Origin: a virus
IMG/VR virus record: IMGVR_UViG_3300042691_026427
Location: 62,001 to 126,000 of that record
Direction: 5' to 3' (one strand)
DNA: 64,000 nucleotides
The position numbers and the translations under genes were made by a program. Numbering within the stretch: position 1 is the first letter of the stretch; every line of letters begins with the position of its first letter. Shown piece after piece: positions 1 to 64,000 of this stretch. The notes under the pieces were generated by a model. It was not told where the DNA came from, ran no database searches, and saw only the letters and a program-made list of their open reading frames with translations.

Positions 1-2245
1 AAGTTTCCGGTAATTCTGCTGGGAATATAAAATAACTAGCTTCTGCAGAAATTTCTGCAACTTTTTGTTGACTGATTACTCCGGTAAATTCAATGCTAGA
101 GTCATTGATAGAATTACCAACTAAATCTCTAAAATGCTTTTCTTGATCATCACCTGCAAATGCATTGCCTAGCTTGTAAAATCCGCCTATTACTTTTAGT
201 CTTGCTTTGGGAATAGACTGTTTGACTCTAGGCCAAATGACATGCAACAGACTACGCAGTCCTTTGCTCATATTTGCATTGAAGAAAAACAAGTTGGGAT
301 CTTTTTTATCTAGATCAACTTTATCAAAGTATTTTGTAATTCCGTTACGTGTGATCCACATGTGTTTTCGTAACACTTCGTAATTGCGAGGCTTACCGTG
401 ATTGCAATTTGTCACATAAGTTGTGTGGAAATCACTTAAACACCAGATTTCATCTACAGCACCGCTGATAACTAGATCCTCGATAGTGTCGTCACCCCAG
501 CTGAATGTGTCATGCATCCAGAATACTTTAAACTTGGCATTTTCTCTTAACCGTTTGAACATGTCATAAGGATACTGTCGTGCAGTATTGATCCTTAATT
601 CATAGAAAGGTTCTGTAACAAATGGCATGACAGTTCTTGAACTGATTACCACATCATAGTTGCAAGGATCATCGGCAATGTCGGTAATGGGTCTATATGT
701 AACTCCGCTATATGTGCCAGGTGCGCTGTCATCTTCATTACAACCGTTAAACACTGTTACATCAAATCCGATCTTCACTAGATTTTTTGCAACTAAAATA
801 ACAGCACTTTCACTACCACCAAGACCTCTTCGATCCAACGTACCACCGTCGTAACTCATTCCAGGAATGTCTACAATAGCCAGTCGTACTCGAGCGCCTT
901 CTTGATGTACAGGTACTGTTACTTGCGGGATAATAATTTCTTCCGGGTTCATAAACTTTCTGCCAAAAGTTTTGTGAACACGATAGTTGATCCAATCGGC
1001 ACGAGCCTTGTCTTCCTTGGATAATTCTAAACCTAGCTTATAAAAGAAATGTTGTTTCCATTGAACAGCTACAGTATCCCATGTGCTGACATCTTTTACA
1101 GCATTACAGGCATATTGTTTTTGCTGATGCAGATAAGGATTGTTTACAGCAGCAACGACCATCTGTGTAAATTTCTCAAACTGCTGACCCGGATCGATGT
1201 TTGGAAACAACCCATTGGGAACTACAGCATAGTCAATCATATAACTGGCTGCTTCTGTTGCAGTTTCTTCCATTGCACCGAATCTAGTGCCCAACACAGG
1301 AGTGTTATAGTTAATAGATTCTAATGTTGCAATTCCACTAGTTTCTGGAAATGCGCCAGGGTAAATCATATAAGATGATTTGGCCACAATTTCTGCAATC
1401 TGCGGTTGGGGAATAATACCAGTAAATTCTACACTGGCATCATTCTTATACATTTCCTGAAGTCTTAGTACAGTATGTCCTGCTTCATTTAAGGGCTCAT
1501 TGGGAAACTGATAGTAACCACCGATGATTTTTAATTTAGCCTGAGGTATTGCTTGTTTGACTCTGGGCCAAATATGTTCCAATAATGGAACCATACCTTT
1601 GGTAACGCTGGCGTTGTAAACAAACTGAAATGGATCTTTGGCTTTTACATCAACCCATTCGATCCAACGATTCATTGCGTTACGTGTTTGGAAGATTTTG
1701 TTTTTTAATACTTCAAAATTTCTACGGGGACCATGTTGATTGTTGGTAATATAATTGGTATGCCAATCACTTAGTGTAAACAATTCATTGATATAGCCTT
1801 TGACTACCAGTTCCTCTAGGATGTGATCACCCCAAAGGAACGTATCCTGCATCCAAAGAATTTTCAACTGTCCAGGACGTTGAACTTGTCGCCAAGTGTC
1901 AAAGTCATGATCTCGTGGCGGCGGCTGCTTGACTTGATCATAGAGATGCGATGGCGTAAAAGGAATAACAGTTCTTTGACTGATAACAATATCAAAGTCA
2001 AATTCTCGTTCTTTTAGCCTGCGAATTTCACAGTATTCAACTTGATCGTAGATGCCTTCTACAGCTTCTTCTTTGTTGTTGTCATTAAACACTGTAACAG
2101 AAAATCCTAGCTTTGCCAGTTCTCTTGATACACTGATAATGCTGCTTTCGCTGCCGCCGATGCCCTTTTTATATAACGTCGTGCCATCGTAGGGTAATCC
2201 AATGACATCGATAATAGCAATTTTGATTTGTTTCATAGCACTCAT
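1..2245 (-). CDS. Tandem-duplicated GT-B glycosyltransferase (3' end cut by window edge)
   Basis: An open minus-strand frame runs without a stop from an ATG at 2245 (an in-frame ATG at 2236 is an alternative) through the left edge, about 748 codons. It contains two homologous units. Unit 1 starts near residue 5 and unit 2 near residue 450. Each has a start such as IAIIDVIGLPYDG / LAIVDIPGMSYDG, followed by GGSES and a Rossmann-like stretch ending in VTVFN. Unit 1 carries the GT4-type donor-site signature PETSGIATLE with a following Glu-rich stretch; unit 2 is cut just at the equivalent PET. The family transfers a sugar from a nucleotide-sugar donor, in the cytoplasm. The acceptor is unknown; neighbouring Ser/Thr-rich fibre proteins or phage DNA are candidates. 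The gene sits just downstream of a terminator, so it is probably transcribed separately from the nuclease gene. Confidence 0.85.
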   Translation of the reverse strand, partial: MSAMKQIKIAIIDVIGLPYDGTTLYKKGIGGSESSIISVSRELAKLGFSVTVFNDNNKEEAVEGIYDQVEYCEIRRLKEREFDFDIVISQRTVIPFTPSHLYDQVKQPPPRDHDFDTWRQVQRPGQLKILWMQDTFLWGDHILEELVVKGYINELFTLSDWHTNYITNNQHGPRRNFEVLKNKIFQTRNAMNRWIEWVDVKAKDPFQFVYNASVTKGMVPLLEHIWPRVKQAIPQAKLKIIGGYYQFPNEPLNEAGHTVLRLQEMYKNDASVEFTGIIPQPQIAEIVAKSSYMIYPGAFPETSGIATLESINYNTPVLGTRFGAMEETATEAASYMIDYAVVPNGLFPNIDPGQQFEKFTQMVVAAVNNPYLHQQKQYACNAVKDVSTWDTVAVQWKQHFFYKLGLELSKEDKARADWINYRVHKTFGRKFMNPEEIIIPQVTVPVHQEGARVRLAIVDIPGMSYDGGTLDRRGLGGSESAVILVAKNLVKIGFDVTVFNGCNEDDSAPGTYSGVTYRPITDIADDPCNYDVVISSRTVMPFVTEPFYELRINTARQYPYDMFKRLRENAKFKVFWMHDTFSWGDDTIEDLVISGAVDEIWCLSDFHTTYVTNCNHGKPRNYEVLRKHMWITRNGITKYFDKVDLDKKDPNLFFFNANMSKGLRSLLHVIWPRVKQSIPKARLKVIGGFYKLGNAFAGDDQEKHFRDLVGNSINDSSIEFTGVISQQKVAEISAEASYFIFPAELPET

Positions 2246-2273
2246 ACTTATCTACGTATATAATAGCATAGAT

Positions 2274-2299
2274 AAAAAAAGGACTCAACCAGAGTCCTT
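2274..2299 (-). terminator. Rho-independent terminator after the nuclease gene
   Basis: On the minus strand an 8-bp stem (AAGGACTC / GAGTCCTT) with a 5-nt loop is followed by a run of T. It lies 20 nt after the nuclease stop and before the glycosyltransferase start, so it closes the fibre-region transcription unit. Confidence 0.85.
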
Positions 2300-2318
2300 G
2301 TTTTTGAGTGAAATATTT

Positions 2319-2759
2319 TTAATTACACCAACTTTGTTTAGCATCACCGTAATATTCACGTGCCAGTCCGTTTTGAATTAGTCCAGCACGAACACTTTGT
2401 CCATTTACAATGATGTCACCTAGTACACGGCCACCAAATTTGTCCCAGGCATACAATGTAACTTGAATCTTGCCACCTTGTTGGATTAGCTGTGTAGTAA
2501 ACTTGCTGGCTAACTGTGCTCGTTGATCTTCTTGAGGGCACTGTGCTCTGTGTCCTTTTTCAGGAGTGTCCACTCCAAAGATACGCACTGCCAGTTCTGG
2601 TTTCAGCGGTGCTGGCAAGAAAGGTGCAGAGATGACGATAGTGTCACCGTCGCTTACGCGGATGATTTGTGCGTCATATGTTGCACCTTTTGGTGTTTTT
2701 TGTGCCAATGCGGGCATTGCTGACGCTGCGATTAATAGGGTTAATAATAGTTTTTTCAT
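2319..2759 (-). CDS. Secreted thermonuclease-like (SNase family) nuclease
   Basis: A protein of 146 residues. The start MKKLLLTLL at 2759 is chosen over the upstream ATG at 2786, because it begins a typical Sec signal peptide (Lys-Lys, hydrophobic core, A-x-A cleavage near MPALA|QK) and avoids overlap with the gene before it. The mature part has the staphylococcal-nuclease fold signatures: RVSDGDTI, VRIFGVDTPE with the catalytic-region Arg and Glu, and a later Arg in KFGGRVLGDI. The family cleaves DNA and RNA, usually with Ca2+. The signal peptide implies export to the periplasm or outside, which is unusual for a phage nuclease. It is the last gene before the terminator at 2274-2299. Possible roles are degrading competing phage DNA or released nucleic acid (inference). 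Confidence 0.88.
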   Translation of the reverse strand: MKKLLLTLLIAASAMPALAQKTPKGATYDAQIIRVSDGDTIVISAPFLPAPLKPELAVRIFGVDTPEKGHRAQCPQEDQRAQLASKFTTQLIQQGGKIQVTLYAWDKFGGRVLGDIIVNGQSVRAGLIQNGLAREYYGDAKQSWCN

Positions 2760-2767
2760 ATAGTTAC

Positions 2768-4108
2768 TTATCCATGTTCCTGCCATGATACAGATGCTAC
2801 TGCATCATCGTTGTTAGTAGTGGCGATAGCAGCCAAACACCATATGTCTGATACGCCTGCGATAGTGCGACCCAGTTGATTGCTAAAATCTACTTCGTTG
2901 CCACTTACACTAGCTGCGCCACCTTTGTTAGATCCCACAAAAATACCTTGGTCTATTACTGTTCCGCCAGTCAATGCTGTGGCTGATAAATCATACTCTA
3001 CTGAACTGTTGTCGCCTGCTGTAGTCCAACTAGCATCAGTCAGTGTAGGGTTTAATATTACTCGATAGCCAAACGCTGCCAGTTGTAGACCGTAGAGGTC
3101 AAACTTGGTCGGCACTACAATGCTGTCTATGTTGGCAGACTTCAGCCTAATACAAACTAATGGACGATATTCTGTTGTGGTAAGATTCTTTCCGGTCAGA
3201 CCGGTGCCAATTGCTCTGCTTTGACTACGATTGCTGTAGCCACCTTCTGATATCACTGTACTACATATGGCTCGCATAGTGCCCGCGGCACCTGTACTAG
3301 TTAGTTCATACCTAACGGGCAATGACGCAGTAGTCATGTAGACCTTATCAAATATGTTGGCATGATGGAATATATGGCAAACAATAAATTGTCCGTTGAT
3401 CACAAAGCCACAGCGCACTGATCCTACACCCAACCACTCAACATCGCACCAAAAGATATGCGATTTAGTCACATCTAGAGTAACGCCGCTGATGTTGTGT
3501 TGGCCGCCTTGACCATCCATTCTGTCACCGTTCCATGCTGATCTATTGATTTTTTCACTAGTGTCGTCTACTGTGCCGCCTGTGTATTTTCTAATCACAA
3601 GATTGATGTCAACACCGTCTACTTCAAAGTACACACCGTTCTGTGCTCCAAAATATCCCACACGCTGACGCAGGCCCGTAGTAGGAGTATTCATAACAAA
3701 TGTGGTCATAGTTAGCAAACTCTTACCGGGTTGATAGCTAAACACCTGTTTGCTTTGTCTCACTGCTGAATCACCGTTGCCTGACACTGTCATCAACATG
3801 GTGCTTTCGTTGGGCTGAAATACGCTAGTGCCTGCACCTGTATCTACTTGATTCCATCTAAACTCATCATCTCTATAACGTAGAGAACCGTCAAACAAGG
3901 TAAAGGGATTGCTGACACGCATACGGCCAAATGCGTCCATACTAGCTGAGATGTTACCGGCGTCATTGTAACTGACTCCGCCTACATTGTTTACTCGTAA
4001 TAGTGGCTCACCTGCCGCACTATAGTCCATTGCCTTATGAATGTTTAATAGATTAGGATCAGTAGAGTGAAAGTAGTTTGTGGTTGTGGTGCGAATGTCA
4101 GCTACCAT
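2768..4108 (-). CDS. Virion structural protein (conserved aquatic-phage type)
   Basis: 446 residues. The N-terminus contains a segment (DAFGRMRVSNPFTLFDGSLRYRDDEFRW) that I associate with structural proteins of large aquatic phages. The rest is beta-rich, with no signal peptide or membrane segment and no enzyme motif I recognise. It lies between the nuclease and two short genes of the fibre region, all in the same direction, so a role in the tail or another virion surface part is likely. The gene starts with ATG at 4108, 10 nt after the stop of the preceding gene. The exact position in the particle cannot be told from sequence. Confidence 0.7.
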   Translation of the reverse strand: MVADIRTTTTNYFHSTDPNLLNIHKAMDYSAAGEPLLRVNNVGGVSYNDAGNISASMDAFGRMRVSNPFTLFDGSLRYRDDEFRWNQVDTGAGTSVFQPNESTMLMTVSGNGDSAVRQSKQVFSYQPGKSLLTMTTFVMNTPTTGLRQRVGYFGAQNGVYFEVDGVDINLVIRKYTGGTVDDTSEKINRSAWNGDRMDGQGGQHNISGVTLDVTKSHIFWCDVEWLGVGSVRCGFVINGQFIVCHIFHHANIFDKVYMTTASLPVRYELTSTGAAGTMRAICSTVISEGGYSNRSQSRAIGTGLTGKNLTTTEYRPLVCIRLKSANIDSIVVPTKFDLYGLQLAAFGYRVILNPTLTDASWTTAGDNSSVEYDLSATALTGGTVIDQGIFVGSNKGGAASVSGNEVDFSNQLGRTIAGVSDIWCLAAIATTNNDDAVASVSWQEHG

Positions 4109-4118
4109 ATATTACCGA

Positions 4119-4415
4119 TTAATCTAGATCTAAAATACTAATTGCGCTAGCGGCTGCTGATACAGCGGCAACTTTGTCACCTGACTTAAAATTAAAAATC
4201 ATTTCGCTGTTTGCAGGAATTTGAAAACCAACGTTAACACCAGTTACTGGGTTTGCCCCAAATGCTATAAATGCAGGGCTTGCTCCGTTAGTAATCAATA
4301 CTCGTCTAGCGGTAATCGATGTGCTTGTTGTTACGGTACCTGCACCCAATGCTACGGTTGTATATTTGTTAGTACCTGTAGTTGCAAGGGTGGTGATTGT
4401 GTAATACTGACTCAT
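4119..4415 (-). CDS. Small putative virion protein, function unknown
   Basis: 98 residues, Ala/Thr/Ser-rich and beta-like, without Cys, signal peptide or membrane span. The central part (RRVLITNGASPAFIAFG, then QIPANSEMIFNFKSGDKV) looks like a compact beta-sandwich or head-decoration type phage protein, but I do not recognise the family. Its ATG overlaps the stop of the 111-residue gene by 4 nt (ATGA), showing translational coupling. It precedes the 446-residue structural gene. Confidence 0.65.
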   Translation of the reverse strand: MSQYYTITTLATTGTNKYTTVALGAGTVTTSTSITARRVLITNGASPAFIAFGANPVTGVNVGFQIPANSEMIFNFKSGDKVAAVSAAASAISILDLD

Positions 4416-4747
4416 TGTGTTTGTCCTTTGTTCTGGGCTGAGAAGTTTGGATACATTGCGACACTGTCGGCTCTGATATCCGCGGGATTTTTAGGACCAT
4501 TAAGGCCGCCGCCCGCATGTACTGTAACGCTGTCTATGCTGGCCACTACTTCAGCTGGACTGTTGGCATACATTTGATGCTGTTGTGTCAATAGATCAAC
4601 AATCTGTTTAAATCTATTTTGATCCGGACCAATAGCTGTTGTGATATTGGCAGTAGCAGGTTGAACTACCGCAATTTCCTCTTGAGATTCACCGTCTATT
4701 TTTTCTATAATATCTAACAGATCTCTAATTATTTCAGTAGCTCGCAT
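4412..4747 (-). CDS. Short phage protein with MRATEII N-terminus, unknown
   Basis: 111 residues. The first residues (MRATEIIRDLLDIIEKID) form an amphipathic helix resembling the MRAKEFLSEA start of the protein at 30755-31102 and the HELVTEAF stretch at the right edge of the window. Short proteins with such starts recur in this phage. The C-terminal part has a second helix (FKQIVDLLTQQHQM) and a Pro/Gly-rich end. It overlaps the following gene by 4 nt and has a late-promoter-like motif 22 nt upstream. Function unknown. Confidence 0.65.
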   Translation of the reverse strand: MRATEIIRDLLDIIEKIDGESQEEIAVVQPATANITTAIGPDQNRFKQIVDLLTQQHQMYANSPAEVVASIDSVTVHAGGGLNGPKNPADIRADSVAMYPNFSAQNKGQTQ

Positions 4748-4768
4748 GAGTATTCCTAGTTATAGAGA

Positions 4769-4776
4769 TATTTATT
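4769..4776 (-). promoter_or_regulatory. T4-late-promoter-like motif
   Basis: Minus-strand AATAAATA, 7 of 8 matches to the T4 late consensus TATAAATA, 22 nt upstream of the ATG at 4747. Confidence 0.55.
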
Positions 4777-4788
4777 CTTTTATAGAGG

Positions 4789-5970
4789 TTAGACAAACCA
4801 TGTAATTACGGAGTATCTAGTGCCTTTTGTAACTTCCATTATTTCGTGTGGAAACATAAAGTTACTAGGGAACATAATAACTGAGCCCTTTTTTAATTTA
4901 TATTTCAATTTTTTATCAAAAAATGCAAATTCCCCACCTTCGTAGTCATCATTTAACGCAAAAGAACACGACACTGTTCTCGGCTGTGCCTTAAAATGAT
5001 CACAATGCTGTGTATAAAAATAACCTACGTTATATCTTAAAAGTTCGTAACCACTATCTTGTTCAATACTTGCCATAGGCCATTTTTTATTGTACAACTG
5101 AATTGCATTGCTAGCACACTCCCATATTTTATTATCTATTATTTGTCTAACACCCGGATTTTTTTGTATGATCTCAGGACGCGAAATTCCCATTACATCA
5201 GCATTCCTAATAGATCTGTCAATTGTGCTGTCTGAGCCAACTGCGGTGGCACGCCATTCTAAAGAACTATCTTGGTATTCTGCTAAAATTAAATCGCATA
5301 TTTCGTCGGACACTACATTTTCAAAAATACAGATATATTCTTTAAGAAAGTCGATATGATTATTACTATCTTCAGATTGTTTGTTTTCGGGCTCTGCTAC
5401 TTGGTTAGATTTTTTCTTTACATCATCAGGCGGATTTTGAATTTTATCAAATACTGCCCAACTATTTTCTCCTCTACTTTTTACATAATGTAAAAATACC
5501 TGAACATATTCTTTACCTCGATATTGTTCTCGCCAATGTTCTGCTTGACATCCAAGATACAGCATGGCATCTCCAGATTCTAAATCTAAAGAAACTTCCT
5601 TACCGTCGGGAGTTTTAATCCATATAGGCCAGCTTTCGTCACCGGATAAATTAATAGTAAGACTAATTTCGCAGGCATTTCTATCTGTATGCTTTTCTAG
5701 AGTTGCCCCATTTTTATAGACTCGTGCATAGGAGTATGTTGGTAAAACAGTTTCGCCTAAAAATTTACTTACCTCGGGAGTTTTTTCACATAGTAATTCT
5801 AAAAAATCGATATGATTATAATGCGCTGATGAATTTTGTACTTGGTTATCATTATTGATATTATTTTCTTTGGTAAATCTAATAAATTCTTTGGCCAATT
5901 CATAAGATCTCTCAGAGCTTATAAAATTTTTTATGTATATAAAATTTGATTTTTCTAAAAGTTTATTCAT
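4789..5970 (-). CDS. Two-domain Fe(II)/2-oxoglutarate dioxygenase (prolyl-4-hydroxylase-like)
   Basis: 393 residues with two double-stranded beta-helix oxygenase domains. Domain 1 shows H94-T-D96 and H145 as the metal triad; the expected Arg that binds 2OG is not obvious (Lys/Tyr follow instead). Domain 2 shows H322-C-D324, H375 and R385 in GTRYSVITWF, a complete set. A charged, low-complexity linker (about residues 180-206, KKKSNQ...EPENKQSEDSNN) joins them. The family hydroxylates protein side chains or small molecules in the cytoplasm. The gene lies in the fibre region between small virion-type genes, so a fibre protein is a plausible substrate. The collagen-like proteins here are almost proline-free, so prolyl hydroxylation is not the obvious reaction. 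Domain 1 may be degenerate and serve for binding. Confidence 0.85.
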   Translation of the reverse strand: MNKLLEKSNFIYIKNFISSERSYELAKEFIRFTKENNINNDNQVQNSSAHYNHIDFLELLCEKTPEVSKFLGETVLPTYSYARVYKNGATLEKHTDRNACEISLTINLSGDESWPIWIKTPDGKEVSLDLESGDAMLYLGCQAEHWREQYRGKEYVQVFLHYVKSRGENSWAVFDKIQNPPDDVKKKSNQVAEPENKQSEDSNNHIDFLKEYICIFENVVSDEICDLILAEYQDSSLEWRATAVGSDSTIDRSIRNADVMGISRPEIIQKNPGVRQIIDNKIWECASNAIQLYNKKWPMASIEQDSGYELLRYNVGYFYTQHCDHFKAQPRTVSCSFALNDDYEGGEFAFFDKKLKYKLKKGSVIMFPSNFMFPHEIMEVTKGTRYSVITWFV

Positions 5971-5980
5971 TTTAATTAAT

Positions 5981-6265
5981 TTACATTGTTGAATAATATA
6001 CTGGAGGTGGATTTGCGTCGTATGCCGCTTGCCATGCTTCTAAACATTTTACCCCCCATGGAGGTAAAACTGAAATTGTTTCGTTCATTTTTTTGTTATT
6101 ATCTATAACCCGATATTCAATTTCTCCAACACCGTTTAACCATTGAAGTGCATGAACATCATCGGGCACCCCGCAATCTGAAAAATCAAGACCTTGATAA
6201 CTACAAATATCAGTAATTACTATAAGATCATCTACAATAATTGTAATTCTATCAGTATTAATCAT
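5981..6265 (-). CDS. Short conserved phage protein, function unknown
   Basis: 94 residues. A beta-rich N-terminus (ITIIVDDLIVITD) is followed by DCGVPDDVHALQWLNGVGEIEY and a C-terminal tryptophan-rich stretch ending in a Pro-Pro-Pro motif. I recall this type of short protein near fibre genes in other phages, but know no function. It overlaps the upstream gene (6258-6596) by 8 nt, so the two are co-translated. Confidence 0.65.
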   Translation of the reverse strand: MINTDRITIIVDDLIVITDICSYQGLDFSDCGVPDDVHALQWLNGVGEIEYRVIDNNKKMNETISVLPPWGVKCLEAWQAAYDANPPPVYYSTM

Positions 6266-6596
6266 TATAATTTTTAATATCTTTATTAATGTTAATTACA
6301 GGGGTATCATTTCTTAGGGGAAGACCCGCAGCTATTGCTGCTCCCAAGACCTTAATATTGCTGTCATTGGCTTTTACCATCTCATTCCTAAAACTCTCTA
6401 CCGCAGCACCTGTTTGTCTCTGCTGCCCAGAATTTTCAATCAATAACATAGGTAAAAATGCCATTGAACAATTCCATTCGTCTACCCGTTTTCCTGTATT
6501 TGTGTCATAGCCTTCTATTTTTATAAACCATGCACACTTGAGTCCAACACATTCTTTTTTGATAAGAGGGCACCAATTTTCTCTTTTTAACTCCAT
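6258..6596 (-). CDS. Cys-rich short conserved phage protein, unknown
   Basis: 112 residues. Cysteines in the first 45 residues (WCPL, ECVGLKCAWF, EWNCSMAFLPML) form a possible metal-binding site, followed by a helical segment AAVESFRNEMVKAN. The gene has a clear Shine-Dalgarno (AGGAG) and an exact T4 late-promoter match upstream, so strong late expression is expected. It overlaps the next gene by 8 nt. I do not know a function; association with tail-fibre assembly is only suggested by position. Confidence 0.7.
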   Translation of the reverse strand: MELKRENWCPLIKKECVGLKCAWFIKIEGYDTNTGKRVDEWNCSMAFLPMLLIENSGQQRQTGAAVESFRNEMVKANDSNIKVLGAAIAAGLPLRNDTPVININKDIKNYND

Positions 6597-6619
6597 ATTA
6601 AACTCCTATATTATAAAAA

Positions 6620-6627
6620 TATTTATA
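6620..6627 (-). promoter_or_regulatory. Exact T4-type late promoter TATAAATA
   Basis: The minus strand reads TATAAATA, 24 nt upstream of the ATG at 6596, with AGGAG between promoter and start. It is the best late-promoter match in the window. Confidence 0.75.
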
Positions 6628-6653
6628 GTTGTAAAGTATGTAGAGGAAAAAAA

Positions 6654-7157
6654 TTAAACCTTATATGCAATGATTACATCTACATATTTAAGGCTCCAAC
6701 CGGGCAATTGAACTGACCCGTTTACCCCAACTGTGACTGTATGAGAATGAGTTCCATCAGCGCCATTTGTAAGACTGCCGCCGTCAGGTTGACCAGTTCC
6801 AGCACCGAGAGTCATGACAATACCCGGACCTACGTTATTGTTAACAAACGTGGGGCCATTAAAGCTGCTGTTAGGAGCTCCTAAATTAACTCGATGTGAA
6901 TGGTTAGGAAGTTCTGCTAGGGTGCCATCTGAAGTTGACGGTGAATATCCCGGAGAAGTCACTACCCAAGGCCATCCTGCTGATCCTCCTGGATGCAGAG
7001 TTGAAAAGAAATTTCCAGTATCTACTACGCCGCCACCGGCCCCTCCAACAATTCTAAGAGCACTATCAGTACTGCTTACAATCTTAACCCAGCCCACCGG
7101 CGCAGCAGTTTGTCTAAATGGAATTATTGTACCAGAAGGAAATGTTTGAGTCCCCAT
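6654..7157 (-). CDS. Small tail-fibre tip protein (His-X-His type), copy 1
   Basis: 167 residues. It begins with a beta segment TIIPFRQTAAPVGWVKI and an ALRIVGGAGG motif, then has two histidine motifs (NHSHRV and THSHTV) and ends in a hydrophobic strand YVDVIIAYKV. This layout is shared with the next two genes and is typical of receptor-binding tips such as T4 gp37/gp12, where His-X-His motifs bind metal ions along a trimeric needle. It is the last of three tandem paralogues, 2 nt after the neighbour. Role: attachment to the host surface (inference from the family). Confidence 0.75.
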   Translation of the reverse strand: MGTQTFPSGTIIPFRQTAAPVGWVKIVSSTDSALRIVGGAGGGVVDTGNFFSTLHPGGSAGWPWVVTSPGYSPSTSDGTLAELPNHSHRVNLGAPNSSFNGPTFVNNNVGPGIVMTLGAGTGQPDGGSLTNGADGTHSHTVTVGVNGSVQLPGWSLKYVDVIIAYKV

Positions 7158-7159
7158 AA

Positions 7160-7663
7160 TTAATTCCTTTGAGCTATTATTGCGTCAACATATCTCAGTG
7201 CCAATGGAAGAGGCGTAGGAGATAAATCAACTCCACCAGAGCTAGAAAGTGTATGATTATGGGATCCACCTCCACCTGCGGGTCCTGCAGGAGTGCTGTT
7301 AGGTCCATAAAATACCGGCAAAGGCGATCTGCCTGGTCCTGTTCCTGGATGGACAGGGTAAGGTGAAGTTCCTGATCCAGGAAGGCCCCAATCAAGGTGT
7401 CTATGAACTGCCATTTGAGATGAAGACAGAGTAGCAGGACCAACAGTCGCTGATATGGGAATTGTACTAGTCCCAGAAATTGTACTTGTAAGAGGTTTAT
7501 CTGTAAAAACTGTACTGAAGTTTGAAAGTCCGCCTGCGGTCACTGTGCCACTGGTTATTCGTAAAGCAGCGTCGTCATCTGTAGTTAATTTTGTCCAGCC
7601 GACAGGTGCTGTGGGTTGAACAAAAACGGTTATACTACTGGATGGAATAGATGGTATTGGCAT
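7160..7663 (-). CDS. Small tail-fibre tip protein (His-X-His type), copy 2
   Basis: 167 residues, the same architecture as its two neighbours: VFVQPTAPVGWTKL at the start, ALRITSG, histidine motifs VHRHLDWG and SHNHTL, and a final strand LRYVDAIIAQRN. The middle, between the two histidine motifs, is Pro/Gly-rich and differs most between copies, as expected where receptor specificity lies. Its start overlaps the stop of copy 3 by a single base (TAATG-type junction), so the genes are translated together. Carrying three different tips could widen host range. Confidence 0.75.
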   Translation of the reverse strand: MPIPSIPSSSITVFVQPTAPVGWTKLTTDDDAALRITSGTVTAGGLSNFSTVFTDKPLTSTISGTSTIPISATVGPATLSSSQMAVHRHLDWGLPGSGTSPYPVHPGTGPGRSPLPVFYGPNSTPAGPAGGGGSHNHTLSSSGGVDLSPTPLPLALRYVDAIIAQRN

Positions 7664-8274
7664 TATGCAAAATTTTTAGTTGCTCTTATAAAATCCAAGC
7701 GTCTAATTGAAAATCCAGATGGACTTGTTGCAGTAAAGAATCCGCCGCCAGCGGCACCGGGCCAATTATGATTGTGCGAGGCTCCCGGAGCAGGATAACC
7801 GGGAGGAGTTGCAGGAAATGTAGTTCCAGCTGATTCTCGACCATAATACCAACCGTAGGCCAATACTGGTCTAGTGGACGGGACATTCGTTGTTCCATAG
7901 ACCAGTGGGTTACTAGCACCAGGAAAGGTATTAGAAGTTACAGTAGGCGAATGTGTGTGGATAGGCAGGCCCGCAGTACCAATTGAAGTAAACCCAGTAC
8001 CAGTTGAAGCAATAGGAGCCGTGGCAACTGAAACTTGGACAGGAAATCCACTTGCTGGATAAACTGATGTAAATGACCTAGTGCCTGATACTGTTCCGCC
8101 AGTTGTTCCGGACACTATTCTTAGGCCTATGTCATTTTCCGAGGTATCTTGTGTCCAACCAGTGGGTGCAGTCGCCTGATGAAATATCATAGTGGAACCG
8201 TAGTATTCGGGTTCTGGATCTGTGAATGGTTGTAGGTAAAAATCAAAACCTGCTGACGAAGCTGCTCTTGGCAT
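7663..8274 (-). CDS. Small tail-fibre tip protein (His-X-His type), copy 3
   Basis: 203 residues, the longest of three tandem paralogues. After a unique N-terminus (about 25 residues) it shows STMIFHQATAPTGWTQDT, LRIVSGTTGG, histidine motifs IHTHSP and SHNHNW, and a closing strand RRLDFIRATK. It has the form of a phage fibre tip with metal-binding His-X-His motifs. It is the first of the three in transcription order and follows the small collagen-like gene by 15 nt, suggesting that the collagen-like stalk and the tips belong to one assembly (inference). Confidence 0.75.
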   Translation of the reverse strand: MPRAASSAGFDFYLQPFTDPEPEYYGSTMIFHQATAPTGWTQDTSENDIGLRIVSGTTGGTVSGTRSFTSVYPASGFPVQVSVATAPIASTGTGFTSIGTAGLPIHTHSPTVTSNTFPGASNPLVYGTTNVPSTRPVLAYGWYYGRESAGTTFPATPPGYPAPGASHNHNWPGAAGGGFFTATSPSGFSIRRLDFIRATKNFA

Positions 8275-8289
8275 GATAATCCTTTTTAT

Positions 8290-9282
8290 TTAGACATATG
8301 TAGTGAATTGTCCGAATACAATCCATGATCCTGCAAGTCTTACTAAAGAATAAGAAACCATATCTGTTTGATTGGCAACCCCTACTGCTGTTACTCCTTG
8401 GCTCCATCTTATAGTCTGCGCTGCACCGTTAATTTGTATTCCTGTAGGAGTTCGTGCAGTTGCTCCTTGAGCTACATAAAGAACAACTACTGTGGTAACA
8501 CCGTTAGTTGTTGGTATATTGTTAAAGTTTGGTGTAAAATTAGCTGCCGGTGAAGTTAGATAAAAAACACCACCTTGTGTGAAATCAAAAGTTACTGTGC
8601 CAGTTGCACCGGAACTAGTTGGTGTAAGATCAACAGTGGTAGCAGTAACTCCTAAAGAACCAGTAAATCCTGAAATCCCTAGTGATCCGGAGAATCCAAT
8701 TGATCCAATAAATCCGACACTACCAGTGAAACTTTGACTACCGGTAAATCCCTGACTACCAGTAAATGCCCGGCTACCAGTGAATCCTTGACTACCACTA
8801 TAACCAAATGATCCAGTGAAACTTTGACTACCAGTGAATCCCTGACTACCTGTAAATCCGCTACCAGTGAAACCTCGACTACCAGTGAAACCAAAACTAC
8901 CAGTAAAACTTTGACTGCCAGTAAATCCAAAACTACCAGTAAAGGCCAGGCTACCAGTAAATCCAATACTACCACTAAATCCTTGACTACCTACATAGCT
9001 TCTGCTGCCGGTAAATCCTATCCCTCCTATTGATCCAGTGAATCCAATAGACGCAAATGCTCCAGAACTTCCCACAAACCCGGTAACTCCAAATGAACCA
9101 GTATAACCAAATGAACCTGTAAAACTTTGACTTCCAGTAAATCCAATCGAAGCAAATGCACCAGAACTACCAGTATAACCTTGGGTATTGCCCACAACAA
9201 CCCATGCTTTTCCGTTGAACTGCCATGTTCTATTTCCAAAGGTATAAGTTTGATTTAATGCTGGGCTAGGTGGAAAATTCAT
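8290..9282 (-). CDS. Collagen-like tail-fibre protein, 330 residues
   Basis: The first 30 residues (NFPPSPALNQTYTFGNRTWQFNG) are an attachment motif seen in phage fibre proteins and also recognisable in the 69-residue protein at 38262-38471. Then come about 170 residues of Gly-X-Y triplets built from GFT/GYT and GS-x (for example GFTGSQSFTGSFGYTGS), followed by a C-terminal globular domain of about 115 residues (from VTATTVDLTPTSSG to GQFTTYV) that may be a trimerisation or receptor-binding head. Likely a trimeric triple-helical fibre. It is followed at once by the three tip genes. Confidence 0.8.
   Translation of the reverse strand: MNFPPSPALNQTYTFGNRTWQFNGKAWVVVGNTQGYTGSSGAFASIGFTGSQSFTGSFGYTGSFGVTGFVGSSGAFASIGFTGSIGGIGFTGSRSYVGSQGFSGSIGFTGSLAFTGSFGFTGSQSFTGSFGFTGSRGFTGSGFTGSQGFTGSQSFTGSFGYSGSQGFTGSRAFTGSQGFTGSQSFTGSVGFIGSIGFSGSLGISGFTGSLGVTATTVDLTPTSSGATGTVTFDFTQGGVFYLTSPAANFTPNFNNIPTTNGVTTVVVLYVAQGATARTPTGIQINGAAQTIRWSQGVTAVGVANQTDMVSYSLVRLAGSWIVFGQFTTYV
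8640..9170 (-). repeat. Collagen-like 18-bp repeat tract in the 330-residue fibre gene
   Basis: Degenerate 18-bp units coding for two Gly-X-Y triplets (G-F/Y-T, G-S-x). Synonymous differences keep the units from being identical. Confidence 0.85.
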
Positions 9283-9324
9283 TGGTATTTTTAATTATGT
9301 TATCTTTGTATATTTAACATTTTA

Positions 9325-12300
9325 TTATTCGTTGGCTGTTCTAGTTGAAGGGAACAGACGTAAATTGCCTGGCCAAATAATTCTAACAGCTCCGCCGCCT
9401 GGTTGCCAAAGTGCAGGACTACCCGGACCTCCGGCGCCGCCGCCATACAATTTACCGACGCCATTTGACCCGGGGTTGCCTGGCTGTCCAGCAGTTGTTG
9501 CTGAACCGGAAGACGCACCTCCAGTGCCGCTCGCGCCTTCACCGTATATTCCCACGCCGCCACCAGCACCTCCACCACCTGGTCCGGCACCGCCGGCACC
9601 ACCGCCACCACCTGCACCTCCCGAGCCAGTGAAACCATTTCCATAAGTGGCAAAAGCGCCACCATAATGCGGAGCGCCCGACCCACCAGACCAAGACACC
9701 TGGCCACCTACTGTTCCTCCACCGCCTCCACCTGCACCACCAGTTCCAAATAGTGAACCTGCTCCTGCAAATATGCCAGGTCCACCATTTCCAGAATATC
9801 CTGCAGCGCCACCGCCACCACCCGGATAACCGCCAAAGGTAGTTACGGTACCCCTTCCGCCACTGGCAGCAAACAAGTACGTTTCACTGTTAAAGAAAGA
9901 AGGTGGTAAGTCCTCAGGCGTGTTGCTGACGCCAATCCGCGCAACTTGAATAGGGTATACAGTTCCTGCTGTTACTGATAGATTATTCTTATATGTTAAT
10001 CCACCGCCGCCACCACCGCCATAATAGCCGTTAGGTGTGCCTCCGGCACCTACTAGTACTATTGAAATAGATGTAACTCCTTCTGGTACTGTCCAATTAT
10101 AGTTGCCAGCTGTTGTAAATTCAACTTGTCCTGGTGGCGCAACTACTTGGACTGAATTACTAGCACCAGAAGATGCACTGTTTCCTGCTGCGTTAGTAGC
10201 ATATACCGTAAATGTATATGATGACAGTGCAGTTAATCCAGTAACAGTGATAGATCCTGATCCCGATCCCGACAATGTTCCTGTAATTCCTCCAGGACTA
10301 CTAACAGCGGTATAAGACGTAATTACACTGCCACCGTTATTTGCAGGCGCAGTAAAGCTCACGCTTGCGGTAGTAGCATTTACACTTGTAGCTGTTCCAA
10401 TTGTTGGTACGTTAGGAGCCACTGCCGGAGCAACAAACAGATCATTACTGAATGTTCCAGTTCCAATAAAATTTGTAGACAGTACCTGAACATTATATGT
10501 CCTACCTTGAGCAAGAGAAGTTGCAGTGTAGGTAGTAATAGGAGCTCCTGAATTTGGTAAAGTAACATCTACTGTAGATGCAGGTGTAGTGCTGTAACTT
10601 CCAGGCGGAACTCCTACATCTAACAACAACAATCTAACTCTCCAAGAAGTAATTGGCCAACCGCTTGTATTTGTTGGGTTTGTCCAATTTACTACTAAAG
10701 AGCTAGTGCTTGCAATAGATACATTGACAACACTTATTGTAGGTGGAACACTTCCTGCTGGAATATTTCTAAGTTGTAAAGGAGAACTTGTGCCTATTGT
10801 GTTAACAGCATATACATCAAAGTCGTAATATGTACCGGCAGTAAGACCTGTAAATGTAAACTCGCCAGCGCCTGATTGTTCTAAGGTAATTGTAGGTCCG
10901 CTAGGTAATTGTGTTGTATAATATGAAGTAACAATTAATCCTCCAGTATTTGGAGTATCGTAAAGAATTACTATTGTAGTGGCGTCCGGATTCTGTGTAC
11001 CTGTTGATCTAAGTCTAGGTGGTCCAGGCGCAATCAATGGAACATAAACAAAGCCTGGCGCCACATTCAAATCTGGGAATCGGCGTTGGTTTCCCGGCCA
11101 TACTATTCGAACTGCTCCGTATCTTCCTTGATTTGCGCTAAGAGGTGTTACTCCTGTAACGTTGCCGTAGCTATATGCACCTGCGCCGCCACCTACATAT
11201 AGGTATTCGTTATTAATCACTGCTGGTGTAAATGAAAAAGGGCCAGTAGAACTACTAAGCCTATTTGCACTTCCTCCACTTATGGCAATGCCATAGGCTT
11301 CTGATCCCGTTGCATTGAATACTCCAGAGGTGCCAGAAGCGCCACGTGCATTTTGAACAATGTGAAAATCTATTTGATTTGGTGTTGCTTCATAAAATTG
11401 ATATTCTACAACCATATTAGGAGAACCTAGGGTGCCTGACGCAGATGCGGTTCCTTCAAATATAATTACATATATCCTATTGGGGGCGGTGCCTACAGTT
11501 CCAAAATAAATTCGTTGTCCAGAATTATCTGCTGCGCTAACCATTATTTTTGGAAATGCTGGGACATTGCCACCTAACCCACTAAAGGCTGAAGAACCGC
11601 TGCCAAATGTTATGTAGCTGTTTGTTCCTACAAAAACTTGCGAGTAAGATGTACCGAGAAAATTAACATTCCAAGGTAAGCTAACAGTCCAAAAGTTGTC
11701 GTCGCCGGCATTGCTAGTTGAACTAGCAAGCCCAGATATTCCTAGGGGACTATATGTAATAGCACTCACAGTGGTAATACTACCGCTAGTCACTGCATTA
11801 CTTATGTTTATGGTACTTCCGGGACCTGTCGCTGTAACCGGAGAATTTGTAGCTGTGGGAGGTGATCCGTCTAGTCGCTGCCCGTAAATTCCCACGCCGC
11901 CGCCGTAGCCTCCTGATTGAGTTTGTATTGTTCCAGCTACACTGTTGCCACCTGCGCCAGCCCCACCAAATCCTACCGCGCCCTGCTGCGAATTGAGACT
12001 AGTTTGGCGGCTACCTTCTCCTAGTCCACCAGCACCGTCATATCCGCCTGCACCTCCGCCACCTGCACCAGTCTTTTGAACGTTGTTATTTAGGCTACCA
12101 CTACCGCCATCGCCACCACGGCCTCCGCCCTCGCCAATTACTCGAGCTCCCCCTGTGCCTCCTTGAGCGAGGAAGGCGCCAGGAGCACCACCATTACCGC
12201 CAGTTGCTGAAACAATAAATGTACCACTGCCCTGTCGTCTGACCCAGCTACTGCCTCCGGCTGCACCGGCGGTTACGGCAGACCCTATATTAATGCCAGG

Positions 12301-12621
12301 AGAACCTGTAATAAAATTTGAGCCACCATTACCACCAAACCCGGCGTTTATTTCTAAAATTTCTCCGGGTGTAACAGCAATATCAGTAACATAGGCTAAT
12401 CCACCACCACCGCCTGCACCACCTGTTGAAATTATACTGGTGGTAAAATTGTATGCTGATCCACCACCGCCCCCACCACCACCTACTACTACTATTGAAA
12501 TAGATGTAACTCCTGCAGGCACAGTCCAAGAAATTATACCCGCAGTATTGAAAAAAATACGTTCCCCACCAGATGGTCGTACTAAATTCCTTGCACTACT
12601 TACGAAGAATGTTCCACTCAT
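9325..12621 (-). CDS. Gly-rich / fibronectin-III tail adhesin, 1098 residues
   Basis: Two glycine-rich modules, near residues 20-250 and 850-1090, frame the protein. Each starts with a strand motif (ISWTVPAGVTSISIVVVGG; YNWTVPEGVTSISIVLVGAG) and continues into Gly-rich loops (GGGGG, GGAGGGG), as in the glycine-rich domains of phage adhesins. Between them lie a beta domain (about 310-500, around VFVGTNSYITFGSG) and three fibronectin type III-like domains (about 540-840), recognisable from motifs such as FTGLTAGTYYDFDVYAVN. No signal peptide is seen. It overlaps the stop of the giant gene by 4 nt, so the two are co-expressed. Likely a virion surface adhesin binding host carbohydrate (inference). 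Confidence 0.8.
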   Translation of the reverse strand: MSGTFFVSSARNLVRPSGGERIFFNTAGIISWTVPAGVTSISIVVVGGGGGGGGSAYNFTTSIISTGGAGGGGGLAYVTDIAVTPGEILEINAGFGGNGGSNFITGSPGINIGSAVTAGAAGGSSWVRRQGSGTFIVSATGGNGGAPGAFLAQGGTGGARVIGEGGGRGGDGGSGSLNNNVQKTGAGGGGAGGYDGAGGLGEGSRQTSLNSQQGAVGFGGAGAGGNSVAGTIQTQSGGYGGGVGIYGQRLDGSPPTATNSPVTATGPGSTINISNAVTSGSITTVSAITYSPLGISGLASSTSNAGDDNFWTVSLPWNVNFLGTSYSQVFVGTNSYITFGSGSSAFSGLGGNVPAFPKIMVSAADNSGQRIYFGTVGTAPNRIYVIIFEGTASASGTLGSPNMVVEYQFYEATPNQIDFHIVQNARGASGTSGVFNATGSEAYGIAISGGSANRLSSSTGPFSFTPAVINNEYLYVGGGAGAYSYGNVTGVTPLSANQGRYGAVRIVWPGNQRRFPDLNVAPGFVYVPLIAPGPPRLRSTGTQNPDATTIVILYDTPNTGGLIVTSYYTTQLPSGPTITLEQSGAGEFTFTGLTAGTYYDFDVYAVNTIGTSSPLQLRNIPAGSVPPTISVVNVSIASTSSLVVNWTNPTNTSGWPITSWRVRLLLLDVGVPPGSYSTTPASTVDVTLPNSGAPITTYTATSLAQGRTYNVQVLSTNFIGTGTFSNDLFVAPAVAPNVPTIGTATSVNATTASVSFTAPANNGGSVITSYTAVSSPGGITGTLSGSGSGSITVTGLTALSSYTFTVYATNAAGNSASSGASNSVQVVAPPGQVEFTTAGNYNWTVPEGVTSISIVLVGAGGTPNGYYGGGGGGGLTYKNNLSVTAGTVYPIQVARIGVSNTPEDLPPSFFNSETYLFAASGGRGTVTTFGGYPGGGGGAAGYSGNGGPGIFAGAGSLFGTGGAGGGGGGTVGGQVSWSGGSGAPHYGGAFATYGNGFTGSGGAGGGGGAGGAGPGGGGAGGGVGIYGEGASGTGGASSGSATTAGQPGNPGSNGVGKLYGGGAGGPGSPALWQPGGGAVRIIWPGNLRLFPSTRTANE

Positions 12622-15600
12622 ACTTTTCGATAATAAATTGTTATTTTTGCTCCAGCTGCACCAGATCCAATAGTATCAACATCTAAGGTAACTTCATCAT
12701 CGTCTGCAAAACTAGTTGTAACTAAAGTTGTAGGTGTCGCAGCAGTAGTTGATGTCTTTTCTCCTGCATCAATAGTTAGTTTATTAGCTCCTAATACGGA
12801 AACACCATTTTTATTAATATCAAGAGTTACTATTGAGGCGCCGGCTGTTGTCAAGCTGGCTCTAGGCAATTGAGTCAACGTTAGTGCGTAAGGAGTCCTA
12901 AATGTTACAGCAGTTCCTGCAGATAATGGACTATATTCGTCGCTAAGTGCAACGCTCATATAATCACTAAATCCTGCACTACCAGTAAATCCTATTGCCC
13001 CCTGGGCCGTTACATTTCCTGCACTACCAGTAAATCCTAACGGGCCTAAGAATCCGCCGCCAGCAGCAACTTCAACCCATTGGAATGTGTCCCCGTCATT
13101 GGTATAGACATATTCTAAACCTAACGCACTGTCAAACCATCGATCACCTATTACTGGCGATACAGGAGCAGTTGCACTATATGAGAATGAACTTTCACCT
13201 TTTGATCCACTGAATCCGCGACTACCGGCAAATCCAAATGATCCAGTATAACCAAATGATCCTACAAATCCTTCACTACCAGTAAATCCGCGACTACCAG
13301 TGTAGCCAAAACTACCCGAGTATCCAAATGATCCTACGTAACCTCCACTACCAGTAAATGCCCGGCTACCAGTGAATCCTTGACTACCACTATAACCAAA
13401 TGATCCACTAAATCCAAAACTACCAGTGAATCCTGCGCTTCCAAAAAATCCTTGACTACCACTAAATCCTTGATCACCTGTTCTATTGAAAACTAGACTT
13501 AATGTGTCGTTGTTAGTAGGAATAGCGCCTGCAACATATGAAACAGTTAATGTAGCAAAAGTAGTACCAGTAGTAATTGAAGTAACATTCCAAACATTTA
13601 TATTAGGCGATGTGTTTAGATTATTTTCAATAATCAACTGTCCCTTATTTGGGTTAGTACTGTTGGCCCACTGATTAATATAGGTATTGATCTGCGAGCC
13701 TAGTGAATCTAAATTATTAATAAAGATAGAAGTAACACTAGTTACAACACCATTATTAAATCTTAAACTACCATTTGATCCAACGCCGGCTGTAGTTACG
13801 TTGTCAAAGTAATATTTTAGGCCGCCCTTGTCTCCTTGACTACCACTAAATCCAAAACTACCAGTAAATCCTTGACTACCGGCAAATCCTTGTGATCCAC
13901 TAAATCCAAAACTACCTGTAAATCCAAATGATCCAGTGAAACTTTGACTACCAGTGAATCCCTGACTACCAGTGAATCCCTGTGATCCACTAAATCCGAA
14001 ACTACCAGTAAATCCGAAACTACCAGTGAAACTTTGACTACCAGTAAATCCCTGTGATCCACTAAATCCTTGTGATCCGGTGAAACTTTGACTGCCAGTA
14101 AATCCTTGACTACCACTAAATCCGCTACCGGTGTAGCCGAAACTACCAGTATAACTCTGACTACCAGTATATCCAATAGAACCAGTATAACCAAATGACC
14201 CAGTGTAGCCAAATGATCCTACATAACCTTCACTACCAGTGTAACTTTGACTACCAGTATATCCAATAGAACCAGTGTATCCAAATGATCCTACATAGCC
14301 TTCACTACCAGTAAATCCTCGACTACCTGTGAATCCGCTACCAGTATAACCAAAGCTACCAGTGTAGCCAAATGATCCAGTATAGCCAAATGATCCTACA
14401 TAGCCTTCACTACCAGTAAATCCTCGACTTCCGGTATAACCAAATGATCCAGTGAAACTTTGACTACCAGTGAATCCCTGACTACCAGTGAATCCCTGTG
14501 ATCCACTAAATCCGAAACTACCAGTAAATCCGAAACTACCAGTGAAACTTTGACTACCAGTAAATCCCTGTGATCCACTAAATCCTTGTGATCCAGTGAA
14601 ACTTTGACTGCCAGTAAATCCTTGACTACCACTAAATCCGCTACCGGTGTAGCCGAAACTACCAGTATAACTCTGACTACCAGTATAACCAAAGCTACCA
14701 GTGTAGCCAAATGACCCAGTGTAGCCAAATGATCCTACATAACCTTCACTACCAGTAAATCCTCGACTTCCGGTATAACCAAATGATCCCACATAGCCTT
14801 CACTACCGGTATAACTTTGACTACCAGTGAACCCTCGACTTCCACTGTAGCCAATAGAGCCAGTGTAACCAAATGATCCTACATAGCCTTCACTACCAGT
14901 GAAACCTCGACTTCCACTATAACCAAATGATCCTACATAGCCTTCACTACCAGTGAAGCTCTGACTACCAGTAAAACCTTGACTTCCGCTATAGCCAAAT
15001 GATCCAGTGTAACCAAATGATCCTACATAACCTTCACTACCACTATAACCAAAGCTGCCTGCAAAACCTGAACTACCAGTAAAGCCTTGGCTACCTGTAA
15101 ATCCTCTATCACCTGTTCTAATAAATTCTACTACAACTTGATCATTATTAACACCATATACGCCAGATGCATACGTAACAGTTAATGTAAAATAAGTACT
15201 CTGATTAAGAATAGCGGTTACATTCCATGCACTGAAGACATTAGAAGTAGAGCTATTATTTTTAATTATTAGCTGACCCTTGATTGCATTTGTACTATCA
15301 TCCCACTGGTTAATGTAGTTTGTTTGGCCTATACCATTTACATCATTAACGTTGATATAGATTGCAGTTACGTTTGCAATAATTGCATTATTTGTTCTTA
15401 AACTACCTGCGGTGCCAACACCAGCTGTTCTATTGGTATCATAATAGTAACGCAGGCCACCTTTGTCTGCACTACTACCTGTATAACCTAGGGCCGCAAA
15501 TGCACCTGAACTACCAGTAAAACCAAATGAACCAGTATAACCAAATGAACCTGTAAAACTTTGACTACCAGTAAAGCCAGCGCCTTGACTACCAGTAAAA

Positions 15601-18600
15601 CCAATTGAGCCAGTGAATCCGAGACCGCCTTGACTACCAGTAAATCCCAATGCAGCAAATGCACCAGAACTACCAGTGTATCCGTCAACTCCTATAGTAC
15701 CGTCTAAACCTGCACTACCAGTAAATCCGGCACCTTGACTACCAGTAAAACCAAATGATCCAGTAAATCCAAAACTACCAGTATAACTTTGACTACCAGT
15801 AAAACCAGCACCCTGACTGCCGGTGAATCCAATAGAGCCGGTGAATCCAAAACTACCAGTGTAACTTTGACTACCAGTAAATCCAGCACCTTGACTGCCG
15901 GTGAATCCAATTGAACCAATATAACCAACTGATCCTACATAACCTTCACTACCAGTGTAACTTTGACTACCAGTATATCCAATAGAGCCAGTAAATCCAA
16001 TAGAGCCAGTAAATCCAAATGAACCAGTAAATCCTGATGATCCAGTAAAACTTTGACTACCAGTGTATCCTATTGATCCAGTATAACCGATTGATCCTAT
16101 ATAACCTTCACTACCAGTGTAACTTTGACTACCGGTAAAGCCAATACCTTGACTGCCAGTATATCCAATTGAACCAGTAAATCCGATTGAACCAATATAA
16201 CCAACTGATCCTACATAACCTTCACTGCCGGTATAACCGATTGAACCAGTAAATGCTCTACTACCGGTATAACCTTCACTACCTGTAAATCCTGATGATC
16301 CAGTGTAACTTTGACTACCAGTATATCCAATAGAGCCGGTGAATCCAATAGAGCCAGTAAATCCAAATGAACCAGTGTAGCCAGATGATCCAGTGTAACT
16401 TTGACTACCAGTATATCCAATAGAGCCAGTAAATCCAATAGAGCCAGTAAATCCAAATGAACCAGTAAATCCTGATGACCCGGTGTAACTTTGACTACCA
16501 GTGAATCCCAATGAACCTGTGAATCCCAATGAACCAGTGAATCCAAATGAACCTGTGAATCCTGATGATCCAGTAAAACTTTGACTACCAGTGTATCCTA
16601 TTGATCCAGTATAACCGATTGATCCTATATAACCTTCACTACCAGTGTAACTTTGACTACCGGTATATCCGATGCTACCAGTAAATCCAATGCTACCAGT
16701 AAATCCAATGCTACCAGTAAATCCCGATGATCCTGTGTAACTTTGACTACCTGTATATCCAATTGAACCGGTATATCCGATGCTACCAGTAAATCCCGAT
16801 GATCCTGTGTAACTTTGACTACCTGTATATCCAATTGAACCGGTATATCCGATGCTACCAGTAAATCCCGATGATCCTGTGAATCCCAACGAACCAGTGT
16901 AACTTTGACTACCAGTATATCCAATAGAGCCAGTGTAACCAAGACTTCCGTTGTATCCTTTGGCACCGCCATTCATAAACCATGCAGCAACAGTTGAATT
17001 GGTACCACCACTTCCCGATATTACTACAAATGCAATACTGTCGCCAGTAACAAACGGCAAATACAAATCATTTGCAATTCCAAAAGTTGCTCCATTTGCG
17101 GCTGTTACAAATACACCAGTACCAACACCGTTCTTAAGAACTTCAATTGATACGTCTGACGTGTAGGCTGAATCAGCATCTACTGTTAATGAAATTAAAA
17201 TTGCATCTTCGGGGAATGTAACACCTGCGCCAAGAGTGTTAGTTCCATTACCAAATCCAAAATATCCACCTGCTGTTAAATTAGTGCTATGTTGTCCAAA
17301 TATTACATATCGGCCACCACCGGGTCCTGCACTACCAGCAAATCCTACTGATCCCACATAACCACTACTACCAGTAAAGCTTTGACTGCCTGTAAATCCA
17401 ATACTACCAGTAAATCCAATGGAACCAACAAATCCTCTACTACCTAGGAAACCTCTACTACCTGTAAAGCCCTCACTACCTGTAAAGCCCTCACTACCTG
17501 TAAAGCCCTCACTACCTGTAAATCCAGAACCTTGACTACCGGTAAATCCCTGACTACCAGCAAATCCTCGACTACCTGTAAATCCTGCGCTTCCGAAAAA
17601 TCCTCTACTGCCCAGGAAGCCTCTACTGCCTACAAAGCCCTCACTACCTGAATAGCCCTCGCTACCAGTAAATCCAAAGCTACCAGTAAATCCAAAGCTA
17701 CCAGTAAATCCAAAGCTGCCTGAAAAACCTCGGCTACCTGCAAAACCTTCACTTCCCCTAAAGCCTCTACTGCCTGCAAAACCTATTGCAGCAAATGCAC
17801 CAGAACTACCAGTAAATCCTCGACTACCGGTCATGCCGACGCTACCTGCAAATCCTTCACTGCCAGAGAATCCAATGCTGCCAGTAAATCCTAATGCAGC
17901 AAATGCACCTGAACTTCCTACAAATCCTAATTGTCCTTGACTACCGGTGAATCCGTCACTACCAGCAAATCCGTGACTACCGGAGAATCCTCGACTGCCA
18001 GTGAAACTTTGACTACCAGTAAATCCAATACTACCTGTGAATCCAAATGATCCTACGAAACCTTCACTACCGGTATAGCTTTGACTACCAGAGAATCCAA
18101 TACTTCCTTGGCTACCAGTAAATCCAAATGATCCTACAAAGCCTTCACTTCCGGCAAATCCTTGACTACCAGTGAATCCTCGACTGCCGGTGAATCCTCG
18201 GCTACCATTATAACCTAACTCACCAACACTGCCAACAAATCCACTACTACCAGTAAAGCCTGCACCTTGACTACCAGTAAATCCAATTGAGCCAGTATAG
18301 CCAACACTACCGGTAAAACTTTGACTACCTGTAAATCCAATACTACCGGTGAATCCAATGCTACCAGTATATCCTACTGATCCCACATAACCACTACTAC
18401 CGGTAAAACTTTGACTACCTGTAAATCCAATACTACCAGTAAATCCAATCGATCCTACATAACCTTCACTACCTACAAAGCCTCGTGAACCAGTAAAACC
18501 TTGACTACCTGTAAATGCTCTACTACCGGTATAACCTTCACTACCTGTAAATCCTGCGCTTCCAACAAATCCTCTACTACCAGTAAAACTTTGACTGCCT

Positions 18601-21600
18601 GTAAATCCAATGCTACCAGTAAATCCAAATGAACCAGTAAATCCCGATGATCCAGTAAAACTTTGACTACCAGTAAATCCAGCACCTTGACTACCAGTGA
18701 ATCCAATTGAGCCAGTATAGCCACTACTACCAGTAAAACTTTGACTACCAGTAAATCCAATACTACCGGTGAATCCAATTGATCCTGCAAATCCCACACT
18801 GCCTATAAAACCTCGGCTACCAGTGAACCCAATGCTACCAGTGAACCCAATGCTACCACTAAATCCGACACTGCCAGTGAATCCCGATGATCCTACAAAA
18901 CCTGCACTACCTGCAAAACCTTGACTACCGGTGAATCCTTGGCTACCAGTATAACCTAACCCACCAATACTACCGGTAAATCCGACACTACCAGTAAAAC
19001 CGGCACCTTGACTACCGGTGAATCCAACACTACCGATAAATCCAGCACTACCAGTAAAGCTTTGACTGCCTGTAAATCCAATACTACCAGTAAATCCTTC
19101 GCTGCCTACAAAACCTCGGCTACCTGCAAAACCTCTAGATCCAGTAAATCCTGAACTGCCAGAGAATCCAATGCTGCCAGTAAACCCTGCTGATCCCTGA
19201 GCACCACTACTACCGGTAAAACTTTGACTGCCGGTATAACCAATACTACCGGTGAAGCCGATGCTACCAGTATATCCCAATTCTCCTACACTTCCTGCAA
19301 ATCCTGCACTGCCAGAGAATCCACTACTTCCTGTAAATCCAATTGAGCCGGTATAACCAAATGATCCTACAAAACCTGCACTGCCAACATAGCCGTCACT
19401 GCCAGTGAATCCAATACTACCCGTAAAACCTTGACTTCCTATAAATCCTCTGCTACCTACAAATCCTCTGCTACCTACAAATCCTTCGCTTCCTGTAAAT
19501 CCGTGACTACCAGAAAATCCTTGACTACCTGCGTAACCTTGACTGCCTGTAAATCCTAGTGCAGCAAATGCGCCAGAACTACCAGTAAATCCAAACGATC
19601 CTACAAAGCCCTCACTACCAGTGTAACCTTCGCTACCAGTATAACCTGCGCTTCCCGAATATCCTTGACTACCAGTAAATCCAATGCTACCAGTGTAACC
19701 TTCACTGCCGAAGTAACCTGTGCTACCAGCAAAGCCTCTACTGCCCAAGAATCCTTGACTGCCACTATATGCTTGACTGCCAGTAAATCCAAAACGTCCT
19801 TCGCTACCAACAAAACTAGTTTCGCCTCTGCTACCAGTGTAGCCGAACGATCCACTATAGCCGAGACTTCCACTAAAGCCAACACTGCCCGCAAAGCCTT
19901 TGCTTCCGGTGTATCCTTGACTACCTACATAGGCTTTACTACCTGTGTAACCTAACTCACCTACACTTCCCGAATAACCTGTTATGCGGCCAGCGTCGAT
20001 CCAATCAGTACCATCCCAGACAAATAATTTCCCCGTATCGGTAACAATTATACCGTCGCCATCTTGTCCAAAATACGGAACCGGTAATGCGGTATCAGTA
20101 GGCACAGTTCCGATAACTTGTAGACCTGTACCTTGATCTCCTTTAGCTCCTTGGCTACCTGTGTAACCTAGGTTACCTCTCGATCCAACAAAACCTTCAC
20201 TACCTACATAACCTTCACTGCCTGTATAGCCAATACTTCCAGTGTAACCTTCACTGCCAATAAATCCTTTACTACCAGTAAATCCTGCTCCTCGACTTCC
20301 AGTGTAGCCTACACTGCCGCCGTAACCTTTGCCAGATGTATTTGTTATCGCTTGGAAAACATTTAATTGGAATGTAACTGACTTAGACTGTGGAATTGCG
20401 TCTGTAACTGTTATTGTAAATGTTAAAGGTGCGCTAGTTAACAATAACGGAGTACCAGAAATGTATCCAGTTGCATTATTAAAGTTTAATCCTAATGGCA
20501 ATGAATTAACAGAAGTATCTAATGCATATGTGTAACTTGAACTAGGAGTCGAATAGCCGCCACTGACTGCCACAGGTAGAACCTGATCAAATTGGTTTTG
20601 TGTAAAGTTAATGGGATTAACTGGAACTGTCACTAATAGTTCAGGCGGTGCGCTTGTACCAATTGTTAATACAAACGACGATGTAGATTCTTGTCCAATA
20701 CTGTCTGTTACTTTAACAATGTAAGTAGTTGATATACCCGGGTCAGTAGGTGTTCCTTCTACTTCGCCAGTAAATGCATCATACACTACAGTATTAGGCA
20801 GTGTAGGAGGAATTAATGAATATGTTAATACACCAGAACCGTCGGACGCAAGTACTGGAATGATAGAAGTTGTAATCGCAGCATATCGAGTTAATACTAC
20901 TTCAGCCTGTTGCACTGTTAATGTAATAGGCTTTGGTTGAATTACTATCGTAACATCTGTACTGGTCGATTGTGGTATTGCAGCACTGTCAGTAACTGTA
21001 ATTGTATAAGTTGCTGTGTTTGAAATTACTGTAGGAGTTCCGGAGATAGCACCAGTTGATACATTTAGACCTAAACTTAGCGGCAATGTCGGAGAAATAG
21101 AATACTTTAGTGCGCCAGTTCCGCCATTTCCTTCAAAAGGTTTAATCAGTGTAGCAGGCACACCTATCGTATAAACTAAAGAACTTGTATTAACGATAGC
21201 AACTAACGGTTGTGGAGGATTAATTCCAATACTAATTGATGTACTAGTTGTTTGTACAACTCCACCACTATCTGTTACAGTAATTGTATAAGAAGCAGTG
21301 GTTAATGTAACAGTAGGAGTACCAGCTAAGATGCCCGATGTACTATAAGTTAATCCGGTTCCAGTTAGTGAAGGTGCAATACCGAATGCATACGGAGTGA
21401 CGCCGCCGGTAACAGTTACAGGCTGTAGTGCAGTGAATGATTTATATTGTGTGAATACATTACTAGCACTCACTACCGTAGGAGTCAACGGCGGATCAAT
21501 TACTGTTAATGTAAATGTTTGTGTGCTCTTTTGACCAACTGCATCAGTTGCAGTTACGTTAAACGGAACGGCAACTTGTATTACCTGTGCAATTCCCGTA

Positions 21601-24600
21601 ATAAATCCGTTAGTTGTACTGATAGTTAATCCACTTGGCAATGTTGGACTAATCGAAAACGATATATTTCCAAACCCACCAGTAGCACTTACAGGAGCAA
21701 CATTAGCATTCTCTATTAGACGTGTTAATTTGACTGTGGAAGTATCTAATACAGTTGTTAAAGAAGGAAGATCTACAACATTTAAGTTAAATGTAGCGGT
21801 GCTTCTATTATTCCAATAATCGCGTACAGTAATACTATACGTAGTAGTACTTAATACCGATGTAGCGATTCCGCTAACAAAACCTGTACTTGTACTAAAA
21901 ATTAAATTTCCAGGTAATGCAGGATCAATAATGTAACTAATAGGACTGTAGCCATCGGCACCATCAACTGGCTTAAACGGCACAGCATTGACAGATCTAG
22001 TCAACTGTCTAGAAGGAATTCGTAATGTTGCACTGACTGGCGGTGGTATAACATTTAATGAAAATGTTGCAGTTACTACTTGGTCTGCCTCATCACTAAT
22101 CGTAACAGAATAATTTGTTGCGGTATTAATATAAGCAGAGGCAGATCCTCCTAATAGTCCTTGATTAAATGTAATACCTGTCGGTAAAGTAGATGGAGCA
22201 AGGACATAGGTTAAAGTTCCATAACCTCCGCTGGCTGCAAACAACCGTATAGGAGCAAAAGGAACGCTTTGAGGAAGAACTACAGTAGATGTACTTGTTG
22301 TTAGAACCAATGGTCCTGGTTCATCTATTTGAAGATCAAATGTTTGTTGCTCAAAAGAATCAGGTTCAAATCCAAATTTACTTCTACTGTCATATACAGT
22401 AACAATATAAGTTTGATTGCCTTGTGAAATTCTAGGAATTCCATTCACCACACCAGTTGAAGTACTGTAAGTTAGGTCAGCAGGTAACGGCGTATCTATT
22501 ATAAATCTTAATGGCGGTATGCCGCCTGCAGCTATAATTGGGGTAAATGTAGTTGCAACATTTTTTGTTAATACAGACCCAGGAACATCTACACTTAATT
22601 CTATAGGTGGTCCGCTTGAAATAGATAATGTAAAAGTACCCGATTCGGATTGACTTGGTACAGAACTGTCGGTAGCCGTAATTGTAAATGTAGCTGTATT
22701 AAAAGAAACAGTGGTATTTCCACTAATCCTACCGGTTGAAGTTGTAAAAATTAACGGACTAGGTAAAGCTGGGCTAATACTGAAAGATAACGGATTAGTT
22801 CCGCCGCTTGCTGTAATAGGAGTATTAGAATAAGGTCCACTATACTCCACTAAATTTATTGAAGAATTTACAACCGTTATAATAATGCCTGGTGGCTTTT
22901 TAATAAACAGTGCAAAAGTTGCTGTACTAATCGATCCAACACTATCAGTTACCTGAACAGTAAACGTTGAAGTGTTAAAAGTTGAAGTTGTATTTCCTGA
23001 TAATACGCCAGTAGAACTTGAATATGTTAATGGGCTTGGTAGTGGTGGCGTAATATTGTAAACTAATACAGGAATGCCGCCAGTAGCACTAACTGGTGTA
23101 AAAGAATATGGACCGCTAAAAGAATCTAAAATTAAATTAGGATTATTAACCGTTAATATTGGAGGAGTAGGTGGTCTTACGTATAAACTAAATGACCCTG
23201 TACTGATTGCATTAATAGAATCTGTAACTGTTACGCTATAACTACTGGTATTAAAAGTACCAGTAGTTGAACCAACAATTTGTCCAGTTGAGGTACTGAA
23301 AAATAATGTACCCGGTAATGAGCTAGGACTTAAACTAAAACTTAATGTTCCAACACCACCCGAGGCACCGATTGGAGTTAATAGGAAAGGTCCTGCATAT
23401 GCAGAAAACACAACTGTTGAAGAATTAACAACAATAGTTGGCGGAACAGGAGGTTTAATATATAAAGTAAATGTTCCAGTGTTAATCTGATTCACTGAAT
23501 CACTAACACTTACACTGAAAGTATTTGTATTATAAGTCGATGTGGTTGATCCAGATACTCTGCCGGTTGATGTTGTAAAGGTTAATGGTGAAGGTAAAGG
23601 TTGATTAATATTATAAACTAACGAGCCTTTGCCTCCGGTACCAGTAACTGGAAAAAATGAATATGGGCCGCCAAACGAATCTAAAATTAAATTAGGATTA
23701 TTAACAGTTATCGTAATTGGTGTCGGCGGTGGTTCTGGGGCTACATATAATGAGAATGTACCTGTATTGTTACCTCCAAGAGAATCCGTAACAGTTACTA
23801 TATAAGTAGATGTAATTAATGTTGTAGTTGCTGTTCCAAAAATTGTGCCTGTATTAGTAAAAGTAAGACCGTTGGGCGGCGGAATACTAGGACTTACAGA
23901 ATATGTAAATGGCGCTACTCCACCTGAGCTTGCTGTAATTGGTCGAATATAATTTGCAAATGTTATATTTTGAACTAATCTTATAGAAGACGATGTTTGC
24001 GTAAGAACTATTGGTGGCAGATTAACTGCAAGTAAAAATGAACTGGCAGTCGTTTGTGCTAGCCAATCAGTTACTGTTACTGTATAAGATGTGCTACTAC
24101 TCTGCACAGTAGGAACACCACTATAGGTGCCTGTACTTGTGTTAAATGATAAACTTATAGGTAAAGAAGGACTAATGCTAAAAGTAGAAGTTCCGAATCC
24201 TCCTGTAACATTGACAGGTTTAACTGGTGATGTTATAGGTACATTGTAGGTTAGATTTTGCGGACCTACTACAGAAGTTACAACTAAGGCCGGCGGAGGA
24301 TTAATAGTTAAATTAAAATTCGACGAAGTTGTAGCACTAATTTCATCATAAATGGTAACTGTATATGTAGTTTGAGGTAGTATACTTGTTGCAGTTCCAC
24401 TAATTGTACCTGTACTAGAAAAAGTTAGACCAGTTTGAGAATTTAGATTGGGACTTATAGTATATGTAAGGCTACCAAACCCTCCAGATCCTGTAATTGG
24501 TCTAAATGGGACAACAGGAACAGTATTTTTAACAAGAACAACACTACTACTTGAAACAACTGCTGTTAACGGTCCCGAAGTTACACTTAATGAAAAAGAT

Positions 24601-26036
24601 TTTGAATCGGTCTGCGAAATACTATCAGTAACACTTACTGTAAATGATTGAGATATCTGGGAAGTAGGGGTGCCAGAAATTTGTCCAGTAGATGAGTTAA
24701 ACGTTAATCCTGTTAAAGTCTGAATATTAGGATTAATTGACCATACAACAGTTCCATAGCCCGCAGCAGTGGGGACTAGTGTAGCTGGTGAAAATGCGGT
24801 GATTGCGGCATTAACAGAAAATTGATAGCTTGTAACAGTCTGTTGTAAATTTAATGACGGTACAGCTAAGACTGAAAGTGTAAAACTTTTTGCACTAGTA
24901 TTTGCAGTAGGAGTAGTACTGTCTGTAACTGTTACTGTTACCGTTGCTGTACTAACTTGTGTAGCTACTCCTGAAATAAAACCAGTTGATGGATCAATAC
25001 TTAATCCGGCAGGTAATCCAGTTTGACTGTAAATATACGGGGTTTTACCACCACTAGCAGTCACTGGCTTAAATGCTGTAAATGATTGGCCTACATATAA
25101 TGTAGGAATAGTTCCTAATGTGCTGCCCAGCGGCGCAGTTACTGTTCCGGCTGCAATAGCAATAGAATAAGATTGTTGGTTGCTTTTAGGAGGAGCAAAA
25201 CTATCTGCAACTGCAATTGTAAAATTTGCAGTACCTGCTGGGCCAGTTGGTGTTCCGCTGATAACACCAGTAGTTGAATTTAACGTAAGTCCGTTTGGTA
25301 GACTACCACTTTGTACGGCAAATATAAATGGAGCAGTTCCTGTTCCTGAATTTACTGAAACAGTAGTAGTATATGCAACACCTACTGTTCCGGCTGGTCG
25401 AGCAACAGATGTTAATACTGGTGCAGTAGCAACAACGGTTCCAGATCCAGTTACAACTTCTAAATTAAAACTTACAGATTTTGTCGAACCGGCTTGGTCA
25501 GTAATTGTAATTGTATACGAAGTAGATGGAGATGTAACAGTAGGGGTACCTGTTACTGAATAGGATACAGAGTTGTGCAGCCAAGGACCTGTTCCGTCAC
25601 TTGCATTTGCAGACTTAATGGAACCGGTGCCTATTAATGTTAAACCGGCAGGAAGAGCAGGAACAATTGCTGATGTGTAAACCGGTGTAGTACCAGGCTT
25701 AGTTGCTGACGTTCCGCCAGTTGGGTATATAGATGTTCCGCCATAAAATTCAACAACACCTTGATTTGCAAGCGCATTTACACCAAGAGAGAAGGTAGTA
25801 CCGAGGGCAGTACCAATTAATTCAGGAATAAATGGTGCAATAACAGTGTTTACGTTGCGAGGATAAGGACCTGCGGCCGGTTTTGCCCATAGGATTTTAC
25901 CTGCGTTGATACCCGTACCAACGCTGGCTTTAGATTGGCTACCGGCGTTGGTAACATACCAATCGCCGGCTCCGTAATTATAATTGGAGGCTACCGGAGT
26001 GGCTGCGGGGTAAGTGGAATAAAAAATTGCTGGCAC
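12618..26036 (-). CDS. Giant fibre protein: Ig-like array plus collagen-like region, 4472 residues
   Basis: A single uninterrupted frame of 4472 codons starting with GTG. Residues 1 to about 1900 contain roughly 19 Ig-like modules of the He_PIG type, about 85-100 residues each, with recurring GLTFNTSTGVISGTPT and YTITVTDS motifs. Residues 1900 to about 4360 are mainly Gly-X-Y triplets (GFTGSQ, GYTGSI, GFVGSE). Interruptions are a LFVWDGTDWIDAG domain near 1980-2030, a beta domain near 2900-3020, and two related inserts starting DKGGL. The last 130 residues (DEYSPLSAGTAVTFRTPYA to IYYRKV) are a domain type I associate with phage tail proteins. A late-promoter-like motif lies directly upstream, with no Shine-Dalgarno. 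Probably a very long trimeric host-contact fibre (inference). Collapsed or expanded repeats from assembly are possible. Confidence 0.88.
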   Translation of the reverse strand: MPAIFYSTYPAATPVASNYNYGAGDWYVTNAGSQSKASVGTGINAGKILWAKPAAGPYPRNVNTVIAPFIPELIGTALGTTFSLGVNALANQGVVEFYGGTSIYPTGGTSATKPGTTPVYTSAIVPALPAGLTLIGTGSIKSANASDGTGPWLHNSVSYSVTGTPTVTSPSTSYTITITDQAGSTKSVSFNLEVVTGSGTVVATAPVLTSVARPAGTVGVAYTTTVSVNSGTGTAPFIFAVQSGSLPNGLTLNSTTGVISGTPTGPAGTANFTIAVADSFAPPKSNQQSYSIAIAAGTVTAPLGSTLGTIPTLYVGQSFTAFKPVTASGGKTPYIYSQTGLPAGLSIDPSTGFISGVATQVSTATVTVTVTDSTTPTANTSAKSFTLSVLAVPSLNLQQTVTSYQFSVNAAITAFSPATLVPTAAGYGTVVWSINPNIQTLTGLTFNSSTGQISGTPTSQISQSFTVSVTDSISQTDSKSFSLSVTSGPLTAVVSSSSVVLVKNTVPVVPFRPITGSGGFGSLTYTISPNLNSQTGLTFSSTGTISGTATSILPQTTYTVTIYDEISATTSSNFNLTINPPPALVVTSVVGPQNLTYNVPITSPVKPVNVTGGFGTSTFSISPSLPISLSFNTSTGTYSGVPTVQSSSTSYTVTVTDWLAQTTASSFLLAVNLPPIVLTQTSSSIRLVQNITFANYIRPITASSGGVAPFTYSVSPSIPPPNGLTFTNTGTIFGTATTTLITSTYIVTVTDSLGGNNTGTFSLYVAPEPPPTPITITVNNPNLILDSFGGPYSFFPVTGTGGKGSLVYNINQPLPSPLTFTTSTGRVSGSTTSTYNTNTFSVSVSDSVNQINTGTFTLYIKPPVPPTIVVNSSTVVFSAYAGPFLLTPIGASGGVGTLSFSLSPSSLPGTLFFSTSTGQIVGSTTGTFNTSSYSVTVTDSINAISTGSFSLYVRPPTPPILTVNNPNLILDSFSGPYSFTPVSATGGIPVLVYNITPPLPSPLTYSSSTGVLSGNTTSTFNTSTFTVQVTDSVGSISTATFALFIKKPPGIIITVVNSSINLVEYSGPYSNTPITASGGTNPLSFSISPALPSPLIFTTSTGRISGNTTVSFNTATFTITATDSSVPSQSESGTFTLSISSGPPIELSVDVPGSVLTKNVATTFTPIIAAGGIPPLRFIIDTPLPADLTYSTSTGVVNGIPRISQGNQTYIVTVYDSRSKFGFEPDSFEQQTFDLQIDEPGPLVLTTSTSTVVLPQSVPFAPIRLFAASGGYGTLTYVLAPSTLPTGITFNQGLLGGSASAYINTATNYSVTISDEADQVVTATFSLNVIPPPVSATLRIPSRQLTRSVNAVPFKPVDGADGYSPISYIIDPALPGNLIFSTSTGFVSGIATSVLSTTTYSITVRDYWNNRSTATFNLNVVDLPSLTTVLDTSTVKLTRLIENANVAPVSATGGFGNISFSISPTLPSGLTISTTNGFITGIAQVIQVAVPFNVTATDAVGQKSTQTFTLTVIDPPLTPTVVSASNVFTQYKSFTALQPVTVTGGVTPYAFGIAPSLTGTGLTYSTSGILAGTPTVTLTTASYTITVTDSGGVVQTTSTSISIGINPPQPLVAIVNTSSLVYTIGVPATLIKPFEGNGGTGALKYSISPTLPLSLGLNVSTGAISGTPTVISNTATYTITVTDSAAIPQSTSTDVTIVIQPKPITLTVQQAEVVLTRYAAITTSIIPVLASDGSGVLTYSLIPPTLPNTVVYDAFTGEVEGTPTDPGISTTYIVKVTDSIGQESTSSFVLTIGTSAPPELLVTVPVNPINFTQNQFDQVLPVAVSGGYSTPSSSYTYALDTSVNSLPLGLNFNNATGYISGTPLLLTSAPLTFTITVTDAIPQSKSVTFQLNVFQAITNTSGKGYGGSVGYTGSRGAGFTGSKGFIGSEGYTGSIGYTGSEGYVGSEGFVGSRGNLGYTGSQGAKGDQGTGLQVIGTVPTDTALPVPYFGQDGDGIIVTDTGKLFVWDGTDWIDAGRITGYSGSVGELGYTGSKAYVGSQGYTGSKGFAGSVGFSGSLGYSGSFGYTGSRGETSFVGSEGRFGFTGSQAYSGSQGFLGSRGFAGSTGYFGSEGYTGSIGFTGSQGYSGSAGYTGSEGYTGSEGFVGSFGFTGSSGAFAALGFTGSQGYAGSQGFSGSHGFTGSEGFVGSRGFVGSRGFIGSQGFTGSIGFTGSDGYVGSAGFVGSFGYTGSIGFTGSSGFSGSAGFAGSVGELGYTGSIGFTGSIGYTGSQSFTGSSGAQGSAGFTGSIGFSGSSGFTGSRGFAGSRGFVGSEGFTGSIGFTGSQSFTGSAGFIGSVGFTGSQGAGFTGSVGFTGSIGGLGYTGSQGFTGSQGFAGSAGFVGSSGFTGSVGFSGSIGFTGSIGFTGSRGFIGSVGFAGSIGFTGSIGFTGSQSFTGSSGYTGSIGFTGSQGAGFTGSQSFTGSSGFTGSFGFTGSIGFTGSQSFTGSRGFVGSAGFTGSEGYTGSRAFTGSQGFTGSRGFVGSEGYVGSIGFTGSIGFTGSQSFTGSSGYVGSVGYTGSIGFTGSIGFTGSQSFTGSVGYTGSIGFTGSQGAGFTGSSGFVGSVGELGYNGSRGFTGSRGFTGSQGFAGSEGFVGSFGFTGSQGSIGFSGSQSYTGSEGFVGSFGFTGSIGFTGSQSFTGSRGFSGSHGFAGSDGFTGSQGQLGFVGSSGAFAALGFTGSIGFSGSEGFAGSVGMTGSRGFTGSSGAFAAIGFAGSRGFRGSEGFAGSRGFSGSFGFTGSFGFTGSFGFTGSEGYSGSEGFVGSRGFLGSRGFFGSAGFTGSRGFAGSQGFTGSQGSGFTGSEGFTGSEGFTGSEGFTGSRGFLGSRGFVGSIGFTGSIGFTGSQSFTGSSGYVGSVGFAGSAGPGGGRYVIFGQHSTNLTAGGYFGFGNGTNTLGAGVTFPEDAILISLTVDADSAYTSDVSIEVLKNGVGTGVFVTAANGATFGIANDLYLPFVTGDSIAFVVISGSGGTNSTVAAWFMNGGAKGYNGSLGYTGSIGYTGSQSYTGSLGFTGSSGFTGSIGYTGSIGYTGSQSYTGSSGFTGSIGYTGSIGYTGSQSYTGSSGFTGSIGFTGSIGFTGSIGYTGSQSYTGSEGYIGSIGYTGSIGYTGSQSFTGSSGFTGSFGFTGSLGFTGSLGFTGSQSYTGSSGFTGSFGFTGSIGFTGSIGYTGSQSYTGSSGYTGSFGFTGSIGFTGSIGYTGSQSYTGSSGFTGSEGYTGSRAFTGSIGYTGSEGYVGSVGYIGSIGFTGSIGYTGSQGIGFTGSQSYTGSEGYIGSIGYTGSIGYTGSQSFTGSSGFTGSFGFTGSIGFTGSIGYTGSQSYTGSEGYVGSVGYIGSIGFTGSQGAGFTGSQSYTGSFGFTGSIGFTGSQGAGFTGSQSYTGSFGFTGSFGFTGSQGAGFTGSAGLDGTIGVDGYTGSSGAFAALGFTGSQGGLGFTGSIGFTGSQGAGFTGSQSFTGSFGYTGSFGFTGSSGAFAALGYTGSSADKGGLRYYYDTNRTAGVGTAGSLRTNNAIIANVTAIYINVNDVNGIGQTNYINQWDDSTNAIKGQLIIKNNSSTSNVFSAWNVTAILNQSTYFTLTVTYASGVYGVNNDQVVVEFIRTGDRGFTGSQGFTGSSGFAGSFGYSGSEGYVGSFGYTGSFGYSGSQGFTGSQSFTGSEGYVGSFGYSGSRGFTGSEGYVGSFGYTGSIGYSGSRGFTGSQSYTGSEGYVGSFGYTGSRGFTGSEGYVGSFGYTGSFGYTGSFGYTGSQSYTGSFGYTGSGFSGSQGFTGSQSFTGSQGFSGSQGFTGSQSFTGSFGFTGSFGFSGSQGFTGSQGFTGSQSFTGSFGYTGSRGFTGSEGYVGSFGYTGSFGYTGSFGYTGSGFTGSRGFTGSEGYVGSFGYTGSIGYTGSQSYTGSEGYVGSFGYTGSFGYTGSIGYTGSQSYTGSFGYTGSGFSGSQGFTGSQSFTGSQGFSGSQGFTGSQSFTGSFGFTGSFGFSGSQGFTGSQGFTGSQSFTGSFGFTGSFGFSGSQGFAGSQGFTGSFGFSGSQGDKGGLKYYFDNVTTAGVGSNGSLRFNNGVVTSVTSIFINNLDSLGSQINTYINQWANSTNPNKGQLIIENNLNTSPNINVWNVTSITTGTTFATLTVSYVAGAIPTNNDTLSLVFNRTGDQGFSGSQGFFGSAGFTGSFGFSGSFGYSGSQGFTGSRAFTGSGGYVGSFGYSGSFGYTGSRGFTGSEGFVGSFGYTGSFGFAGSRGFSGSKGESSFSYSATAPVSPVIGDRWFDSALGLEYVYTNDGDTFQWVEVAAGGGFLGPLGFTGSAGNVTAQGAIGFTGSAGFSDYMSVALSDEYSPLSAGTAVTFRTPYALTLTQLPRASLTTAGASIVTLDINKNGVSVLGANKLTIDAGEKTSTTAATPTTLVTTSFADDDEVTLDVDTIGSGAAGAKITIYYRKV
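13924..14171 (-). repeat. Direct repeat copy A inside the collagen-like tract
   Basis: These 248 bp match 14440-14687 with one mismatch that I can see. The offset is 516 bp, an exact multiple of 3, so the frame is kept. This is far closer than ordinary neighbouring units, which differ at many third positions. Confidence 0.8.
14440..14687 (-). repeat. Direct repeat copy B inside the collagen-like tract
   Basis: Second copy of the 248-bp block at 13924-14171. It indicates a recent in-frame segmental duplication by recombination, or an assembly artefact. Confidence 0.8.
20340..25650 (-). repeat. Array of about 19 Ig-like modules (protein-level repeat)
   Basis: Counted by the recurring STGxISGTPT-type and TVTDS-type motifs of the He_PIG Ig-like fold. 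The modules are diverged at DNA level, so this is an old array, unlike the collagen-like tract. Confidence 0.8.
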
Positions 26037-26040
26037 GGTA

Positions 26041-26048
26041 TATTTATT
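26041..26048 (-). promoter_or_regulatory. Late-promoter-like motif directly before the giant gene
   Basis: Minus-strand AATAAATA ends 4 nt before the GTG start. With T4 geometry (motif at -13 to -6) the transcript would begin at the start codon. No Shine-Dalgarno is visible. Confidence 0.5.
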
Positions 26049-26068
26049 GCTTGTTAAAGTTCAATTTG

Positions 26069-29062
26069 TTATCGAGGTGTAATATCTTTTAATTGATAAG
26101 CGGTAAAGGATGCAGTTGTTACGGATCCAATTAACGGCTGTGTCAAATAAATTGTATAGTTTCCCGATGCATCGGGACCTGAATATGCAGCAGAAAGAGG
26201 ATCGGCTGGATCATAATTAGCAGTGATAGTATTAACATCAACTCCGTCACCTCTTACATCCATACCAGGCATAATTCCAATAGGATTAGCAGGAGTTGTA
26301 ACTGTAGTGGCTAATAAGTAAGAGTCGCCAGCAGTTCCAATTACAGGAAGATCAAATACAGGAGGAGTTATTTCTGCCATAACAAATACTGCTTGATTAA
26401 CATCATCAAAATATGTGTCGCCGGGGCGCAGTGAAGAATACGGATTAGCTACAAAGTCTGTATAGTTTGTAAAATGTTTTGGTGCTCGTCTGTCTTGGTG
26501 TATGCCTTCGTCACCTAGGTCAATTCCTATATTTTTAACCCATTCAACATAGCCACCTGGGTTTATTGTTATATTTGTAAATGTTACAGATGCTGTTACA
26601 GCAACATCTTGCCCAATAGAAATAGTAGAAGTAGTGCCGGAACCTGTATTAACAGAAACGCCAATCCCTCCTTCTATATTAGCCAACGAACTGCCGCCTG
26701 TACCCGGACTTCCTACATAACCAATTACGCCGGAACTACCGACAAAGCCGATACCTTCACTGCCAGTATAACCAAATGAACCTACAAATCCTTGACTACC
26801 ATTATAACCGAAACTACCAGTAAAACCCACGGGTCCTTCACTGCCAGTATATCCAATTGAACCTACAAATCCTATTGAACCTGTGTAGCCTTCACTACCA
26901 GTATATCCAATTGAACCTACAAATCCTATTGAACCTGTGTAGCCTTCACTACCAGTGTAACCAAATGAACCTACAAAACCTTCACTTCCAGTATATCCAA
27001 TCGAACCTACAAATCCTATTGATCCAGTATATCCAATCGAACCTGTCGACCCTACAAAACCTTCACTACCGGTATAGCCAAATGATCCAAAGTAGCCTAT
27101 TGATCCAGTATATCCAATTGAACCTGTTGAACCTACAAATCCTTCACTACCAGTGTAACCAAATGATCCAAAGTAGCCTATTGATCCAGTATCGCCTTTG
27201 TCGCCCTTCGGTCCTTTGATTTCTCCTACGTCTGACCAAGATGATCCTGTCCATACGTTTAGGTGCCCGTCGTCATTAGTAATATATCCATCGCCGATAT
27301 CTCCTGTATAGGGCAAAGGTAATAATGTGTAAGTTGATGTATTTCCAACGATAGTTACCGATGTGCCATCATTTCCTTTGCTACCAGTATAACCAAATGA
27401 TCCGGTATAGCCAAATGATCCTACAAAACCTTCACTACCAGTATAACCAAAACTACCAGTGTAACCAAATGATCCGGTATAGCCAAATGATCCTACAAAA
27501 CCTTCACTACCAGTATATCCAAAACTACCAGTATAGCCTATCGATCCAGTATAACCAAATGATCCGGTATAGCCAAATGATCCTACAAAACCTTCACTAC
27601 CAGTATAACCAAATGACCCAGTATAACCAAATGAACCAGTATAACCAAAGCTACCAGTGTAACCAAATGAACCTACATAACCTTCACTACCAGTAAAAGC
27701 TCGACTTCCAGTATAGCCAAATGATCCAGTATATCCAAATGATCCTGCATAGCCTTCACTTCCTGTGTAACCAAATGACCCAGTGTAACCAAATGATCCG
27801 GTATAGCCAAATGATCCTACAAAACCTTCACTACCTGTATAACTTTGACTACCAGTAAATCCAATGCTACCAGTAAATCCAATGCTACCAGTGTAACCAA
27901 ATGAACCTACATAACCTTCACTACCTATAAATCCTCGTGAACCAGTAAAACCCTGACTACCTGTAAATGCTCTACTACCGGTATAACCAATGCTACCAGT
28001 GTATCCAAATGAACCTACATAACCTTCACTACCTGTATAACTTTGACTACCAGTGTATCCAAATGAACCTGCATAGCCTTCACTACCAGTATAACCAAAT
28101 GAACCTACAAAACCGTCGCTACCAGTATAACCAAATGAACCTACAAAACCGTCGCTACCCTGAAAACCCTGACTTCCTACAAATCCCCTACTGCCAGCGA
28201 ATCCTCGACTGCCAGTGTATCCAAATGAACCTACATAACCTTCACTACCGGTGTAACTCTGGCTACCTGTAAAACCAATACTACCAGTATAACCTTCACT
28301 ACCAGTAAATCCGAAACTACCGGTATACCCAAATGAACCTACAAAACCTTCACTACCAGTGTAGCCTATACTACCAGTGAAACCTTCACTACCGGCGTAG
28401 CCTATACTGCCGGGGGCGCCTTCACTACCGGTATAACCAAATGAACCTACAAAACCTTCACTACCAGTGTAGCCTATACTACCAGTAAATCCAGTTTGTC
28501 CCACACTGCCCACATAGCCAATAATCTGACCTACGTTGACCCACTGCGAGCCATCCCATACATATAGATCTCCAGTGCTTTCTGCAATAAAACCATCAGA
28601 TTGAGAAGCGCCAGTTGGCAATCCACTAGGATTAGTAACTGTTCCTTGAATTGTAACCGATGCACCTGGGGCACCTGGTTCTCCTTTTAGACCTTGACTA
28701 CCAGTAAATCCAAAACTACCAGTATAACCTAAACCACCTAATTCTATTTGTTCCCAATTGGCATTAGCATTGGGCAAGTTACCGGTTGCTGTATTTCTAT
28801 ATTCACCTGGCAAAGAAACGTATTTGTAGTATTTTCCGCCTAAGAATGTTCTTCCGCTATTTGTATAACCAGTGACAACATAGACCAACATACCATCTTG
28901 CAGACGTTGTCCGGTTATGTTATGTAGTTGATCCCCAGAATTACCAGTTATAGAACGAAGAGAACCCCGTATTTCTGCATCTAATACGATGGGATGATTA
29001 CTAGTCGGGCTCCATGTGCCCGGCCAAGTATTTCTTGTTAAGCCGTCATAATTAGAAGTCAT
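26069..29062 (-). CDS. Collagen-like tail-fibre protein, 997 residues
   Basis: About 110 N-terminal residues (with YVVTGYTNSGRTFLGGKYYKY) form a non-repetitive attachment domain. Gly-X-Y repeats of the GYTGSE GFVGSF type follow to about residue 780. They are interrupted twice by a small domain with a V-W-D/T-G-S-x-W signature (near 130-180 and 565-615), also found once in the giant protein. A classic collagen stretch GLKGEPGAPGAS and a GPKGDKGD stretch are the few proline-containing triplets. The C-terminal 200 residues (from about 790) are globular and beta-rich (YVEWVKNIGIDLGDEGIHQD onward). It lies just upstream of the giant gene and 1 nt after the 549-residue fibre gene, so the three probably form one fibre system. 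Confidence 0.85.
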   Translation of the reverse strand: MTSNYDGLTRNTWPGTWSPTSNHPIVLDAEIRGSLRSITGNSGDQLHNITGQRLQDGMLVYVVTGYTNSGRTFLGGKYYKYVSLPGEYRNTATGNLPNANANWEQIELGGLGYTGSFGFTGSQGLKGEPGAPGASVTIQGTVTNPSGLPTGASQSDGFIAESTGDLYVWDGSQWVNVGQIIGYVGSVGQTGFTGSIGYTGSEGFVGSFGYTGSEGAPGSIGYAGSEGFTGSIGYTGSEGFVGSFGYTGSFGFTGSEGYTGSIGFTGSQSYTGSEGYVGSFGYTGSRGFAGSRGFVGSQGFQGSDGFVGSFGYTGSDGFVGSFGYTGSEGYAGSFGYTGSQSYTGSEGYVGSFGYTGSIGYTGSRAFTGSQGFTGSRGFIGSEGYVGSFGYTGSIGFTGSIGFTGSQSYTGSEGFVGSFGYTGSFGYTGSFGYTGSEGYAGSFGYTGSFGYTGSRAFTGSEGYVGSFGYTGSFGYTGSFGYTGSFGYTGSEGFVGSFGYTGSFGYTGSIGYTGSFGYTGSEGFVGSFGYTGSFGYTGSFGYTGSEGFVGSFGYTGSFGYTGSKGNDGTSVTIVGNTSTYTLLPLPYTGDIGDGYITNDDGHLNVWTGSSWSDVGEIKGPKGDKGDTGSIGYFGSFGYTGSEGFVGSTGSIGYTGSIGYFGSFGYTGSEGFVGSTGSIGYTGSIGFVGSIGYTGSEGFVGSFGYTGSEGYTGSIGFVGSIGYTGSEGYTGSIGFVGSIGYTGSEGPVGFTGSFGYNGSQGFVGSFGYTGSEGIGFVGSSGVIGYVGSPGTGGSSLANIEGGIGVSVNTGSGTTSTISIGQDVAVTASVTFTNITINPGGYVEWVKNIGIDLGDEGIHQDRRAPKHFTNYTDFVANPYSSLRPGDTYFDDVNQAVFVMAEITPPVFDLPVIGTAGDSYLLATTVTTPANPIGIMPGMDVRGDGVDVNTITANYDPADPLSAAYSGPDASGNYTIYLTQPLIGSVTTASFTAYQLKDITPR
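26695..28740 (-). repeat. Collagen-like 18-bp repeat tract in the 997-residue fibre gene
   Basis: Gly-X-Y units dominated by GYTGSE/GFVGSF/GYTGSI. A longer block containing YFGSFGYTGSEGFVGSTGS is repeated nearly exactly around 27.0-27.2 kb. Confidence 0.85.
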
Positions 29063-29063
29063 G

Positions 29064-30713
29064 TTATATTATACTAACGTATGTATTCCCTGGTTGTAAA
29101 ATAATACCATATAAATTATAAGTTTCCGAGACATAACCTACTGGTACAGAATCTGGTGTTAAAGACACTGTGCTGGTTGTTCTAGTCACGTCACTTAGTA
29201 ATGTAGAGCTTGCTCCTGTTTGAAACGATGTAGGCTGCGCAACTGAACTTCTAACACCCAACCAAAATACTCTAGGAACTAATGCAGTGTTATTAACAAA
29301 ACTGGCAAAGTTTTTTACTTGATTTCCTAATATTGTTACTCCTGCTGCAAATGTTGATCCTGTTACTATATTTGTTCTCAACGGCGGCTGTGCAGATGAA
29401 TCAGTCCATACCCAAAAACTAGGATAGGTAAATGCCATTGTCAGTGCTAGATCATTAGCCGATGCCTGTGCATTATATGCAATTCCAGTAACGGCTGCTG
29501 GTCTAGTAAATGTTGCAACAACAGCTACTGATACACTGTTGCCTGCACTGTTTTTATGTAGGGGCGCAGAAAATAGTAAACTTCCATTACCAATTAGATT
29601 ACTAGGAGTTCCGCCAACGCTGGTAACAGCTAACGTATAATTTGACGATGAAGATATTCCTGTTACGGATATTGCATAATTTGTTTGAGTATAATTCTGT
29701 AGGAAATTATTTCCAGTAAGATCAGACATACTAATTGATATCGAAGGAGTAGCCCATGCAACTGTTGCAGTTACTATGCTATCGATGTATTCTGTTTCTG
29801 TTGGAGAATTACTTGATCTAAAGTTAAAATGTATATTTGCAGAAGCAGTGCCGCCGCTTAATGAAGAACTTGTTGATCTAATTACTGCGGTGCCGTTTGT
29901 ATTAAAAATTTGAGACCACGAAATTCCAGCAGCTGGAGAAACACTAGGTCCTGTAGTGGTATAACTGGCAGCGGTAACTGTTACAGTTCCTGACAATTGT
30001 GTTAAACGTCTTACTGAAGAAATCCATTGATCCAAAAAGTCTGTTGGATTAGTTACATTTACGGTAAATCCAGTGCAGGGCACATCCCAATTCAATGCAT
30101 TGGATGGTAGTATACTGCCCGTTAACGTAGGAGTAAATCCTGCTAGATTCAATATAAACGAACCGTTGATTAATTGTGTTTCACGGACGGTATAAGAAAT
30201 TCCACCAGGGTCTACATAGCCAGTTAGTAGTCGTCTTGTACCTGTAGAAGTCCATACTAAATTGTTAGTACTAGTGCTAATTCCAGCAGAACCAGTATAA
30301 CCTATCGATCCTTGACTGCCTGTAAACCCGACAATAACTGTAGAAGTCCCGGTGGTAATAACAGTGGTGCCGCCGCCAACAGGATTTCCATTGATAAACA
30401 GTGTACCTGTATTAGAAATGGTAACAGTATTTCCACCAACAAAAAAAGTACTAGAACTTAAATGTAGAGTTCTCCATCTATTAGTAGGACTGCCTAAATT
30501 ATAGGTGTTGTCAATTCCCGGGAGAAAATTGTTGAATACTGTAGAAGAAGTAGCTGCGCCCGAAAAATTCAGCGGAATTCCGCCGGGAGTAATGCCATCT
30601 CCGATGCGTAATACACCTGTTTCGTCGTAAAAAAGCAGGTCTTTGTCGCCTACATACGCAGATGCAGCAACATTTGATACCCTACCAGCTTGTATTTTTA
30701 AGAGAGACGACAC
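29064..30713 (-). CDS. Tail-fibre protein with short collagen-like segment, 549 residues
   Basis: It starts with GTG at 30713. The N-terminal 50 residues resemble a fibre attachment hairpin (KDLLFYDETGVLRIGDGITPGGIPL). Next is one copy of a NLGSPTNRWRTLHLSSSTFFVGG module that also recurs four times in the 1278-residue fibre. A very short collagen-like run (VGFTGSQGSIGYTGSAG) lies near residue 130. The rest is beta-rich with no enzyme motif. It sits upstream of the 997-residue collagen-like gene with a 1-nt gap. Likely a fibre or baseplate-proximal linker (inference). Confidence 0.75.
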   Translation of the reverse strand: MSSLLKIQAGRVSNVAASAYVGDKDLLFYDETGVLRIGDGITPGGIPLNFSGAATSSTVFNNFLPGIDNTYNLGSPTNRWRTLHLSSSTFFVGGNTVTISNTGTLFINGNPVGGGTTVITTGTSTVIVGFTGSQGSIGYTGSAGISTSTNNLVWTSTGTRRLLTGYVDPGGISYTVRETQLINGSFILNLAGFTPTLTGSILPSNALNWDVPCTGFTVNVTNPTDFLDQWISSVRRLTQLSGTVTVTAASYTTTGPSVSPAAGISWSQIFNTNGTAVIRSTSSSLSGGTASANIHFNFRSSNSPTETEYIDSIVTATVAWATPSISISMSDLTGNNFLQNYTQTNYAISVTGISSSSNYTLAVTSVGGTPSNLIGNGSLLFSAPLHKNSAGNSVSVAVVATFTRPAAVTGIAYNAQASANDLALTMAFTYPSFWVWTDSSAQPPLRTNIVTGSTFAAGVTILGNQVKNFASFVNNTALVPRVFWLGVRSSVAQPTSFQTGASSTLLSDVTRTTSTVSLTPDSVPVGYVSETYNLYGIILQPGNTYVSII

Positions 30714-30733
30714 GTTAAAGACCTTACTTTAAC
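30714..30733 (-). promoter_or_regulatory. Hairpin presenting the ribosome binding site of the 549-residue fibre gene
   Basis: A perfect 7-bp inverted repeat (GTTAAAG / CTTTAAC) encloses a 6-nt loop TAAGGT that carries the AAGG Shine-Dalgarno, 8 nt before the GTG start. It could tune translation. Confidence 0.45.
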
Positions 30734-30734
30734 A

Positions 30735-30742
30735 TATTTACC
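30735..30742 (-). promoter_or_regulatory. Weak late-promoter-like motif
   Basis: Minus-strand GGTAAATA shares the TAAATA core with the other putative late promoters and lies 21 nt upstream of the GTG at 30713. Confidence 0.35.
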
Positions 30743-30754
30743 GAGAAACGGTTT

Positions 30755-31102
30755 TTAAGATTTTCGAGCTTCAACCAAACGATTATATTCTGCAGAAAGT
30801 TCTTCAAAATCTTCCGAAATGTCAAATTCTGTTCTTTCATTAGTATTTTCGTTTGATGCTGCGCCATTGTCGTCTAAAATCTGGTTGATTACGGCACTAC
30901 GTTTGCCGGATTTATGTTTTTCTAATTCTAAAGATTGCTGTAACGGAGAAACAAACACTGGTTGATCTGGTAGATCCTCCGGGTTGATAGGATCAGTAGA
31001 CACAACCGGATCACCACTACCGTTAGGAATTGTAATGTTTATAGGTATATTGATAGTGACGGTTCTACTGTCAGCTTCGGATAGAAATTCTTTTGCTCTC
31101 AT
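30755..31102 (-). CDS. Short phage protein with MRAKEFLSEA N-terminus, unknown
   Basis: 115 residues. It begins with MRAKEFLSEA, a start motif shared in spirit with the proteins at 4412-4747 and at the right edge. A beta segment follows (RTVTINIPINITIP), then a Pro-rich middle, and a charged helical C-terminus (FDISEDFEELSAEYNRLVEARKS). No catalytic motif. It may be a virion or assembly factor, with the N-terminal helix as a common docking signal (inference). A late-promoter-like motif lies 5 nt upstream of the ATG. Confidence 0.65.
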   Translation of the reverse strand: MRAKEFLSEADSRTVTINIPINITIPNGSGDPVVSTDPINPEDLPDQPVFVSPLQQSLELEKHKSGKRSAVINQILDDNGAASNENTNERTEFDISEDFEELSAEYNRLVEARKS

Positions 31103-31107
31103 AATAA

Positions 31108-31115
31108 TATTTATC
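31108..31115 (-). promoter_or_regulatory. Late-promoter-like motif (minus strand)
   Basis: Minus-strand GATAAATA, 7 of 8 matches to TATAAATA, just upstream of the ATG at 31102 in the divergent intergenic region. Confidence 0.5.
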
Positions 31116-31203
31116 GTTGTGCGTTAGCTGTTTATAATTAAGATATGTTAGTAAAACTCATTCTACGGTCACTCTCTTTTAACTATTTAGCTAGTTTTCT
31201 GTT

Positions 31204-31211
31204 AATAAATA
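31204..31211 (+). promoter_or_regulatory. Late-promoter-like motif (plus strand)
   Basis: AATAAATA ends 4 nt before the ATG at 31216, the same geometry as before the giant gene. It is divergent from the motif at 31108-31115. Confidence 0.5.
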
Positions 31212-31215
31212 TCCC

Positions 31216-31674
31216 ATGGACAATATACACAAAGATCAAGAGTATTGGTCCAATTTAACTTGGCCGGCGGCTCCTAATAATAGTGACTATGCGGTATTTG
31301 AGCACTATTGCAAAGGTAGTGTACTACTTTTAGGCAGTACACAACTGCTATTAACGTTAGCAGATGAAGCATGGGATTTAGAGCCCAAGTACTCTAACCC
31401 TAAGATTAAGAATCGTGATTGGTTTACGCTAGACGAACACTGGGATACTGTTATTATTGATGGCGGATTAGCATTGGGCAAAGAGTTTACAGAACGTGTG
31501 CTCTCCGCAATATTACCAAACTGCGATAGATTTGTTGCCCGTGCTTTCTTAAATCCTAACTGGCCCACAAAGTACGCCTGCTATTTCCCCCGTGCTGAAG
31601 AACTAACACCACAACCTACGGAACACCCTATTAACGAGGTATATACATTTTACATATGGAATCAAAACCAATAA
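31216..31674 (+). CDS. Small Rossmann-like protein, possibly degenerate methyltransferase
   Basis: 152 residues. Segments VLLLGSTQLLLTLADEAWDLEP and WDTVIIDGGLALGKEF look like strand-helix elements of a class I SAM-binding fold (the first normally holds the glycine loop, the second the post-motif acidic position), followed by ILPNCDRFVARAFLNP. The glycine-rich SAM loop is poor (G-S only), so activity is uncertain. It is one of only three plus-strand genes, and overlaps the QueC-like gene by 19 nt, so they are translated together. No Shine-Dalgarno is visible. Function unassigned. Confidence 0.55.
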   Translation: MDNIHKDQEYWSNLTWPAAPNNSDYAVFEHYCKGSVLLLGSTQLLLTLADEAWDLEPKYSNPKIKNRDWFTLDEHWDTVIIDGGLALGKEFTERVLSAILPNCDRFVARAFLNPNWPTKYACYFPRAEELTPQPTEHPINEVYTFYIWNQNQ

Positions 31675-32252
31675 TATTAGCCATGTACTCAGGTGGGTTA
31701 GACAGTTTAGGCATGGTCTACAAGCTACTAGCTGATCCTGCGTATAAGGACTACAGTATCCATATCCATCATATACACAATCGTAATATAGAAAATAGGG
31801 ATCGTGCTGAAGCCGTAGTAGTAGAATTAGTATTAAAAGAACTCAGACGATTAAGTTTTAATTTTGTTTATAGTGAAAGCCAAATAGCATCACAACCCTA
31901 CAATGGCAAGTTTCTGTTTGACTCAGATACAATCAACTTCTTTGCTGGATATATTTGCAGTGTCAATCCCAGTATAGTAAATGTTGCTATGGGTATGCAG
32001 GCCAATGATGCTAATCAATCACTGGAACTACGGCGAAAACGTGCTGATGCTATACTTGCAGCATTTACAACAGTTAAAAAGATTTTCCCTGTGTTAGAAA
32101 TGACAAAGCGTGAAATACAGGACAGTTTACCAGACTCACTTAAAAAAATGTTCTGGAGTTGTCGCCGTCCCGTGTACACAGAAAAAAATATCGCACCTTG
32201 TGGACAGTGCGATACTTGTGTTAAATTACGAGACCAGGGTATAATTACTTGA
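31656..32252 (+). CDS. QueC-like PP-loop ATPase (7-cyano-7-deazaguanine synthase family)
   Basis: 198 residues. The N-terminus has the PP-loop SGGLDS at residues 12-17 after a hydrophobic strand, and the C-terminus has cysteines C169, C182, C185 and C188 (SCRRP...PCGQCDTC), matching the zinc site of QueC. QueC converts 7-carboxy-7-deazaguanine to preQ0 using ATP and ammonia; phages use preQ0 derivatives to modify their DNA and resist nucleases. It is somewhat shorter than typical QueC (about 220-230 residues), and no queD, queE, folE or DNA transglycosylase lies in this window. It may supplement host preQ0 synthesis or be a related PP-loop amidotransferase. The ATG at 31656 keeps the first strand. 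Confidence 0.72.
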   Translation: MESKPIILAMYSGGLDSLGMVYKLLADPAYKDYSIHIHHIHNRNIENRDRAEAVVVELVLKELRRLSFNFVYSESQIASQPYNGKFLFDSDTINFFAGYICSVNPSIVNVAMGMQANDANQSLELRRKRADAILAAFTTVKKIFPVLEMTKREIQDSLPDSLKKMFWSCRRPVYTEKNIAPCGQCDTCVKLRDQGIIT

Positions 32253-32694
32253 AATTAAATGCTACAGTAATTCTGTAGTCGTTACTTCTATTCTGCTGTA
32301 CTCTGTGTGCTAGGTTACCAGGAAATTGAATTAAATCTCCCACAGTGGGCATGAATATTTGATATTCTTCATACTTGCGAAACTCTATGCCACCTGAGTT
32401 CTCAGGAACCTGTACATACAGCACACCAGAATGTTGATACGGACCATGATCGTGCCAACGATATTCGTCGCCTTGTTGACCGCAATTAAACCACCATTGA
32501 TCTATTCTTAATGGTGCCACTGCTGCTACCACACGATCAAATGTCTGTTGAAACCACGGATAAGGATTATTTCGCATACGCTGGCCGTGCCAGGTACCAA
32601 ACTTTCCTCCACGACCGCGATCTAGTTCTTTAAACAACTTAATCACCTCTGAGGCTACATTAGGGTCTACATCAATACAACTCTCACTGTACAT
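32245..32694 (-). CDS. 2OG-Fe(II) oxygenase of the PF13759 type
   Basis: 149 residues. Motif RWHDHGPYQHSGVLYVQVPE (H81, D82, H83), then FPGNLAHRV (H130) and DYRITVAFNF (R141), fit the small Fe(II)/2-oxoglutarate oxygenase family common in marine and freshwater phages. Substrate unknown in the family; peptide or sugar hydroxylation is possible. It lies just downstream of the lectin-like virion gene (3 nt), so it may act on a virion protein. Its 3' end overlaps that of the convergent QueC-like gene by 8 nt. Confidence 0.8.
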   Translation of the reverse strand: MYSESCIDVDPNVASEVIKLFKELDRGRGGKFGTWHGQRMRNNPYPWFQQTFDRVVAAVAPLRIDQWWFNCGQQGDEYRWHDHGPYQHSGVLYVQVPENSGGIEFRKYEEYQIFMPTVGDLIQFPGNLAHRVQQNRSNDYRITVAFNFK

Positions 32695-32697
32695 TGA

Positions 32698-33423
32698 TTA
32701 AACACCGTAGGCAGTTTGTAGTGTTGCGTAAGCAGCAAGCACGCCAAATTCATCTAACCCGTAATCATGGACTCTAACATAATAATAAGTGCCATTGCAA
32801 GGATCGGTGGCACCTACGCCATTGTTGCCGTGTCTGGAACCAATAAACAGGTTGCTAGTAGCAGTGTCGATCGGTGCTACATACCCCGAACTAACTGTAA
32901 GTTGAACACCGTTTCTATAGACGGCCATAACTCCGCCTATGTTGGTAAATGCCCAGTGTGCCCTAGTTGATAAAGTAATGTTTGGAGTGGTTAGATCAAC
33001 GCCCGCTGTACCCGAAGGTGATCCAACTTGTAGATCCATAGAACCACTAAGATAAGCCAAATAGCCCAAACTGCCATCGTAAACCTCATTGCCCCACAAT
33101 GCTGCCCAGTAACTGGTAGGAACTAAACTACAGACCATGTCAACAGTCCAATTGCCTCGGTTTAGATTAACAGGAATATCAATATATCCCGAGTTTGTTA
33201 ATATACCGTTGACTCCGCCCGAGGCGTTAACGCTCCAGCCAGATGATATAGTTGCGTCACTACCAATACCGGCAAGCCAAGTACTGCCACTTGTTGGAAC
33301 AGTACTTGATTCCCAAACAACACTAGAACCCGGTGTTCCTGATTCAGAACCACCGCCGCCACCGCCGCCACCGCCTCCACCGCCAGTGGTATTGCTGGTT
33401 AATAATATCTGTGTAATAGGCAT
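32698..33423 (-). CDS. Lectin-like (LamG/concanavalin-type) virion surface protein
   Basis: 241 residues. A short N-terminus (MPITQILLTSNTT) is followed by a run of twelve glycines, then a beta-sandwich of the LamG/concanavalin A type: WTVDMVCSLVPTSYWAALWG, HWAFTNIGGVMAVYRNGVQL and SNLFIGSRHG are the usual strands. Such domains bind glycans, so host receptor or particle decoration is likely. The glycine run comes from repeated GGN codons (complement ccaccgccg). It starts 9 nt after the stop of the large beta-propeller-like gene. Confidence 0.72.
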   Translation of the reverse strand: MPITQILLTSNTTGGGGGGGGGGGGSESGTPGSSVVWESSTVPTSGSTWLAGIGSDATISSGWSVNASGGVNGILTNSGYIDIPVNLNRGNWTVDMVCSLVPTSYWAALWGNEVYDGSLGYLAYLSGSMDLQVGSPSGTAGVDLTTPNITLSTRAHWAFTNIGGVMAVYRNGVQLTVSSGYVAPIDTATSNLFIGSRHGNNGVGATDPCNGTYYYVRVHDYGLDEFGVLAAYATLQTAYGV

Positions 33424-33432
33424 TGTGTTTCC

Positions 33433-36400
33433 TTAATCTACTGAAACATTACCAGTCATAAACCAAGTTGAATTATCCACCTTGATCAATGTGGCCATAC
33501 CTGGGTTGGCAAGATCCCAATAGGTTGCAGTATCCACTCCCGGAACTATGATGTTGATAGTTCCGAAACCATCACCGTCAATTGACACTGTGCCGCCACT
33601 GTTGTTGATGATTACCACTGTGAATCCAATTGGTAATGGAACATCTTCATGGTATGGTACAGCAATTCTAGTTTCGTTATCGGTAATGTAGATATGCTTA
33701 CCCATATCTTCTAGACTGAGTCTATGATCCGCACCATTGAAAATTGCTCGTTGTGGAATCTGCTGTGCTGAGCTAGTCTGACGAGTACCATCTGCAAATT
33801 CAATAGCACCACCATCACGATCACGGATCTCTGACAAGGTATGATAATGATTATCGCCATTGCTAGGATCCCACCAGTTTGATTCAAAGTCCGGATTCCA
33901 AGTTTCAAATTCACCTGTGCCAATGTTAGGTGTAAATGCTGTAGCTCTTGTTGAGTTAATCTTGTCCACATCATAGGCATCCATCATTACAGTCCAAGCA
34001 CCGTAGATGCCATCACAGTCTCCACTCTTAGGCAGTTTGACCAAGAAACCATTATCGTACTCGTTGTCAAAGGCTGTAGTGATTCCTGAAACATAAAGGT
34101 GCGTTGCATCTAGATGCAGATTGCGACCTTCACGTAAGTAATCATTCAATGACTGTCCGTTGCTACCAATATGTGTGGCTAAAATCTTACGCCATACAAC
34201 TTCACCGTAGGTGTTCAATCTAACAAGTCTAATACATTGGTTATATTGGCTTTCACTGAAGCTTTCTATTGCAGCGTAGATGTCACCGTTGGTGTCAACA
34301 GCTACTGAACTGTCACTATCATTAGCAACTACATCTCTCTGCCACTTGACCGCACCAGTAGCGTCTAGTTTAGTGATCACAGTTCGATTATTATCATTAT
34401 TATAATGTGACACTGCTATAGTGTTGCCAAGAACTGCTACAGATTTGGCATAATGGTCATCAAGACTGGTATTTAGAGCCTTGGTCCATTGATGAACACC
34501 AGTACTGTTAAATTTACTTACAACTGCACACCAATAGCTGTTTAGATCCGCACCTGCCGCATTGTTGACAGCAATCATTTCACCTACAGCATAAACGTTG
34601 TTGCTGGCATCTACTGCCACGGATCTGTAGCGTTCATTGTCAGTGCTGCCACCAGCACTGAGTACCTTGGTCCATACAGGAGCAAATGGTACACCCGACG
34701 CTGTGCCTACATATACAAATGCTTCACCGTTTATACTTTTTTGTACAGTCCAAGTTCCTGTGCTGCTGTAGTCCGGTGTTTGATTAGTGGTCTGTACTCT
34801 CCAGTGAGTAGTTGGAGCAGATCCTCCAACTGAATCAGTGCCGTTAACACCTCCAGGGCCAGCACCGCTGTTGTCAATTACAATCATTGTGACATCGTTA
34901 CCGGCAAAGAAGTTTATAACACCACCACCATCACTACCACTAATCATGGTAAAAGCAACACCCCAGTTGGTTCCATCGGCATCTCGAACAACAGTAACTC
35001 TTCCGATAGCACCAGTTGCTTCAAATTTAGCAATAGCACCTCCGGATACTGCGTTTAGCGTATCATTCAATGTTGGGTATGTAGATTTTGAGAAAAATGC
35101 CTCACCGCTGTAAGCCACAGTAGTTGCAGATAATATTTGGCTACTGGTTGTACCACCTAGGAACTGTGTGCCTGGGACAGTTAGTACATCGCCTATAACA
35201 TAGTTTGTACCCGTAGTATCAAACGCATAAACAGAATTAACTATTCCGGTTGGCTCAAATTGCAATGTCATTGTACAACCACTACCTACGTTGTGGTTGA
35301 TGCCAGTTCGTCCAGTATACGAAGCAGGCGATACACCGGCTGCTGTTCCCGCAACAGCGGTGTCAAAACTGTCAATAACGCCACCAGGGTCAATTGCTGA
35401 AACTGTAAGGACAGCATCGTTGACACCATCTGCACCGCCCAGTAATGATCCTAGCACCTTAAGTTTATGCCCTACTAGATAGTTGGTACTGCCAACGCCA
35501 TTAAAGGCAACAAGTGAATATGTTCCGTCGCCAACATCGTCGATATCAAAAGTTACAGTTCCACTACCTTGACGAACTGTAGTAGTCAATCCAGGATAAC
35601 GATTCACTGAATCAATATTCACACGGGTACCAGTAATGTTAGCGCCAGCCACATACCAACTGTCAGTAATAGTCTCACCTGGGACATTTGATCTAAGGAA
35701 TGACAATACACCAACGCCACTGCCTGTAGTGACAGGTGTCACTTGATAGGATTGATATTCGTCATACTTGCTGCCAACTACTACAATCTTGCCATCACTG
35801 AGAAAGTCAAAGTCATAGCCGTATGTGCCTGAATTGTTATTCAAGTCACGGACACCTGCGGAATTGACCACACGAGCAGTATCTGGATCAATCTCAACTA
35901 GTAAAATATCACTATCATCGTAGATTGCCAATACCACAAGATTTCCCGTGGTAGGATTAATTTTCATAGCATATATGCCTGAAACATAACCTTCGTCATC
36001 GTCAAAGAGTCTAATACTCCACAAGACTTCACCCTGGCTGTTGTAGCGAGCTACAAATCCTCGCTGGTCGTCCTCCTCCTCGCCGCCTATATAGACATCA
36101 CCTGTAGTGAAATCTACACAATTAGTACGGACGTCAATGTCATAAGTGTTGATATTGTTAGGTGGTCCAAATACAGAGAACCAACCCAATTGTGTTTGTG
36201 TTAATTGGATGTCGCCATCGTTAGGTATAGTCAATGTGCCATCATTGCCAAATACATATTCATAAGGTGCTGACTTGATCACTAACTGTGCCAGTTCAGG
36301 ATCAGCGTAGGTAATTGTAGGAGTAGTAACTACAACATCTGCTGTAATATCTGCAACTGTTACAGTGACTGGACCACCTTCGACTACTTCCACATCATCT

Positions 36401-38256
36401 AGGGTTACAAACTTGCCCGGAATACGGCTTTCTTTAACTGTGAATTTTTCATTGCCCGAACCCACAGTCATTTCACGACCGTCTTGATCAATTTGGAAGG
36501 TTATGCTTTCCCAGTATTGTGTATCGTCATAACTAGTATCTGGATCAAGATTTTTTACTGTGACTTGGACTGCTAACTTGCCGGAGTTGTTGACTGCTAA
36601 ACTACGTCCCATGCTAGCGCCATAATCAAACACTCCCGGAGCACCTTCAAAGTTGGCAGTAGTTCTGTTCTGAACAAACTGGTATCTGTCTGCTTCAATA
36701 TAGCGTTGCCAAAGCACAGCACCTGAAGTAGAATATTTGGCAATGGCTAGGACATCTTTAGCAGGAGGATCTGAAAAATTGTAGTTATCGTTATCTCTGT
36801 TAGGATCTTTCTGTGCTGTGGTTAGAGCACTGAGATAGACATTGCCTAGACTATCGCAGTCGATACCTGTACCAACTGACGCACAAGGTCCTGGGCCCGC
36901 TCTGCGTATCCACTGTGTTACACCTGAGGTGTTGAGTTTTACAATGTAGACCACAGTTTTAGTATAAGTGTCGGATTGATCGTGTACAATATTGATACGA
37001 CCGTTGATACTGACAAACACATTACCCTGACTGTCCGCAGTGATGTCAGCACCACTAGATTCACCTTCTAGGTTGCTTAGTACTCTAGTCCAAACTTCTG
37101 TGCCAGTTGTTCCATCAAATTTAGTAACATAGGCAAAAGTTGGTCCAGGAGGAACAGACCAACCTCCAGTAACAACAAGATCACCGTTAGAGTCTATTTC
37201 CATCCCTTGTGGCCTAACAACAAACCCTGGTTCTTCAAGATAAAAAGATTTAGCCCATGTTAGCGATCCGTCAGAGTTGGAAATTTTTAGTAGAGCACCG
37301 ATAGGGTCGTCATTGACGTTTTCTAGGTACCTTGCGGCAATAAAAGTATGTGTACCGTTGGTAACTGCTCCTGCTAGTTCTAAATCACTGTTTACGCCCT
37401 GGCGAGTTAACCGATAAGCATACGGATCGTTGTTTATTATTTCTACAGGGGAGTTGGCTGCTATATATAGGGGAGTGGTATCAGTACCACTATTGTATGC
37501 TCCTATGCCTAATACTGCGGCAATTGTGGCATAGGTTGTGCCGGTGTTAGAGCTTTCCTGTAGGCTCCACCCGGTGTTGTCACTGAAATAAGCATAGTCC
37601 CCTGAAATAGTTACTACATCAACTGTGTTGCCCCCAAATGTTCCTGAGGTAACACCGCCGGCGCCTAAATTGAATCCTTCAGTAATTGGTACTAGCACCG
37701 AAGGACGATAGTCCTTCTTCCACAGTTCTGCACCCGATGATGTATATTTGATCGCCTGTAGTCTATCAACACTGGCGTCGCGGCTGAACAATACAATGAT
37801 GTTGTCATCTGCGTCTATAACGACATCGTGTGACTGATCGATGTCCATATCTTCCTGTATCTCTTTTTGCCAGAGCAGAGTGGCTGAAGAATTAAACTTT
37901 GAGATTATTAATCGGTCTACATTGAATGGTCCAGTATCAACTTCGCTAATGTGTAAGGTGATTAAATTGTCCTCACTGTCGTAGGCCACTGCTGATGATT
38001 CAACACCGTCATCTTCGTTGTTAGAACGATTTACAATGGCAAAGTAATCTGTGTTGCCCACTGTGACAGTAACTGCTTGATCGTCTGTAAGTGTGTCGCC
38101 GCCAGCGTGTTGTAATCCAGACCAAGCAGTTACACCGTCACCGTATTTGACCTTGCCGGTGTCGGTTTCTAAACCCGGTTCACCTGCGGCCAAGATTGGA
38201 TTAGTGTTTAGCCAATTAGCGGCTGTATCTCTGCGTAGTTTGATTCTTGTTGTCAT
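33433..38256 (-). CDS. Large virion protein with fibre-attachment hairpin and propeller-like repeats, 1607 residues
   Basis: The first 50 residues (IKLRRDTAANWLNTNPILAAGEPGLETDTG then KYGDGVTAWSGL) are the N-terminal hairpin domain found in phage fibres and in the major tropism determinant. Much of the rest consists of repeats of the SBBP/PQQ-like kind (VTKFDGTTGTEVWTRVL, YIVKLNTSGVTQWIRRAG, TKLDATGAVKWQRDV with interposed GNVYLSA or GDIYAAI strands), forming probably two beta-propellers (about residues 120-570 and 735-1430). Between them lies a Gly/Thr-rich beta region. The end (DNETRIAVPYHEDVPLP to FMTGNVSVD) is a small fibre-tip-like domain. Function: host recognition on the virion (inference). 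No enzymatic residue set seen. Confidence 0.72.
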   Translation of the reverse strand: MTTRIKLRRDTAANWLNTNPILAAGEPGLETDTGKVKYGDGVTAWSGLQHAGGDTLTDDQAVTVTVGNTDYFAIVNRSNNEDDGVESSAVAYDSEDNLITLHISEVDTGPFNVDRLIISKFNSSATLLWQKEIQEDMDIDQSHDVVIDADDNIIVLFSRDASVDRLQAIKYTSSGAELWKKDYRPSVLVPITEGFNLGAGGVTSGTFGGNTVDVVTISGDYAYFSDNTGWSLQESSNTGTTYATIAAVLGIGAYNSGTDTTPLYIAANSPVEIINNDPYAYRLTRQGVNSDLELAGAVTNGTHTFIAARYLENVNDDPIGALLKISNSDGSLTWAKSFYLEEPGFVVRPQGMEIDSNGDLVVTGGWSVPPGPTFAYVTKFDGTTGTEVWTRVLSNLEGESSGADITADSQGNVFVSINGRINIVHDQSDTYTKTVVYIVKLNTSGVTQWIRRAGPGPCASVGTGIDCDSLGNVYLSALTTAQKDPNRDNDNYNFSDPPAKDVLAIAKYSTSGAVLWQRYIEADRYQFVQNRTTANFEGAPGVFDYGASMGRSLAVNNSGKLAVQVTVKNLDPDTSYDDTQYWESITFQIDQDGREMTVGSGNEKFTVKESRIPGKFVTLDDVEVVEGGPVTVTVADITADVVVTTPTITYADPELAQLVIKSAPYEYVFGNDGTLTIPNDGDIQLTQTQLGWFSVFGPPNNINTYDIDVRTNCVDFTTGDVYIGGEEEDDQRGFVARYNSQGEVLWSIRLFDDDEGYVSGIYAMKINPTTGNLVVLAIYDDSDILLVEIDPDTARVVNSAGVRDLNNNSGTYGYDFDFLSDGKIVVVGSKYDEYQSYQVTPVTTGSGVGVLSFLRSNVPGETITDSWYVAGANITGTRVNIDSVNRYPGLTTTVRQGSGTVTFDIDDVGDGTYSLVAFNGVGSTNYLVGHKLKVLGSLLGGADGVNDAVLTVSAIDPGGVIDSFDTAVAGTAAGVSPASYTGRTGINHNVGSGCTMTLQFEPTGIVNSVYAFDTTGTNYVIGDVLTVPGTQFLGGTTSSQILSATTVAYSGEAFFSKSTYPTLNDTLNAVSGGAIAKFEATGAIGRVTVVRDADGTNWGVAFTMISGSDGGGVINFFAGNDVTMIVIDNSGAGPGGVNGTDSVGGSAPTTHWRVQTTNQTPDYSSTGTWTVQKSINGEAFVYVGTASGVPFAPVWTKVLSAGGSTDNERYRSVAVDASNNVYAVGEMIAVNNAAGADLNSYWCAVVSKFNSTGVHQWTKALNTSLDDHYAKSVAVLGNTIAVSHYNNDNNRTVITKLDATGAVKWQRDVVANDSDSSVAVDTNGDIYAAIESFSESQYNQCIRLVRLNTYGEVVWRKILATHIGSNGQSLNDYLREGRNLHLDATHLYVSGITTAFDNEYDNGFLVKLPKSGDCDGIYGAWTVMMDAYDVDKINSTRATAFTPNIGTGEFETWNPDFESNWWDPSNGDNHYHTLSEIRDRDGGAIEFADGTRQTSSAQQIPQRAIFNGADHRLSLEDMGKHIYITDNETRIAVPYHEDVPLPIGFTVVIINNSGGTVSIDGDGFGTINIIVPGVDTATYWDLANPGMATLIKVDNSTWFMTGNVSVD

Positions 38257-38261
38257 TTTGT

Positions 38262-38471
38262 TTATGCTCCGCCACCGTCTATGGTGTTATCTGTTAGTTC
38301 GTTGTATACCGTATCAGAGTACCCGCCATCTGCTACTGAATATGCTTGCCCGTTTATTACAGGCCATGCTGTGCTCCATCTATTCCCAAGCCAGACATAA
38401 ACTGCTGCGTTGTCAGGAATGTATTCCTGCCCCATTGTGGGTGTTGTGGGAAATGTGATCGGTGCTGTCAT
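38262..38471 (-). CDS. Short fibre-associated protein, 69 residues
   Basis: MTAPITFPTTPTMGQEYIPDNAAVYVWLGNRW matches in pattern the N-terminus of the 330-residue collagen-like fibre (NFPPSPALNQTYTFGNRTWQFNG), so it is a free-standing version of that attachment motif with a short acidic end. It lies 5 nt before the 1607-residue gene and shares its direction. Likely a small virion component or adaptor (inference). Confidence 0.6.
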   Translation of the reverse strand: MTAPITFPTTPTMGQEYIPDNAAVYVWLGNRWSTAWPVINGQAYSVADGGYSDTVYNELTDNTIDGGGA

Positions 38472-38497
38472 AATATATATTTACTTGTTTTTATTGT

Positions 38498-38587
38498 TTA
38501 GCGTACCCAGTACCAACTAACACCTAGGTTGTTGCTCAATTCATTCCAAGGTGCAGTTGTAAATCCTGAATTTAATATTAGTCTCAT
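38498..38587 (-). CDS. Tiny coupled gene, 29 residues
   Basis: ATG overlaps the TGA of the 1278-residue fibre gene (ATGA), and the frame ends at TAA, giving MRLILNSGFTTAPWNELSNN and nine more residues. It fills the only gap between two fibre genes. The coupling and the non-random, Trp-containing sequence favour a real gene, but the size leaves doubt. No function is known. Confidence 0.45.
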   Translation of the reverse strand: MRLILNSGFTTAPWNELSNNLGVSWYWVR

Positions 38588-41500
38588 AGTGCAGCAATTC
38601 TAGTCTTGAAGTTTGCAAAATCAGTACTAGCAGCTACTAAAGTTTTTAGCTGTGCAATACTTATAGATGCTCCAGTTTGCTGTGTACCATTTGGAAATAC
38701 TACAGTACCTGTAGTGCCAACAGACACAGTCCATGTACCGTTGGCAATTGTAGCAGATTTGTCTTTGACTGGTAGGTACAAGGACCATGCATATCTATTA
38801 GTCGATGTTGTTTCTGCAACATCAATACCCACCATCTGATATCCACCGCTTCTAATATATTCTCTAGTATTGCCTACAATTGTGAACTCTTGATCAAAAC
38901 CAGGAGCACCTGTTGCTCTAATTTTATTTCCCGGTTTTAGATCATAGATAGCTGTTAATAATTCTTTTCCAGGAGTATCAAATGTAAATGTAGAAGTGTT
39001 CCATGCAATAGCAACAGCATCTCTAGGACCATAACCTTCTCCGCCAAAATATTCTAATTTAGAAACTGCGTCATTACCGTTGACTAACATCTGACCTTCA
39101 GAAGATATAGATATTGTGCTGGTTCCTAAATAAATGGTACTAGAACTTACATAGATATCCCTAAATCGGTTAGTAGGGCTTCCTAAATCGTATGCAACAT
39201 CAGTGTCTGGAATAATGTTGCCCGGAACAGTTAAATTACCGGCCGCACCAAATTCCCAAATATTATCTGTTACTGGTCCATTAACTGCTCCTGTTGCTAT
39301 TTGTACAGTGCCGCTACTTGCTGAGAAAGGACTATTAACAATCACCGCTGCTGCGTTGGTAGTCGATGTAGTAGTGTCACCTATCCATTGTAAGGCAGCA
39401 TATCCGCCCGTGCCTTGGGTAAGAACACCCACTGCGGTGCCGGTACTGCCCGCAATAACATCATTACCAGCACCATAAACATCACCAATACGAGTATTGC
39501 CGCCAGGTAATGTCAGTACACCATCTGCACCTAAAACTACGCTGTAACTACCTGCAGTAATTCTATCTTTATTATCTTCAAGAGTAACTGTTCTACCAGC
39601 AAGTTCATCTAAGCCCGCTGTTATTGTTCCAACTGTGGGACTACCTAGCCAGTCTGCCGGAGTAGTCGGTGTGTAAATACTTCCGCCAGTGCCAGTGACT
39701 TCGCTGCCGTTAACTAACAACACACCAGCAGTGTTAATTGCCAGTGTGCTGCCATTCATATTAATGGTTGAACCGTCAATAGTGATCTCATCTAGGTATG
39801 TACCAGGTGCTGGAACTACTACAGGATTTGTGTCTACCCAAGTTCCGTTGTAGGAAACATAAGTTCTGCCGTCTAAATTATTATACCATAATTTACCTTC
39901 TTGACTAGCACTAGGAGCAGTGTCATCAACCGTTACAGGATTTGATGCACCACCCAATACACTTTGTCCACTGCTGTTGACAATGTCGCCGCCTGATGGC
40001 AGTCTCAGTACTCCACGGTCATCAAACTCAAATACGTATTCGTCATTATCCGTATTGGTGCGAATCTCAATGCCGCCTTGGCCGATCAGTTGTATGCGAC
40101 TTGTAGAAGTTCCTTTGTTATAAATCTCTAGTGGCTGGCCACTTGTTTGATTTGGTACACTTGGGATAGTAATATATGCGTTGCTTTCGCCGCCTGGATC
40201 AAGGTACATATTATAGTAACCCCAACCAGTACCGCTTTGAGCCTTTGTTCCCAATGTGTTGTCTGATATCTTAAAATCACCTAGATCTGCGGTACCACCG
40301 CCTATTTCATACTCAACGTCAGCAGCTTCTGTGCTAACTGTGAATGGTATAACTATCCAATCATTGGCTTGAAAGTTGTTGATAGGATTTAGATTACTAC
40401 CAACATAGGCTCTCATCTGATCTCGCATCTTGGCTGCTACTGTTTGAGTTAATCCAGCGCCGCCATTGACTACAATGATCCTATCAATTTCACCGTCATC
40501 CATTTCATCTACTTCATACTGCGGAGGTTGATAGCCTTGCGGAGCAGTCAATACATTGCGTAGTATATCATAGTAGGCTGCGTCAATGACTATTGGCGTG
40601 CCAGGAAATGAGTAAGTTTGATCACCGTTTTCTTCTACTTCATCTATAGTGTAGTTAACACCTCGAGTAATACCTGGCAACACCAATTTGCCTGTAACAG
40701 ATTCACTGATTACAGAATTACCAATAGTAATACTTCCAGGACCTACGTAGATATGTCTAACTCTGTTTGTAGGACTACCAAGATCTTGTAGGTTGTCTGT
40801 GCTAGGAACAAAGTTGTTACTAGCATCAACTGCCCAACTTGCTGATCTCGAACCAGTGATAGGAGTACCGTTAATTGCGATACCGCCATCAATAACACTC
40901 AATGATGTGCCACCTATATAGATAGTGCTTGTACCAACATACAGACTACGCCATTGGCTTGATGTAGAACCTAAATCGTATGTTAGATCAGCTGCTGGTA
41001 GAATATGATTTCCTACATTTAATAAATCAGCACTAGTGCCACCTGATGGAGTTACCCACTCAACTGTATCTACATAAGTAGAAGTAGATGTTACTGCTAA
41101 AATCTGCCCAAATCGACCACGTGATAACGGTAATTTATATCCTTCAAAAGAACTGTCACTATTACCTGGATTTCCGCTTCCTTCTGTATCACTTAGACCA
41201 ATATAAACGCCCTGCTGAGATATACTGAGTAGACCTGAAAATTCTATATCTAAAGTTCTTGTATAGTCAGTAAGCGTATTTGAAATTAATGAAACAATAT
41301 CGCCTTTTAAGTTCAGTGGAGAAAAGGTATTAGTGTCTTTTCGTGAAGTTATAGTCTGAGGTATAACTACATCTTCATCATAGAACGTTCTTAGCCAACT
41401 GTTTCTAGTAACTTCTAGATAATGATCACCGGACGTTAACAAAGTAGTGCTGGTAGATAAACTGGTAACAGTGGAAATTTGTCCTTGTAATCTTAAAGGT

Positions 41501-42420
41501 AAAGAAAGATTTCCCAGTATTAAGACTCCAGTTTGTGTGAGTCTCAATTGCGTATCTCCGGATACTAAAGAAACGCCTGCTGTACCAGTGTTTACCAATG
41601 ACGCTGCTTCAAAATTATTAGCGTTTATCCCAGGTAATTGTAACCATGCAGACGAATTCTGTATCCCGTTATTATTTGTAATGCTAAAAGAAATTTGATC
41701 AGATCTACTAATACTAGCAGCATTGAAAGTAAACCCTCCCAATGGGTCATTGCCGTCTACTAACAATTTTCCAGATAGGGGTTCTATACTGATTCCGATA
41801 CCCTTAATGTATACAGCATCAGACAGATATAATGTGCTCCATCTAAATGATTCTTCTCCTAGGTTAAAGATATCAGCTTGAGCTGGAATTATACTGGTAT
41901 CATTGACTTCTTGGAAAATTCTTGTATTGGTATAATTTCTTATAAGAGTGTCATTCGCTGCTAATTCAGTTTCAGTAACATATTGCGTTAAAAAGTTAGG
42001 AAGATTGATAGATGTAAGATACTGTTGATCATCTAGATAAGTTAATGTTGGGTATTCTGTTAATTTTAAATCTACATAATTTGTAGATGCAAAATTGTAT
42101 GTCGATAAATCGGAAACAAATACAAAGGTAGTGTTTACATAATCTATCTTTGCATAATTTGACAAAGCAACAGTACTACTGGTAATAAATCCATCCGGAT
42201 TTGTACTAGGATAAGGTGTGTAACCTAATAAAGTTAATAGATCTGTATTAGTAAATTCAACAATACCAACCCTGCCATTCCAGCTAGTAACTCCTGCGGC
42301 GACAAAATTACTGACCAAACTGTCAAAATTTGAATTTATTTTACTAAAAGCCGTTCTTAAACTGTCGCCGTCTCCCGAGTTTGCTCCAGAACCTGTGTTT
42401 ATATAATTGATAATAGCCAT
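38584..42420 (-). CDS. Long tail-fibre protein, 1278 residues
   Basis: It begins with INTGSGANSGDGDSLRTAFSKINSNF, an N-terminal motif common in T4-like phage fibre and whisker proteins. Four copies of a roughly 45-residue beta module (YDLGSPTNRFRDIYVSSSTI type, near residues 185, 460, 555 and 1120) are spread along the chain, and the 549-residue fibre has a fifth. Coil-like stretches and Ser/Thr-rich beta segments fill the rest. The last 40 residues (FPNGTQQTGASISIAQLKTL...FKTRIAAL) include a helical end. No chaperone or autoproteolysis motif was recognised. A late-promoter-like motif lies 21 nt upstream. Probable trimeric fibre. Confidence 0.78.
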   Translation of the reverse strand: MAIINYINTGSGANSGDGDSLRTAFSKINSNFDSLVSNFVAAGVTSWNGRVGIVEFTNTDLLTLLGYTPYPSTNPDGFITSSTVALSNYAKIDYVNTTFVFVSDLSTYNFASTNYVDLKLTEYPTLTYLDDQQYLTSINLPNFLTQYVTETELAANDTLIRNYTNTRIFQEVNDTSIIPAQADIFNLGEESFRWSTLYLSDAVYIKGIGISIEPLSGKLLVDGNDPLGGFTFNAASISRSDQISFSITNNNGIQNSSAWLQLPGINANNFEAASLVNTGTAGVSLVSGDTQLRLTQTGVLILGNLSLPLRLQGQISTVTSLSTSTTLLTSGDHYLEVTRNSWLRTFYDEDVVIPQTITSRKDTNTFSPLNLKGDIVSLISNTLTDYTRTLDIEFSGLLSISQQGVYIGLSDTEGSGNPGNSDSSFEGYKLPLSRGRFGQILAVTSTSTYVDTVEWVTPSGGTSADLLNVGNHILPAADLTYDLGSTSSQWRSLYVGTSTIYIGGTSLSVIDGGIAINGTPITGSRSASWAVDASNNFVPSTDNLQDLGSPTNRVRHIYVGPGSITIGNSVISESVTGKLVLPGITRGVNYTIDEVEENGDQTYSFPGTPIVIDAAYYDILRNVLTAPQGYQPPQYEVDEMDDGEIDRIIVVNGGAGLTQTVAAKMRDQMRAYVGSNLNPINNFQANDWIVIPFTVSTEAADVEYEIGGGTADLGDFKISDNTLGTKAQSGTGWGYYNMYLDPGGESNAYITIPSVPNQTSGQPLEIYNKGTSTSRIQLIGQGGIEIRTNTDNDEYVFEFDDRGVLRLPSGGDIVNSSGQSVLGGASNPVTVDDTAPSASQEGKLWYNNLDGRTYVSYNGTWVDTNPVVVPAPGTYLDEITIDGSTINMNGSTLAINTAGVLLVNGSEVTGTGGSIYTPTTPADWLGSPTVGTITAGLDELAGRTVTLEDNKDRITAGSYSVVLGADGVLTLPGGNTRIGDVYGAGNDVIAGSTGTAVGVLTQGTGGYAALQWIGDTTTSTTNAAAVIVNSPFSASSGTVQIATGAVNGPVTDNIWEFGAAGNLTVPGNIIPDTDVAYDLGSPTNRFRDIYVSSSTIYLGTSTISISSEGQMLVNGNDAVSKLEYFGGEGYGPRDAVAIAWNTSTFTFDTPGKELLTAIYDLKPGNKIRATGAPGFDQEFTIVGNTREYIRSGGYQMVGIDVAETTSTNRYAWSLYLPVKDKSATIANGTWTVSVGTTGTVVFPNGTQQTGASISIAQLKTLVAASTDFANFKTRIAAL

Positions 42421-42440
42421 TTGTTTGTCCAGTTATAAGG

Positions 42441-42448
42441 TATTTATT
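42441..42448 (-). promoter_or_regulatory. Late-promoter-like motif of the 1278-residue fibre gene
   Basis: Minus-strand AATAAATA, 21 nt before the ATG at 42420, a normal T4 late spacing. Confidence 0.55.
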
Positions 42449-42508
42449 CAAAATGTCCAGGTTGCTCTTTGTGCAAATTCATGCTACAATATACGAATCT
42501 AAACCAGA

Positions 42509-42516
42509 AATAAATA
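42509..42516 (+). promoter_or_regulatory. Late-promoter-like motif of the HNH gene
   Basis: AATAAATA ends 7 nt before the ATG at 42524; with T4 geometry only about 2 nt of leader remain. No Shine-Dalgarno. Confidence 0.45.
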
Positions 42517-42523
42517 GTTCATC

Positions 42524-43045
42524 ATGGGATCAACATTAGTACTTAACACCGACGGATCACCAGTTTCCATGCTGCCTTTGAGCGTAATTCCTTGGGAAGA
42601 AGCCATTCGTTACATGGTTTTGGACAAGGCTATCGTTCTAGAATGGCACGATGACTGGATTGTCCACTCTGCACATTGGGAAACTCAAGTCCCTGCTGTA
42701 ATCATGCTGAAAGAATACATGAAAAAGAAAGCAGGCGTGCGTTTCAGCAAAAATAACGTATTTTTACGTGACGGGTATCGCTGTGCCTACTGCGAAACAG
42801 ATGTTAGCAAGAAAGAAGCTACGTTGGATCACGTGCTGCCAACCAGCCACGGTGGTAAAACTACCTTTGAAAACACTGTAACTGCCTGCGGTCCATGTAA
42901 TGCTAACAAAGGCAATAACAAGAAGATTGTGCCAAAATTCAAGCCAACAAAGCCCACATACTTTCAGTTGGTGGAAAAGCGCAAGAAAATGCCGTTTGAT
43001 TTACAGCACCACAGTTGGGAACAATACTTAGGTGTTAATCGTTAA
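42524..43045 (+). CDS. HNH endonuclease
   Basis: 173 residues. An N-terminal alpha/beta part (STLVLNTDGSPVSMLPLSVI) precedes a compact HNH nuclease: RDGYRCAYC (C87, C90), LDHVLPTSHGG (H103), then ACGPCNANKG (C122, C125). The four cysteines would hold a structural zinc. The arrangement is that of the widespread bacterial HNH family with an LNxDxxPxS start, rather than an intron-homing enzyme. It is a lone plus-strand gene flanked by a late-promoter-like motif and a strong terminator, so it is an independent unit, possibly mobile. Roles could be DNA packaging, host DNA breakdown or selfish spread; sequence alone does not decide. Confidence 0.85.
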   Translation: MGSTLVLNTDGSPVSMLPLSVIPWEEAIRYMVLDKAIVLEWHDDWIVHSAHWETQVPAVIMLKEYMKKKAGVRFSKNNVFLRDGYRCAYCETDVSKKEATLDHVLPTSHGGKTTFENTVTACGPCNANKGNNKKIVPKFKPTKPTYFQLVEKRKKMPFDLQHHSWEQYLGVNR

Positions 43046-43068
43046 AAAGCCCCGCAAGGGGCTTTTTT
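43044..43068. terminator. Bidirectional rho-independent terminator
   Basis: AAGCCCC / GGGGCTT stem with a short GCAA loop, flanked by A-runs on one side and T-runs on the other. It can serve the HNH gene and the convergent ligase-infA unit. Confidence 0.9.
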
Positions 43069-43130
43069 ATTGGCTGTATTTTAATAGATATCCATAAGGA
43101 TAAACGCATCCTCAATGGAATTTGGCACTT

Positions 43131-43349
43131 TCACTTTGATCTATATACTATACGACATTTTGTTAAGTCGTACGGGCTCATTTCTACCTTAACTCGGTCG
43201 CCTAACAAAATTTGGATTCTATTTTGTCGCATCTTTCCCGAGATGAACCCTAAAACTGCGGAACCTTGTTCCAATCTTACCCTGAACATTGCGTTAGGTA
43301 ATACTTCTTCTATTTTACCCTCTAGACTGATAACGTCTTCTTTTGCCAC
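43131..43349 (-). CDS. infA: Translation initiation factor IF-1
   Basis: 72 residues, full length. It has the OB-fold sequence pattern of bacterial IF-1: [68 protein letters not shown]-1 binds the ribosomal A site during initiation together with IF-2 and IF-3. It is the last gene of a three-gene unit with ligase and an 80-residue protein (2-nt gap), under a sigma-70-type promoter, so early expression is likely. A phage copy could adjust host initiation to phage mRNAs, several of which here lack a Shine-Dalgarno (inference). Leu replaces the usual Pro in the ILPGD position. Confidence 0.93.
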
Positions 43350-43351
43350 GA

Positions 43352-43594
43352 TTAAACACTTTCTCCTTTTAGTCCTTTGATGACCATTTCCTTAGCTCTC
43401 CTATCTAAATCGGCTACTTCAGCCGTGTGTATATTTACTGCCATTTGAGTCATGAAGTCTTTTATAGCAACCTGGCCTCGATCAGTAAAATAACAATACT
43501 CGGGCGATACTTCGCTACGATGATAGTATCGGCTGTCGCGAATCAGCTCGCAGAAGCCCCCGAACATTAAATTTTTAACAGCTTCTTTGTCCAT
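43352..43594 (-). CDS. Small unknown protein between ligase and infA
   Basis: 80 residues from ATG 43594 ([18 protein letters not shown]). A longer open frame exists upstream but lies entirely within the ligase gene, so this start, 1 nt after the ligase stop, is preferred. The sequence is predicted mostly helical, with a [20 protein letters not shown] middle, compatible with a winged-helix or small DNA-binding domain. No firm homologue known. Co-transcribed with ligase and infA. Confidence 0.65.
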
Positions 43595-43595
43595 A

Positions 43596-44888
43596 TTATA
43601 GTTTTTCGCCTGCTGTAAAACCTCGGAATCGAAGAGCCCGTGGAAAGCGGAGGCTGTATACGTCTTCACTATCTTGGCTCCGAGTAATTGCATCTGCTCG
43701 CACTTCCAAGACTTGACCAATAACCTCATCGTTAATCTCGGCTCTCTGATCATCTGTCCAGCCAGAGCCAACGTTAACACGGATGAACTTGCCATCGTCC
43801 TCGCCTTCGCAGATAGCCGCGCCCATTTTGCCTTCATTTTTACCCGTTCCTGGCTCAATGCCCACAATAGTCAAACTTACTTCGATGAATGGCTTTTGTT
43901 TAAGCCAAGCCACATGTCGTTTGCAAACATAGGGAGCATCGACATCTTTAATCATAATGCCTTCGAATCCTGAATCGATAGCTTCCTTGTTGTACTGCTT
44001 GAATTGCATTTCGCCCACAGCCGTACCTAGATCAACTTCGATCTGAGGAATAATATCGATACTGCCAATTTTCTTAAAAATTTCAGTCATGCCTTTCAGC
44101 ATATTGGTTCGACGCTTTTGTCCAAGAATGCTTTTGCCTTTTTGGAATTCGCTGAGAGGAATGATGTCAAACAACATTAACACAGCATCGCTAGCTTCTA
44201 CATTGTCTTTTCGGTGTACCTGCTTCATCAGTGCTTGGAAGCTGGTGCTGACAATTTCACCGTCCAGCATAACACTGCGTCCAATTAGATCAATGTTTGC
44301 TTCAATAGCTTTGGTAATATGGCTGAAGTTTTCCAAAACTTTGCCGTTGCGACTGTATTGTGTAACAGTTCTTGTCTGCATGTCTACCAATGTAAGAACA
44401 CGAACTCCATCTAACTTAGGTTCAATAAGTTTCTTACCTGATACCTTGCTTTCGTGATTAGCACCATCGTGAGCCAACATGCATTCAAATACAGGTACAG
44501 CATTTTTCTTGATCTTGTTGATTGTCTTTTCGCTAACGCCGCAACGAAGATCCTTAATAAGGATACGACGATACCAATCATTCCATTGTTTTTGTTTACT
44601 TGCGCCCAAAGCTAGTTCAATAGCATCACGTGCGGCGTCGCCTGTAAGTTGTCGGGTACTTAACAAGTGGCAAAGCTCTTTGAATGCCGCCCAAGGTAGA
44701 CCCTGCCCATCTGGTCCGCTGTGGCTAGGGACCTTTTTAACACCGAATGTGATAAACGGGCTAAGTGCAAGTCGGAAGCCTTCGAACAATTCTGCATTGT
44801 CTTGCTCTGCTTCGATAATTGCTTCTTTGTTGAGACGACTGGGATGTTCTTCCAGACTGCGGATAACTGCATCGCAAGGAGTTGTCAT
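43596..44888 (-). CDS. ATP-dependent DNA ligase (T4 gp30-like)
   Basis: 430 residues. An N-terminal helical DNA-binding-type region (1-140) precedes the nucleotidyltransferase core. Motif I is EPKLDGVRVL with the AMP-accepting Lys at 158, close to Lys159 of T4 ligase. Later elements include VMLDGEIVS (motif III region), FEGIMIKD (motif IV) and VAWLKQKP (motif V), followed by an OB-fold C-terminus (VNVGSGWTDDQRAEI). It seals nicks in phage DNA during replication and recombination. First gene of the unit with the 80-residue protein and infA, behind a consensus sigma-70 promoter, consistent with early expression by host polymerase. Confidence 0.93.
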   Translation of the reverse strand: MTTPCDAVIRSLEEHPSRLNKEAIIEAEQDNAELFEGFRLALSPFITFGVKKVPSHSGPDGQGLPWAAFKELCHLLSTRQLTGDAARDAIELALGASKQKQWNDWYRRILIKDLRCGVSEKTINKIKKNAVPVFECMLAHDGANHESKVSGKKLIEPKLDGVRVLTLVDMQTRTVTQYSRNGKVLENFSHITKAIEANIDLIGRSVMLDGEIVSTSFQALMKQVHRKDNVEASDAVLMLFDIIPLSEFQKGKSILGQKRRTNMLKGMTEIFKKIGSIDIIPQIEVDLGTAVGEMQFKQYNKEAIDSGFEGIMIKDVDAPYVCKRHVAWLKQKPFIEVSLTIVGIEPGTGKNEGKMGAAICEGEDDGKFIRVNVGSGWTDDQRAEINDEVIGQVLEVRADAITRSQDSEDVYSLRFPRALRFRGFTAGEKL

Positions 44889-44919
44889 GTGTGTTTCATT
44901 AGTGTGTTACTATAAGACA

Positions 44920-44948
44920 ATTATACAACATTTTGAGCAGTTTGTCAA
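44920..44948 (-). promoter_or_regulatory. Consensus sigma-70 promoter of the ligase unit
   Basis: On the minus strand, TTGACA (44943-44948), a 17-nt spacer and TATAAT (44920-44925) match both boxes perfectly. It lies between erpA and the ligase ATG, about 30 nt upstream of the start. Confidence 0.92.
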
Positions 44949-44951
44949 GCA

Positions 44952-45278
44952 TTATTTTACCGAAAAACTACTGCCGCAGCCACAGCTAGATTCAGCATTT
45001 GGATTTAGTATGTTAAAACTAGCACCTAAGAGGTCTTCTTTATAGTCTATTACCGCACCGGTCATATATTGCATACTCATTGCATCAACTAACAGAGTAA
45101 CACCATCTTTTTCCACAACAAAGTCATCCTCATTTTGTTGTTCGTCAAAGGTAAATCCATATTGAAATCCACTGCATCCACCGCCCTGCACAAATGATCT
45201 CAATTTCAAATTGGGATTATTTTCTTCAGCTAATAGACTGGTAATTTTATCAATTGCGTTGTCAGTTACTTGTATCAT
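44952..45278 (-). CDS. erpA: A-type Fe-S carrier, ErpA-like
   Basis: 108 residues, full length. It carries the three carrier cysteines C35, C99 and C101 in [15 protein letters not shown] and [16 protein letters not shown], a pattern that fits ErpA better than IscA. ErpA receives Fe-S clusters from the scaffold and delivers them, mainly [4Fe-4S], to target enzymes. Its ATG overlaps the iscA stop by 4 nt, so the iscU-iscA-erpA order is a translationally coupled run. Overall similarity is to proteobacterial ErpA, suggesting capture from a host. Eight radical SAM enzymes upstream need exactly such clusters. Confidence 0.92.
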
Positions 45279-45595
45279 ATTCTAAAACTTTCACCGCATC
45301 CGCAGCGGTCGCGTTCATTTGGATTTTTAAAATCAAATCCTTCGTTAAGTCCATTCCGAACCCAATCAATTTCAACACCTTGAATATATGCACAGCTTTT
45401 AGGATCAACATATAGTTGGCAACCATACGACTCAAAGCATCGATCTTCCGGGTTTGGTTGATCCACATATTCTAACACATAGGCCAGTCCAGAACATCCA
45501 GTAGTTTTAACGCCTACTCGTAATCCTATACCTTTACCTCTTTTGGATAAGGTTGCTTTGACTTTTTTAGCAGCCTGTTCAGTTAGTGATATCAT
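45275..45595 (-). CDS. iscA: A-type Fe-S carrier, IscA-like
   Basis: 106 residues from [11 protein letters not shown] at 45595; a start 13 codons upstream is possible but would extend the overlap with iscU from 17 to 56 nt and add a non-family extension. Cysteines C34 (TTGCSGLAY), C98 and C100 ([10 protein letters not shown]) are the metal/cluster ligands. Two extra cysteines (C53, C59) are not typical. IscA helps pass iron or clusters from IscU to apo-proteins. Placement between iscU and erpA supports a complete carrier relay. Confidence 0.92.
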
Positions 45596-45962
45596 GTTTG
45601 TTTTTGTAATCAGCCACGGCTGCTTTGATAGCATCTTCTGCTAAAATGCTACAATGTATCTTAACTGGGGGTAGTGCTAGTTCTTCAGCAATCTCACTGT
45701 TCTTGATAGTGCCTGCTTGATCAAGTGTCATGCCTTTGACCATTTCTGTTATAAGACTGCTGCTGGCGATAGCACTGCCGCAGCCATAAGTTTTGAAGCG
45801 AGCATCAGTAATAATACCATCCTCAACTTTGATCTGTAGTTTCATTACATCACCGCAGGCAGGTGCGCCAACCATGCCAGTTCCTACTGTGTCGTCAATA
45901 TCAAATTTACCTACATTGCGAGGATTTTCATAGTGATCAATTACGGCGGCCGAATAAGACAT
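45579..45962 (-). CDS. iscU: Fe-S cluster scaffold IscU
   Basis: 127 residues. All scaffold ligands are present: C36 (with D38 in [10 protein letters not shown]), C61 in [11 protein letters not shown], and C104 with H103 in [16 protein letters not shown]. The LPPVK motif bound by HscA is intact at residues 97-101. IscU assembles [2Fe-2S] clusters with sulfur from IscS. No iscS, hscA/B or ferredoxin gene lies in the window, so the protein must work with the host's desulfurase and chaperones. The sequence is very close to proteobacterial IscU. A GAGG Shine-Dalgarno precedes ATG 45962. The frame of the disrupted homing endonuclease runs 26 nt into its 5' end. Confidence 0.95.
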
Positions 45963-46591
45963 ATAATTCCTCTAATTTAATGGAACATTTTGTTCCTTTA
46001 CTAACATTTACATTATACGGAATAAATTCCAAATTGTAAATACTTCCGATGACTTTAGGAGGAACTTTATTTTTAAATCCCTCTGTTATACTATACTTAT
46101 GATCTAAGTGGTAACCAAATCTACTTCTTTTTTCATGATACCCTAGCTGTGTTAAATCATTTTTGCTAGTCCAATAATAAACTTTCCTGCGGTATTTTTT
46201 AAATTCAATATATTCAGGATCGTCTGGTTTCCAAAAAAATACCTTTATCTATCTTAGTTTGAATCATTTTTTTAATAGACTCAGGTTTTACTTCTCTACC
46301 CGTTAATGCTATTGAACGTTTTCTATTAGATTCTTCTGTTTGACTTTTGCCAGCCATACCTTTTCTATTTAAATTAGCTAAACTATTTGTATTAGTTTGT
46401 CTTACACCAAACATAGGATTGTTTTCTCCTTGTTTAGCAAGGCTAGCTTTTTGTTTCCATGTTTCTGAACGATTATTTGCGGACCATCTTCTTGAACAAA
46501 TAGGACCACAAAATCGTCTTGCTTGTTCTTTTTTGCCAGTCTTTAGTAATATAAATTTATTGTTACAATGTTCGCAAATTTTTTCTAACAT
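45937..46591 (-). pseudogene. NUMOD3/HNH-type homing endonuclease, frameshifted
   Basis: The first fragment (46591 to 46214, 125 residues) has a Cys zinc-finger-like N-terminus (CEHCNN, RRFCGPICSRRW) and a NUMOD3-type DNA-binding segment (GENNPMFGVRQ, then KGMAGKSQTEESNRKRSIAL). It stops shortly after a run of seven T. In the +1 frame the protein continues sensibly (WKPDDPEYIEFKKYRRKVYY, GYHLDHKYSITEGF, IGSIYNLEFIPYNVNVSKG) to a stop at 45937-45939, an HNH-like C-terminus typical of phage homing enzymes. Removing one T would restore a protein of about 218 residues. It is either a real disruption or a homopolymer sequencing error. Confidence 0.8.
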
Positions 46592-46615
46592 AATAGAAAC
46601 CTCGTTGTGTTCTAT

Positions 46616-46623
46616 TATTTAGT
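46616..46623 (-). promoter_or_regulatory. Weak late-promoter-like motif before the homing endonuclease
   Basis: Minus-strand ACTAAATA with the TAAATA core, 24 nt before ATG 46591. T4 homing endonuclease genes often have their own late promoters. Confidence 0.35.
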
Positions 46624-46651
46624 CTGTTACGAAAATATGCCATATAGTTGA

Positions 46652-47062
46652 TTATGTCAGGTCAGCAATCATAAACTCTTCATCGAAATATTGACGAACA
46701 TCTGGAACCATTCCTTGACTTGTGTCAAATTGCCATTGCCCAATGACTTCTAGTATTTGATTGTAAATTGTCGAGTTGTCTGTGTATCTTACAAAATATG
46801 GATCATTGCCGTATAACAGATCAGCATCGTCCAAATAGTCAATAGGATCGCCACCAAAGTATTCCGATAACCAACGAGCGTAGCATATGCCTACCATGTA
46901 GCTTTTTGCAGGATAGATCCATCCGATATCTTTTTCAGTAAAATATCTTACAGCATTATTTGTTATGTCATCAGACAGCACAATTTCTTTGGTATTGAGA
47001 TCGTCATCAAACACTTGATTGATCCGATGATAAACTTCTTGTCGTATTTTCCATTCTTTCAT
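46652..47062 (-). CDS. Unknown protein at the end of the radical SAM operon
   Basis: 136 residues, acidic and aromatic-rich (DIGWIYPAKSYMVGICYARWLSEYFGG, DADLLYGNDPYFVRY). No metal motif or known domain was recognised. It overlaps the 3' end of the radical SAM gene at 47007-47972 by 56 nt, an unusually long overlap, so the true start may lie slightly downstream. It is the last gene of the operon. Its position suggests a partner or substrate-binding adaptor for the neighbouring enzymes, but nothing in the sequence proves this. Confidence 0.6.
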   Translation of the reverse strand: MKEWKIRQEVYHRINQVFDDDLNTKEIVLSDDITNNAVRYFTEKDIGWIYPAKSYMVGICYARWLSEYFGGDPIDYLDDADLLYGNDPYFVRYTDNSTIYNQILEVIGQWQFDTSQGMVPDVRQYFDEEFMIADLT

Positions 47063-47972
47063 TTTTGTACCAGTTTATTAAATTGTAATAACCATTACAA
47101 CTATTGTCAAGATCCTTAACATACCTATAGTGCTCAGTTAAGCACCCGCCAAAGTAATCACAAGTGCGGCAAACATCACTGACATTAGCTTGTTTTTCTT
47201 TCTTAGTCCATTTAATGTAGTCATCAAATGAATCAAGTCCTAGAAAGTATTCTCTATCGTTAAGATCAAATTCAAGAACACCAAAGTTACCATTAGGAGT
47301 TATATAAACATGATCATCACTGAATGCATTTCGTTGCTTGTTTATCACATCTTCTATATAGTATTCATTAATAAATTCAAACTGTTTAGGTATTGAAGAT
47401 GCTATCCATTTTTTAACAAATTTTTCGTAATCAGCATGGCTAACATTGTAGCAGTTGGCCTGATTAATACTATAAGGTTTTATCTCAACACTTTCGACAC
47501 TTGAACATAAATTCATAGATTCAATTAACTCATCTACATTCATTTTCAATACTTCAGGACTTGCCAATACTAACACTGCAATAGGCACAGGACTCATTAA
47601 CATATTTTGATAAACTCGATCATGCTTTTCACGAGCTGACCAATCGTAACTAACACTTAGATAAAAGTCATCTTCGTAAAATCCCTCATGTAACATTGAA
47701 AAATTAGTAATAACATTAATCTTTCCTTGATAATGTTTACGAATAACATCACGCATTGCATAGAAGTAATCTTTTTTTAGAGCACCAATTTCACCGCCAT
47801 ATAAATCTATATGGCCTATCTCAGGTATTTGAGCCAATAGGCTATCTAACTTATCTAAGTCTATTTTATTAGTATCGGCAAGTTGCTGTTCAGTAAGATA
47901 ACAGAAGTCACATCTAAAATTACAAAAATAACTAGGATTGATCGAAACGGTAATAGGCTTATTCATGTTCAT
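47007..47972 (-). CDS. Radical SAM enzyme with SPASM-like C-terminus (rSAM 1)
   Basis: 321 residues. The [4Fe-4S]/SAM motif is C17-x3-C21-x2-C24 (FCNFRCDFC), followed by the GGE element in LYGGEIGALKK. The C-terminal part has CRTCDYFGGC and a later Cys (SCNGYY), fitting a shortened SPASM auxiliary-cluster domain. SPASM enzymes modify peptides or proteins. It overlaps rSAM 2 by 14 nt. It is small for the class (typically 350-450), so only one auxiliary cluster may be bound. Substrate unknown; a phage protein made in the same operon is the leading candidate. Confidence 0.88.
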   Translation of the reverse strand: MNMNKPITVSINPSYFCNFRCDFCYLTEQQLADTNKIDLDKLDSLLAQIPEIGHIDLYGGEIGALKKDYFYAMRDVIRKHYQGKINVITNFSMLHEGFYEDDFYLSVSYDWSAREKHDRVYQNMLMSPVPIAVLVLASPEVLKMNVDELIESMNLCSSVESVEIKPYSINQANCYNVSHADYEKFVKKWIASSIPKQFEFINEYYIEDVINKQRNAFSDDHVYITPNGNFGVLEFDLNDREYFLGLDSFDDYIKWTKKEKQANVSDVCRTCDYFGGCLTEHYRYVKDLDNSCNGYYNLINWYKNERMENTTRSLSSDQSSV

Positions 47973-49029
47973 TTACATAAGGTGTAGGATCTACTTTTCC
48001 AGTCAATCCGTTTGCTTCAATTATGAGAGGCGCTAGAGTTTTCATCTTAACACAATGAGCTTCTACCATATTGTGGTCTTTTAGATCTTTGATTGTTTTC
48101 TTGCAACCGTTGCATATTTGAAACATAGGGCAAGTCCAACAGCTCTGTTTTAAACTTTGTAATTCAGGTTGAAACTGTAAGGGAAATACTTTCTCCCCTT
48201 TCATTTCTTCTTCAAAGTTTATATTGTAGATCCGGTCATCACCAAATGCTCCGCAACTGTAATAATCGCCTGTAGGCTGCAAGGTTCTTATACCACTATC
48301 GCACGATCTGTTCTGAGGACAACTTGTGGCATATCCGTTCAAACGATTTACCATTTGTTTTGTGTTAAATTCCCATTCAGTTAACCCTTGTTGCCAAATT
48401 TTTACATATATTTCGTATATGTCAGCTAACATGTATGGTCTACCTTCTTGTCCCATAGTAATATTTTTAAATTTAACTGGAGGGCCACTGCTAAATGCAT
48501 AATTGAGTTTACATTCAACATTCATTTCTTTTGCCAGCTCTACATTCTTAATTGCAAGATGTTGATTCTCTTCTGTAATTACTGTGATAAAATCAGGACG
48601 ATATCCTATGCGCTCTAGCATCATATTGCTGACTGCCCAAAAGTCCTCTTCGCTGAATTCTGTTAGGTCTCCCTTAAGACGGCCGCCGCCATATTGGAAA
48701 CTAGTTGTGACTCCTAGGCGAGGATGCTTAAACAGAGATTCCCACTTGGTAGGATTTTTATAAAATGGCCACAGATTACTTGTAAAACTGATAGTAGCTG
48801 TCGAGCCTATATTGTCTAAGTGTTCAATAAGTTTCCAATAATAATCTGGTGGCATCATTAAGGGGTCGCCGCCATTGACAATTATAGTTCGAGTTTCTGG
48901 AAATCTTTCTAAGAAACGAAAGATATATTCATGATCAAGCTCTGCAGACTTATCTTCAGTAATGTTCGTGCTAGAACAAAATGTGCATTTAAAATTGCAC
49001 CGTTCAGTTGGCTTGATTATTAGATCCAT
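47959..49029 (-). CDS. Radical SAM/SPASM enzyme (rSAM 2)
   Basis: 356 residues. It has C11-x3-C15-x2-C18 (RCNFKCTFC) at the very start, a GGDPLM element, and a full Cys-rich SPASM-type C-terminus: SCPQNRSC, YYSCGAFGDD, SCWTCPMFQICNGC and a last AHC. This matches the peptide-modifying SPASM group (anSME, PqqE and sactipeptide maturase relatives), which use two auxiliary [4Fe-4S] clusters. It overlaps rSAM 3 by 26 nt and rSAM 1 by 14 nt, so the three are translated together. Exact reaction unknown. Confidence 0.9.
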   Translation of the reverse strand: MDLIIKPTERCNFKCTFCSSTNITEDKSAELDHEYIFRFLERFPETRTIIVNGGDPLMMPPDYYWKLIEHLDNIGSTATISFTSNLWPFYKNPTKWESLFKHPRLGVTTSFQYGGGRLKGDLTEFSEEDFWAVSNMMLERIGYRPDFITVITEENQHLAIKNVELAKEMNVECKLNYAFSSGPPVKFKNITMGQEGRPYMLADIYEIYVKIWQQGLTEWEFNTKQMVNRLNGYATSCPQNRSCDSGIRTLQPTGDYYSCGAFGDDRIYNINFEEEMKGEKVFPLQFQPELQSLKQSCWTCPMFQICNGCKKTIKDLKDHNMVEAHCVKMKTLAPLIIEANGLTGKVDPTPYVNEHE

Positions 49030-50674
49030 ATTCTACTATTTCTTCAAAGAGGTTATTATAGATTAACTGCTCGTTTGAATTTATAAATTCTTCGATTATT
49101 TCTAATCTATTTTTTCCATTTATTTTTGTTATATCCTTAGCAGCAGTTTCGTAATTTAGTGTATCTTTTACATCGTTGTATATCTCTTTAAAAGAACTAA
49201 TGTTATTCATAGCGGTCCAACAATATTCAAGAAATGTCCGAACATCTGGTAAAACATCTTTTAAGTTTTTCCAAAGTTTCCTGACTAATGTATCTGATGC
49301 AAAAGACATAATAAACATTTGAATGTTATCTTCTAATGTATAAGAGTTACAACTGGATATAGTTTTAAAATAATTTTTACGATTTTTATAAAGGCCGCTT
49401 GAAATAAAAGAAATTCCTTCTTCTACGGTTTGTGTGAAAACTTCTACTAATTTTATTTTATTTAAAGCACAATAAAGATCATCAGTAATTTCACTATCTG
49501 GTAGAGCCATATAATCATAAAAACAATATTGAATATTATTGTTTTCTAAACTATTGTATATCACTAACAGTTCATCATAAAAATCATCCAATGTTGAACC
49601 CGGCATTGCTCTTATAAATTCCATAAAAGGAGATGATGCTCCAAAATTTTTTTCGCAGTATTCAATTAATTGTATTTTATCTATCTTGTTTAAATCAACA
49701 CGTTTAGAAATCTTCATTGCATTATCACTTAAACTCTGAATACCTATATTAGGAACTATCGATTTTCTCCCGTTTGACGTATCTGTTCCTGTTATTTTGA
49801 AAATCTCATCAATTATCTTAATTTTTTTATCTAGATTTGTTGTTTTAAACAATGAAGAGTTTATAAATGACATTCCCAAGTCATATGCATATTTTAAGAA
49901 AAACAAGTCTCGTTCTAAGAATAATCCAAAGTTTGCATCAACATTATAAATTTGCTTATAACCTAATTTGTGCAGCACATCTATTTCTCTAATTACAATA
50001 TCTTCAGGTTTCTTTAACACCTTAGTTCCAATGCCGCCACCCCATTCACAATATGTACAATGAAATGGGCACCCTCTTGTAGTTTCTATTAATACGTGTG
50101 GAAATATTCCCTCAATATCGGCGTAGTCTTTTATCTTTTTTAAGTAATCGAAATTTTCTTCATATGCACAAACATTGGGAAATTGCCATTCTCGGCATTT
50201 AGTACTTCTTAATTCAAAACTAATATCTTCTATGTTAGGTATTCCGTTATTTTCAAAATAGGAATCTATAAAATCTTGCATGAATAGTTCGCCTGGTTTT
50301 GTTACCTGACAGAAATAATCATACATAGTTTTCTTTTTGAAGATATCTATATCTTTCTGCCCTATTTGCGGACCGCCCAACACATTAACTATATTAGGGT
50401 TAATATTCTTTGCCAATCTTGCAACTTCATCTATGATATCAGTATTCCAAATGTAAGAACTGTATAAAATTATGTCAGCAGTATTAACTTCTTCCCATAT
50501 TTCTTTACAACTTTGATATCTGTTATATTTGAATGGTGGCTCTAACCATTCAACTAAATCTTTGTATTTTCCAAAATTATCATAGTATGATTTCATCCAT
50601 ATCCAAGTCACTGGACTGAATAGCTCAGTGTCAATGCTAGGAGGATTTACAAAAGCTATTTTAATTTTTTTCAT
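49004..50674 (-). CDS. Radical SAM enzyme with putative cobalamin-binding N-terminus (rSAM 3)
   Basis: 556 residues. Residues 1-150 form a Rossmann-like domain (IKIAFVNPP; ADIILYSSYIW; NIVNVLGGPQIG) as in B12-binding radical SAM enzymes. The radical SAM motif is C202-x3-C206-x2-C209 (GCPFHCTYC) followed by EWGGG. The usual B12-ligating DxHxxG motif is absent, as in many members of this class that bind cobalamin without it. Such enzymes methylate unactivated carbon or phosphorus or rearrange rings. The C-terminal 180 residues are helical and unassigned. Without a B12 supply gene here, host cobalamin would be needed. Substrate unknown; it is the only member of this subclass in the operon. Confidence 0.82.
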   Translation of the reverse strand: MKKIKIAFVNPPSIDTELFSPVTWIWMKSYYDNFGKYKDLVEWLEPPFKYNRYQSCKEIWEEVNTADIILYSSYIWNTDIIDEVARLAKNINPNIVNVLGGPQIGQKDIDIFKKKTMYDYFCQVTKPGELFMQDFIDSYFENNGIPNIEDISFELRSTKCREWQFPNVCAYEENFDYLKKIKDYADIEGIFPHVLIETTRGCPFHCTYCEWGGGIGTKVLKKPEDIVIREIDVLHKLGYKQIYNVDANFGLFLERDLFFLKYAYDLGMSFINSSLFKTTNLDKKIKIIDEIFKITGTDTSNGRKSIVPNIGIQSLSDNAMKISKRVDLNKIDKIQLIEYCEKNFGASSPFMEFIRAMPGSTLDDFYDELLVIYNSLENNNIQYCFYDYMALPDSEITDDLYCALNKIKLVEVFTQTVEEGISFISSGLYKNRKNYFKTISSCNSYTLEDNIQMFIMSFASDTLVRKLWKNLKDVLPDVRTFLEYCWTAMNNISSFKEIYNDVKDTLNYETAAKDITKINGKNRLEIIEEFINSNEQLIYNNLFEEIVEYGSNNQAN

Positions 50675-51723
50675 TAGTTATATTTTAACACATTTTCTTC
50701 GTCGAGTCTATTAAAAAATTCTCTAAACAGACATTCGTCATTGCGTTCCAATTTTGCCCAATCAGCTTGCACAAAACATCTAAATGAGCAACGATCAAAC
50801 CATTTACATCCCAAGCATTTGTTGCGTTCAAGATGCGCTTCTATAATATTGCTGTTAGAAGAAAAATTAACCGGAGTTAGAAAATCTTCAGGCTCTGTCT
50901 TTACATAACGACAAGTTACTTCTCTACCTGACGGAAGTATAGTAGTCTTGTTCATCGAATAACAAGTCATCTTATTACGACTGTTTTCCAATAGATCTTT
51001 TACGGGATAAATGTTGGGATAATTCTTGGCAATATACATCATACAATCCAACATTTCCTGTTCACTAGGCATCATCTTATCTGCAGACAATTCTGGAACA
51101 TAATAATCAAAATACAATGTATATTTTTTATACAGTGTATCTATAAAAAATTTGTCTTGGTTGCGTAATATCTTTCTAATAGCCGGAGCAGTGAGTACAA
51201 ATCCAATAACAGTGATCCAATCTCCAAATATTTTTAAGTTATTTTCAAATTGTAATGATCTGTTTAAATTAAAACCTCTGCCTGCAAAGTCATAAGATGT
51301 CGAGATATATGCATTATTTCCCACAGCTCGCATACGAGTTATTAAGTCAATTACACGTTGACTCTTGTTGAATATCAAATTAGTTACCCAATTAAATCTA
51401 ACAATCTTGTTGTTGAGGTTAACCCAATCATTTATTTTTGAATAGAATTCCCAATAAGATTCAAATGTGTTATCTGGCACTAGATCATTAAAAATCTCTC
51501 CACCCATGACGTTTACAATATGGGAATCCTTATCAGATGCCGTCATGAAATCTATAACTTGCTGAGCCTTATCAACAATACTGTTAAGTTCCATTCCTTC
51601 TGTAGAATCGTGATCTTGTCCGCAAAATGCACAACTTAGATTGCAAAATTCAAATAGATGCAACTCGATTTCAGATGAATCGGGTACCTTATCTCTTAAT
51701 ACATGTTTTAGAAAATCACTCAT
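50674..51723 (-). CDS. Radical SAM/SPASM-like enzyme (rSAM 4)
   Basis: 349 residues. The radical SAM motif is C27-x3-C31-x2-C34 (FCNLSCAFCGQDHD), followed by VMGGEIF. The C-terminal Cys group is CLGCKWFDRCSFRC plus a later Cys (ECLF), fitting a SPASM-like or Twitch domain. It shares a base with the rSAM 3 start and overlaps the small upstream gene by 8 nt. It is more similar in layout to rSAM 1 than to the two paired modules. Likely modifies a peptide or protein. Confidence 0.87.
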   Translation of the reverse strand: MSDFLKHVLRDKVPDSSEIELHLFEFCNLSCAFCGQDHDSTEGMELNSIVDKAQQVIDFMTASDKDSHIVNVMGGEIFNDLVPDNTFESYWEFYSKINDWVNLNNKIVRFNWVTNLIFNKSQRVIDLITRMRAVGNNAYISTSYDFAGRGFNLNRSLQFENNLKIFGDWITVIGFVLTAPAIRKILRNQDKFFIDTLYKKYTLYFDYYVPELSADKMMPSEQEMLDCMMYIAKNYPNIYPVKDLLENSRNKMTCYSMNKTTILPSGREVTCRYVKTEPEDFLTPVNFSSNSNIIEAHLERNKCLGCKWFDRCSFRCFVQADWAKLERNDECLFREFFNRLDEENVLKYN

Positions 51724-52129
51724 ATATATGTTCCTGTGTCACGTTGTCTATATTAAAATCTTTTGATAATTCAAAACAATATTTAGGCGACGTCTTAACA
51801 TGGACCACTGCCAGTTTAAATTCATTCGACCATTTCTCTTCTTTATTCATAGACGACGTTAATATTTTAAACAACTCCTCCATAGAAGTTATTCCTAGTT
51901 CTTCTGTTAGATATAGAATATTATTATCTATTAATCTAAATTCCATTGTTAACGGATAGTAGTATCGACAATTGTACTCGTATATTACAATAACAGATAC
52001 AGGAAACAAGGCTTTCTTAAAATATGAATACTCTGTTACTGCTTTGGCATTATCTATAGCAGTAATAGTGCATGATATTTCTATGTCTGTATTTTTTCTA
52101 ATAAACACATCATCTGTAGATTGTAACAT
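51716..52129 (-). CDS. Small unknown protein next to rSAM 4
   Basis: 137 residues, acidic, beta-rich N-terminus (DIEISCTITAIDNAKAV) and a C-terminus with helices. No metal motif. It sits between rSAM 4 and the 310-residue module protein, overlapping rSAM 4 by 8 nt and sharing one base with the other. In RiPP operons such small proteins are often recognition elements or leader-binding partners; that role is only suggested by position here. Confidence 0.6.
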   Translation of the reverse strand: MLQSTDDVFIRKNTDIEISCTITAIDNAKAVTEYSYFKKALFPVSVIVIYEYNCRYYYPLTMEFRLIDNNILYLTEELGITSMEELFKILTSSMNKEEKWSNEFKLAVVHVKTSPKYCFELSKDFNIDNVTQEHIYE

Positions 52130-53061
52130 TATCTCACCTCAAACATTTTATATATAGCGTTTGGATTATCACTGTGTTTATATGCCCAATAGACTTTGCT
52201 CACAAACGTGCAGATTGCATTTTTGCCCAACGAATCTGATAGATAGGTAATCCTACAATCATTGCCTAGATCTCTATATAGTAGTTCTTCATATTGTTCT
52301 GCATATATAAGAGAAACAGGTTCTAAATAACTATCAACGCCAGCAGCATCTCTGTGAGCTATTGCATGATTATTAAATATTTTGATCATTTCTTTATAGT
52401 CAGGGAACAGTTTTCTTAATGCATGTTCGACATTAACATTGTTATGGTCAAAATCATAACCTAATATAAAATACCAGTCATTGTGATCTAGCATTTTTTT
52501 CGGAATATCAGAAAGTCGACTGGTTGAAAATTCTAAATCAGTTCCTGTAATATAATGAGCATTAAAAATGTCTCTCTTCATATCAGTTGCATACATTTGA
52601 AGTTCTTGAGATAACAATGACCAACAACAGAATTTAACGTATTCTAATAGTTTAGTTTTTCCCAAACCGCTTAATAGAAAGTTTGGTAATAAAAACTCGT
52701 AACCTAAATTGTCAATTGACAATTCTTCTAGACAAGAAATCTTATTATAATCTGTTTGGAAGATATCAACATATTTTTCTAAATTACTTTTTTCGTTATT
52801 CAAAGATAAATTTAAGAAGTATAACTCAAACAAATTGGTTAAGTTTTCTTTGCTGTTATCTTTTAATATATTTGAAAAAAAATCTCTAAAAATAGTTACA
52901 AACTGTTCTTCACTGCAATTAATCTTTATACTCTTTTCTTGGAATAATAATGTTTGCCAAAAAGCATCACTATTCTTTCCCAAAAGGTTGTCAGCAGATA
53001 TTGTTGAATCATAATCAGATTTACAACGTGTTAACCAAACATTGTTGAATAATCTTATCAT
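52129..53061 (-). CDS. Radical SAM-associated unknown, family A (module A copy)
   Basis: 310 residues. It is a diverged paralogue of the protein at 58911-59963: both start with M-x-x-L-F and share FLLPNFLLSG / YLLPDYLYHGE and EELLYRDLGNDC / EGLLHRDINRNF motifs near the C-terminus. Each lies directly after its module's radical SAM pair. No catalytic motif or metal site is visible. It could be a substrate-binding or scaffolding partner of the radical SAM pair. It overlaps the gene before it by 4 nt (ATGA). Confidence 0.7.
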   Translation of the reverse strand: MIRLFNNVWLTRCKSDYDSTISADNLLGKNSDAFWQTLLFQEKSIKINCSEEQFVTIFRDFFSNILKDNSKENLTNLFELYFLNLSLNNEKSNLEKYVDIFQTDYNKISCLEELSIDNLGYEFLLPNFLLSGLGKTKLLEYVKFCCWSLLSQELQMYATDMKRDIFNAHYITGTDLEFSTSRLSDIPKKMLDHNDWYFILGYDFDHNNVNVEHALRKLFPDYKEMIKIFNNHAIAHRDAAGVDSYLEPVSLIYAEQYEELLYRDLGNDCRITYLSDSLGKNAICTFVSKVYWAYKHSDNPNAIYKMFEVR

Positions 53062-53801
53062 AATTTACAAACTTCAGACAATAAAATATCTTTTGCCCAT
53101 CTAATAGGAATATGTTTAGATACATCTCTATTAGATGCAATAACTAGTGAGTTATCATGAGCCAATAAGCATTCTTCTACAGTACGATCTGACATAGTTA
53201 ATGTGCCAATATCTTTTTCAAAACTTAATGCTGCTACTAAATTTGCGTAATTGAATAGTTTATATAAGTTTTCTCCATATATATTTTCTACATACTGTTT
53301 TATTTCTAGGAAGTTTATGGGCACAGCTAGAGTATGTGTATCTCTTAGCATATCGTATCCCATTAATAACTGATCACTAGTAAATCTTATCAATGATCCC
53401 ATAAAGAAATATGTAGTGTTCTGTTCAATTGACTTCACGGGCTTATCTATTTCAAGGAGTGCAATATCGAACTGAGACGCACTGGTCATCCACTTTAAAT
53501 ATCCTTGGTCAATAATTTCGTATACTGCACTATCAGACCTAGATTTATTACGACTGTCTAGAGTACTGTGACGAATTTTACAATAAGATACCCAGTCTGA
53601 TCTAGAATAGCGTAATCCAGTAGCTAGTTGACCAAAATAAACAGACAACATTCCACTTATCGACAAGTGTCCTGGCTCATAATTTCTATCACCTAATGTA
53701 AATCTATAAAATCCTGGAAAGAAATCCCCAGAAGATAAAATTACCTTTGCAAATTCTTCGTCTGTAATATCTCTAGCTAGATATATTAAATCAATTGCCA
53801 T
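53058..53801 (-). CDS. Unknown protein of module A
   Basis: 247 residues, mostly helical and aromatic-rich (PGHLSISGMLSVYFGQLATGL, TYFFMGSLIRFTSDQLLMGYD). No Cys-rich segment and no domain I recognise. It occupies in module A the place that the CHxx-tailed protein holds in module B (directly before the family A gene), but no sequence similarity between the two is visible. It overlaps rSAM 5 by 11 nt and the family A gene by 4 nt. Confidence 0.65.
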   Translation of the reverse strand: MAIDLIYLARDITDEEFAKVILSSGDFFPGFYRFTLGDRNYEPGHLSISGMLSVYFGQLATGLRYSRSDWVSYCKIRHSTLDSRNKSRSDSAVYEIIDQGYLKWMTSASQFDIALLEIDKPVKSIEQNTTYFFMGSLIRFTSDQLLMGYDMLRDTHTLAVPINFLEIKQYVENIYGENLYKLFNYANLVAALSFEKDIGTLTMSDRTVEECLLAHDNSLVIASNRDVSKHIPIRWAKDILLSEVCKL

Positions 53802-54894
53802 ACGGAAGTGTACCCATTGCGTTTACTACTTCAAGGGCATTCTTTGCAACTAGACAATCTTTTACATTATGAACATCCATTAGATGCAAAATACCACGAT
53901 CAACACACGATCCTAAGAAAGGGCAGTCACCACATTCAGTCTTATCTCCGACATTAGAATACTGTGCTAATTGAACTGTCTGTTCAAAATTTTCAAAGTC
54001 TGTAGCGTGATGATTAGGTGTTGGAATTTTTAAGTCATCAATAAAACTAGCATATCGTTCATACAGTAATGGTGAGTAATAAAATTCTCCATTCTTCCAA
54101 TTGTATTGTTTTTCAACTAGCGAATCAGATAGTCGTCCAAACGAAAATCTTAGATAGTTATTTTTTTCATTAGTTACTACAGAATCATTAAACATTTTTT
54201 TAATTCGTTCTGCTGAATTAAAAAATTCTTCTGTAGTTAATTTCTCGTCTTTTCTTCCAAAAGAAAAATTAAAATCAATTGTGGTTTCGAATAAATGATT
54301 TACTCTCTTGTGTAGGTAATCATAATTTTTTAAGAGATCAGATATTTTAGTATTATCATAGTCGTAAACGTTCATAATGCCAAATGATCTTAGCTTTGTA
54401 GGCCAGTTCATCAATCGAATTACTTCTTCTTGATTTTTCTTAATTGTTTCTAAGTATTTGTCATTTTCTATCTGTTCAGGTTCGATAATGACATTGATTT
54501 CTAATTCGAGATTTGAATAATGATCTCTCAACACATCGGCAATTAAACTGGCCTTGCTGATGTCTAAGTAAGTTGTTTGAAAAGATAATCTTTTAAATTT
54601 ATTGAATATCTCTATAATTCTCTTGTCTGTTAGTAATGCATATGCATTTTTTGCTGAAAGGAAATCAGTAGGGCCAACAAATGCAATGAACGGACTGTAA
54701 TAATTGCCAGTGTTAAATGAATTTAAAACATTTTTTAAATCTTCATAGTGTGCATCTGTAAGAGGTTCTGCACCTTCTTTGTTTACATGACATCCTTTGC
54801 AATTCCACTGACAGCCATTTAATAATTCAAAATTTAAATTAAAATAAAATGTATAGGAATCATTTAAATTACCAGAAGCAAGATAGGCATCCAT
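53791..54894 (-). CDS. Radical SAM enzyme (rSAM 5, module A)
   Basis: 367 residues. C28-x3-C32-x2-C35 (GCQWNCKGCHVNKEGAEPL). The next strand has FVGPTDF, where many radical SAM enzymes have GGE; the paralogue rSAM 7 has LLPTDI at the same place. The C-terminal Cys group CGDCPFLGSC and a later KDC are SPASM/Twitch-like. Together with rSAM 6 it forms the module A pair, equivalent to rSAM 7 and 8. Loss of the canonical GGE in both rSAM 5 and rSAM 7 marks a separate subfamily. Confidence 0.85.
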   Translation of the reverse strand: MDAYLASGNLNDSYTFYFNLNFELLNGCQWNCKGCHVNKEGAEPLTDAHYEDLKNVLNSFNTGNYYSPFIAFVGPTDFLSAKNAYALLTDKRIIEIFNKFKRLSFQTTYLDISKASLIADVLRDHYSNLELEINVIIEPEQIENDKYLETIKKNQEEVIRLMNWPTKLRSFGIMNVYDYDNTKISDLLKNYDYLHKRVNHLFETTIDFNFSFGRKDEKLTTEEFFNSAERIKKMFNDSVVTNEKNNYLRFSFGRLSDSLVEKQYNWKNGEFYYSPLLYERYASFIDDLKIPTPNHHATDFENFEQTVQLAQYSNVGDKTECGDCPFLGSCVDRGILHLMDVHNVKDCLVAKNALEVVNAMGTLPYGN

Positions 54895-55614
54895 TTATTC
54901 TACTCCAAATACTTCTTCCGGATTTAGCGGAATTTCTTTGTTTATCATTTGATACAATAAGGGAACAAACATATTTAAATCATTATTATAGTAGTCAAAT
55001 AACGATTTTCCCTTAAACATGTGTGCTTCAAATTGTTGAGTAAAATACGTTAAACTTAAAGGTCTGTCTACTGAAAAGTATATTTCTAAAAAGCCTGGCA
55101 AACTAAAAAGATTAACAACATTTAATCCAACATAATGGGGATCATCAATATTTTCAAAGTTCTCTTTAACATTAAGTTCTGCGTTTAAGTCTTCAAAACT
55201 TTTAATTAGAAACAACATAGTAGAATCAATAAAATGAATCCAACGACCTACTAAACTTTCATTCTTAGTAATAAATTCTTCACACTCTTCTTTGGATAGC
55301 AAGCTCTTTCCATAATTTGCATCAGGATAAATGGCTTGTAAGATAATTTGAGCCGCAGCAACATTCAGATATGCAATGTTCGAAACACTGTTCCCCCCAA
55401 AATAAGCTTCAATTAATTCAAACTTTTGTTCTTTGGTTACTGACTCATTTAGAACCAAGTCAGAAGGAATATCTAAATTTGAGAGGTATACTAACAGTAC
55501 TTTTCCTTGAATTTTTGACTGTTGGTAATCTACCATAAAGAATGTATTTTTATCTTTAAAGTACTCTTTGATTTGATCAATTGGTATTGGTGCAATCGTC
55601 TGAACGTAATTCAT
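54895..55614 (-). CDS. Unknown protein between the module A radical SAM genes
   Basis: 239 residues, hydrophobic-rich helices (FIDSTMLFLIKSFEDLN, IYFSVDRPLSLTYFTQQFE) but no clear transmembrane span or known motif. It has no counterpart in module B. It overlaps rSAM 6 by 38 nt and directly abuts the rSAM 5 start. A partner role (delivery of substrate or cofactor to the pair) is plausible only from gene order. Confidence 0.6.
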   Translation of the reverse strand: MNYVQTIAPIPIDQIKEYFKDKNTFFMVDYQQSKIQGKVLLVYLSNLDIPSDLVLNESVTKEQKFELIEAYFGGNSVSNIAYLNVAAAQIILQAIYPDANYGKSLLSKEECEEFITKNESLVGRWIHFIDSTMLFLIKSFEDLNAELNVKENFENIDDPHYVGLNVVNLFSLPGFLEIYFSVDRPLSLTYFTQQFEAHMFKGKSLFDYYNNDLNMFVPLLYQMINKEIPLNPEEVFGVE

Positions 55615-56728
55615 TATAATTTTTCCTAAGTTCTGTTAAATTTTGTTTTGCTTTTGTTTCGTATAGTTGTATAAAGGTAGATTTGTTATTTCTAATCCTC
55701 GATATAACTTTTTTCGACAACGGGCATTCATCGCTGTCATCAAACAGACTTGCATCACAATTTCCGCCGCAAATATCATAATGTTCACATGTGAAGCACA
55801 TTTCATGTTGTGTCATTTCGGCTAATTTATTTATAATGACATCTACGGCCTTGGTTTGAAATGTATCCCAGTCGTTTACCATTTCATCAACTGTAGATAC
55901 AGGTTCAACATAAGTCTTGTCGGGGCAAAATCCAACAGTACCATTTGGATTTAACGTAAATGTTCTTTTATCGCAACAATTACATTTACAATCAAACATT
56001 TGACCGCTCAATAGAGTTTTGGTGAATAGATCTACTTGTGGTAAGCACCAAGTAGTTTCATTATGTTGGTAATATTCAACCAAAGTATCTAACCAATTTG
56101 CCCATTTGATATTATTTGGTTTTAAACTTCTTGTCTGTTCATCAAACGTAGTGAGCAATTCAAAGTCTATAGAATCAACTCCATCAAATAGTTTTACAAT
56201 TTCGAGAGGATCATAATTTAAAAGATATTTCTGTGCTGTGATAGATATATGCACTTTTATACCTGCATCTATTAATTTTTTTAAATTACCAAAGAATAAA
56301 TCTTCTTGCTCATGTTTTTTATTAATTGCAATAGATCCAAATCTTATATCAGCGTCCCAACTTACTCCAATAGTTGATCTATATTCATCCTTAATAAATT
56401 GAATAAATGTATCGTCTACCTTATAGAGTAAATTGGTTTGGGGTACAATGTCCATCGGCATTGAGCCAAAAGTATTTCTTATTATTTCATTTACTTTAAC
56501 TAAATGTTCGTAAGGTGATAAAAATGTCTCGCCACCATGTATGTAAAAAGTAGCCTTGGCAGGATCAACATTTTTTTTAATTGAGGTTAGAAATTTTTCA
56601 ATGTAACCTAAATCAGTAAGCATATAGGGATCTTTGTCTCCTAATGTAAAACAGTGAGTACAATTTAAATTGCAACCCTGTATCACTCTTAGATAGATTA
56701 CATTGAATTCGTTTGAAAAAACGTTCAT
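55577..56728 (-). CDS. Radical SAM/SPASM enzyme (rSAM 6, module A)
   Basis: 383 residues. C19-x3-C23-x2-C26 (GCNLNCTHCF), GGETFLS as the GGE motif, and a complete SPASM region (CKCNCCDKRTF, VGFCPDK, CFTCEHYDICGGNC, ECPL). It is a clear paralogue of rSAM 8: both share TLNxxGTVG/IxGCP-like and GVSWDADIRF / GTSWDPDIRF segments. The TLNPNGTVGFCPD pattern is typical of SPASM peptide maturases. First gene of module A, 4-nt overlap with the methyltransferase gene. Confidence 0.9.
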   Translation of the reverse strand: MNVFSNEFNVIYLRVIQGCNLNCTHCFTLGDKDPYMLTDLGYIEKFLTSIKKNVDPAKATFYIHGGETFLSPYEHLVKVNEIIRNTFGSMPMDIVPQTNLLYKVDDTFIQFIKDEYRSTIGVSWDADIRFGSIAINKKHEQEDLFFGNLKKLIDAGIKVHISITAQKYLLNYDPLEIVKLFDGVDSIDFELLTTFDEQTRSLKPNNIKWANWLDTLVEYYQHNETTWCLPQVDLFTKTLLSGQMFDCKCNCCDKRTFTLNPNGTVGFCPDKTYVEPVSTVDEMVNDWDTFQTKAVDVIINKLAEMTQHEMCFTCEHYDICGGNCDASLFDDSDECPLSKKVISRIRNNKSTFIQLYETKAKQNLTELRKNYNELRSDDCTNTN

Positions 56729-57597
56729 AACTTCGGCTTGCTTGCCACAATAAAATAATAGTTAAGTTTATTGTTTTTATGATTTTCTATAAAATATTCT
56801 TCAATGCCACTTTTAAGTTCCCACTGAGATCTCAATTCCCAATAAGGTACCAAATCTTTAGTTCTATCTTCAGTAAAAATTAAGTTTAAGCCTGAGTTAA
56901 CTATTGCAGTTTCGTATTCATTAATACCATGCATGGTAGATGCGTAATGATCGTTAATAGGTTCAATAAATTCATTAAAATTATTAGTGTCTAGATTGTC
57001 GTTAAAACACCAAGTGGCAATTACAAAGCGGCCACCGGGTTCTAAAACTCTGTATACTTCCTTAAACAACATGTCAAGTTCTAATGCATATTGAGTAACT
57101 TCGCAGCAATATGCATGACTAAAAGTAGCATCAGCATAGGGAATACTTAGAAAATTAGCCTGTCTAACTTCTGCTCTATCTTGTAAATTTCTTTTTTCTA
57201 TTTCGTCTTTACAAAAATTAGTTTGATACTCAGTTAAATTTACACCATCGACTTTGACATTTGAAAACTTTTCTATAATCCTAAACATGGTGCCTCCGCG
57301 TCCGCAGCCCAAGTCAATGACTCGTTGTGGTGTACCAAATAGTTTATCAAACTGTAAAAATGTTATTAAGTGACTAGTCAGTTTGTTTTCTTGTCGTTGG
57401 ACTTCTGCTGTAATTTCTTCTGTAGTTGCAGTAGTAGCATCTATTTCAGTAGGGCCTAAGCCAAAGTGATGATGAACAAAACCATCAACTGCTTGTAGCA
57501 AGTTTCTATCATTCTTTTTATTGTTATAATAATCAAATACCGCAGTACTAAGCGTGTTTTGAGTTTGGGTATGATCGTTGTTAAATTTTGTATACAT
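56725..57597 (-). CDS. Class I SAM-dependent methyltransferase
   Basis: 290 residues. Motif I VIDLGCGRGG lies at residues 93-102, acidic motif II follows in VDGVNLTEYQ, motif III in FSHAYCCEV, and VLEPGGRFVIATW is the post-III strand. The pattern resembles small-molecule C/O-methyltransferases of the Coq5/UbiE and sarcosine-methyltransferase group. The first 90 residues are an extra helical domain. Lying between the two paired radical SAM modules and next to a 2OG oxygenase, it may methylate the same modified product. No specific substrate can be read from sequence. Confidence 0.85.
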   Translation of the reverse strand: MYTKFNNDHTQTQNTLSTAVFDYYNNKKNDRNLLQAVDGFVHHHFGLGPTEIDATTATTEEITAEVQRQENKLTSHLITFLQFDKLFGTPQRVIDLGCGRGGTMFRIIEKFSNVKVDGVNLTEYQTNFCKDEIEKRNLQDRAEVRQANFLSIPYADATFSHAYCCEVTQYALELDMLFKEVYRVLEPGGRFVIATWCFNDNLDTNNFNEFIEPINDHYASTMHGINEYETAIVNSGLNLIFTEDRTKDLVPYWELRSQWELKSGIEEYFIENHKNNKLNYYFIVASKPKL

Positions 57598-58218
57598 TTA
57601 AATTTCCAGTAGTGCTTTTGCGTCTGTTGCAAAAGAATATCGTGTGCCAATAAAAGGTTTTGCCCTATGCCAAACATCCGACGCCATTACTATCATAGTA
57701 TACGGGATAGGAGCATATTTGTAAACCGGATTTAAATTTTCAGGCAACCAAACATGTGATAACGGGTTTTCTTTTAAATCTTCATAGAATTCAAAACATC
57801 CGTTATCCATTCCAATAGTATCATCTTGTTTGATATATAATACTGTGGTCACGTCACCGATTTCATCTGCTCTTAAAAAAGGTTGCCAGTGACGATGTAT
57901 ACGTTGGCCTTGCCAACTGTTAGGAGTGTTGAGCCATGAATCCTTGTCTAGATAATAGTTCTGGCCTTTGCCAGCAAATCTAGGATGCACCGTATCTAGA
58001 AAATCAAAAATAATGCTGTCTATTACAGCTTCAAACATCTTCACTTCTGGTGTATTTGTTTCCCAGACGTTTAATTTGTTTTTTTCATCATCGGGTCCCA
58101 AAAAATACATTTGCGTATTGTCAATTAACGAATTACAAAATGGTTCTATAAGTTCTTTGTAATCATTTAAATCATATATCATTGCATTAAAGTTAGGAAC
58201 TTTAAATTTGTTTGTCAA
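57598..58218 (-). CDS. Putative 2OG-Fe(II) oxygenase next to the methyltransferase
   Basis: 206 residues. HRHWQPFLRADE (H108, H110), then YTMIVMASDVWHRAKPFIGTRYSF with H184 and R193, is the layout of a small 2OG-type dioxygenase, with TTVLYIKQDD as the strand between. The acidic metal ligand is not certain (Asp or Glu around 118-122). It overlaps the 229-residue unknown by 4 nt and abuts the methyltransferase start. A tailoring role in the same pathway is inferred. Confidence 0.7.
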   Translation of the reverse strand: MTNKFKVPNFNAMIYDLNDYKELIEPFCNSLIDNTQMYFLGPDDEKNKLNVWETNTPEVKMFEAVIDSIIFDFLDTVHPRFAGKGQNYYLDKDSWLNTPNSWQGQRIHRHWQPFLRADEIGDVTTVLYIKQDDTIGMDNGCFEFYEDLKENPLSHVWLPENLNPVYKYAPIPYTMIVMASDVWHRAKPFIGTRYSFATDAKALLEI

Positions 58219-58904
58219 TTTTGAACCTCATCAAATACAGTAGATTTCATCAAGGGGTCGGCAGGATAGTAATATAACTTTAACTTCAATGGTTGATAGG
58301 TAGTTGCGTTATATGTCAAACCAAACACCTTCATAAAAGTAGTGTCTTTGCAAAATTCTTTAACAGATTCGATGAACGGAATTGGAAGATTATAAAAATT
58401 TGCAACTGTTTCAACATTTTGATGCATAAAATATAAATCTTTCTTTTCGGGATTAACGCTGATACCTTGTCCCCAGTGACTTAATATTTGACTTCCTGCA
58501 ACTATCATCGGCTGTGTATGTTTCCACAGATCTAAATCATAAAATTTTGGAACCTGTTGTTTGCTATCTAAAAAATAATTGATACAATAATCGTCATGTG
58601 GTCTAACGATATTAATGTTAAATTTGTTGCAATCGATCCTTCCTCCGGAATATACAGCCATGAACTTGTGTTCGGTATAGTTTATACCATCTGCAGGTTG
58701 GAAACTAAATTGTTGCAATTTTTCTAAGTTCACACCTTCATTAAAGATAGAACCCATAACATCAATATAGGCGAACAAATAATCGTCTGGAACTTTTTTA
58801 GAATTAAACAAGTTCTCTTCTACTTTGTTACCTACGATTGTTATCTCTTCGGCATGTTGATTTATTTCTTTGCTTATTTCTTTAAAAAAGTCAATACTAT
58901 TCAT
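58215..58904 (-). CDS. Unknown protein between methyltransferase/oxygenase and module B
   Basis: 229 residues, mixed alpha/beta, with FMAVYSGGRIDCNKFNINIV and a tyrosine-rich end (LKLKLYYYPADP). No metal or nucleotide motif. It overlaps the 2OG-type gene by 4 nt and lies 6 nt after module B. Unique in the window. No function can be assigned. Confidence 0.6.
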   Translation of the reverse strand: MNSIDFFKEISKEINQHAEEITIVGNKVEENLFNSKKVPDDYLFAYIDVMGSIFNEGVNLEKLQQFSFQPADGINYTEHKFMAVYSGGRIDCNKFNINIVRPHDDYCINYFLDSKQQVPKFYDLDLWKHTQPMIVAGSQILSHWGQGISVNPEKKDLYFMHQNVETVANFYNLPIPFIESVKEFCKDTTFMKVFGLTYNATTYQPLKLKLYYYPADPLMKSTVFDEVQN

Positions 58905-58910
58905 AGTACA

Positions 58911-59963
58911 TTAGTAAAGTCTAAATGGAGCCAAATCTGCTGTTAAATTTTGTCTCTTTTTTCTATAGCAATAAGTTGAAAATATTTGATTAGATTTTTC
59001 TCTAAATAATTCAAATGTATAAAGACACCCAAAGTTTCTATTGATGTCTCGATGTAGTAATCCTTCCCAATCTTCAGCCATAAGCATTTGGTTTACTTCA
59101 AACATATCTTCATTACCTGTATGATCGGGCACCCATATTCTTTCTAAGGAATGCCATTGATTAACAAGATTGTTGTAATCATAGTTAGAAGTAATGTAGG
59201 AAGGTTCTGCTGAGAAATTCTCATCAACCATCCAATTTAACGTTGAGCTGTTTTTCAATTGGTCTTCGACGTTACCTATTTCAAAGTTGCTGTCAGGGTC
59301 TATTACACCCATGTCTAAGAATCCAAACATCGTTTCTAATCTTAGTTGCTCCAACTCATCTCGCCAGTTGTCAATACTAATGATTCTAACACGGTCTAGT
59401 ATTTCTTCTTTGCATAGACTTTCTTCACCATGATATAGATAGTCGGGCAAAAGATATTCGAACGAAACATCCTGTTTATTAATGACATTTCTTAAAAAAT
59501 TAGAAACTGGTTGAGCATCGTATATAACTTTGAATTCTTCGAATGATTTCATCTTAAAAGTATCTCTTACCATTTGATGTCGCGTATCGGGTGCATTAAC
59601 TTGTATATAGGATCTTACTCGCACACTTTCAACCATTGATTTATACAGGAGGTAAACATCTTGCTCTGAAGCATATTGAAATATACTTTTTGCATATTGT
59701 ATTAACAATCTCTCAGTAACATCGGTTTTTAAATAGGCGATAAGTTTGTGATCAGCTTCGTACATATATTGCCAAAATTGTTCAACATCGTTTTCAAAAT
59801 TGTTTGCCAATAACTCGTCAAATGTGCCAACTGACGGCAGTATACAAATATCTGTTGGCATTGGAAAGAGATTGTATAAATCGGTTGCCATTAACATTTT
59901 GTAACCAATACTGTCGAATTTATAATCAAATTCTAAATAAGCTCTTTTAAATAAGTGAAACAT
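58911..59963 (-). CDS. Radical SAM-associated unknown, family A (module B copy)
   Basis: 350 residues from MFHLFKRAYL. This start, one base after the stop of the CHxx-tailed gene in a TAATG junction, is preferred over an upstream ATG that reads the other gene's tail in another frame; the paralogue at 52129-53061 starts the same way (MIRLFNNVWL). Shared motifs are YLLPDYLYHGE and EGLLHRDINRNF. The strict coupling to the CHxx-tailed gene suggests that the two proteins act together, for example as substrate chaperone (inference). No known domain. Confidence 0.72.
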   Translation of the reverse strand: MFHLFKRAYLEFDYKFDSIGYKMLMATDLYNLFPMPTDICILPSVGTFDELLANNFENDVEQFWQYMYEADHKLIAYLKTDVTERLLIQYAKSIFQYASEQDVYLLYKSMVESVRVRSYIQVNAPDTRHQMVRDTFKMKSFEEFKVIYDAQPVSNFLRNVINKQDVSFEYLLPDYLYHGEESLCKEEILDRVRIISIDNWRDELEQLRLETMFGFLDMGVIDPDSNFEIGNVEDQLKNSSTLNWMVDENFSAEPSYITSNYDYNNLVNQWHSLERIWVPDHTGNEDMFEVNQMLMAEDWEGLLHRDINRNFGCLYTFELFREKSNQIFSTYCYRKKRQNLTADLAPFRLY

Positions 59964-60625
59964 TATCTTCTTCCTCTTGATCCGTGGCAATTATTATGGC
60001 ACGATGAATGACACACACGTAAATCAACTGTTCCTATTGAACCTCTTAGTGCAGTAACTGCGGCAGCTAAATTAGTATAAAAATTGTTGATATTGGCTGC
60101 AGAAATAGTAGCATTTGTACTTGGTTCAGATGATACGAACCCTACAGATTGCAAATAATTATTATTAAGATGGGCTTGGCCATAAGTTAATAAAACTGTT
60201 CCGGAGAAAAAGGGGATGTTTGCATTGTCTGACGGTACGCCAGTTTGAGTATATTGACCGTTAAAATATTGAGTATAATAAAGGCCCCAAACAGCTGGAC
60301 GTAATCTAGTAGTAGCATTGGCAAATGCTTTGCACATATTAACAATTAAACTGGCGTTTATTGTCAAACCGGATGCTCCTGAACCAGGTAGATTAGAAGT
60401 CGTTGGATATGCGTATGTATTCGTACCTAACTCACTTAACCTTGCAGAGAGGTATGCTCCTGTCCAGCCGATAACAGTACCGTTGTCCCACATTCTAACG
60501 TTAATTACTGGAACGTTGTAGTAGTGTATGCTTCCACTAGGGTCCATTCGCGAGGTATTCATCACTGTTGCAATAAAGTCATTAACTACGCTGGCTTTGG
60601 TTATAACTTGTCCTGTAGATGCCAT
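59963..60625 (-). CDS. Candidate radical SAM substrate protein with C-H-x-x repeat tail
   Basis: 220 residues. Residues 1-200 form a Thr/Asn/Ala-rich globular domain (INVRMWDNGTVIGWTGAYLS; GLYYTQYFNGQYTQTGVP) of no family I can name. The last 16 residues read CHSSCHNNCHGSRGRR: Cys-His pairs at 205, 209 and 213, every four residues, then an Arg-rich end. Dense Cys tails at the C-terminus of a long leader-like protein next to SPASM enzymes are typical RiPP cores that receive thioether links, or can bind metal. The gene has the best Shine-Dalgarno in the operon (AAAGGA) and an ATTAAATA motif upstream, so strong expression is expected. It is flanked by family A and rSAM 7. Confidence 0.75.
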   Translation of the reverse strand: MASTGQVITKASVVNDFIATVMNTSRMDPSGSIHYYNVPVINVRMWDNGTVIGWTGAYLSARLSELGTNTYAYPTTSNLPGSGASGLTINASLIVNMCKAFANATTRLRPAVWGLYYTQYFNGQYTQTGVPSDNANIPFFSGTVLLTYGQAHLNNNYLQSVGFVSSEPSTNATISAANINNFYTNLAAAVTALRGSIGTVDLRVCHSSCHNNCHGSRGRR

Positions 60626-60638
60626 TTATCCGTTCCTT

Positions 60639-61640
60639 TTATTTAATATCCAAAAAACAACCCATGTTAAAATCTCTTGCTATAGGAAAATACCCTTTTC
60701 CCATGCAGTGGGTTAAATTTTTACAATTGACACATTTGTCTAGTATCACGTTATTTATATCATCTATACTGCTGTAAGTTTTAATAAAACCTTCGTAATT
60801 TGGAGTCAGCACTCTAAATCGAGGATTATCTATAAAAACGTATTCATCAAAAGGAATAATAGGAGTTAAAAAAATATCACCCGGTGACCCTAAAAAAGTA
60901 AATGCAGGTTTTCGCAACAGTGTTCTGTCGTTGTATTGTTTTGTTGCATTCTCTGTACCTAAATAATGATCAGTTATGTCATGTATGGTTCTAATGCTTT
61001 CTTGCAACATGTTTGTTTTTTTCTCCAAACTTATATCTGGATTATACAAAAATGTAAAATTTAGTTCAATTATCTCATCATCGGATAAAAAATCTAACAT
61101 TTGGTTTAGTTTAACTTTTTCCTTATCGGACAATGTAAATCCGGTATTGATTGCCAAGTTGATTATAACATCATCGCCGTATGTTTCTTTAATCTTTGCA
61201 ATTCTAGATTTTATTGTTATTTGATAGTTTATGTCAAACAGTTTTGCTATCAATAGATTGACCTGCAATTCAATTTTGGCCAATGGATTATTGTTTTTTA
61301 CAATTTTAAAAAATTCTGGATCAAACCCTGTTTCTAACGTAGATGCCACACCCACATACTCAAACAATGAAACTGTTTCTGCAAATTCTGCATTTTCAAA
61401 CAGTTTGTAATTGTCCTTGTTATCAAATATATCAGTTGGCAATAGATAACAAGTTTCCAATTCATAACCGTTTTTCAACAAGTCTTTGGCCAACGATAAC
61501 GAAGATGTAAAATCGTTGTAATTATTTTTAGTTCTGTTGTAAAAACATCCCCGGCAATCCATGGAACAGTCATTCAATACCAGCATTCTAAATTCTGCCA
61601 GTTTGTATGGGTCACCATATCTTTCGTAGGAATTATACAT
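60639..61640 (-). CDS. Radical SAM enzyme (rSAM 7, module B)
   Basis: 333 residues. C25-x3-C29-x2-C32 (DCSMDCRGCFYNRTKN); the second strand is YLLPTDIF with PTD in the place of GGE, as in rSAM 5. The C-terminal Cys group is KCVNCKNLTHCMGKG followed by a final Cys (GCFLDIK). It lies 13 nt upstream of the CHxx-tailed gene and overlaps rSAM 8 by 8 nt, so it is the enzyme physically closest to the candidate substrate in the operon. Confidence 0.86.
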   Translation of the reverse strand: MYNSYERYGDPYKLAEFRMLVLNDCSMDCRGCFYNRTKNNYNDFTSSLSLAKDLLKNGYELETCYLLPTDIFDNKDNYKLFENAEFAETVSLFEYVGVASTLETGFDPEFFKIVKNNNPLAKIELQVNLLIAKLFDINYQITIKSRIAKIKETYGDDVIINLAINTGFTLSDKEKVKLNQMLDFLSDDEIIELNFTFLYNPDISLEKKTNMLQESIRTIHDITDHYLGTENATKQYNDRTLLRKPAFTFLGSPGDIFLTPIIPFDEYVFIDNPRFRVLTPNYEGFIKTYSSIDDINNVILDKCVNCKNLTHCMGKGYFPIARDFNMGCFLDIK

Positions 61641-62688
61641 GATGTACAGCCTTGATAGGAATTGTAATTCTCTTTGGCTTTGCCAATGCTTTCATCAAAC
61701 TTTTCGGTGCTCCGCATATATCGTCCTGCCATTCTAGTTGATGACAATCGCTGTTGCAGTATTCAAATACTTCGCAAGTATAACATCTAGGATCCCTAGC
61801 TCTTTCGCAAGAAATGTTTTCTAATCTCTGGGGACTTGTTAACAAAGAGGCAATGTCATCATCAATGTGGCCAAATTGATGTTCTGGGGCGCTATTGGGG
61901 CAACCAGATATAGTTCCATCAGCATTTAGGGTAAACAGCTTTTCTTCACAGTCCCTGCAAAATGTAGCGCCATTGGTAAGTCCAATTTCAAATTTAGCAT
62001 AGATGCTTTCCATAAATTCGTTACTGAACCATGACCTTGCGTCATGCTCTACTATCTGATGGTGCATCTTTAAAAACCACTGATCTTGTTCTAAGTTTGT
62101 GGGAAATATATGCAAATTTTCTCTTGCGCTGCCGTTCATAGTGAGACGCTCAAGTGCTAGATCAGTAACGCCTAAATCTCTTATCCATTCCAGCAGATCA
62201 ATAGGTTCCATGGCAACGGTGCCTCGGGTAACACTGACAAACAGTTTGACCTCAACTCCTAGATCAATTAGGGTCTGCAGATTCTTTCGCCATAAGTCGT
62301 ATTGTTTAGGACTGGCAAATCTTATGTCTGGATCCCAGCTAGTTCCTATGCGGCCTCCCAATGGCCCCATGATAAAATCAATCTTGTCCTGTGTTAACTT
62401 ATAAGTTAAGTTGGTAGTGACACCCCAGCTGCGACTAGCCCATAATTCCTGGCATTGATCATACACATACTGCATCGATGATATATCTGCTAAAAAGGGT
62501 TCGCCGCCGTGAAACTCTAAATGTACATGGGGCGCACTAGCTGTTTCAACATGTAGACGTTTAAGCCAATCGGCAACCTTTACATGATCCCAATATATCT
62601 TTGCGCCTTTGCTGCCGCTAGTAAAACAGTGCAGGCAATTGAGATTACAGGTTTCTGTAGTCTTGAGGTAAATCATTAATTCTTTCAT
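61633..62688 (-). CDS. Radical SAM/SPASM enzyme (rSAM 8, module B)
   Basis: 351 residues. C14-x3-C18-x2-C21 (TCNLNCLHCF), FHGGEPFLA, then a full SPASM set: FCRDCEEKLFTLNADGTISG with GCPNS, RCYTCEVFEYCNSDC and a final DICG. It is the closest paralogue of rSAM 6 (GTSWDPDIRFAS vs GVSWDADIRFGS). SPASM enzymes install thioethers, carbon-carbon links or formylglycine in peptides. First gene of module B, 8 nt after the cupin-like gene; no Shine-Dalgarno. Confidence 0.9.
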   Translation of the reverse strand: MKELMIYLKTTETCNLNCLHCFTSGSKGAKIYWDHVKVADWLKRLHVETASAPHVHLEFHGGEPFLADISSMQYVYDQCQELWASRSWGVTTNLTYKLTQDKIDFIMGPLGGRIGTSWDPDIRFASPKQYDLWRKNLQTLIDLGVEVKLFVSVTRGTVAMEPIDLLEWIRDLGVTDLALERLTMNGSARENLHIFPTNLEQDQWFLKMHHQIVEHDARSWFSNEFMESIYAKFEIGLTNGATFCRDCEEKLFTLNADGTISGCPNSAPEHQFGHIDDDIASLLTSPQRLENISCERARDPRCYTCEVFEYCNSDCHQLEWQDDICGAPKSLMKALAKPKRITIPIKAVHHV

Positions 62689-62696
62689 CAGAATAT

Positions 62697-63167
62697 TTAA
62701 TAGCCTACGCTAAGGGCCCAAGTATTTTGTACACTGCTGACTCGATGTAGATAGCCCCGTGGTATTATCACATGCTGACCCGGATGCAATACAACCTTTT
62801 TATTTCGAATGTAAACTGTCTTTCGACCCTTTATTACATGCAGTAATACATTTACATCGTCTTTGTGCCAATCAAAACTGTAGCCAAATTTTTGATTGAC
62901 AAATAGGTGTATGTTTTTAAAATTTATCTTGTTAAAACAAGAACTGACAGCGTGATCTGTTTCAAGGCCTTCAACTTTTATCACAGGATAGGATTTATGC
63001 TGTTCTATCCATTGAGAAAAAGTAAAAAAATCTTTAACTATGCAATCACTGTGTTTATAGTCAGGGTGACCTATAACTTTTATTAAACCCTGTTCATACT
63101 TGGAATAATCTAACAGCTGATCGGCCAGTAATTTACTTACTGTCTTGGTCAGGCAGTGGTCCGCCAT
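62697..63167 (-). CDS. Cupin/JmjC-like Fe(II) oxygenase
   Basis: 156 residues. The C-terminal half has FDWHKDD (H101, D103 or D104), a KGRKTVYIRNKKVVLHPGQ strand pair, and IPRGYLHRV with H141, the metal triad layout of small JmjC/cupin_4 hydroxylases. LHPGQ and IPRGYLH are strong cupin markers. It is shorter than ribosomal oxygenases. Its start overlaps the right-edge gene by 35 nt. As first enzyme before module B it may hydroxylate the same protein target; this is inferred from order only. Confidence 0.75.
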   Translation of the reverse strand: MADHCLTKTVSKLLADQLLDYSKYEQGLIKVIGHPDYKHSDCIVKDFFTFSQWIEQHKSYPVIKVEGLETDHAVSSCFNKINFKNIHLFVNQKFGYSFDWHKDDVNVLLHVIKGRKTVYIRNKKVVLHPGQHVIIPRGYLHRVSSVQNTWALSVGY

Positions 63168-64000
63168 ATTTAGAGCCTCTTATCTTTTTGCCTTTGATAT
63201 AATTGCCCTGGCCGTCTGTATGGCCCTTGCCCTTGCTTTGATGTGCTCTTAACCCTTGACTGACGCAACTGCTGTGATCGCTGCTGCCCAATCGTTTGCT
63301 ACTGCGGCAAAGGTCGGGATCAGTTTTTTCGGATACCGATTGATCTTCTGCCATAGCTGGCTGAGTATCGGAGTAGGCTGAAAATGCCTGCAATGCTTTG
63401 GGATTTTGTTTTAGCCATTGTTCAAACCGTTGAGCATTCATATTGGCAAAAATACCAGTACCTAGTACCCCAGGACTCGGCGGTCTTCCACCTAACTTTA
63501 ACGCAAGTTCATGCGCTTCTTTGTCTCGTAGAATGTTTGCTTGATATTCTCTTTGATTGGCTTTGTCTTTCCAATCCATATAACTAGTCCACGAAGAGCC
63601 GGCTGGCGATCCTTTTCGTAAGTCAGCAGTAGCTGCTGGTCCAAACGCCTCCTCCACACCTTTCTTTTGCAAATAGAAATAGGAACTGACTAAATCACTA
63701 GGAAAGTCTTCATCGTAATTAAACAAGTGTCCTGCTTTCTTACGGCCCATGTCACGGACAACATGCTCCCATGCGGCATTTAATACATCATCTTCAGACG
63801 TCAAATCTGGATATTGACTGAACACTTTTGATGCAATGTTTTCATTGTAGTAATTGCCAAAGTTCTCTCCAACAAGATCGCCCTGACTGGCAGGGCGTTT
63901 CATTGAACCTTTGAGGTGCCCAGCAGGGCCTAGTTTGTTTTTATCGCTGCCCGCAAAGGCTGATGTGGGCATGAAAGCTTCGGTGACAAGTTCGTGTATT
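63133..64000 (-). CDS. Unknown protein cut by the right edge (5' end missing)
   Basis: An ATG at 63972 exists, but the frame stays open to base 64000 and adds sensible residues (IHELVTEAFMPTSAF), so the start lies just beyond the window. HELVTEA resembles the MRAKEFLSEA start of another protein here. About 289 residues are visible. The C-terminus (SSKRLGSSDHSSCVSQGLR, then KIRGSKYGGPLPD) is a basic, Gly-rich motif that I recall in T4-like aquatic phage proteins. The middle is helical and charged. Possibly a virion or packaged protein; function unknown. Confidence 0.65.
   Translation of the reverse strand, partial: IHELVTEAFMPTSAFAGSDKNKLGPAGHLKGSMKRPASQGDLVGENFGNYYNENIASKVFSQYPDLTSEDDVLNAAWEHVVRDMGRKKAGHLFNYDEDFPSDLVSSYFYLQKKGVEEAFGPAATADLRKGSPAGSSWTSYMDWKDKANQREYQANILRDKEAHELALKLGGRPPSPGVLGTGIFANMNAQRFEQWLKQNPKALQAFSAYSDTQPAMAEDQSVSEKTDPDLCRSSKRLGSSDHSSCVSQGLRAHQSKGKGHTDGQGNYIKGKKIRGSKYGGPLPDQDSK

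What the first reader, a model, noticed from the sequence alone, without database searches (positions are those of the whole stretch)
46652..64000. Phage operon with eight radical SAM enzymes in about 16 kb
Eight proteins with C-x3-C-x2-C sites (at 47007, 47959, 49004, 50674, 53791, 55577, 60639 and 61633) are encoded head-to-tail with overlapping ends, plus a methyltransferase, two Fe(II)-type oxygenases and six or seven unknowns. Seven have Cys-rich SPASM-like or other C-terminal Cys groups, typical of peptide/protein-modifying maturases; one has a putative B12-binding N-terminus. I know of no described phage system of this density. It may be a viral RiPP-like or virion-modification pathway.
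Basis: partly seen in the sequence, partly recalled or inferred. Interest (0 to 1): 0.92.

Follow-up and report, generated by a model that had tools for sequence, protein, structure and literature searches.

The report
Phage pathway modifying a fibre-linked protein
Many large bacterial viruses carry a conserved set of three to eight radical-chemistry enzymes beside a tail-fibre-linked protein that ends in an almost unchanging Cys-His-rich tail (CHxS-CHxS-CHxS-RGRR), so these viruses probably build an unusual chemically modified tip onto part of their own particle, something I found no description of.

Summary
Seven of the eight proteins match radical SAM profiles; the eighth (60639-61640) is assigned by motif only. 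Each family keeps its CX3CX2C cysteines in 100% of homologues; seven also have an invariant auxiliary CX2CX5C...C set, and the remaining one is B12-type. In IMG/VR, 75 of 80 loci found through rSAM1 alone carry this tag immediately or shortly downstream; the other five contigs end within 300 bp of rSAM1. The order cupin/JmjC oxygenase - rSAM1 - TAG - U239 - rSAM5 - rSAM7 - rSAM8 - U136 recurs across unrelated phages, including isolates of Agrobacterium, Sinorhizobium, Burkholderia and Pseudomonas. In 86 of 116 non-redundant tag loci a tail-fibre-type gene lies just upstream. In Atu_ph07 the tagged protein opens a published mass-spectrometry virion-protein cluster (gp170-215). Best reading: a RiPP-like maturation pathway for the C-terminal tail of a virion, probably tail-fibre-tip, protein. 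The chemistry and the role are inferred. Dense radical SAM genes in phages were known (Campylobacter CP220), but I found no description of a substrate or function.

The parts
62697..63167 (-). CUP: cupin/JmjC-type Fe(II) oxygenase, first gene of the module
   Evidence: Cupin_2 E 1.5e-7; Atu_ph07 homologue passes JmjC_2 (YcfD-type) E 2.8e-8; H101-x-D103...H141 triad in 100% of 82 homologues
61633..62688 (-). rSAM1: radical SAM/SPASM maturase, core enzyme, usually directly before the tag gene
   Evidence: TIGR04085 32.1 bits, over cut-off; all core and auxiliary Cys 100% in 89 homologues except 79 and 294; 361 relatives in IMG/VR
60639..61640 (-). rSAM2: radical SAM-like with CX2CX5C auxiliary site, lineage-specific
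   Evidence: no Pfam hit; CX3CX2C and auxiliary Cys 100% in 5 homologues
59963..60625 (-). TAG: candidate substrate, 220 aa, variable body with C-terminal CHSSCHNNCHGSRGRR-stop
   Evidence: tag in 75/80 rSAM1 loci, other 5 truncated; 66 distinct proteins, C/H/R invariant; AF2 pLDDT 75
59966..60013 (-). the 16-residue C-terminal tag itself (proposed modified region)
58911..59990 (-). U359: unknown, phrog_36207
58215..58904 (-). U229: unknown, lineage-specific
57598..58218 (-). 2OG-Fe(II) oxygenase, lineage-specific
   Evidence: phrog_81 E 7e-9
56725..57597 (-). SAM-dependent methyltransferase, lineage-specific
   Evidence: Methyltransf_11 E 7e-16
55577..56728 (-). rSAM3: SPASM paralogue of rSAM1
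   Evidence: E 6e-37 to rSAM1; TIGR04085 28.7 bits
54895..55614 (-). U239: conserved partner, no PDB-like fold found
   Evidence: in 72 of 84 loci, mostly right after TAG; AF2 pLDDT 89, no PDB match
53791..54894 (-). rSAM4: radical SAM with auxiliary CX2CX5C...C
53058..53801 (-). U247: unknown, lineage-specific
52129..53061 (-). U310: unknown, no relatives in fetched loci
51716..52129 (-). U137: unknown, lineage-specific
50674..51723 (-). rSAM5: radical SAM with SPASM-type cysteines, common in the module
   Evidence: 66 of 84 loci by BLAST (cross-hits among rSAMs possible); Cys 99-100%; hhalign 98.9% to rSAM1
49004..50674 (-). B12-binding radical SAM (KedN5-like methylase type)
   Evidence: NF033712 E 3.5e-29, PF02310 E 3.3e-5
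47959..49029 (-). rSAM7: core SPASM enzyme, the most conserved protein of the module
   Evidence: 56 of 57 loci with 9 kb downstream; 58-65% identity in isolate phages
47007..47972 (-). rSAM8: core radical SAM with short auxiliary domain
   Evidence: 49 of 57 loci; phrog_1802 E 2.7e-37
46652..47062 (-). U136: conserved last gene, phrog_20737
   Evidence: 43 loci
45579..45962 (-). IscU-like Fe-S scaffold, probable supply of clusters (contig-specific)
   Evidence: NifU_N E 5.5e-51
45275..45634 (-). IscA-type Fe-S carrier
   Evidence: PF01521 E 4.5e-19
44952..45278 (-). ErpA-type Fe-S carrier
   Evidence: PF01521 E 1.4e-19

Best explanation
This is a phage-encoded protein-maturation pathway. The substrate is the TAG protein: a ~130-360 aa phage protein with a variable, probably folded body and an almost fixed 16-residue C-terminal tail, (C-H-x-S)3-R-G-R-R. 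A JmjC-type oxygenase and a set of SPASM radical SAM enzymes (core: rSAM1, rSAM5, rSAM7, rSAM8, with the partner protein U239) act on that tail. The SPASM enzymes most likely form cross-links within each CHxS unit (thioether from Cys, or a carbon-carbon link from His to the Ser beta-carbon), and the oxygenase hydroxylates His or Arg. Lineage-specific extras such as the B12 radical SAM, methyltransferase, 2OG oxygenase and further radical SAMs decorate it further in the window phage. The tail stays attached, and the protein goes into the virion, most likely at or near the tip of a tail fibre, where a rigid, chemically unusual end contacts the host surface. SHOWN by sequence: the operon, invariant catalytic cysteines and the HxD...H triad, invariant tag, co-occurrence, conserved order, fibre neighbour. 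FROM A PAPER, indirectly: virion location in Atu_ph07. INFERRED: that the tag is the substrate, the bond types, and the adsorption role.
For: rSAM1 loci found without using the tag carry it in every case where downstream DNA exists (75 of 80; the other 5 contigs end 0-293 bp after rSAM1). All 9 C/H/R positions are invariant in 66 distinct proteins, while 84 aligned proteins of the main body family average 28% column identity and five isolate-phage-anchored proteins share 21-25%. Codons in the tag vary freely (TGT/TGC and CAT/CAC about equal, all six Arg codons), so selection is on the peptide. Conversely, 39 of 39 tag loci with 6 kb downstream have a same-strand rSAM-like ORF (control 0 in 115 kb). 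Conserved gene order in isolate phages of four host genera and many metagenomic phages. rSAM1, rSAM7 and rSAM8 occur in exactly the same 7 of 50,697 phage records. Catalytic and auxiliary Cys are 99-100% conserved per family, other Cys mostly not. Tail-fibre-type protein with a shared C-terminal domain just upstream in 86 of 116 non-redundant tag loci, 132 of 132 on the same strand. Virion structural protein (phrog_5838, E 2e-257) and tail-fibre genes flank the window operon. PMC6102473 reports MS-detected virion proteins in cluster 'CDS 170-215' of Atu_ph07, and gp170 is the tagged protein (numbering checked against portal gp198, prohead gp204, baseplate gp181). No Pfam hit to a transporter or peptidase among the 19 module proteins.
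Against: No modification has been measured. The MS table itself (Supplementary S5) could not be read, so gp170 as a detected protein is inferred from the cluster boundary. The fibre-domain protein is absent from the window contig and from the Burkholderia and Pseudomonas loci. The TAG body has no fold match in PDB, so a fibre or adhesin fold is not shown. CHxS repeats could instead bind metal. Eight radical SAM enzymes for one 16-residue tail is a lot; some may act on other proteins.
Confidence: 0.66

Rival explanations
1. A diffusible RiPP: the tagged C-terminus is modified and cleaved off as an antibacterial or signalling peptide made during infection (host shut-off, competitor exclusion).
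For: Precursor plus SPASM maturases plus decorating enzymes is the standard RiPP layout; best profile hits are peptide maturases (PapB, YhhB, DynA).
Against: No protease, transporter or immunity gene recognised among the module proteins; the body is 130-360 aa with a partly confident predicted fold rather than a short leader; the module sits among virion and fibre genes; Atu_ph07 gp170 opens an MS virion cluster (PMC6102473).
Confidence: 0.12
2. Auxiliary metabolism: the radical SAM genes alter host metabolism (heme, DNA repair, cofactors), as earlier papers assumed.
For: PMC8541153 assigns six DT01 radical SAM genes to DNA repair and metabolism; PMC2853527 suggests metabolic benefit for CP220; PMC9301287 calls viral hits ahbD.
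Against: No NCBIfam equivalog cut-off for a metabolic radical SAM is met; strict linkage to a tagged phage protein and to fibre genes is not explained.
Confidence: 0.06
3. The tag is a metal- or cofactor-binding tip (three Cys-His pairs binding Fe, Zn or an Fe-S cluster), and the radical SAM enzymes modify something else such as a fibre protein or a surface glycan.
For: Cys/His clusters at spike tips bind metal in other phages (own knowledge); the invariant residues are classic ligands.
Against: Invariant Arg residues and the semi-conserved Ser are not needed for metal; tag and enzymes co-occur in every testable locus, which favours an enzyme-substrate relation.
Confidence: 0.12
4. The region is a chimeric or contaminating bacterial segment.
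For: Operon G+C is 33% against 39-41% nearby.
Against: Same module in complete isolate phage genomes in the same place and order; only about 20 genuine tag loci in 84,980 bacterial and archaeal species genomes, mostly in metagenome bins.
Confidence: 0.01

Closest known systems
His-Xaa-Ser (Hxs) system, TIGR03977-03979 (HxsA/B/C/D)
   Same: C-terminal HxS repeats in the substrate (own knowledge of HxsA) and two or more radical SAM maturases; weak HxsB/HxsC profile hits
   Different: Cys-containing four-residue unit CHxS and fixed RGRR end; all hits far below cut-offs (HxsB 30.6 against 370, HxsC 30.6 against 267.9); bacterial, not phage
Multi-radical-SAM Campylobacter phages CP220/CPt10 (PMC2853527)
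   Same: many radical SAM genes, including a five-gene cluster, in a phage
   Different: no CH tag in the 150 kb of CP220 checked; not hit by rSAM1, rSAM7 or rSAM8; interpreted as metabolic
Pelagimyophage host-recognition cluster with radical SAM cassettes (PMC7029224)
   Same: radical SAM cassettes inside the tail-fibre region; may include this system (not checked)
   Different: reported only as gene content; no substrate, tag or function proposed in the passages read
Cyclophane- or thioether-forming SPASM maturases (YhhB, PapB, DynA, sulfatase maturase)
   Same: best full-length profile matches; same cysteine layout
   Different: roughly 10-15% of curated cut-off scores; short peptide substrates for most
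YcfD/JmjC ribosomal oxygenases (PF08007)
   Same: Atu_ph07 CUP passes the JmjC_2 cut-off; HxD...H triad
   Different: small phage protein next to a tagged substrate, not ribosomal
T-even gp38 tail-fibre adhesin
   Same: small protein encoded just downstream of a long fibre gene (own knowledge)
   Different: no sequence or fold match shown; fixed Cys-His tag and maturases

Membership tests
Radical SAM superfamily | CX3CX2C cluster site in a radical SAM domain | tested here: met
   motif 100% conserved in all eight families; PF04055 E<=1.3e-3 for seven, one or two over cut-off depending on the search; rSAM2 by motif only
SPASM domain proteins (TIGR04085) | C-terminal auxiliary cluster domain over curated cut-off | tested here: met
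   met for 47959, 55577, 61633; others have the cysteines but not the score
His-Xaa-Ser (Hxs) system | HxsB/HxsC equivalogs and HxsA precursor | tested here: not met
   scores far below cut-offs, no NCBIfam hit for TAG
KedN5-family B12 radical SAM methyltransferase (NF033712) | score above subfamily cut-off | tested here: not met
   101.5 bits against 700; related in kind only
RiPP pathway | precursor with conserved core encoded beside maturases | tested here: met
   tag invariance and co-occurrence
RiPP pathway | post-translational modification of the core | not testable with these tools
   needs mass spectrometry
RiPP pathway | leader removal (protease) and export | tested here: not met
   no such Pfam family among the 19 module proteins; several unknowns remain
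Phage tail-fibre/virion proteins (TAG) | presence in purified virions | tested here: inconclusive
   Atu_ph07 MS cluster starts at gp170 = TAG; table not readable
Phage tail-fibre/virion proteins (TAG) | genomic place in the fibre module | tested here: met
   86 of 116 non-redundant loci; structural genes flank the window operon
JmjC/2OG hydroxylase (CUP) | HxD...H Fe(II) triad | tested here: met
   100% in 82 homologues; Atu_ph07 member over the JmjC_2 cut-off

The most novel reading that the evidence does not exclude
A widespread class of bacterial viruses builds a RiPP-like, multiply cross-linked and hydroxylated C-terminal claw on a tail-fibre-tip protein with its own three to eight radical SAM enzymes: the first virus-encoded radical-chemistry maturation of a virion protein, acting in host recognition or envelope attack.
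Probability: 0.45. Interest if true: 0.95.

Novelty: new variant of a known kind. Interest (0 to 1): 0.86.

Why it matters
If true, phages use radical chemistry to finish part of their own particle, a layer of virion biology that sequence-based receptor prediction would miss. It gives a testable substrate and function to viral radical SAM genes that papers now file as metabolic helpers (DNA repair, heme synthesis). It also offers a set of new SPASM enzymes with one short, defined substrate, in phages that can already be grown (Atu_ph07, FLC6, DT01).

Tried and rejected
A tblastn search of phages with the bare tag peptide, and with two full tagged proteins from metagenomic phages, gave nothing, probably because of low-complexity masking and divergent bodies; a DNA pattern worked instead. 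PDB sequence and fold searches of TAG and a fold search of U239 gave no match, so U239 could not be named a recognition element. CP220 was checked for a similar tag: none in 150 kb; the last 27 kb was not fetched. IscU/IscA as a general part of the system: not found in any of the 84 related loci. Late-promoter, sigma-70 promoter and terminator scans were at or near chance. Chimeric contig: rejected. DNA-level constraint as the cause of tag conservation: rejected by free synonymous variation. Homology between the two largest TAG body families: not shown (hhalign 23%). Papers: no text match to the tag or to phage virion radical SAM maturation in the held library; preprints and most subscription journals are not held, so prior art is possible.
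Full report
WHAT IS THERE. The window is bases 62,001-126,000 of a 149,248-base IMG/VR virus record. Nineteen minus-strand genes from 63,167 down to 46,652 overlap or nearly touch (overlaps of up to 56 bp, gaps of at most 13 bp). Eight carry CX3CX2C. Seven of these match the radical SAM profile; 60639-61640 does not and rests on its motif. In families built from related phages the three cluster cysteines are conserved in 100% of members of all eight, and an auxiliary CX2CX5C...C set in 99-100% of members of seven, while most other cysteines are not. SPASM passes its curated cut-off in three. The eighth is a B12-type radical SAM related to KedN5 methylases.

THE MISSING PIECE. Gene 59963-60625 ends ...VCHSSCHNNCHGSRGRR-stop. 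The gene at the same position in Agrobacterium Atu_ph07, Sinorhizobium Phosso, Burkholderia SURPRISE13 and Pseudomonas DT01 ends the same way, although the bodies share only 21-25% identity. Ser at the fourth place of each unit and Gly before RR were not part of the pattern but are conserved. Codons vary freely, so the peptide is what is selected.

UNBIASED TEST OF LINKAGE. Searching with rSAM1 alone gave 361 relatives; of the best 80, 75 have the tag gene downstream on the same strand, and the other five contigs end 0-293 bp after rSAM1. In these, 66 distinct proteins show all nine C/H/R positions invariant. The reverse test: 39 of 39 tag loci with at least 6 kb downstream have a same-strand rSAM-like ORF within 6 kb, against 0 such ORFs in 115 kb of the rest of this contig. 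Among 50,697 phage records rSAM1, rSAM7 and rSAM8 occur in exactly the same seven.

CONSERVED ORDER. CUP - rSAM1 - TAG - U239 - (U359) - rSAM5 - ... - rSAM7 - rSAM8 - U136. Of 57 loci with 9 kb after rSAM1, 56 have rSAM7 and 49 rSAM8. U239 is in 72 of 84 loci. The methyltransferase, 2OG oxygenase, U310, U247 and rSAM2 are rare or unique, so the window holds an enlarged version of a three-to-six enzyme module. CUP has an HxD...H triad in all of 82 members, and its Atu_ph07 homologue passes the JmjC_2 (YcfD-type) cut-off.

VIRION AND FIBRE CONTEXT. In this contig the module lies between a 952-aa virion structural protein (phrog_5838, E 2e-257) and tail-fibre genes. In 86 of 116 non-redundant tag loci a protein with a shared ~115-aa C-terminal domain matching tail-fibre PHROGs sits just upstream, always on the same strand; it ends either at the tag gene or just before CUP-rSAM1. 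It was not found in the window contig or in the Burkholderia and Pseudomonas loci. In Atu_ph07, PMC6102473 reports that MS-detected virion proteins cluster at CDS 170-215; gp170 is the tagged protein, and the numbering agrees for portal, prohead core and baseplate. The supplementary table could not be opened, so this is indirect. PMC7029224 notes radical SAM cassettes in the host-recognition (tail-fibre) cluster of pelagimyophages.

STRUCTURE. AlphaFold2 gives TAG a mean pLDDT of 75 with a low-confidence tail; Foldseek finds only phage hypotheticals, including an Atu_ph07 protein of the same length as gp170, and nothing in PDB. U239 is confident (pLDDT 89) and matches nothing in PDB.

HOW IT PROBABLY WORKS. 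The strict pairing of an invariant C-terminal peptide with SPASM enzymes and a JmjC-type oxygenase is best read as enzyme and substrate. The SPASM enzymes probably cross-link the CHxS units; the oxygenase probably hydroxylates His or Arg; lineage-specific enzymes add methyl or hydroxyl groups. Bond types are a guess from known SPASM chemistry. With no transporter or protease recognised, a large body and fibre neighbours, the product is more likely a finished virion protein than a released peptide. IscU and two A-type carriers just downstream would help load the many Fe-S clusters in this phage, but are not part of the general module; no IscS-type desulfurase was found in the record.

NOVELTY. 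Dense radical SAM genes in phages were already reported: CP220 has 11 and CPt10 has 12 (PMC2853527) and DT01 six (PMC8541153), each read as metabolic. CP220 showed no such tag in the 150 kb checked. A broad jumbo-phage review does not mention radical SAM at all (PMC7824862). I found no description of the tag, of a substrate, or of virion maturation by phage radical SAM enzymes. The library holds no preprints and few subscription journals.

Noticed in passing
window 44952-45962 (-): IscU scaffold plus two A-type Fe-S carriers in a phage, just downstream of the radical SAM module; no cysteine desulfurase found in the 149 kb record. Close IscU relatives occur in few phage records.
   Followed up: partly
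literature, PMC9301287: 261 viral 'ahbD' heme genes reported as auxiliary metabolic genes in Baltic viruses; they could be SPASM maturases of this kind mis-named (inference).
   Followed up: no
L018, L042, L178, L224 and others: A second tag-protein family of 124-140 aa, usually as tandem twins directly after a very long fibre-like gene; not detectably homologous to the window TAG body.
   Followed up: partly
L201, L148, L167, L157 (GTDB metagenome bins): Tag genes beside radical SAM genes in contigs binned as Bdellovibrio/Bacteriovorax relatives and Rickettsiales, some 219-382 kb; misbinned large phages or real chromosomal copies not resolved.
   Followed up: no
window 46652-63167: Operon G+C is 33% against 39-41% for most of the contig, which may point to module exchange between phages.
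   Followed up: no
G000 about 26.6-30 kb and 38-39 kb: By eye, genes resembling heme oxygenase, a small heat-shock protein, DnaK and ClpX; not tested with profiles.
   Followed up: no
L015 17375-21149 (SURPRISE13): Two genes annotated dihydrofolate reductase inside the module of Burkholderia phages; may be reductases acting on the tag rather than folate enzymes (inference).
   Followed up: no
window 46214-46591 (-): NUMOD3-motif protein between the Fe-S genes and the module; possible homing-endonuclease remnant.
   Followed up: no

What the first reader, a model, noticed from the sequence alone, without database searches (positions are those of the whole stretch)
59963..60625. C-terminal CHSSCHNNCHGSRGRR tail: likely modified core of a 220-residue protein
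The protein ends in three Cys-His pairs spaced by four, then an Arg/Gly-rich end. It sits between a radical SAM gene and a coupled partner, with the strongest ribosome site of the operon. The layout (long N-terminal part plus short Cys-rich tail) mimics RiPP precursors, loosely like Cys-rich ranthipeptides or the His-Xaa-Ser systems that also use two radical SAM enzymes, but on a virion-sized protein. The tail could hold thioether rings, an Fe-S or metal centre, or a modified receptor-binding tip.
Basis: partly seen in the sequence, partly recalled or inferred. Interest (0 to 1): 0.9.

Follow-up and report, generated by a model that had tools for sequence, protein, structure and literature searches.

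The report
Phage fibre-linked radical-enzyme protein tail
Many bacteria-infecting viruses, and some predatory bacteria, encode a protein whose last residues are an invariant Cys-His repeat and which almost always sits beside several radical-forming enzymes and often beside a tail-fibre gene, which suggests an undescribed way of chemically remodelling a virus surface protein.

Summary
In detail: window 59963-60625 (-) encodes 220 aa ending CHSSCHNNCHGSRGRR, in a 19-gene operon with eight radical SAM (rSAM) genes. Linkage works both ways. All 50 tail-bearing viral records tested have rSAM genes, against 1 of 32 random contigs. Loci fetched only by the adjacent SPASM rSAM carry the tail in 69/69; those fetched by another rSAM in 33/34, and the exception has four CHxS units without RGRR. 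Cys and His codons vary synonymously. A fibre-type gene lies upstream in 38/54 loci. In Atu_ph07 the tail gene is the edge gene of an MS-defined virion-protein cluster. Some Bdellovibrionota carry the cassette on chromosome-like contigs, beside prepilin/S74 fibre chimeras in at least two. Best reading: a fibre-associated surface protein whose C-terminal CHxS repeat is modified by an rSAM assembly line. The chemistry is unproven. It fails NCBIfam tests for His-Xaa-Ser and PapB-type systems.

The parts
59963..60625 (-). CHxS-tail protein, 220 aa (proposed substrate)
   Evidence: PHROG 35144; AF2 mean pLDDT 72.9, no PDB match, matches only unnamed phage proteins including Atu_ph07 in BFVD
59966..60013 (-). 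codons of residues 205-220, CHSSCHNNCHGSRGRR: proposed modified core
   Evidence: invariant C, H, R-x-R-R in 67/67 distinct proteins fetched without the motif; natural variant with four CHxS units and no RGRR
61633..62688 (-). rSAM1, SPASM radical SAM enzyme; gene adjacent to the tail gene in nearly all loci
   Evidence: CxxxCxxC plus CX2CX5CX3C..C; TIGR04085 SPASM 32.1 bits over cut-off 27; 54/54 loci
60639..61640 (-). rSAM-like protein (CSMDCRGC) directly upstream of the tail gene
   Evidence: PF04055 E 0.006; similar ORF in the syntenic cassette L271
58911..59963 (-). MFHLF-type partner, 350 aa, TAATG-coupled to the tail gene
   Evidence: 43 of 54 loci by a strict N-terminal motif; PHROG 36207; overlap
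58215..58904 (-). conserved protein of unknown function, 229 aa
   Evidence: similar ORF in L271 5008-5697 by inspection
57598..58218 (-). 2OG-Fe(II) oxygenase-like protein
   Evidence: phrog_81 E 7e-9; 2OG-oxygenase-like clusters recur in 37 and 31 of 54 loci
56725..57597 (-). SAM-dependent methyltransferase
   Evidence: PF08241 E 7e-16
55577..56728 (-). second SPASM rSAM of rSAM1 type
   Evidence: TIGR04085 28.7 bits over cut-off 27; clusters with rSAM1
54895..55614 (-). DUF239: cassette partner of unknown function
   Evidence: 49/54 loci; AF2 mean pLDDT 92.6, no PDB match at E<=0.001
53791..54894 (-). rSAM5 (LNGCQWNCKGCHVNK)
   Evidence: PF04055 E 0.0012; phrog_31457; arrays of this type in phages with tandem tail genes
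51716..53801 (-). three overlapping ORFs of unknown function (53058-53801, 52129-53061, 51716-52129)
   Evidence: no Pfam or PHROG match
50674..51723 (-). rSAM2 (HLFEFCNLSCAFCGQDH)
   Evidence: 48/54 loci
49004..50674 (-). cobalamin-dependent-type rSAM, optional
   Evidence: NF033712 KedN5 family 101.5 bits (cut-off 700); PF02310 and PF04055 below cut-off; 23/54 loci
47959..49029 (-). rSAM3 (IKPTERCNFKCTFCSST), SPASM, the best conserved enzyme
   Evidence: 53/54 loci; 60% mean column identity; TIGR04085 27.8 bits over cut-off 27
47007..47972 (-). rSAM4 (INPSYFCNFRCDFCYLTEQ)
   Evidence: 51/54 loci
46652..47062 (-). 136-aa conserved partner
   Evidence: 37/54 loci
62697..63167 (-). cupin upstream of rSAM1
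   Evidence: PF07883 31.4 bits over cut-off 27.2; cupin clusters in 27+27 of 54 loci
45275..45962 (-). A-type Fe-S carrier and IscU/NifU_N scaffold next to the cassette, probable cluster supply
   Evidence: PF01521 and PF01592

Best explanation
The protein is the substrate of a phage-encoded radical SAM maturation line, and the modified C-terminus is displayed on the virion, most likely at or near a tail fibre or baseplate. The variable N-terminal body folds and incorporates or recruits the machinery. The C-terminal (C-H-x-S/N)3 repeat is the core. rSAM1, the SPASM enzyme next to the tail gene, acts first, most likely abstracting H from a residue next to each Cys and closing a Cys thioether or another backbone or side-chain crosslink per CHxS unit. 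rSAM2-rSAM4, the cupin and 2OG oxygenases, and in some phages a cobalamin rSAM and a methyltransferase, add further changes. DUF239 and the MFHLF protein act as carrier, chaperone or docking factors, and IscU plus the A-type carrier supply clusters. The core stays attached to its protein: no protease or exporter gene was seen to recur in the cassette. Shown: the conservation, two-way linkage, gene order, fibre neighbourhood and bacterial copies. Inferred: that the tail is modified, the order of enzymes, the chemistry, and the location on the particle.
For: Motif-only search: 116 real tails; 50/50 tail records have rSAM vs 1/32 controls. Reverse searches: 69/69 by rSAM1, 33/34 by rSAM3, the exception carrying a four-unit CHxS tail without RGRR. 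Core residues invariant in 67 unbiased proteins while codons vary synonymously. rSAM1 is a canonical SPASM enzyme whose closest curated relatives include peptide maturases (PapB, DynA) and whose PDB relatives include peptide- or protein-modifying rSAM enzymes. Core genes recur in 48-54 of 54 non-identical loci. A fibre-type gene lies upstream in 38/54. The tail gene Atu_ph07 gp170 is the edge gene of the MS-defined virion cluster CDS 170-215 (PMC6102473; numbering checked). On predatory-bacterium contigs the cassette lies beside prepilin/S74 fibre chimeras.
Against: No modification, crosslink or virion location is measured. gp170 itself is not named in the Atu_ph07 main text; the supplementary table was out of reach. 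The AF2 model is weak at the C-terminus (pLDDT about 52). No curated family assigns any of these rSAM enzymes to a peptide substrate. With four to nine rSAM enzymes for a 16-residue core, some may act on other proteins. In 16/54 loci, the window among them, the fibre-type C-terminal signature was not found upstream.
Confidence: 0.62

Rival explanations
1. The CHxS tail is a recognition tag or docking handle: the rSAM enzymes bind it but modify another part of the protein or the neighbouring fibre proteins.
For: The tail is far more conserved than the body; enzymes outnumber plausible sites in the core; fibre genes are next door.
Against: A docking tag would not obviously need an exact C/H pair in every repeat unit, nor tolerate a fourth unit and loss of RGRR; no second invariant motif was seen in other recurrent cassette proteins, though this was not searched exhaustively.
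Confidence: 0.15
2. The tail is an unmodified metal site: Cys and His from several chains bind Zn, Fe or Cu at a fibre or spike tip, comparable to the iron-binding His pairs of phage T4 gp37, and the rSAM genes have another role.
For: Regular CH pairs are good ligands; metal sites at phage tips are known (established knowledge).
Against: It does not explain the near-absolute two-way linkage to specific rSAM families.
Confidence: 0.1
3. The product is a released peptide effector or bacteriocin-like RiPP directed at the host or at competitors.
For: Precursor-like layout; maturase-like enzymes; small tandem precursors in some phages.
Against: No recurrent protease or exporter noticed in 54 cassettes (clusters in at least four loci only); bodies of 100-340 residues, most in one conserved family; fibre neighbours; gp170 at the edge of an MS-defined virion cluster.
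Confidence: 0.09
4. The rSAM and Fe-S genes are auxiliary metabolic genes for host Fe-S metabolism, as proposed for marine T4-like genomes (PMC5332604), and the tail protein is a passenger.
For: IscU and A-type carrier beside the cassette; 12 rSAM genes reported in one such genome.
Against: Passengers would not be expected to stay beside the same enzyme in 69/69 loci across different phage lineages and on bacterial contigs.
Confidence: 0.03

Closest known systems
Ranthipeptides (PapB-type SPASM maturases)
   Same: Cys-rich C-terminal core behind a longer N-terminal part; SPASM rSAM next door; PapB is the best NCBIfam match of rSAM1 (49.7 bits)
   Different: Cut-off 340 not reached; CHxS repeat instead of the PapA pattern; body of 100-340 residues; several rSAM families; phage operon; thioether not shown
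His-Xaa-Ser system (HxsA with HxsB, HxsC, HxsD)
   Same: Repeated His-Xaa-Ser with several rSAM enzymes
   Different: Each His follows a Cys; three (or four) units at the C-terminus; HxsB and HxsC models score at best 30.6 against cut-offs of 370 and 267.9; no HxsA hit in 55 members
rSAM protein maturases such as anaerobic sulfatase maturase and QhpD
   Same: SPASM enzymes acting on a protein that stays whole; sulfatase maturase is among the closest curated and PDB matches
   Different: Substrates, motifs and gene sets unrelated
Phage tail-fibre tip adhesins encoded next to the fibre gene (T-even gp38 type)
   Same: Protein of about 200 residues with a variable body, encoded near a fibre gene
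   Different: Invariant Cys-His C-terminus and rSAM cassette; no fold match found
Bdellovibrio MAT fibres (PMC10769870)
   Same: S74 chaperone fibre modules on predators; here prepilin/S74 chimeras lie next to the cassette
   Different: No radical SAM enzyme or cysteine tail is mentioned in the main text of that study

Membership tests
SPASM-domain radical SAM enzymes (rSAM1, rSAM3, 55577-56728) | CxxxCxxC plus a SPASM domain over the TIGR04085 cut-off (27 bits) | tested here: met
   32.1, 27.8 and 28.7 bits; SPASM Cys pattern in 23 rSAM1 sequences
His-Xaa-Ser system | HxsB/HxsC equivalogs (TIGR03978, TIGR03977) | tested here: not met
   best scores 30.6 bits each against cut-offs 370 and 267.9
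His-Xaa-Ser system | HxsA precursor | tested here: not met
   no HxsA model among NCBIfam hits at E<=1 for 55 tail proteins
PapB ranthipeptides | maturase over NF047865 cut-off (340) | tested here: not met
   rSAM1 49.7 bits
PapB ranthipeptides | Cys thioethers to non-alpha carbons | not testable with these tools
   needs mass spectrometry
SCIFF peptides | six Cys in about 45 residues | tested here: not met
   core has three Cys in 67/67; outside the last 20 residues 97 of 139 tail proteins have no Cys
KedN5-type cobalamin rSAM C-methyltransferases (49004-50674) | NF033712 cut-off 700 | tested here: not met
   101.5 bits
Phage virion proteins | present in particles | tested here: inconclusive
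   Atu_ph07 virion cluster is CDS 170-215 and gp170 is the tail protein; gp170 not named individually in the text read
Tail-fibre tip adhesins | adhesin fold or receptor binding | tested here: inconclusive
   no PDB fold match for a mean pLDDT 73 model

The most novel reading that the evidence does not exclude
A previously undescribed class of surface protein in which several dedicated radical SAM enzymes build a crosslinked or otherwise modified Cys-His tip on virus fibre proteins, shared by unrelated phage lineages and by predatory bacteria that display phage-type fibres, so that radical chemistry would be part of how phages and bacterial predators bind their hosts.
Probability: 0.45. Interest if true: 0.96.

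Novelty: new variant of a known kind. Interest (0 to 1): 0.9.

Why it matters
No paper found in the searches links phage rSAM genes to a virion substrate. If true, it gives a substrate and a purpose to many rSAM, 2OG-oxygenase and Fe-S genes of marine and jumbo phages that are now listed as unknown or as auxiliary metabolism, adds a new substrate class to radical enzymology, and makes the question of how these phages build their host-contact tips directly testable in isolates already in culture (FLC6, FLC8, Atu_ph07, pPa_SNUABM_DT01).

Tried and rejected
tblastn of a 26-aa consensus tail against phages and plasmids found nothing, although the annotated phage records examined carry the tail or its SRSRR form at the expected place; short queries are not informative there. 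Pfam and NCBIfam give no family for the tail protein or for 55 relatives, apart from single chance-level hits. PDB fold searches with the tail model and with DUF239 gave no match at E<=0.001, and VIA-align no Z over 3.8; this does not exclude a known fold, and most of the DUF239 model was barely tested by the aligner. PAAR-type or T4-type metal tips were considered from memory only. Paper searches for phage plus radical SAM plus RiPP or structural protein gave nothing that describes this system. Supplementary table S5 of PMC6102473 was out of reach.

Full report
WHAT IS THERE. Window 59963-60625 (-) encodes a 220-residue protein ending in VDLRVCHSSCHNNCHGSRGRR. The window is G000:C1:62001-126000 of a 149,248-base viral record. 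The gene belongs to 19 packed co-directional genes (63167 to 46652) with gaps of at most 13 nt or overlaps. Eight of them give PF04055 matches in the record. The tail gene overlaps the next gene as TAATG. Its ribosome site is strong but not the strongest of the operon.

A FAMILY, NOT AN ORPHAN. tblastn found relatives in three Burkholderia glumae jumbo phages, and one viral contig turned up by similarity. 116 of these encode a protein ending in CHxxCHxxCHxx[R/K]GRR. In 257 billion bases of cellular genomes a similar pattern gave only 15 stretches, mainly Bdellovibrionota plus phage-like contigs.

LINKAGE BOTH WAYS. All 50 viral records tested with the tail have radical SAM matches, 42 over the curated cut-off, usually three to six per record. 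Of 32 contigs drawn with an arbitrary 15-mer, one has any; these contigs are on average shorter, which lowers but does not explain the difference. Searching instead with the adjacent SPASM enzyme (A1) and looking for the tail afterwards, 69 of 69 loci with enough downstream sequence have it, in most within about 40 nt of that rSAM gene. Searching with rSAM3 (A4), 33 of 34 loci with both flanks complete have it. The exception, L331, has FCHSSCHYSCHSSCHGDGPGNGGGV: four CHxS units and no RGRR. In the 67 distinct proteins found without using the motif, every C, every H and R-x-R-R are invariant, with Ser in 56 to 64 of them at the fourth position of each unit. Cys and His codons split almost evenly between synonyms, and 159 distinct DNA tails encode 80 distinct protein tails, so the protein is what is conserved.

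THE CASSETTE. In 54 non-identical loci the recurrent genes are: rSAM1 54, rSAM3 53, rSAM4 51, DUF239 49, rSAM2 48, a 136-residue protein 37, 2OG-oxygenase-like clusters 37 and 31, cupin clusters 27 and 27, a cobalamin-type rSAM 23 and rSAM5 9; the MFHLF partner appears in at least 43 by a strict motif. Phages with tandem tail genes use arrays of rSAM5-type enzymes; the 42-kb T4-like record G001 has nine CxxxCxxC rSAM ORFs and two tandem tails (read by eye). No protease or exporter was noticed among the clusters seen in four or more loci. In the window, IscU and an A-type carrier lie beside the cassette.

WHERE THE PROTEIN MAY SIT. A gene with a fibre-type C-terminal signature lies upstream in 38 of 54 loci by a regular expression; ten examples match tail-fibre or virion PHROGs, several with a sub-cut-off Peptidase_G2 hit. 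In the window itself that signature was not found upstream. In Atu_ph07 the authors map most virion proteins to three clusters including CDS 170-215 (PMC6102473); RefSeq numbering agrees with theirs (gp215 major head protein), and gp170 is the tail protein. That gp170 itself was detected is an inference from its edge position. The AF2 model of the window protein (mean pLDDT 72.9, pTM 0.70; weak at the tail) has no PDB match but matches unnamed phage proteins, Atu_ph07 among them, in BFVD.

PREDATORY BACTERIA. The contigs of four Bdellovibrionota genomes were read. On L269, L270, L271 and L272 the cassette is flanked by genes that look chromosomal by inspection, and no terminase (PF03237) or gp23 (PF07068) match was found in these genomes, so phages of other kinds are not fully excluded. 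L269 and L270 carry a gene with a prepilin-like N-terminus (PF07963 over cut-off in L270) and a Peptidase_S74 fibre chaperone; L272 has a similar but incomplete ORF by inspection. A second protein ending in RHWV[K/Q]VK occurs in these three and in L142. The L271 cassette closely follows the window's gene order, by inspection. In 291 genomes of the phylum, 8 have the tail, so it is sporadic there.

MECHANISM. See best explanation. Shown: conservation, linkage, order, fibre neighbourhood in most loci, bacterial copies. Inferred: that the repeat is modified, by which enzyme first, with what chemistry, and that the product is displayed on the particle.

KNOWN SYSTEMS. rSAM1 is a SPASM enzyme by curated cut-off, but not PapB, HxsB or HxsC by theirs. 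None of 55 tail proteins matches HxsA. Marine genomes with an A-type carrier and 12 rSAM genes were reported earlier as Fe-S-related auxiliary genes (PMC5332604), and FLC6 authors listed the cupin, rSAM and oxygenase genes without a role (PMC8066314). No paper found describes the tail or links these enzymes to it; the library lacks most subscription journals and preprints.

LIMITS. The reverse scans keep the 80 best matches only. Cluster counts depend on ORF calling and a BLAST threshold. Random-contig controls are few and short.

Noticed in passing
window 45275-45962 (-): A-type Fe-S carrier and IscU/NifU_N scaffold genes directly beside the rSAM cassette.
   Followed up: partly
L331:7617-8189: Natural variant with four CHxS units and a Gly-rich end instead of RGRR.
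   Followed up: yes
L269:6254-7291, L270:15855-17042, L272:3-1220: In Bdellovibrionota, a prepilin-like N-terminus joined to a phage Peptidase_S74 fibre chaperone next to the cassette (L272 by inspection only).
   Followed up: partly
window 8290-9282, 12618-26036 and 26069-29062 (-): Giant proteins made largely of GFTGS-type collagen-like repeats, the largest 4472 residues.
   Followed up: no
L001:14863-16078: Two dihydrofolate-reductase-like genes inside the cassette of Burkholderia phages (annotated so in SURPRISE13, L007).
   Followed up: no
L128: Cassette on a contig of a MAG labelled Euryarchaeota archaeon SP339; origin (virus or archaeon) not settled.
   Followed up: no
BFVD A0A8S5USJ7, A0A8S5USJ8, A0A8S5USV2 (Myoviridae sp. 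ctijX18): Three proteins of 504-660 residues match the tail protein model; whether they end in CHxS is unknown.
   Followed up: no
window 4789-5970 (-): 393-residue protein matching ferrochelatase-named PHROGs in its first half and 2OG-Fe(II) oxygenase in its second.
   Followed up: no
window 46214-46591 (-): NUMOD3-containing ORF, probably a homing-endonuclease remnant, at the end of the cassette.
   Followed up: no
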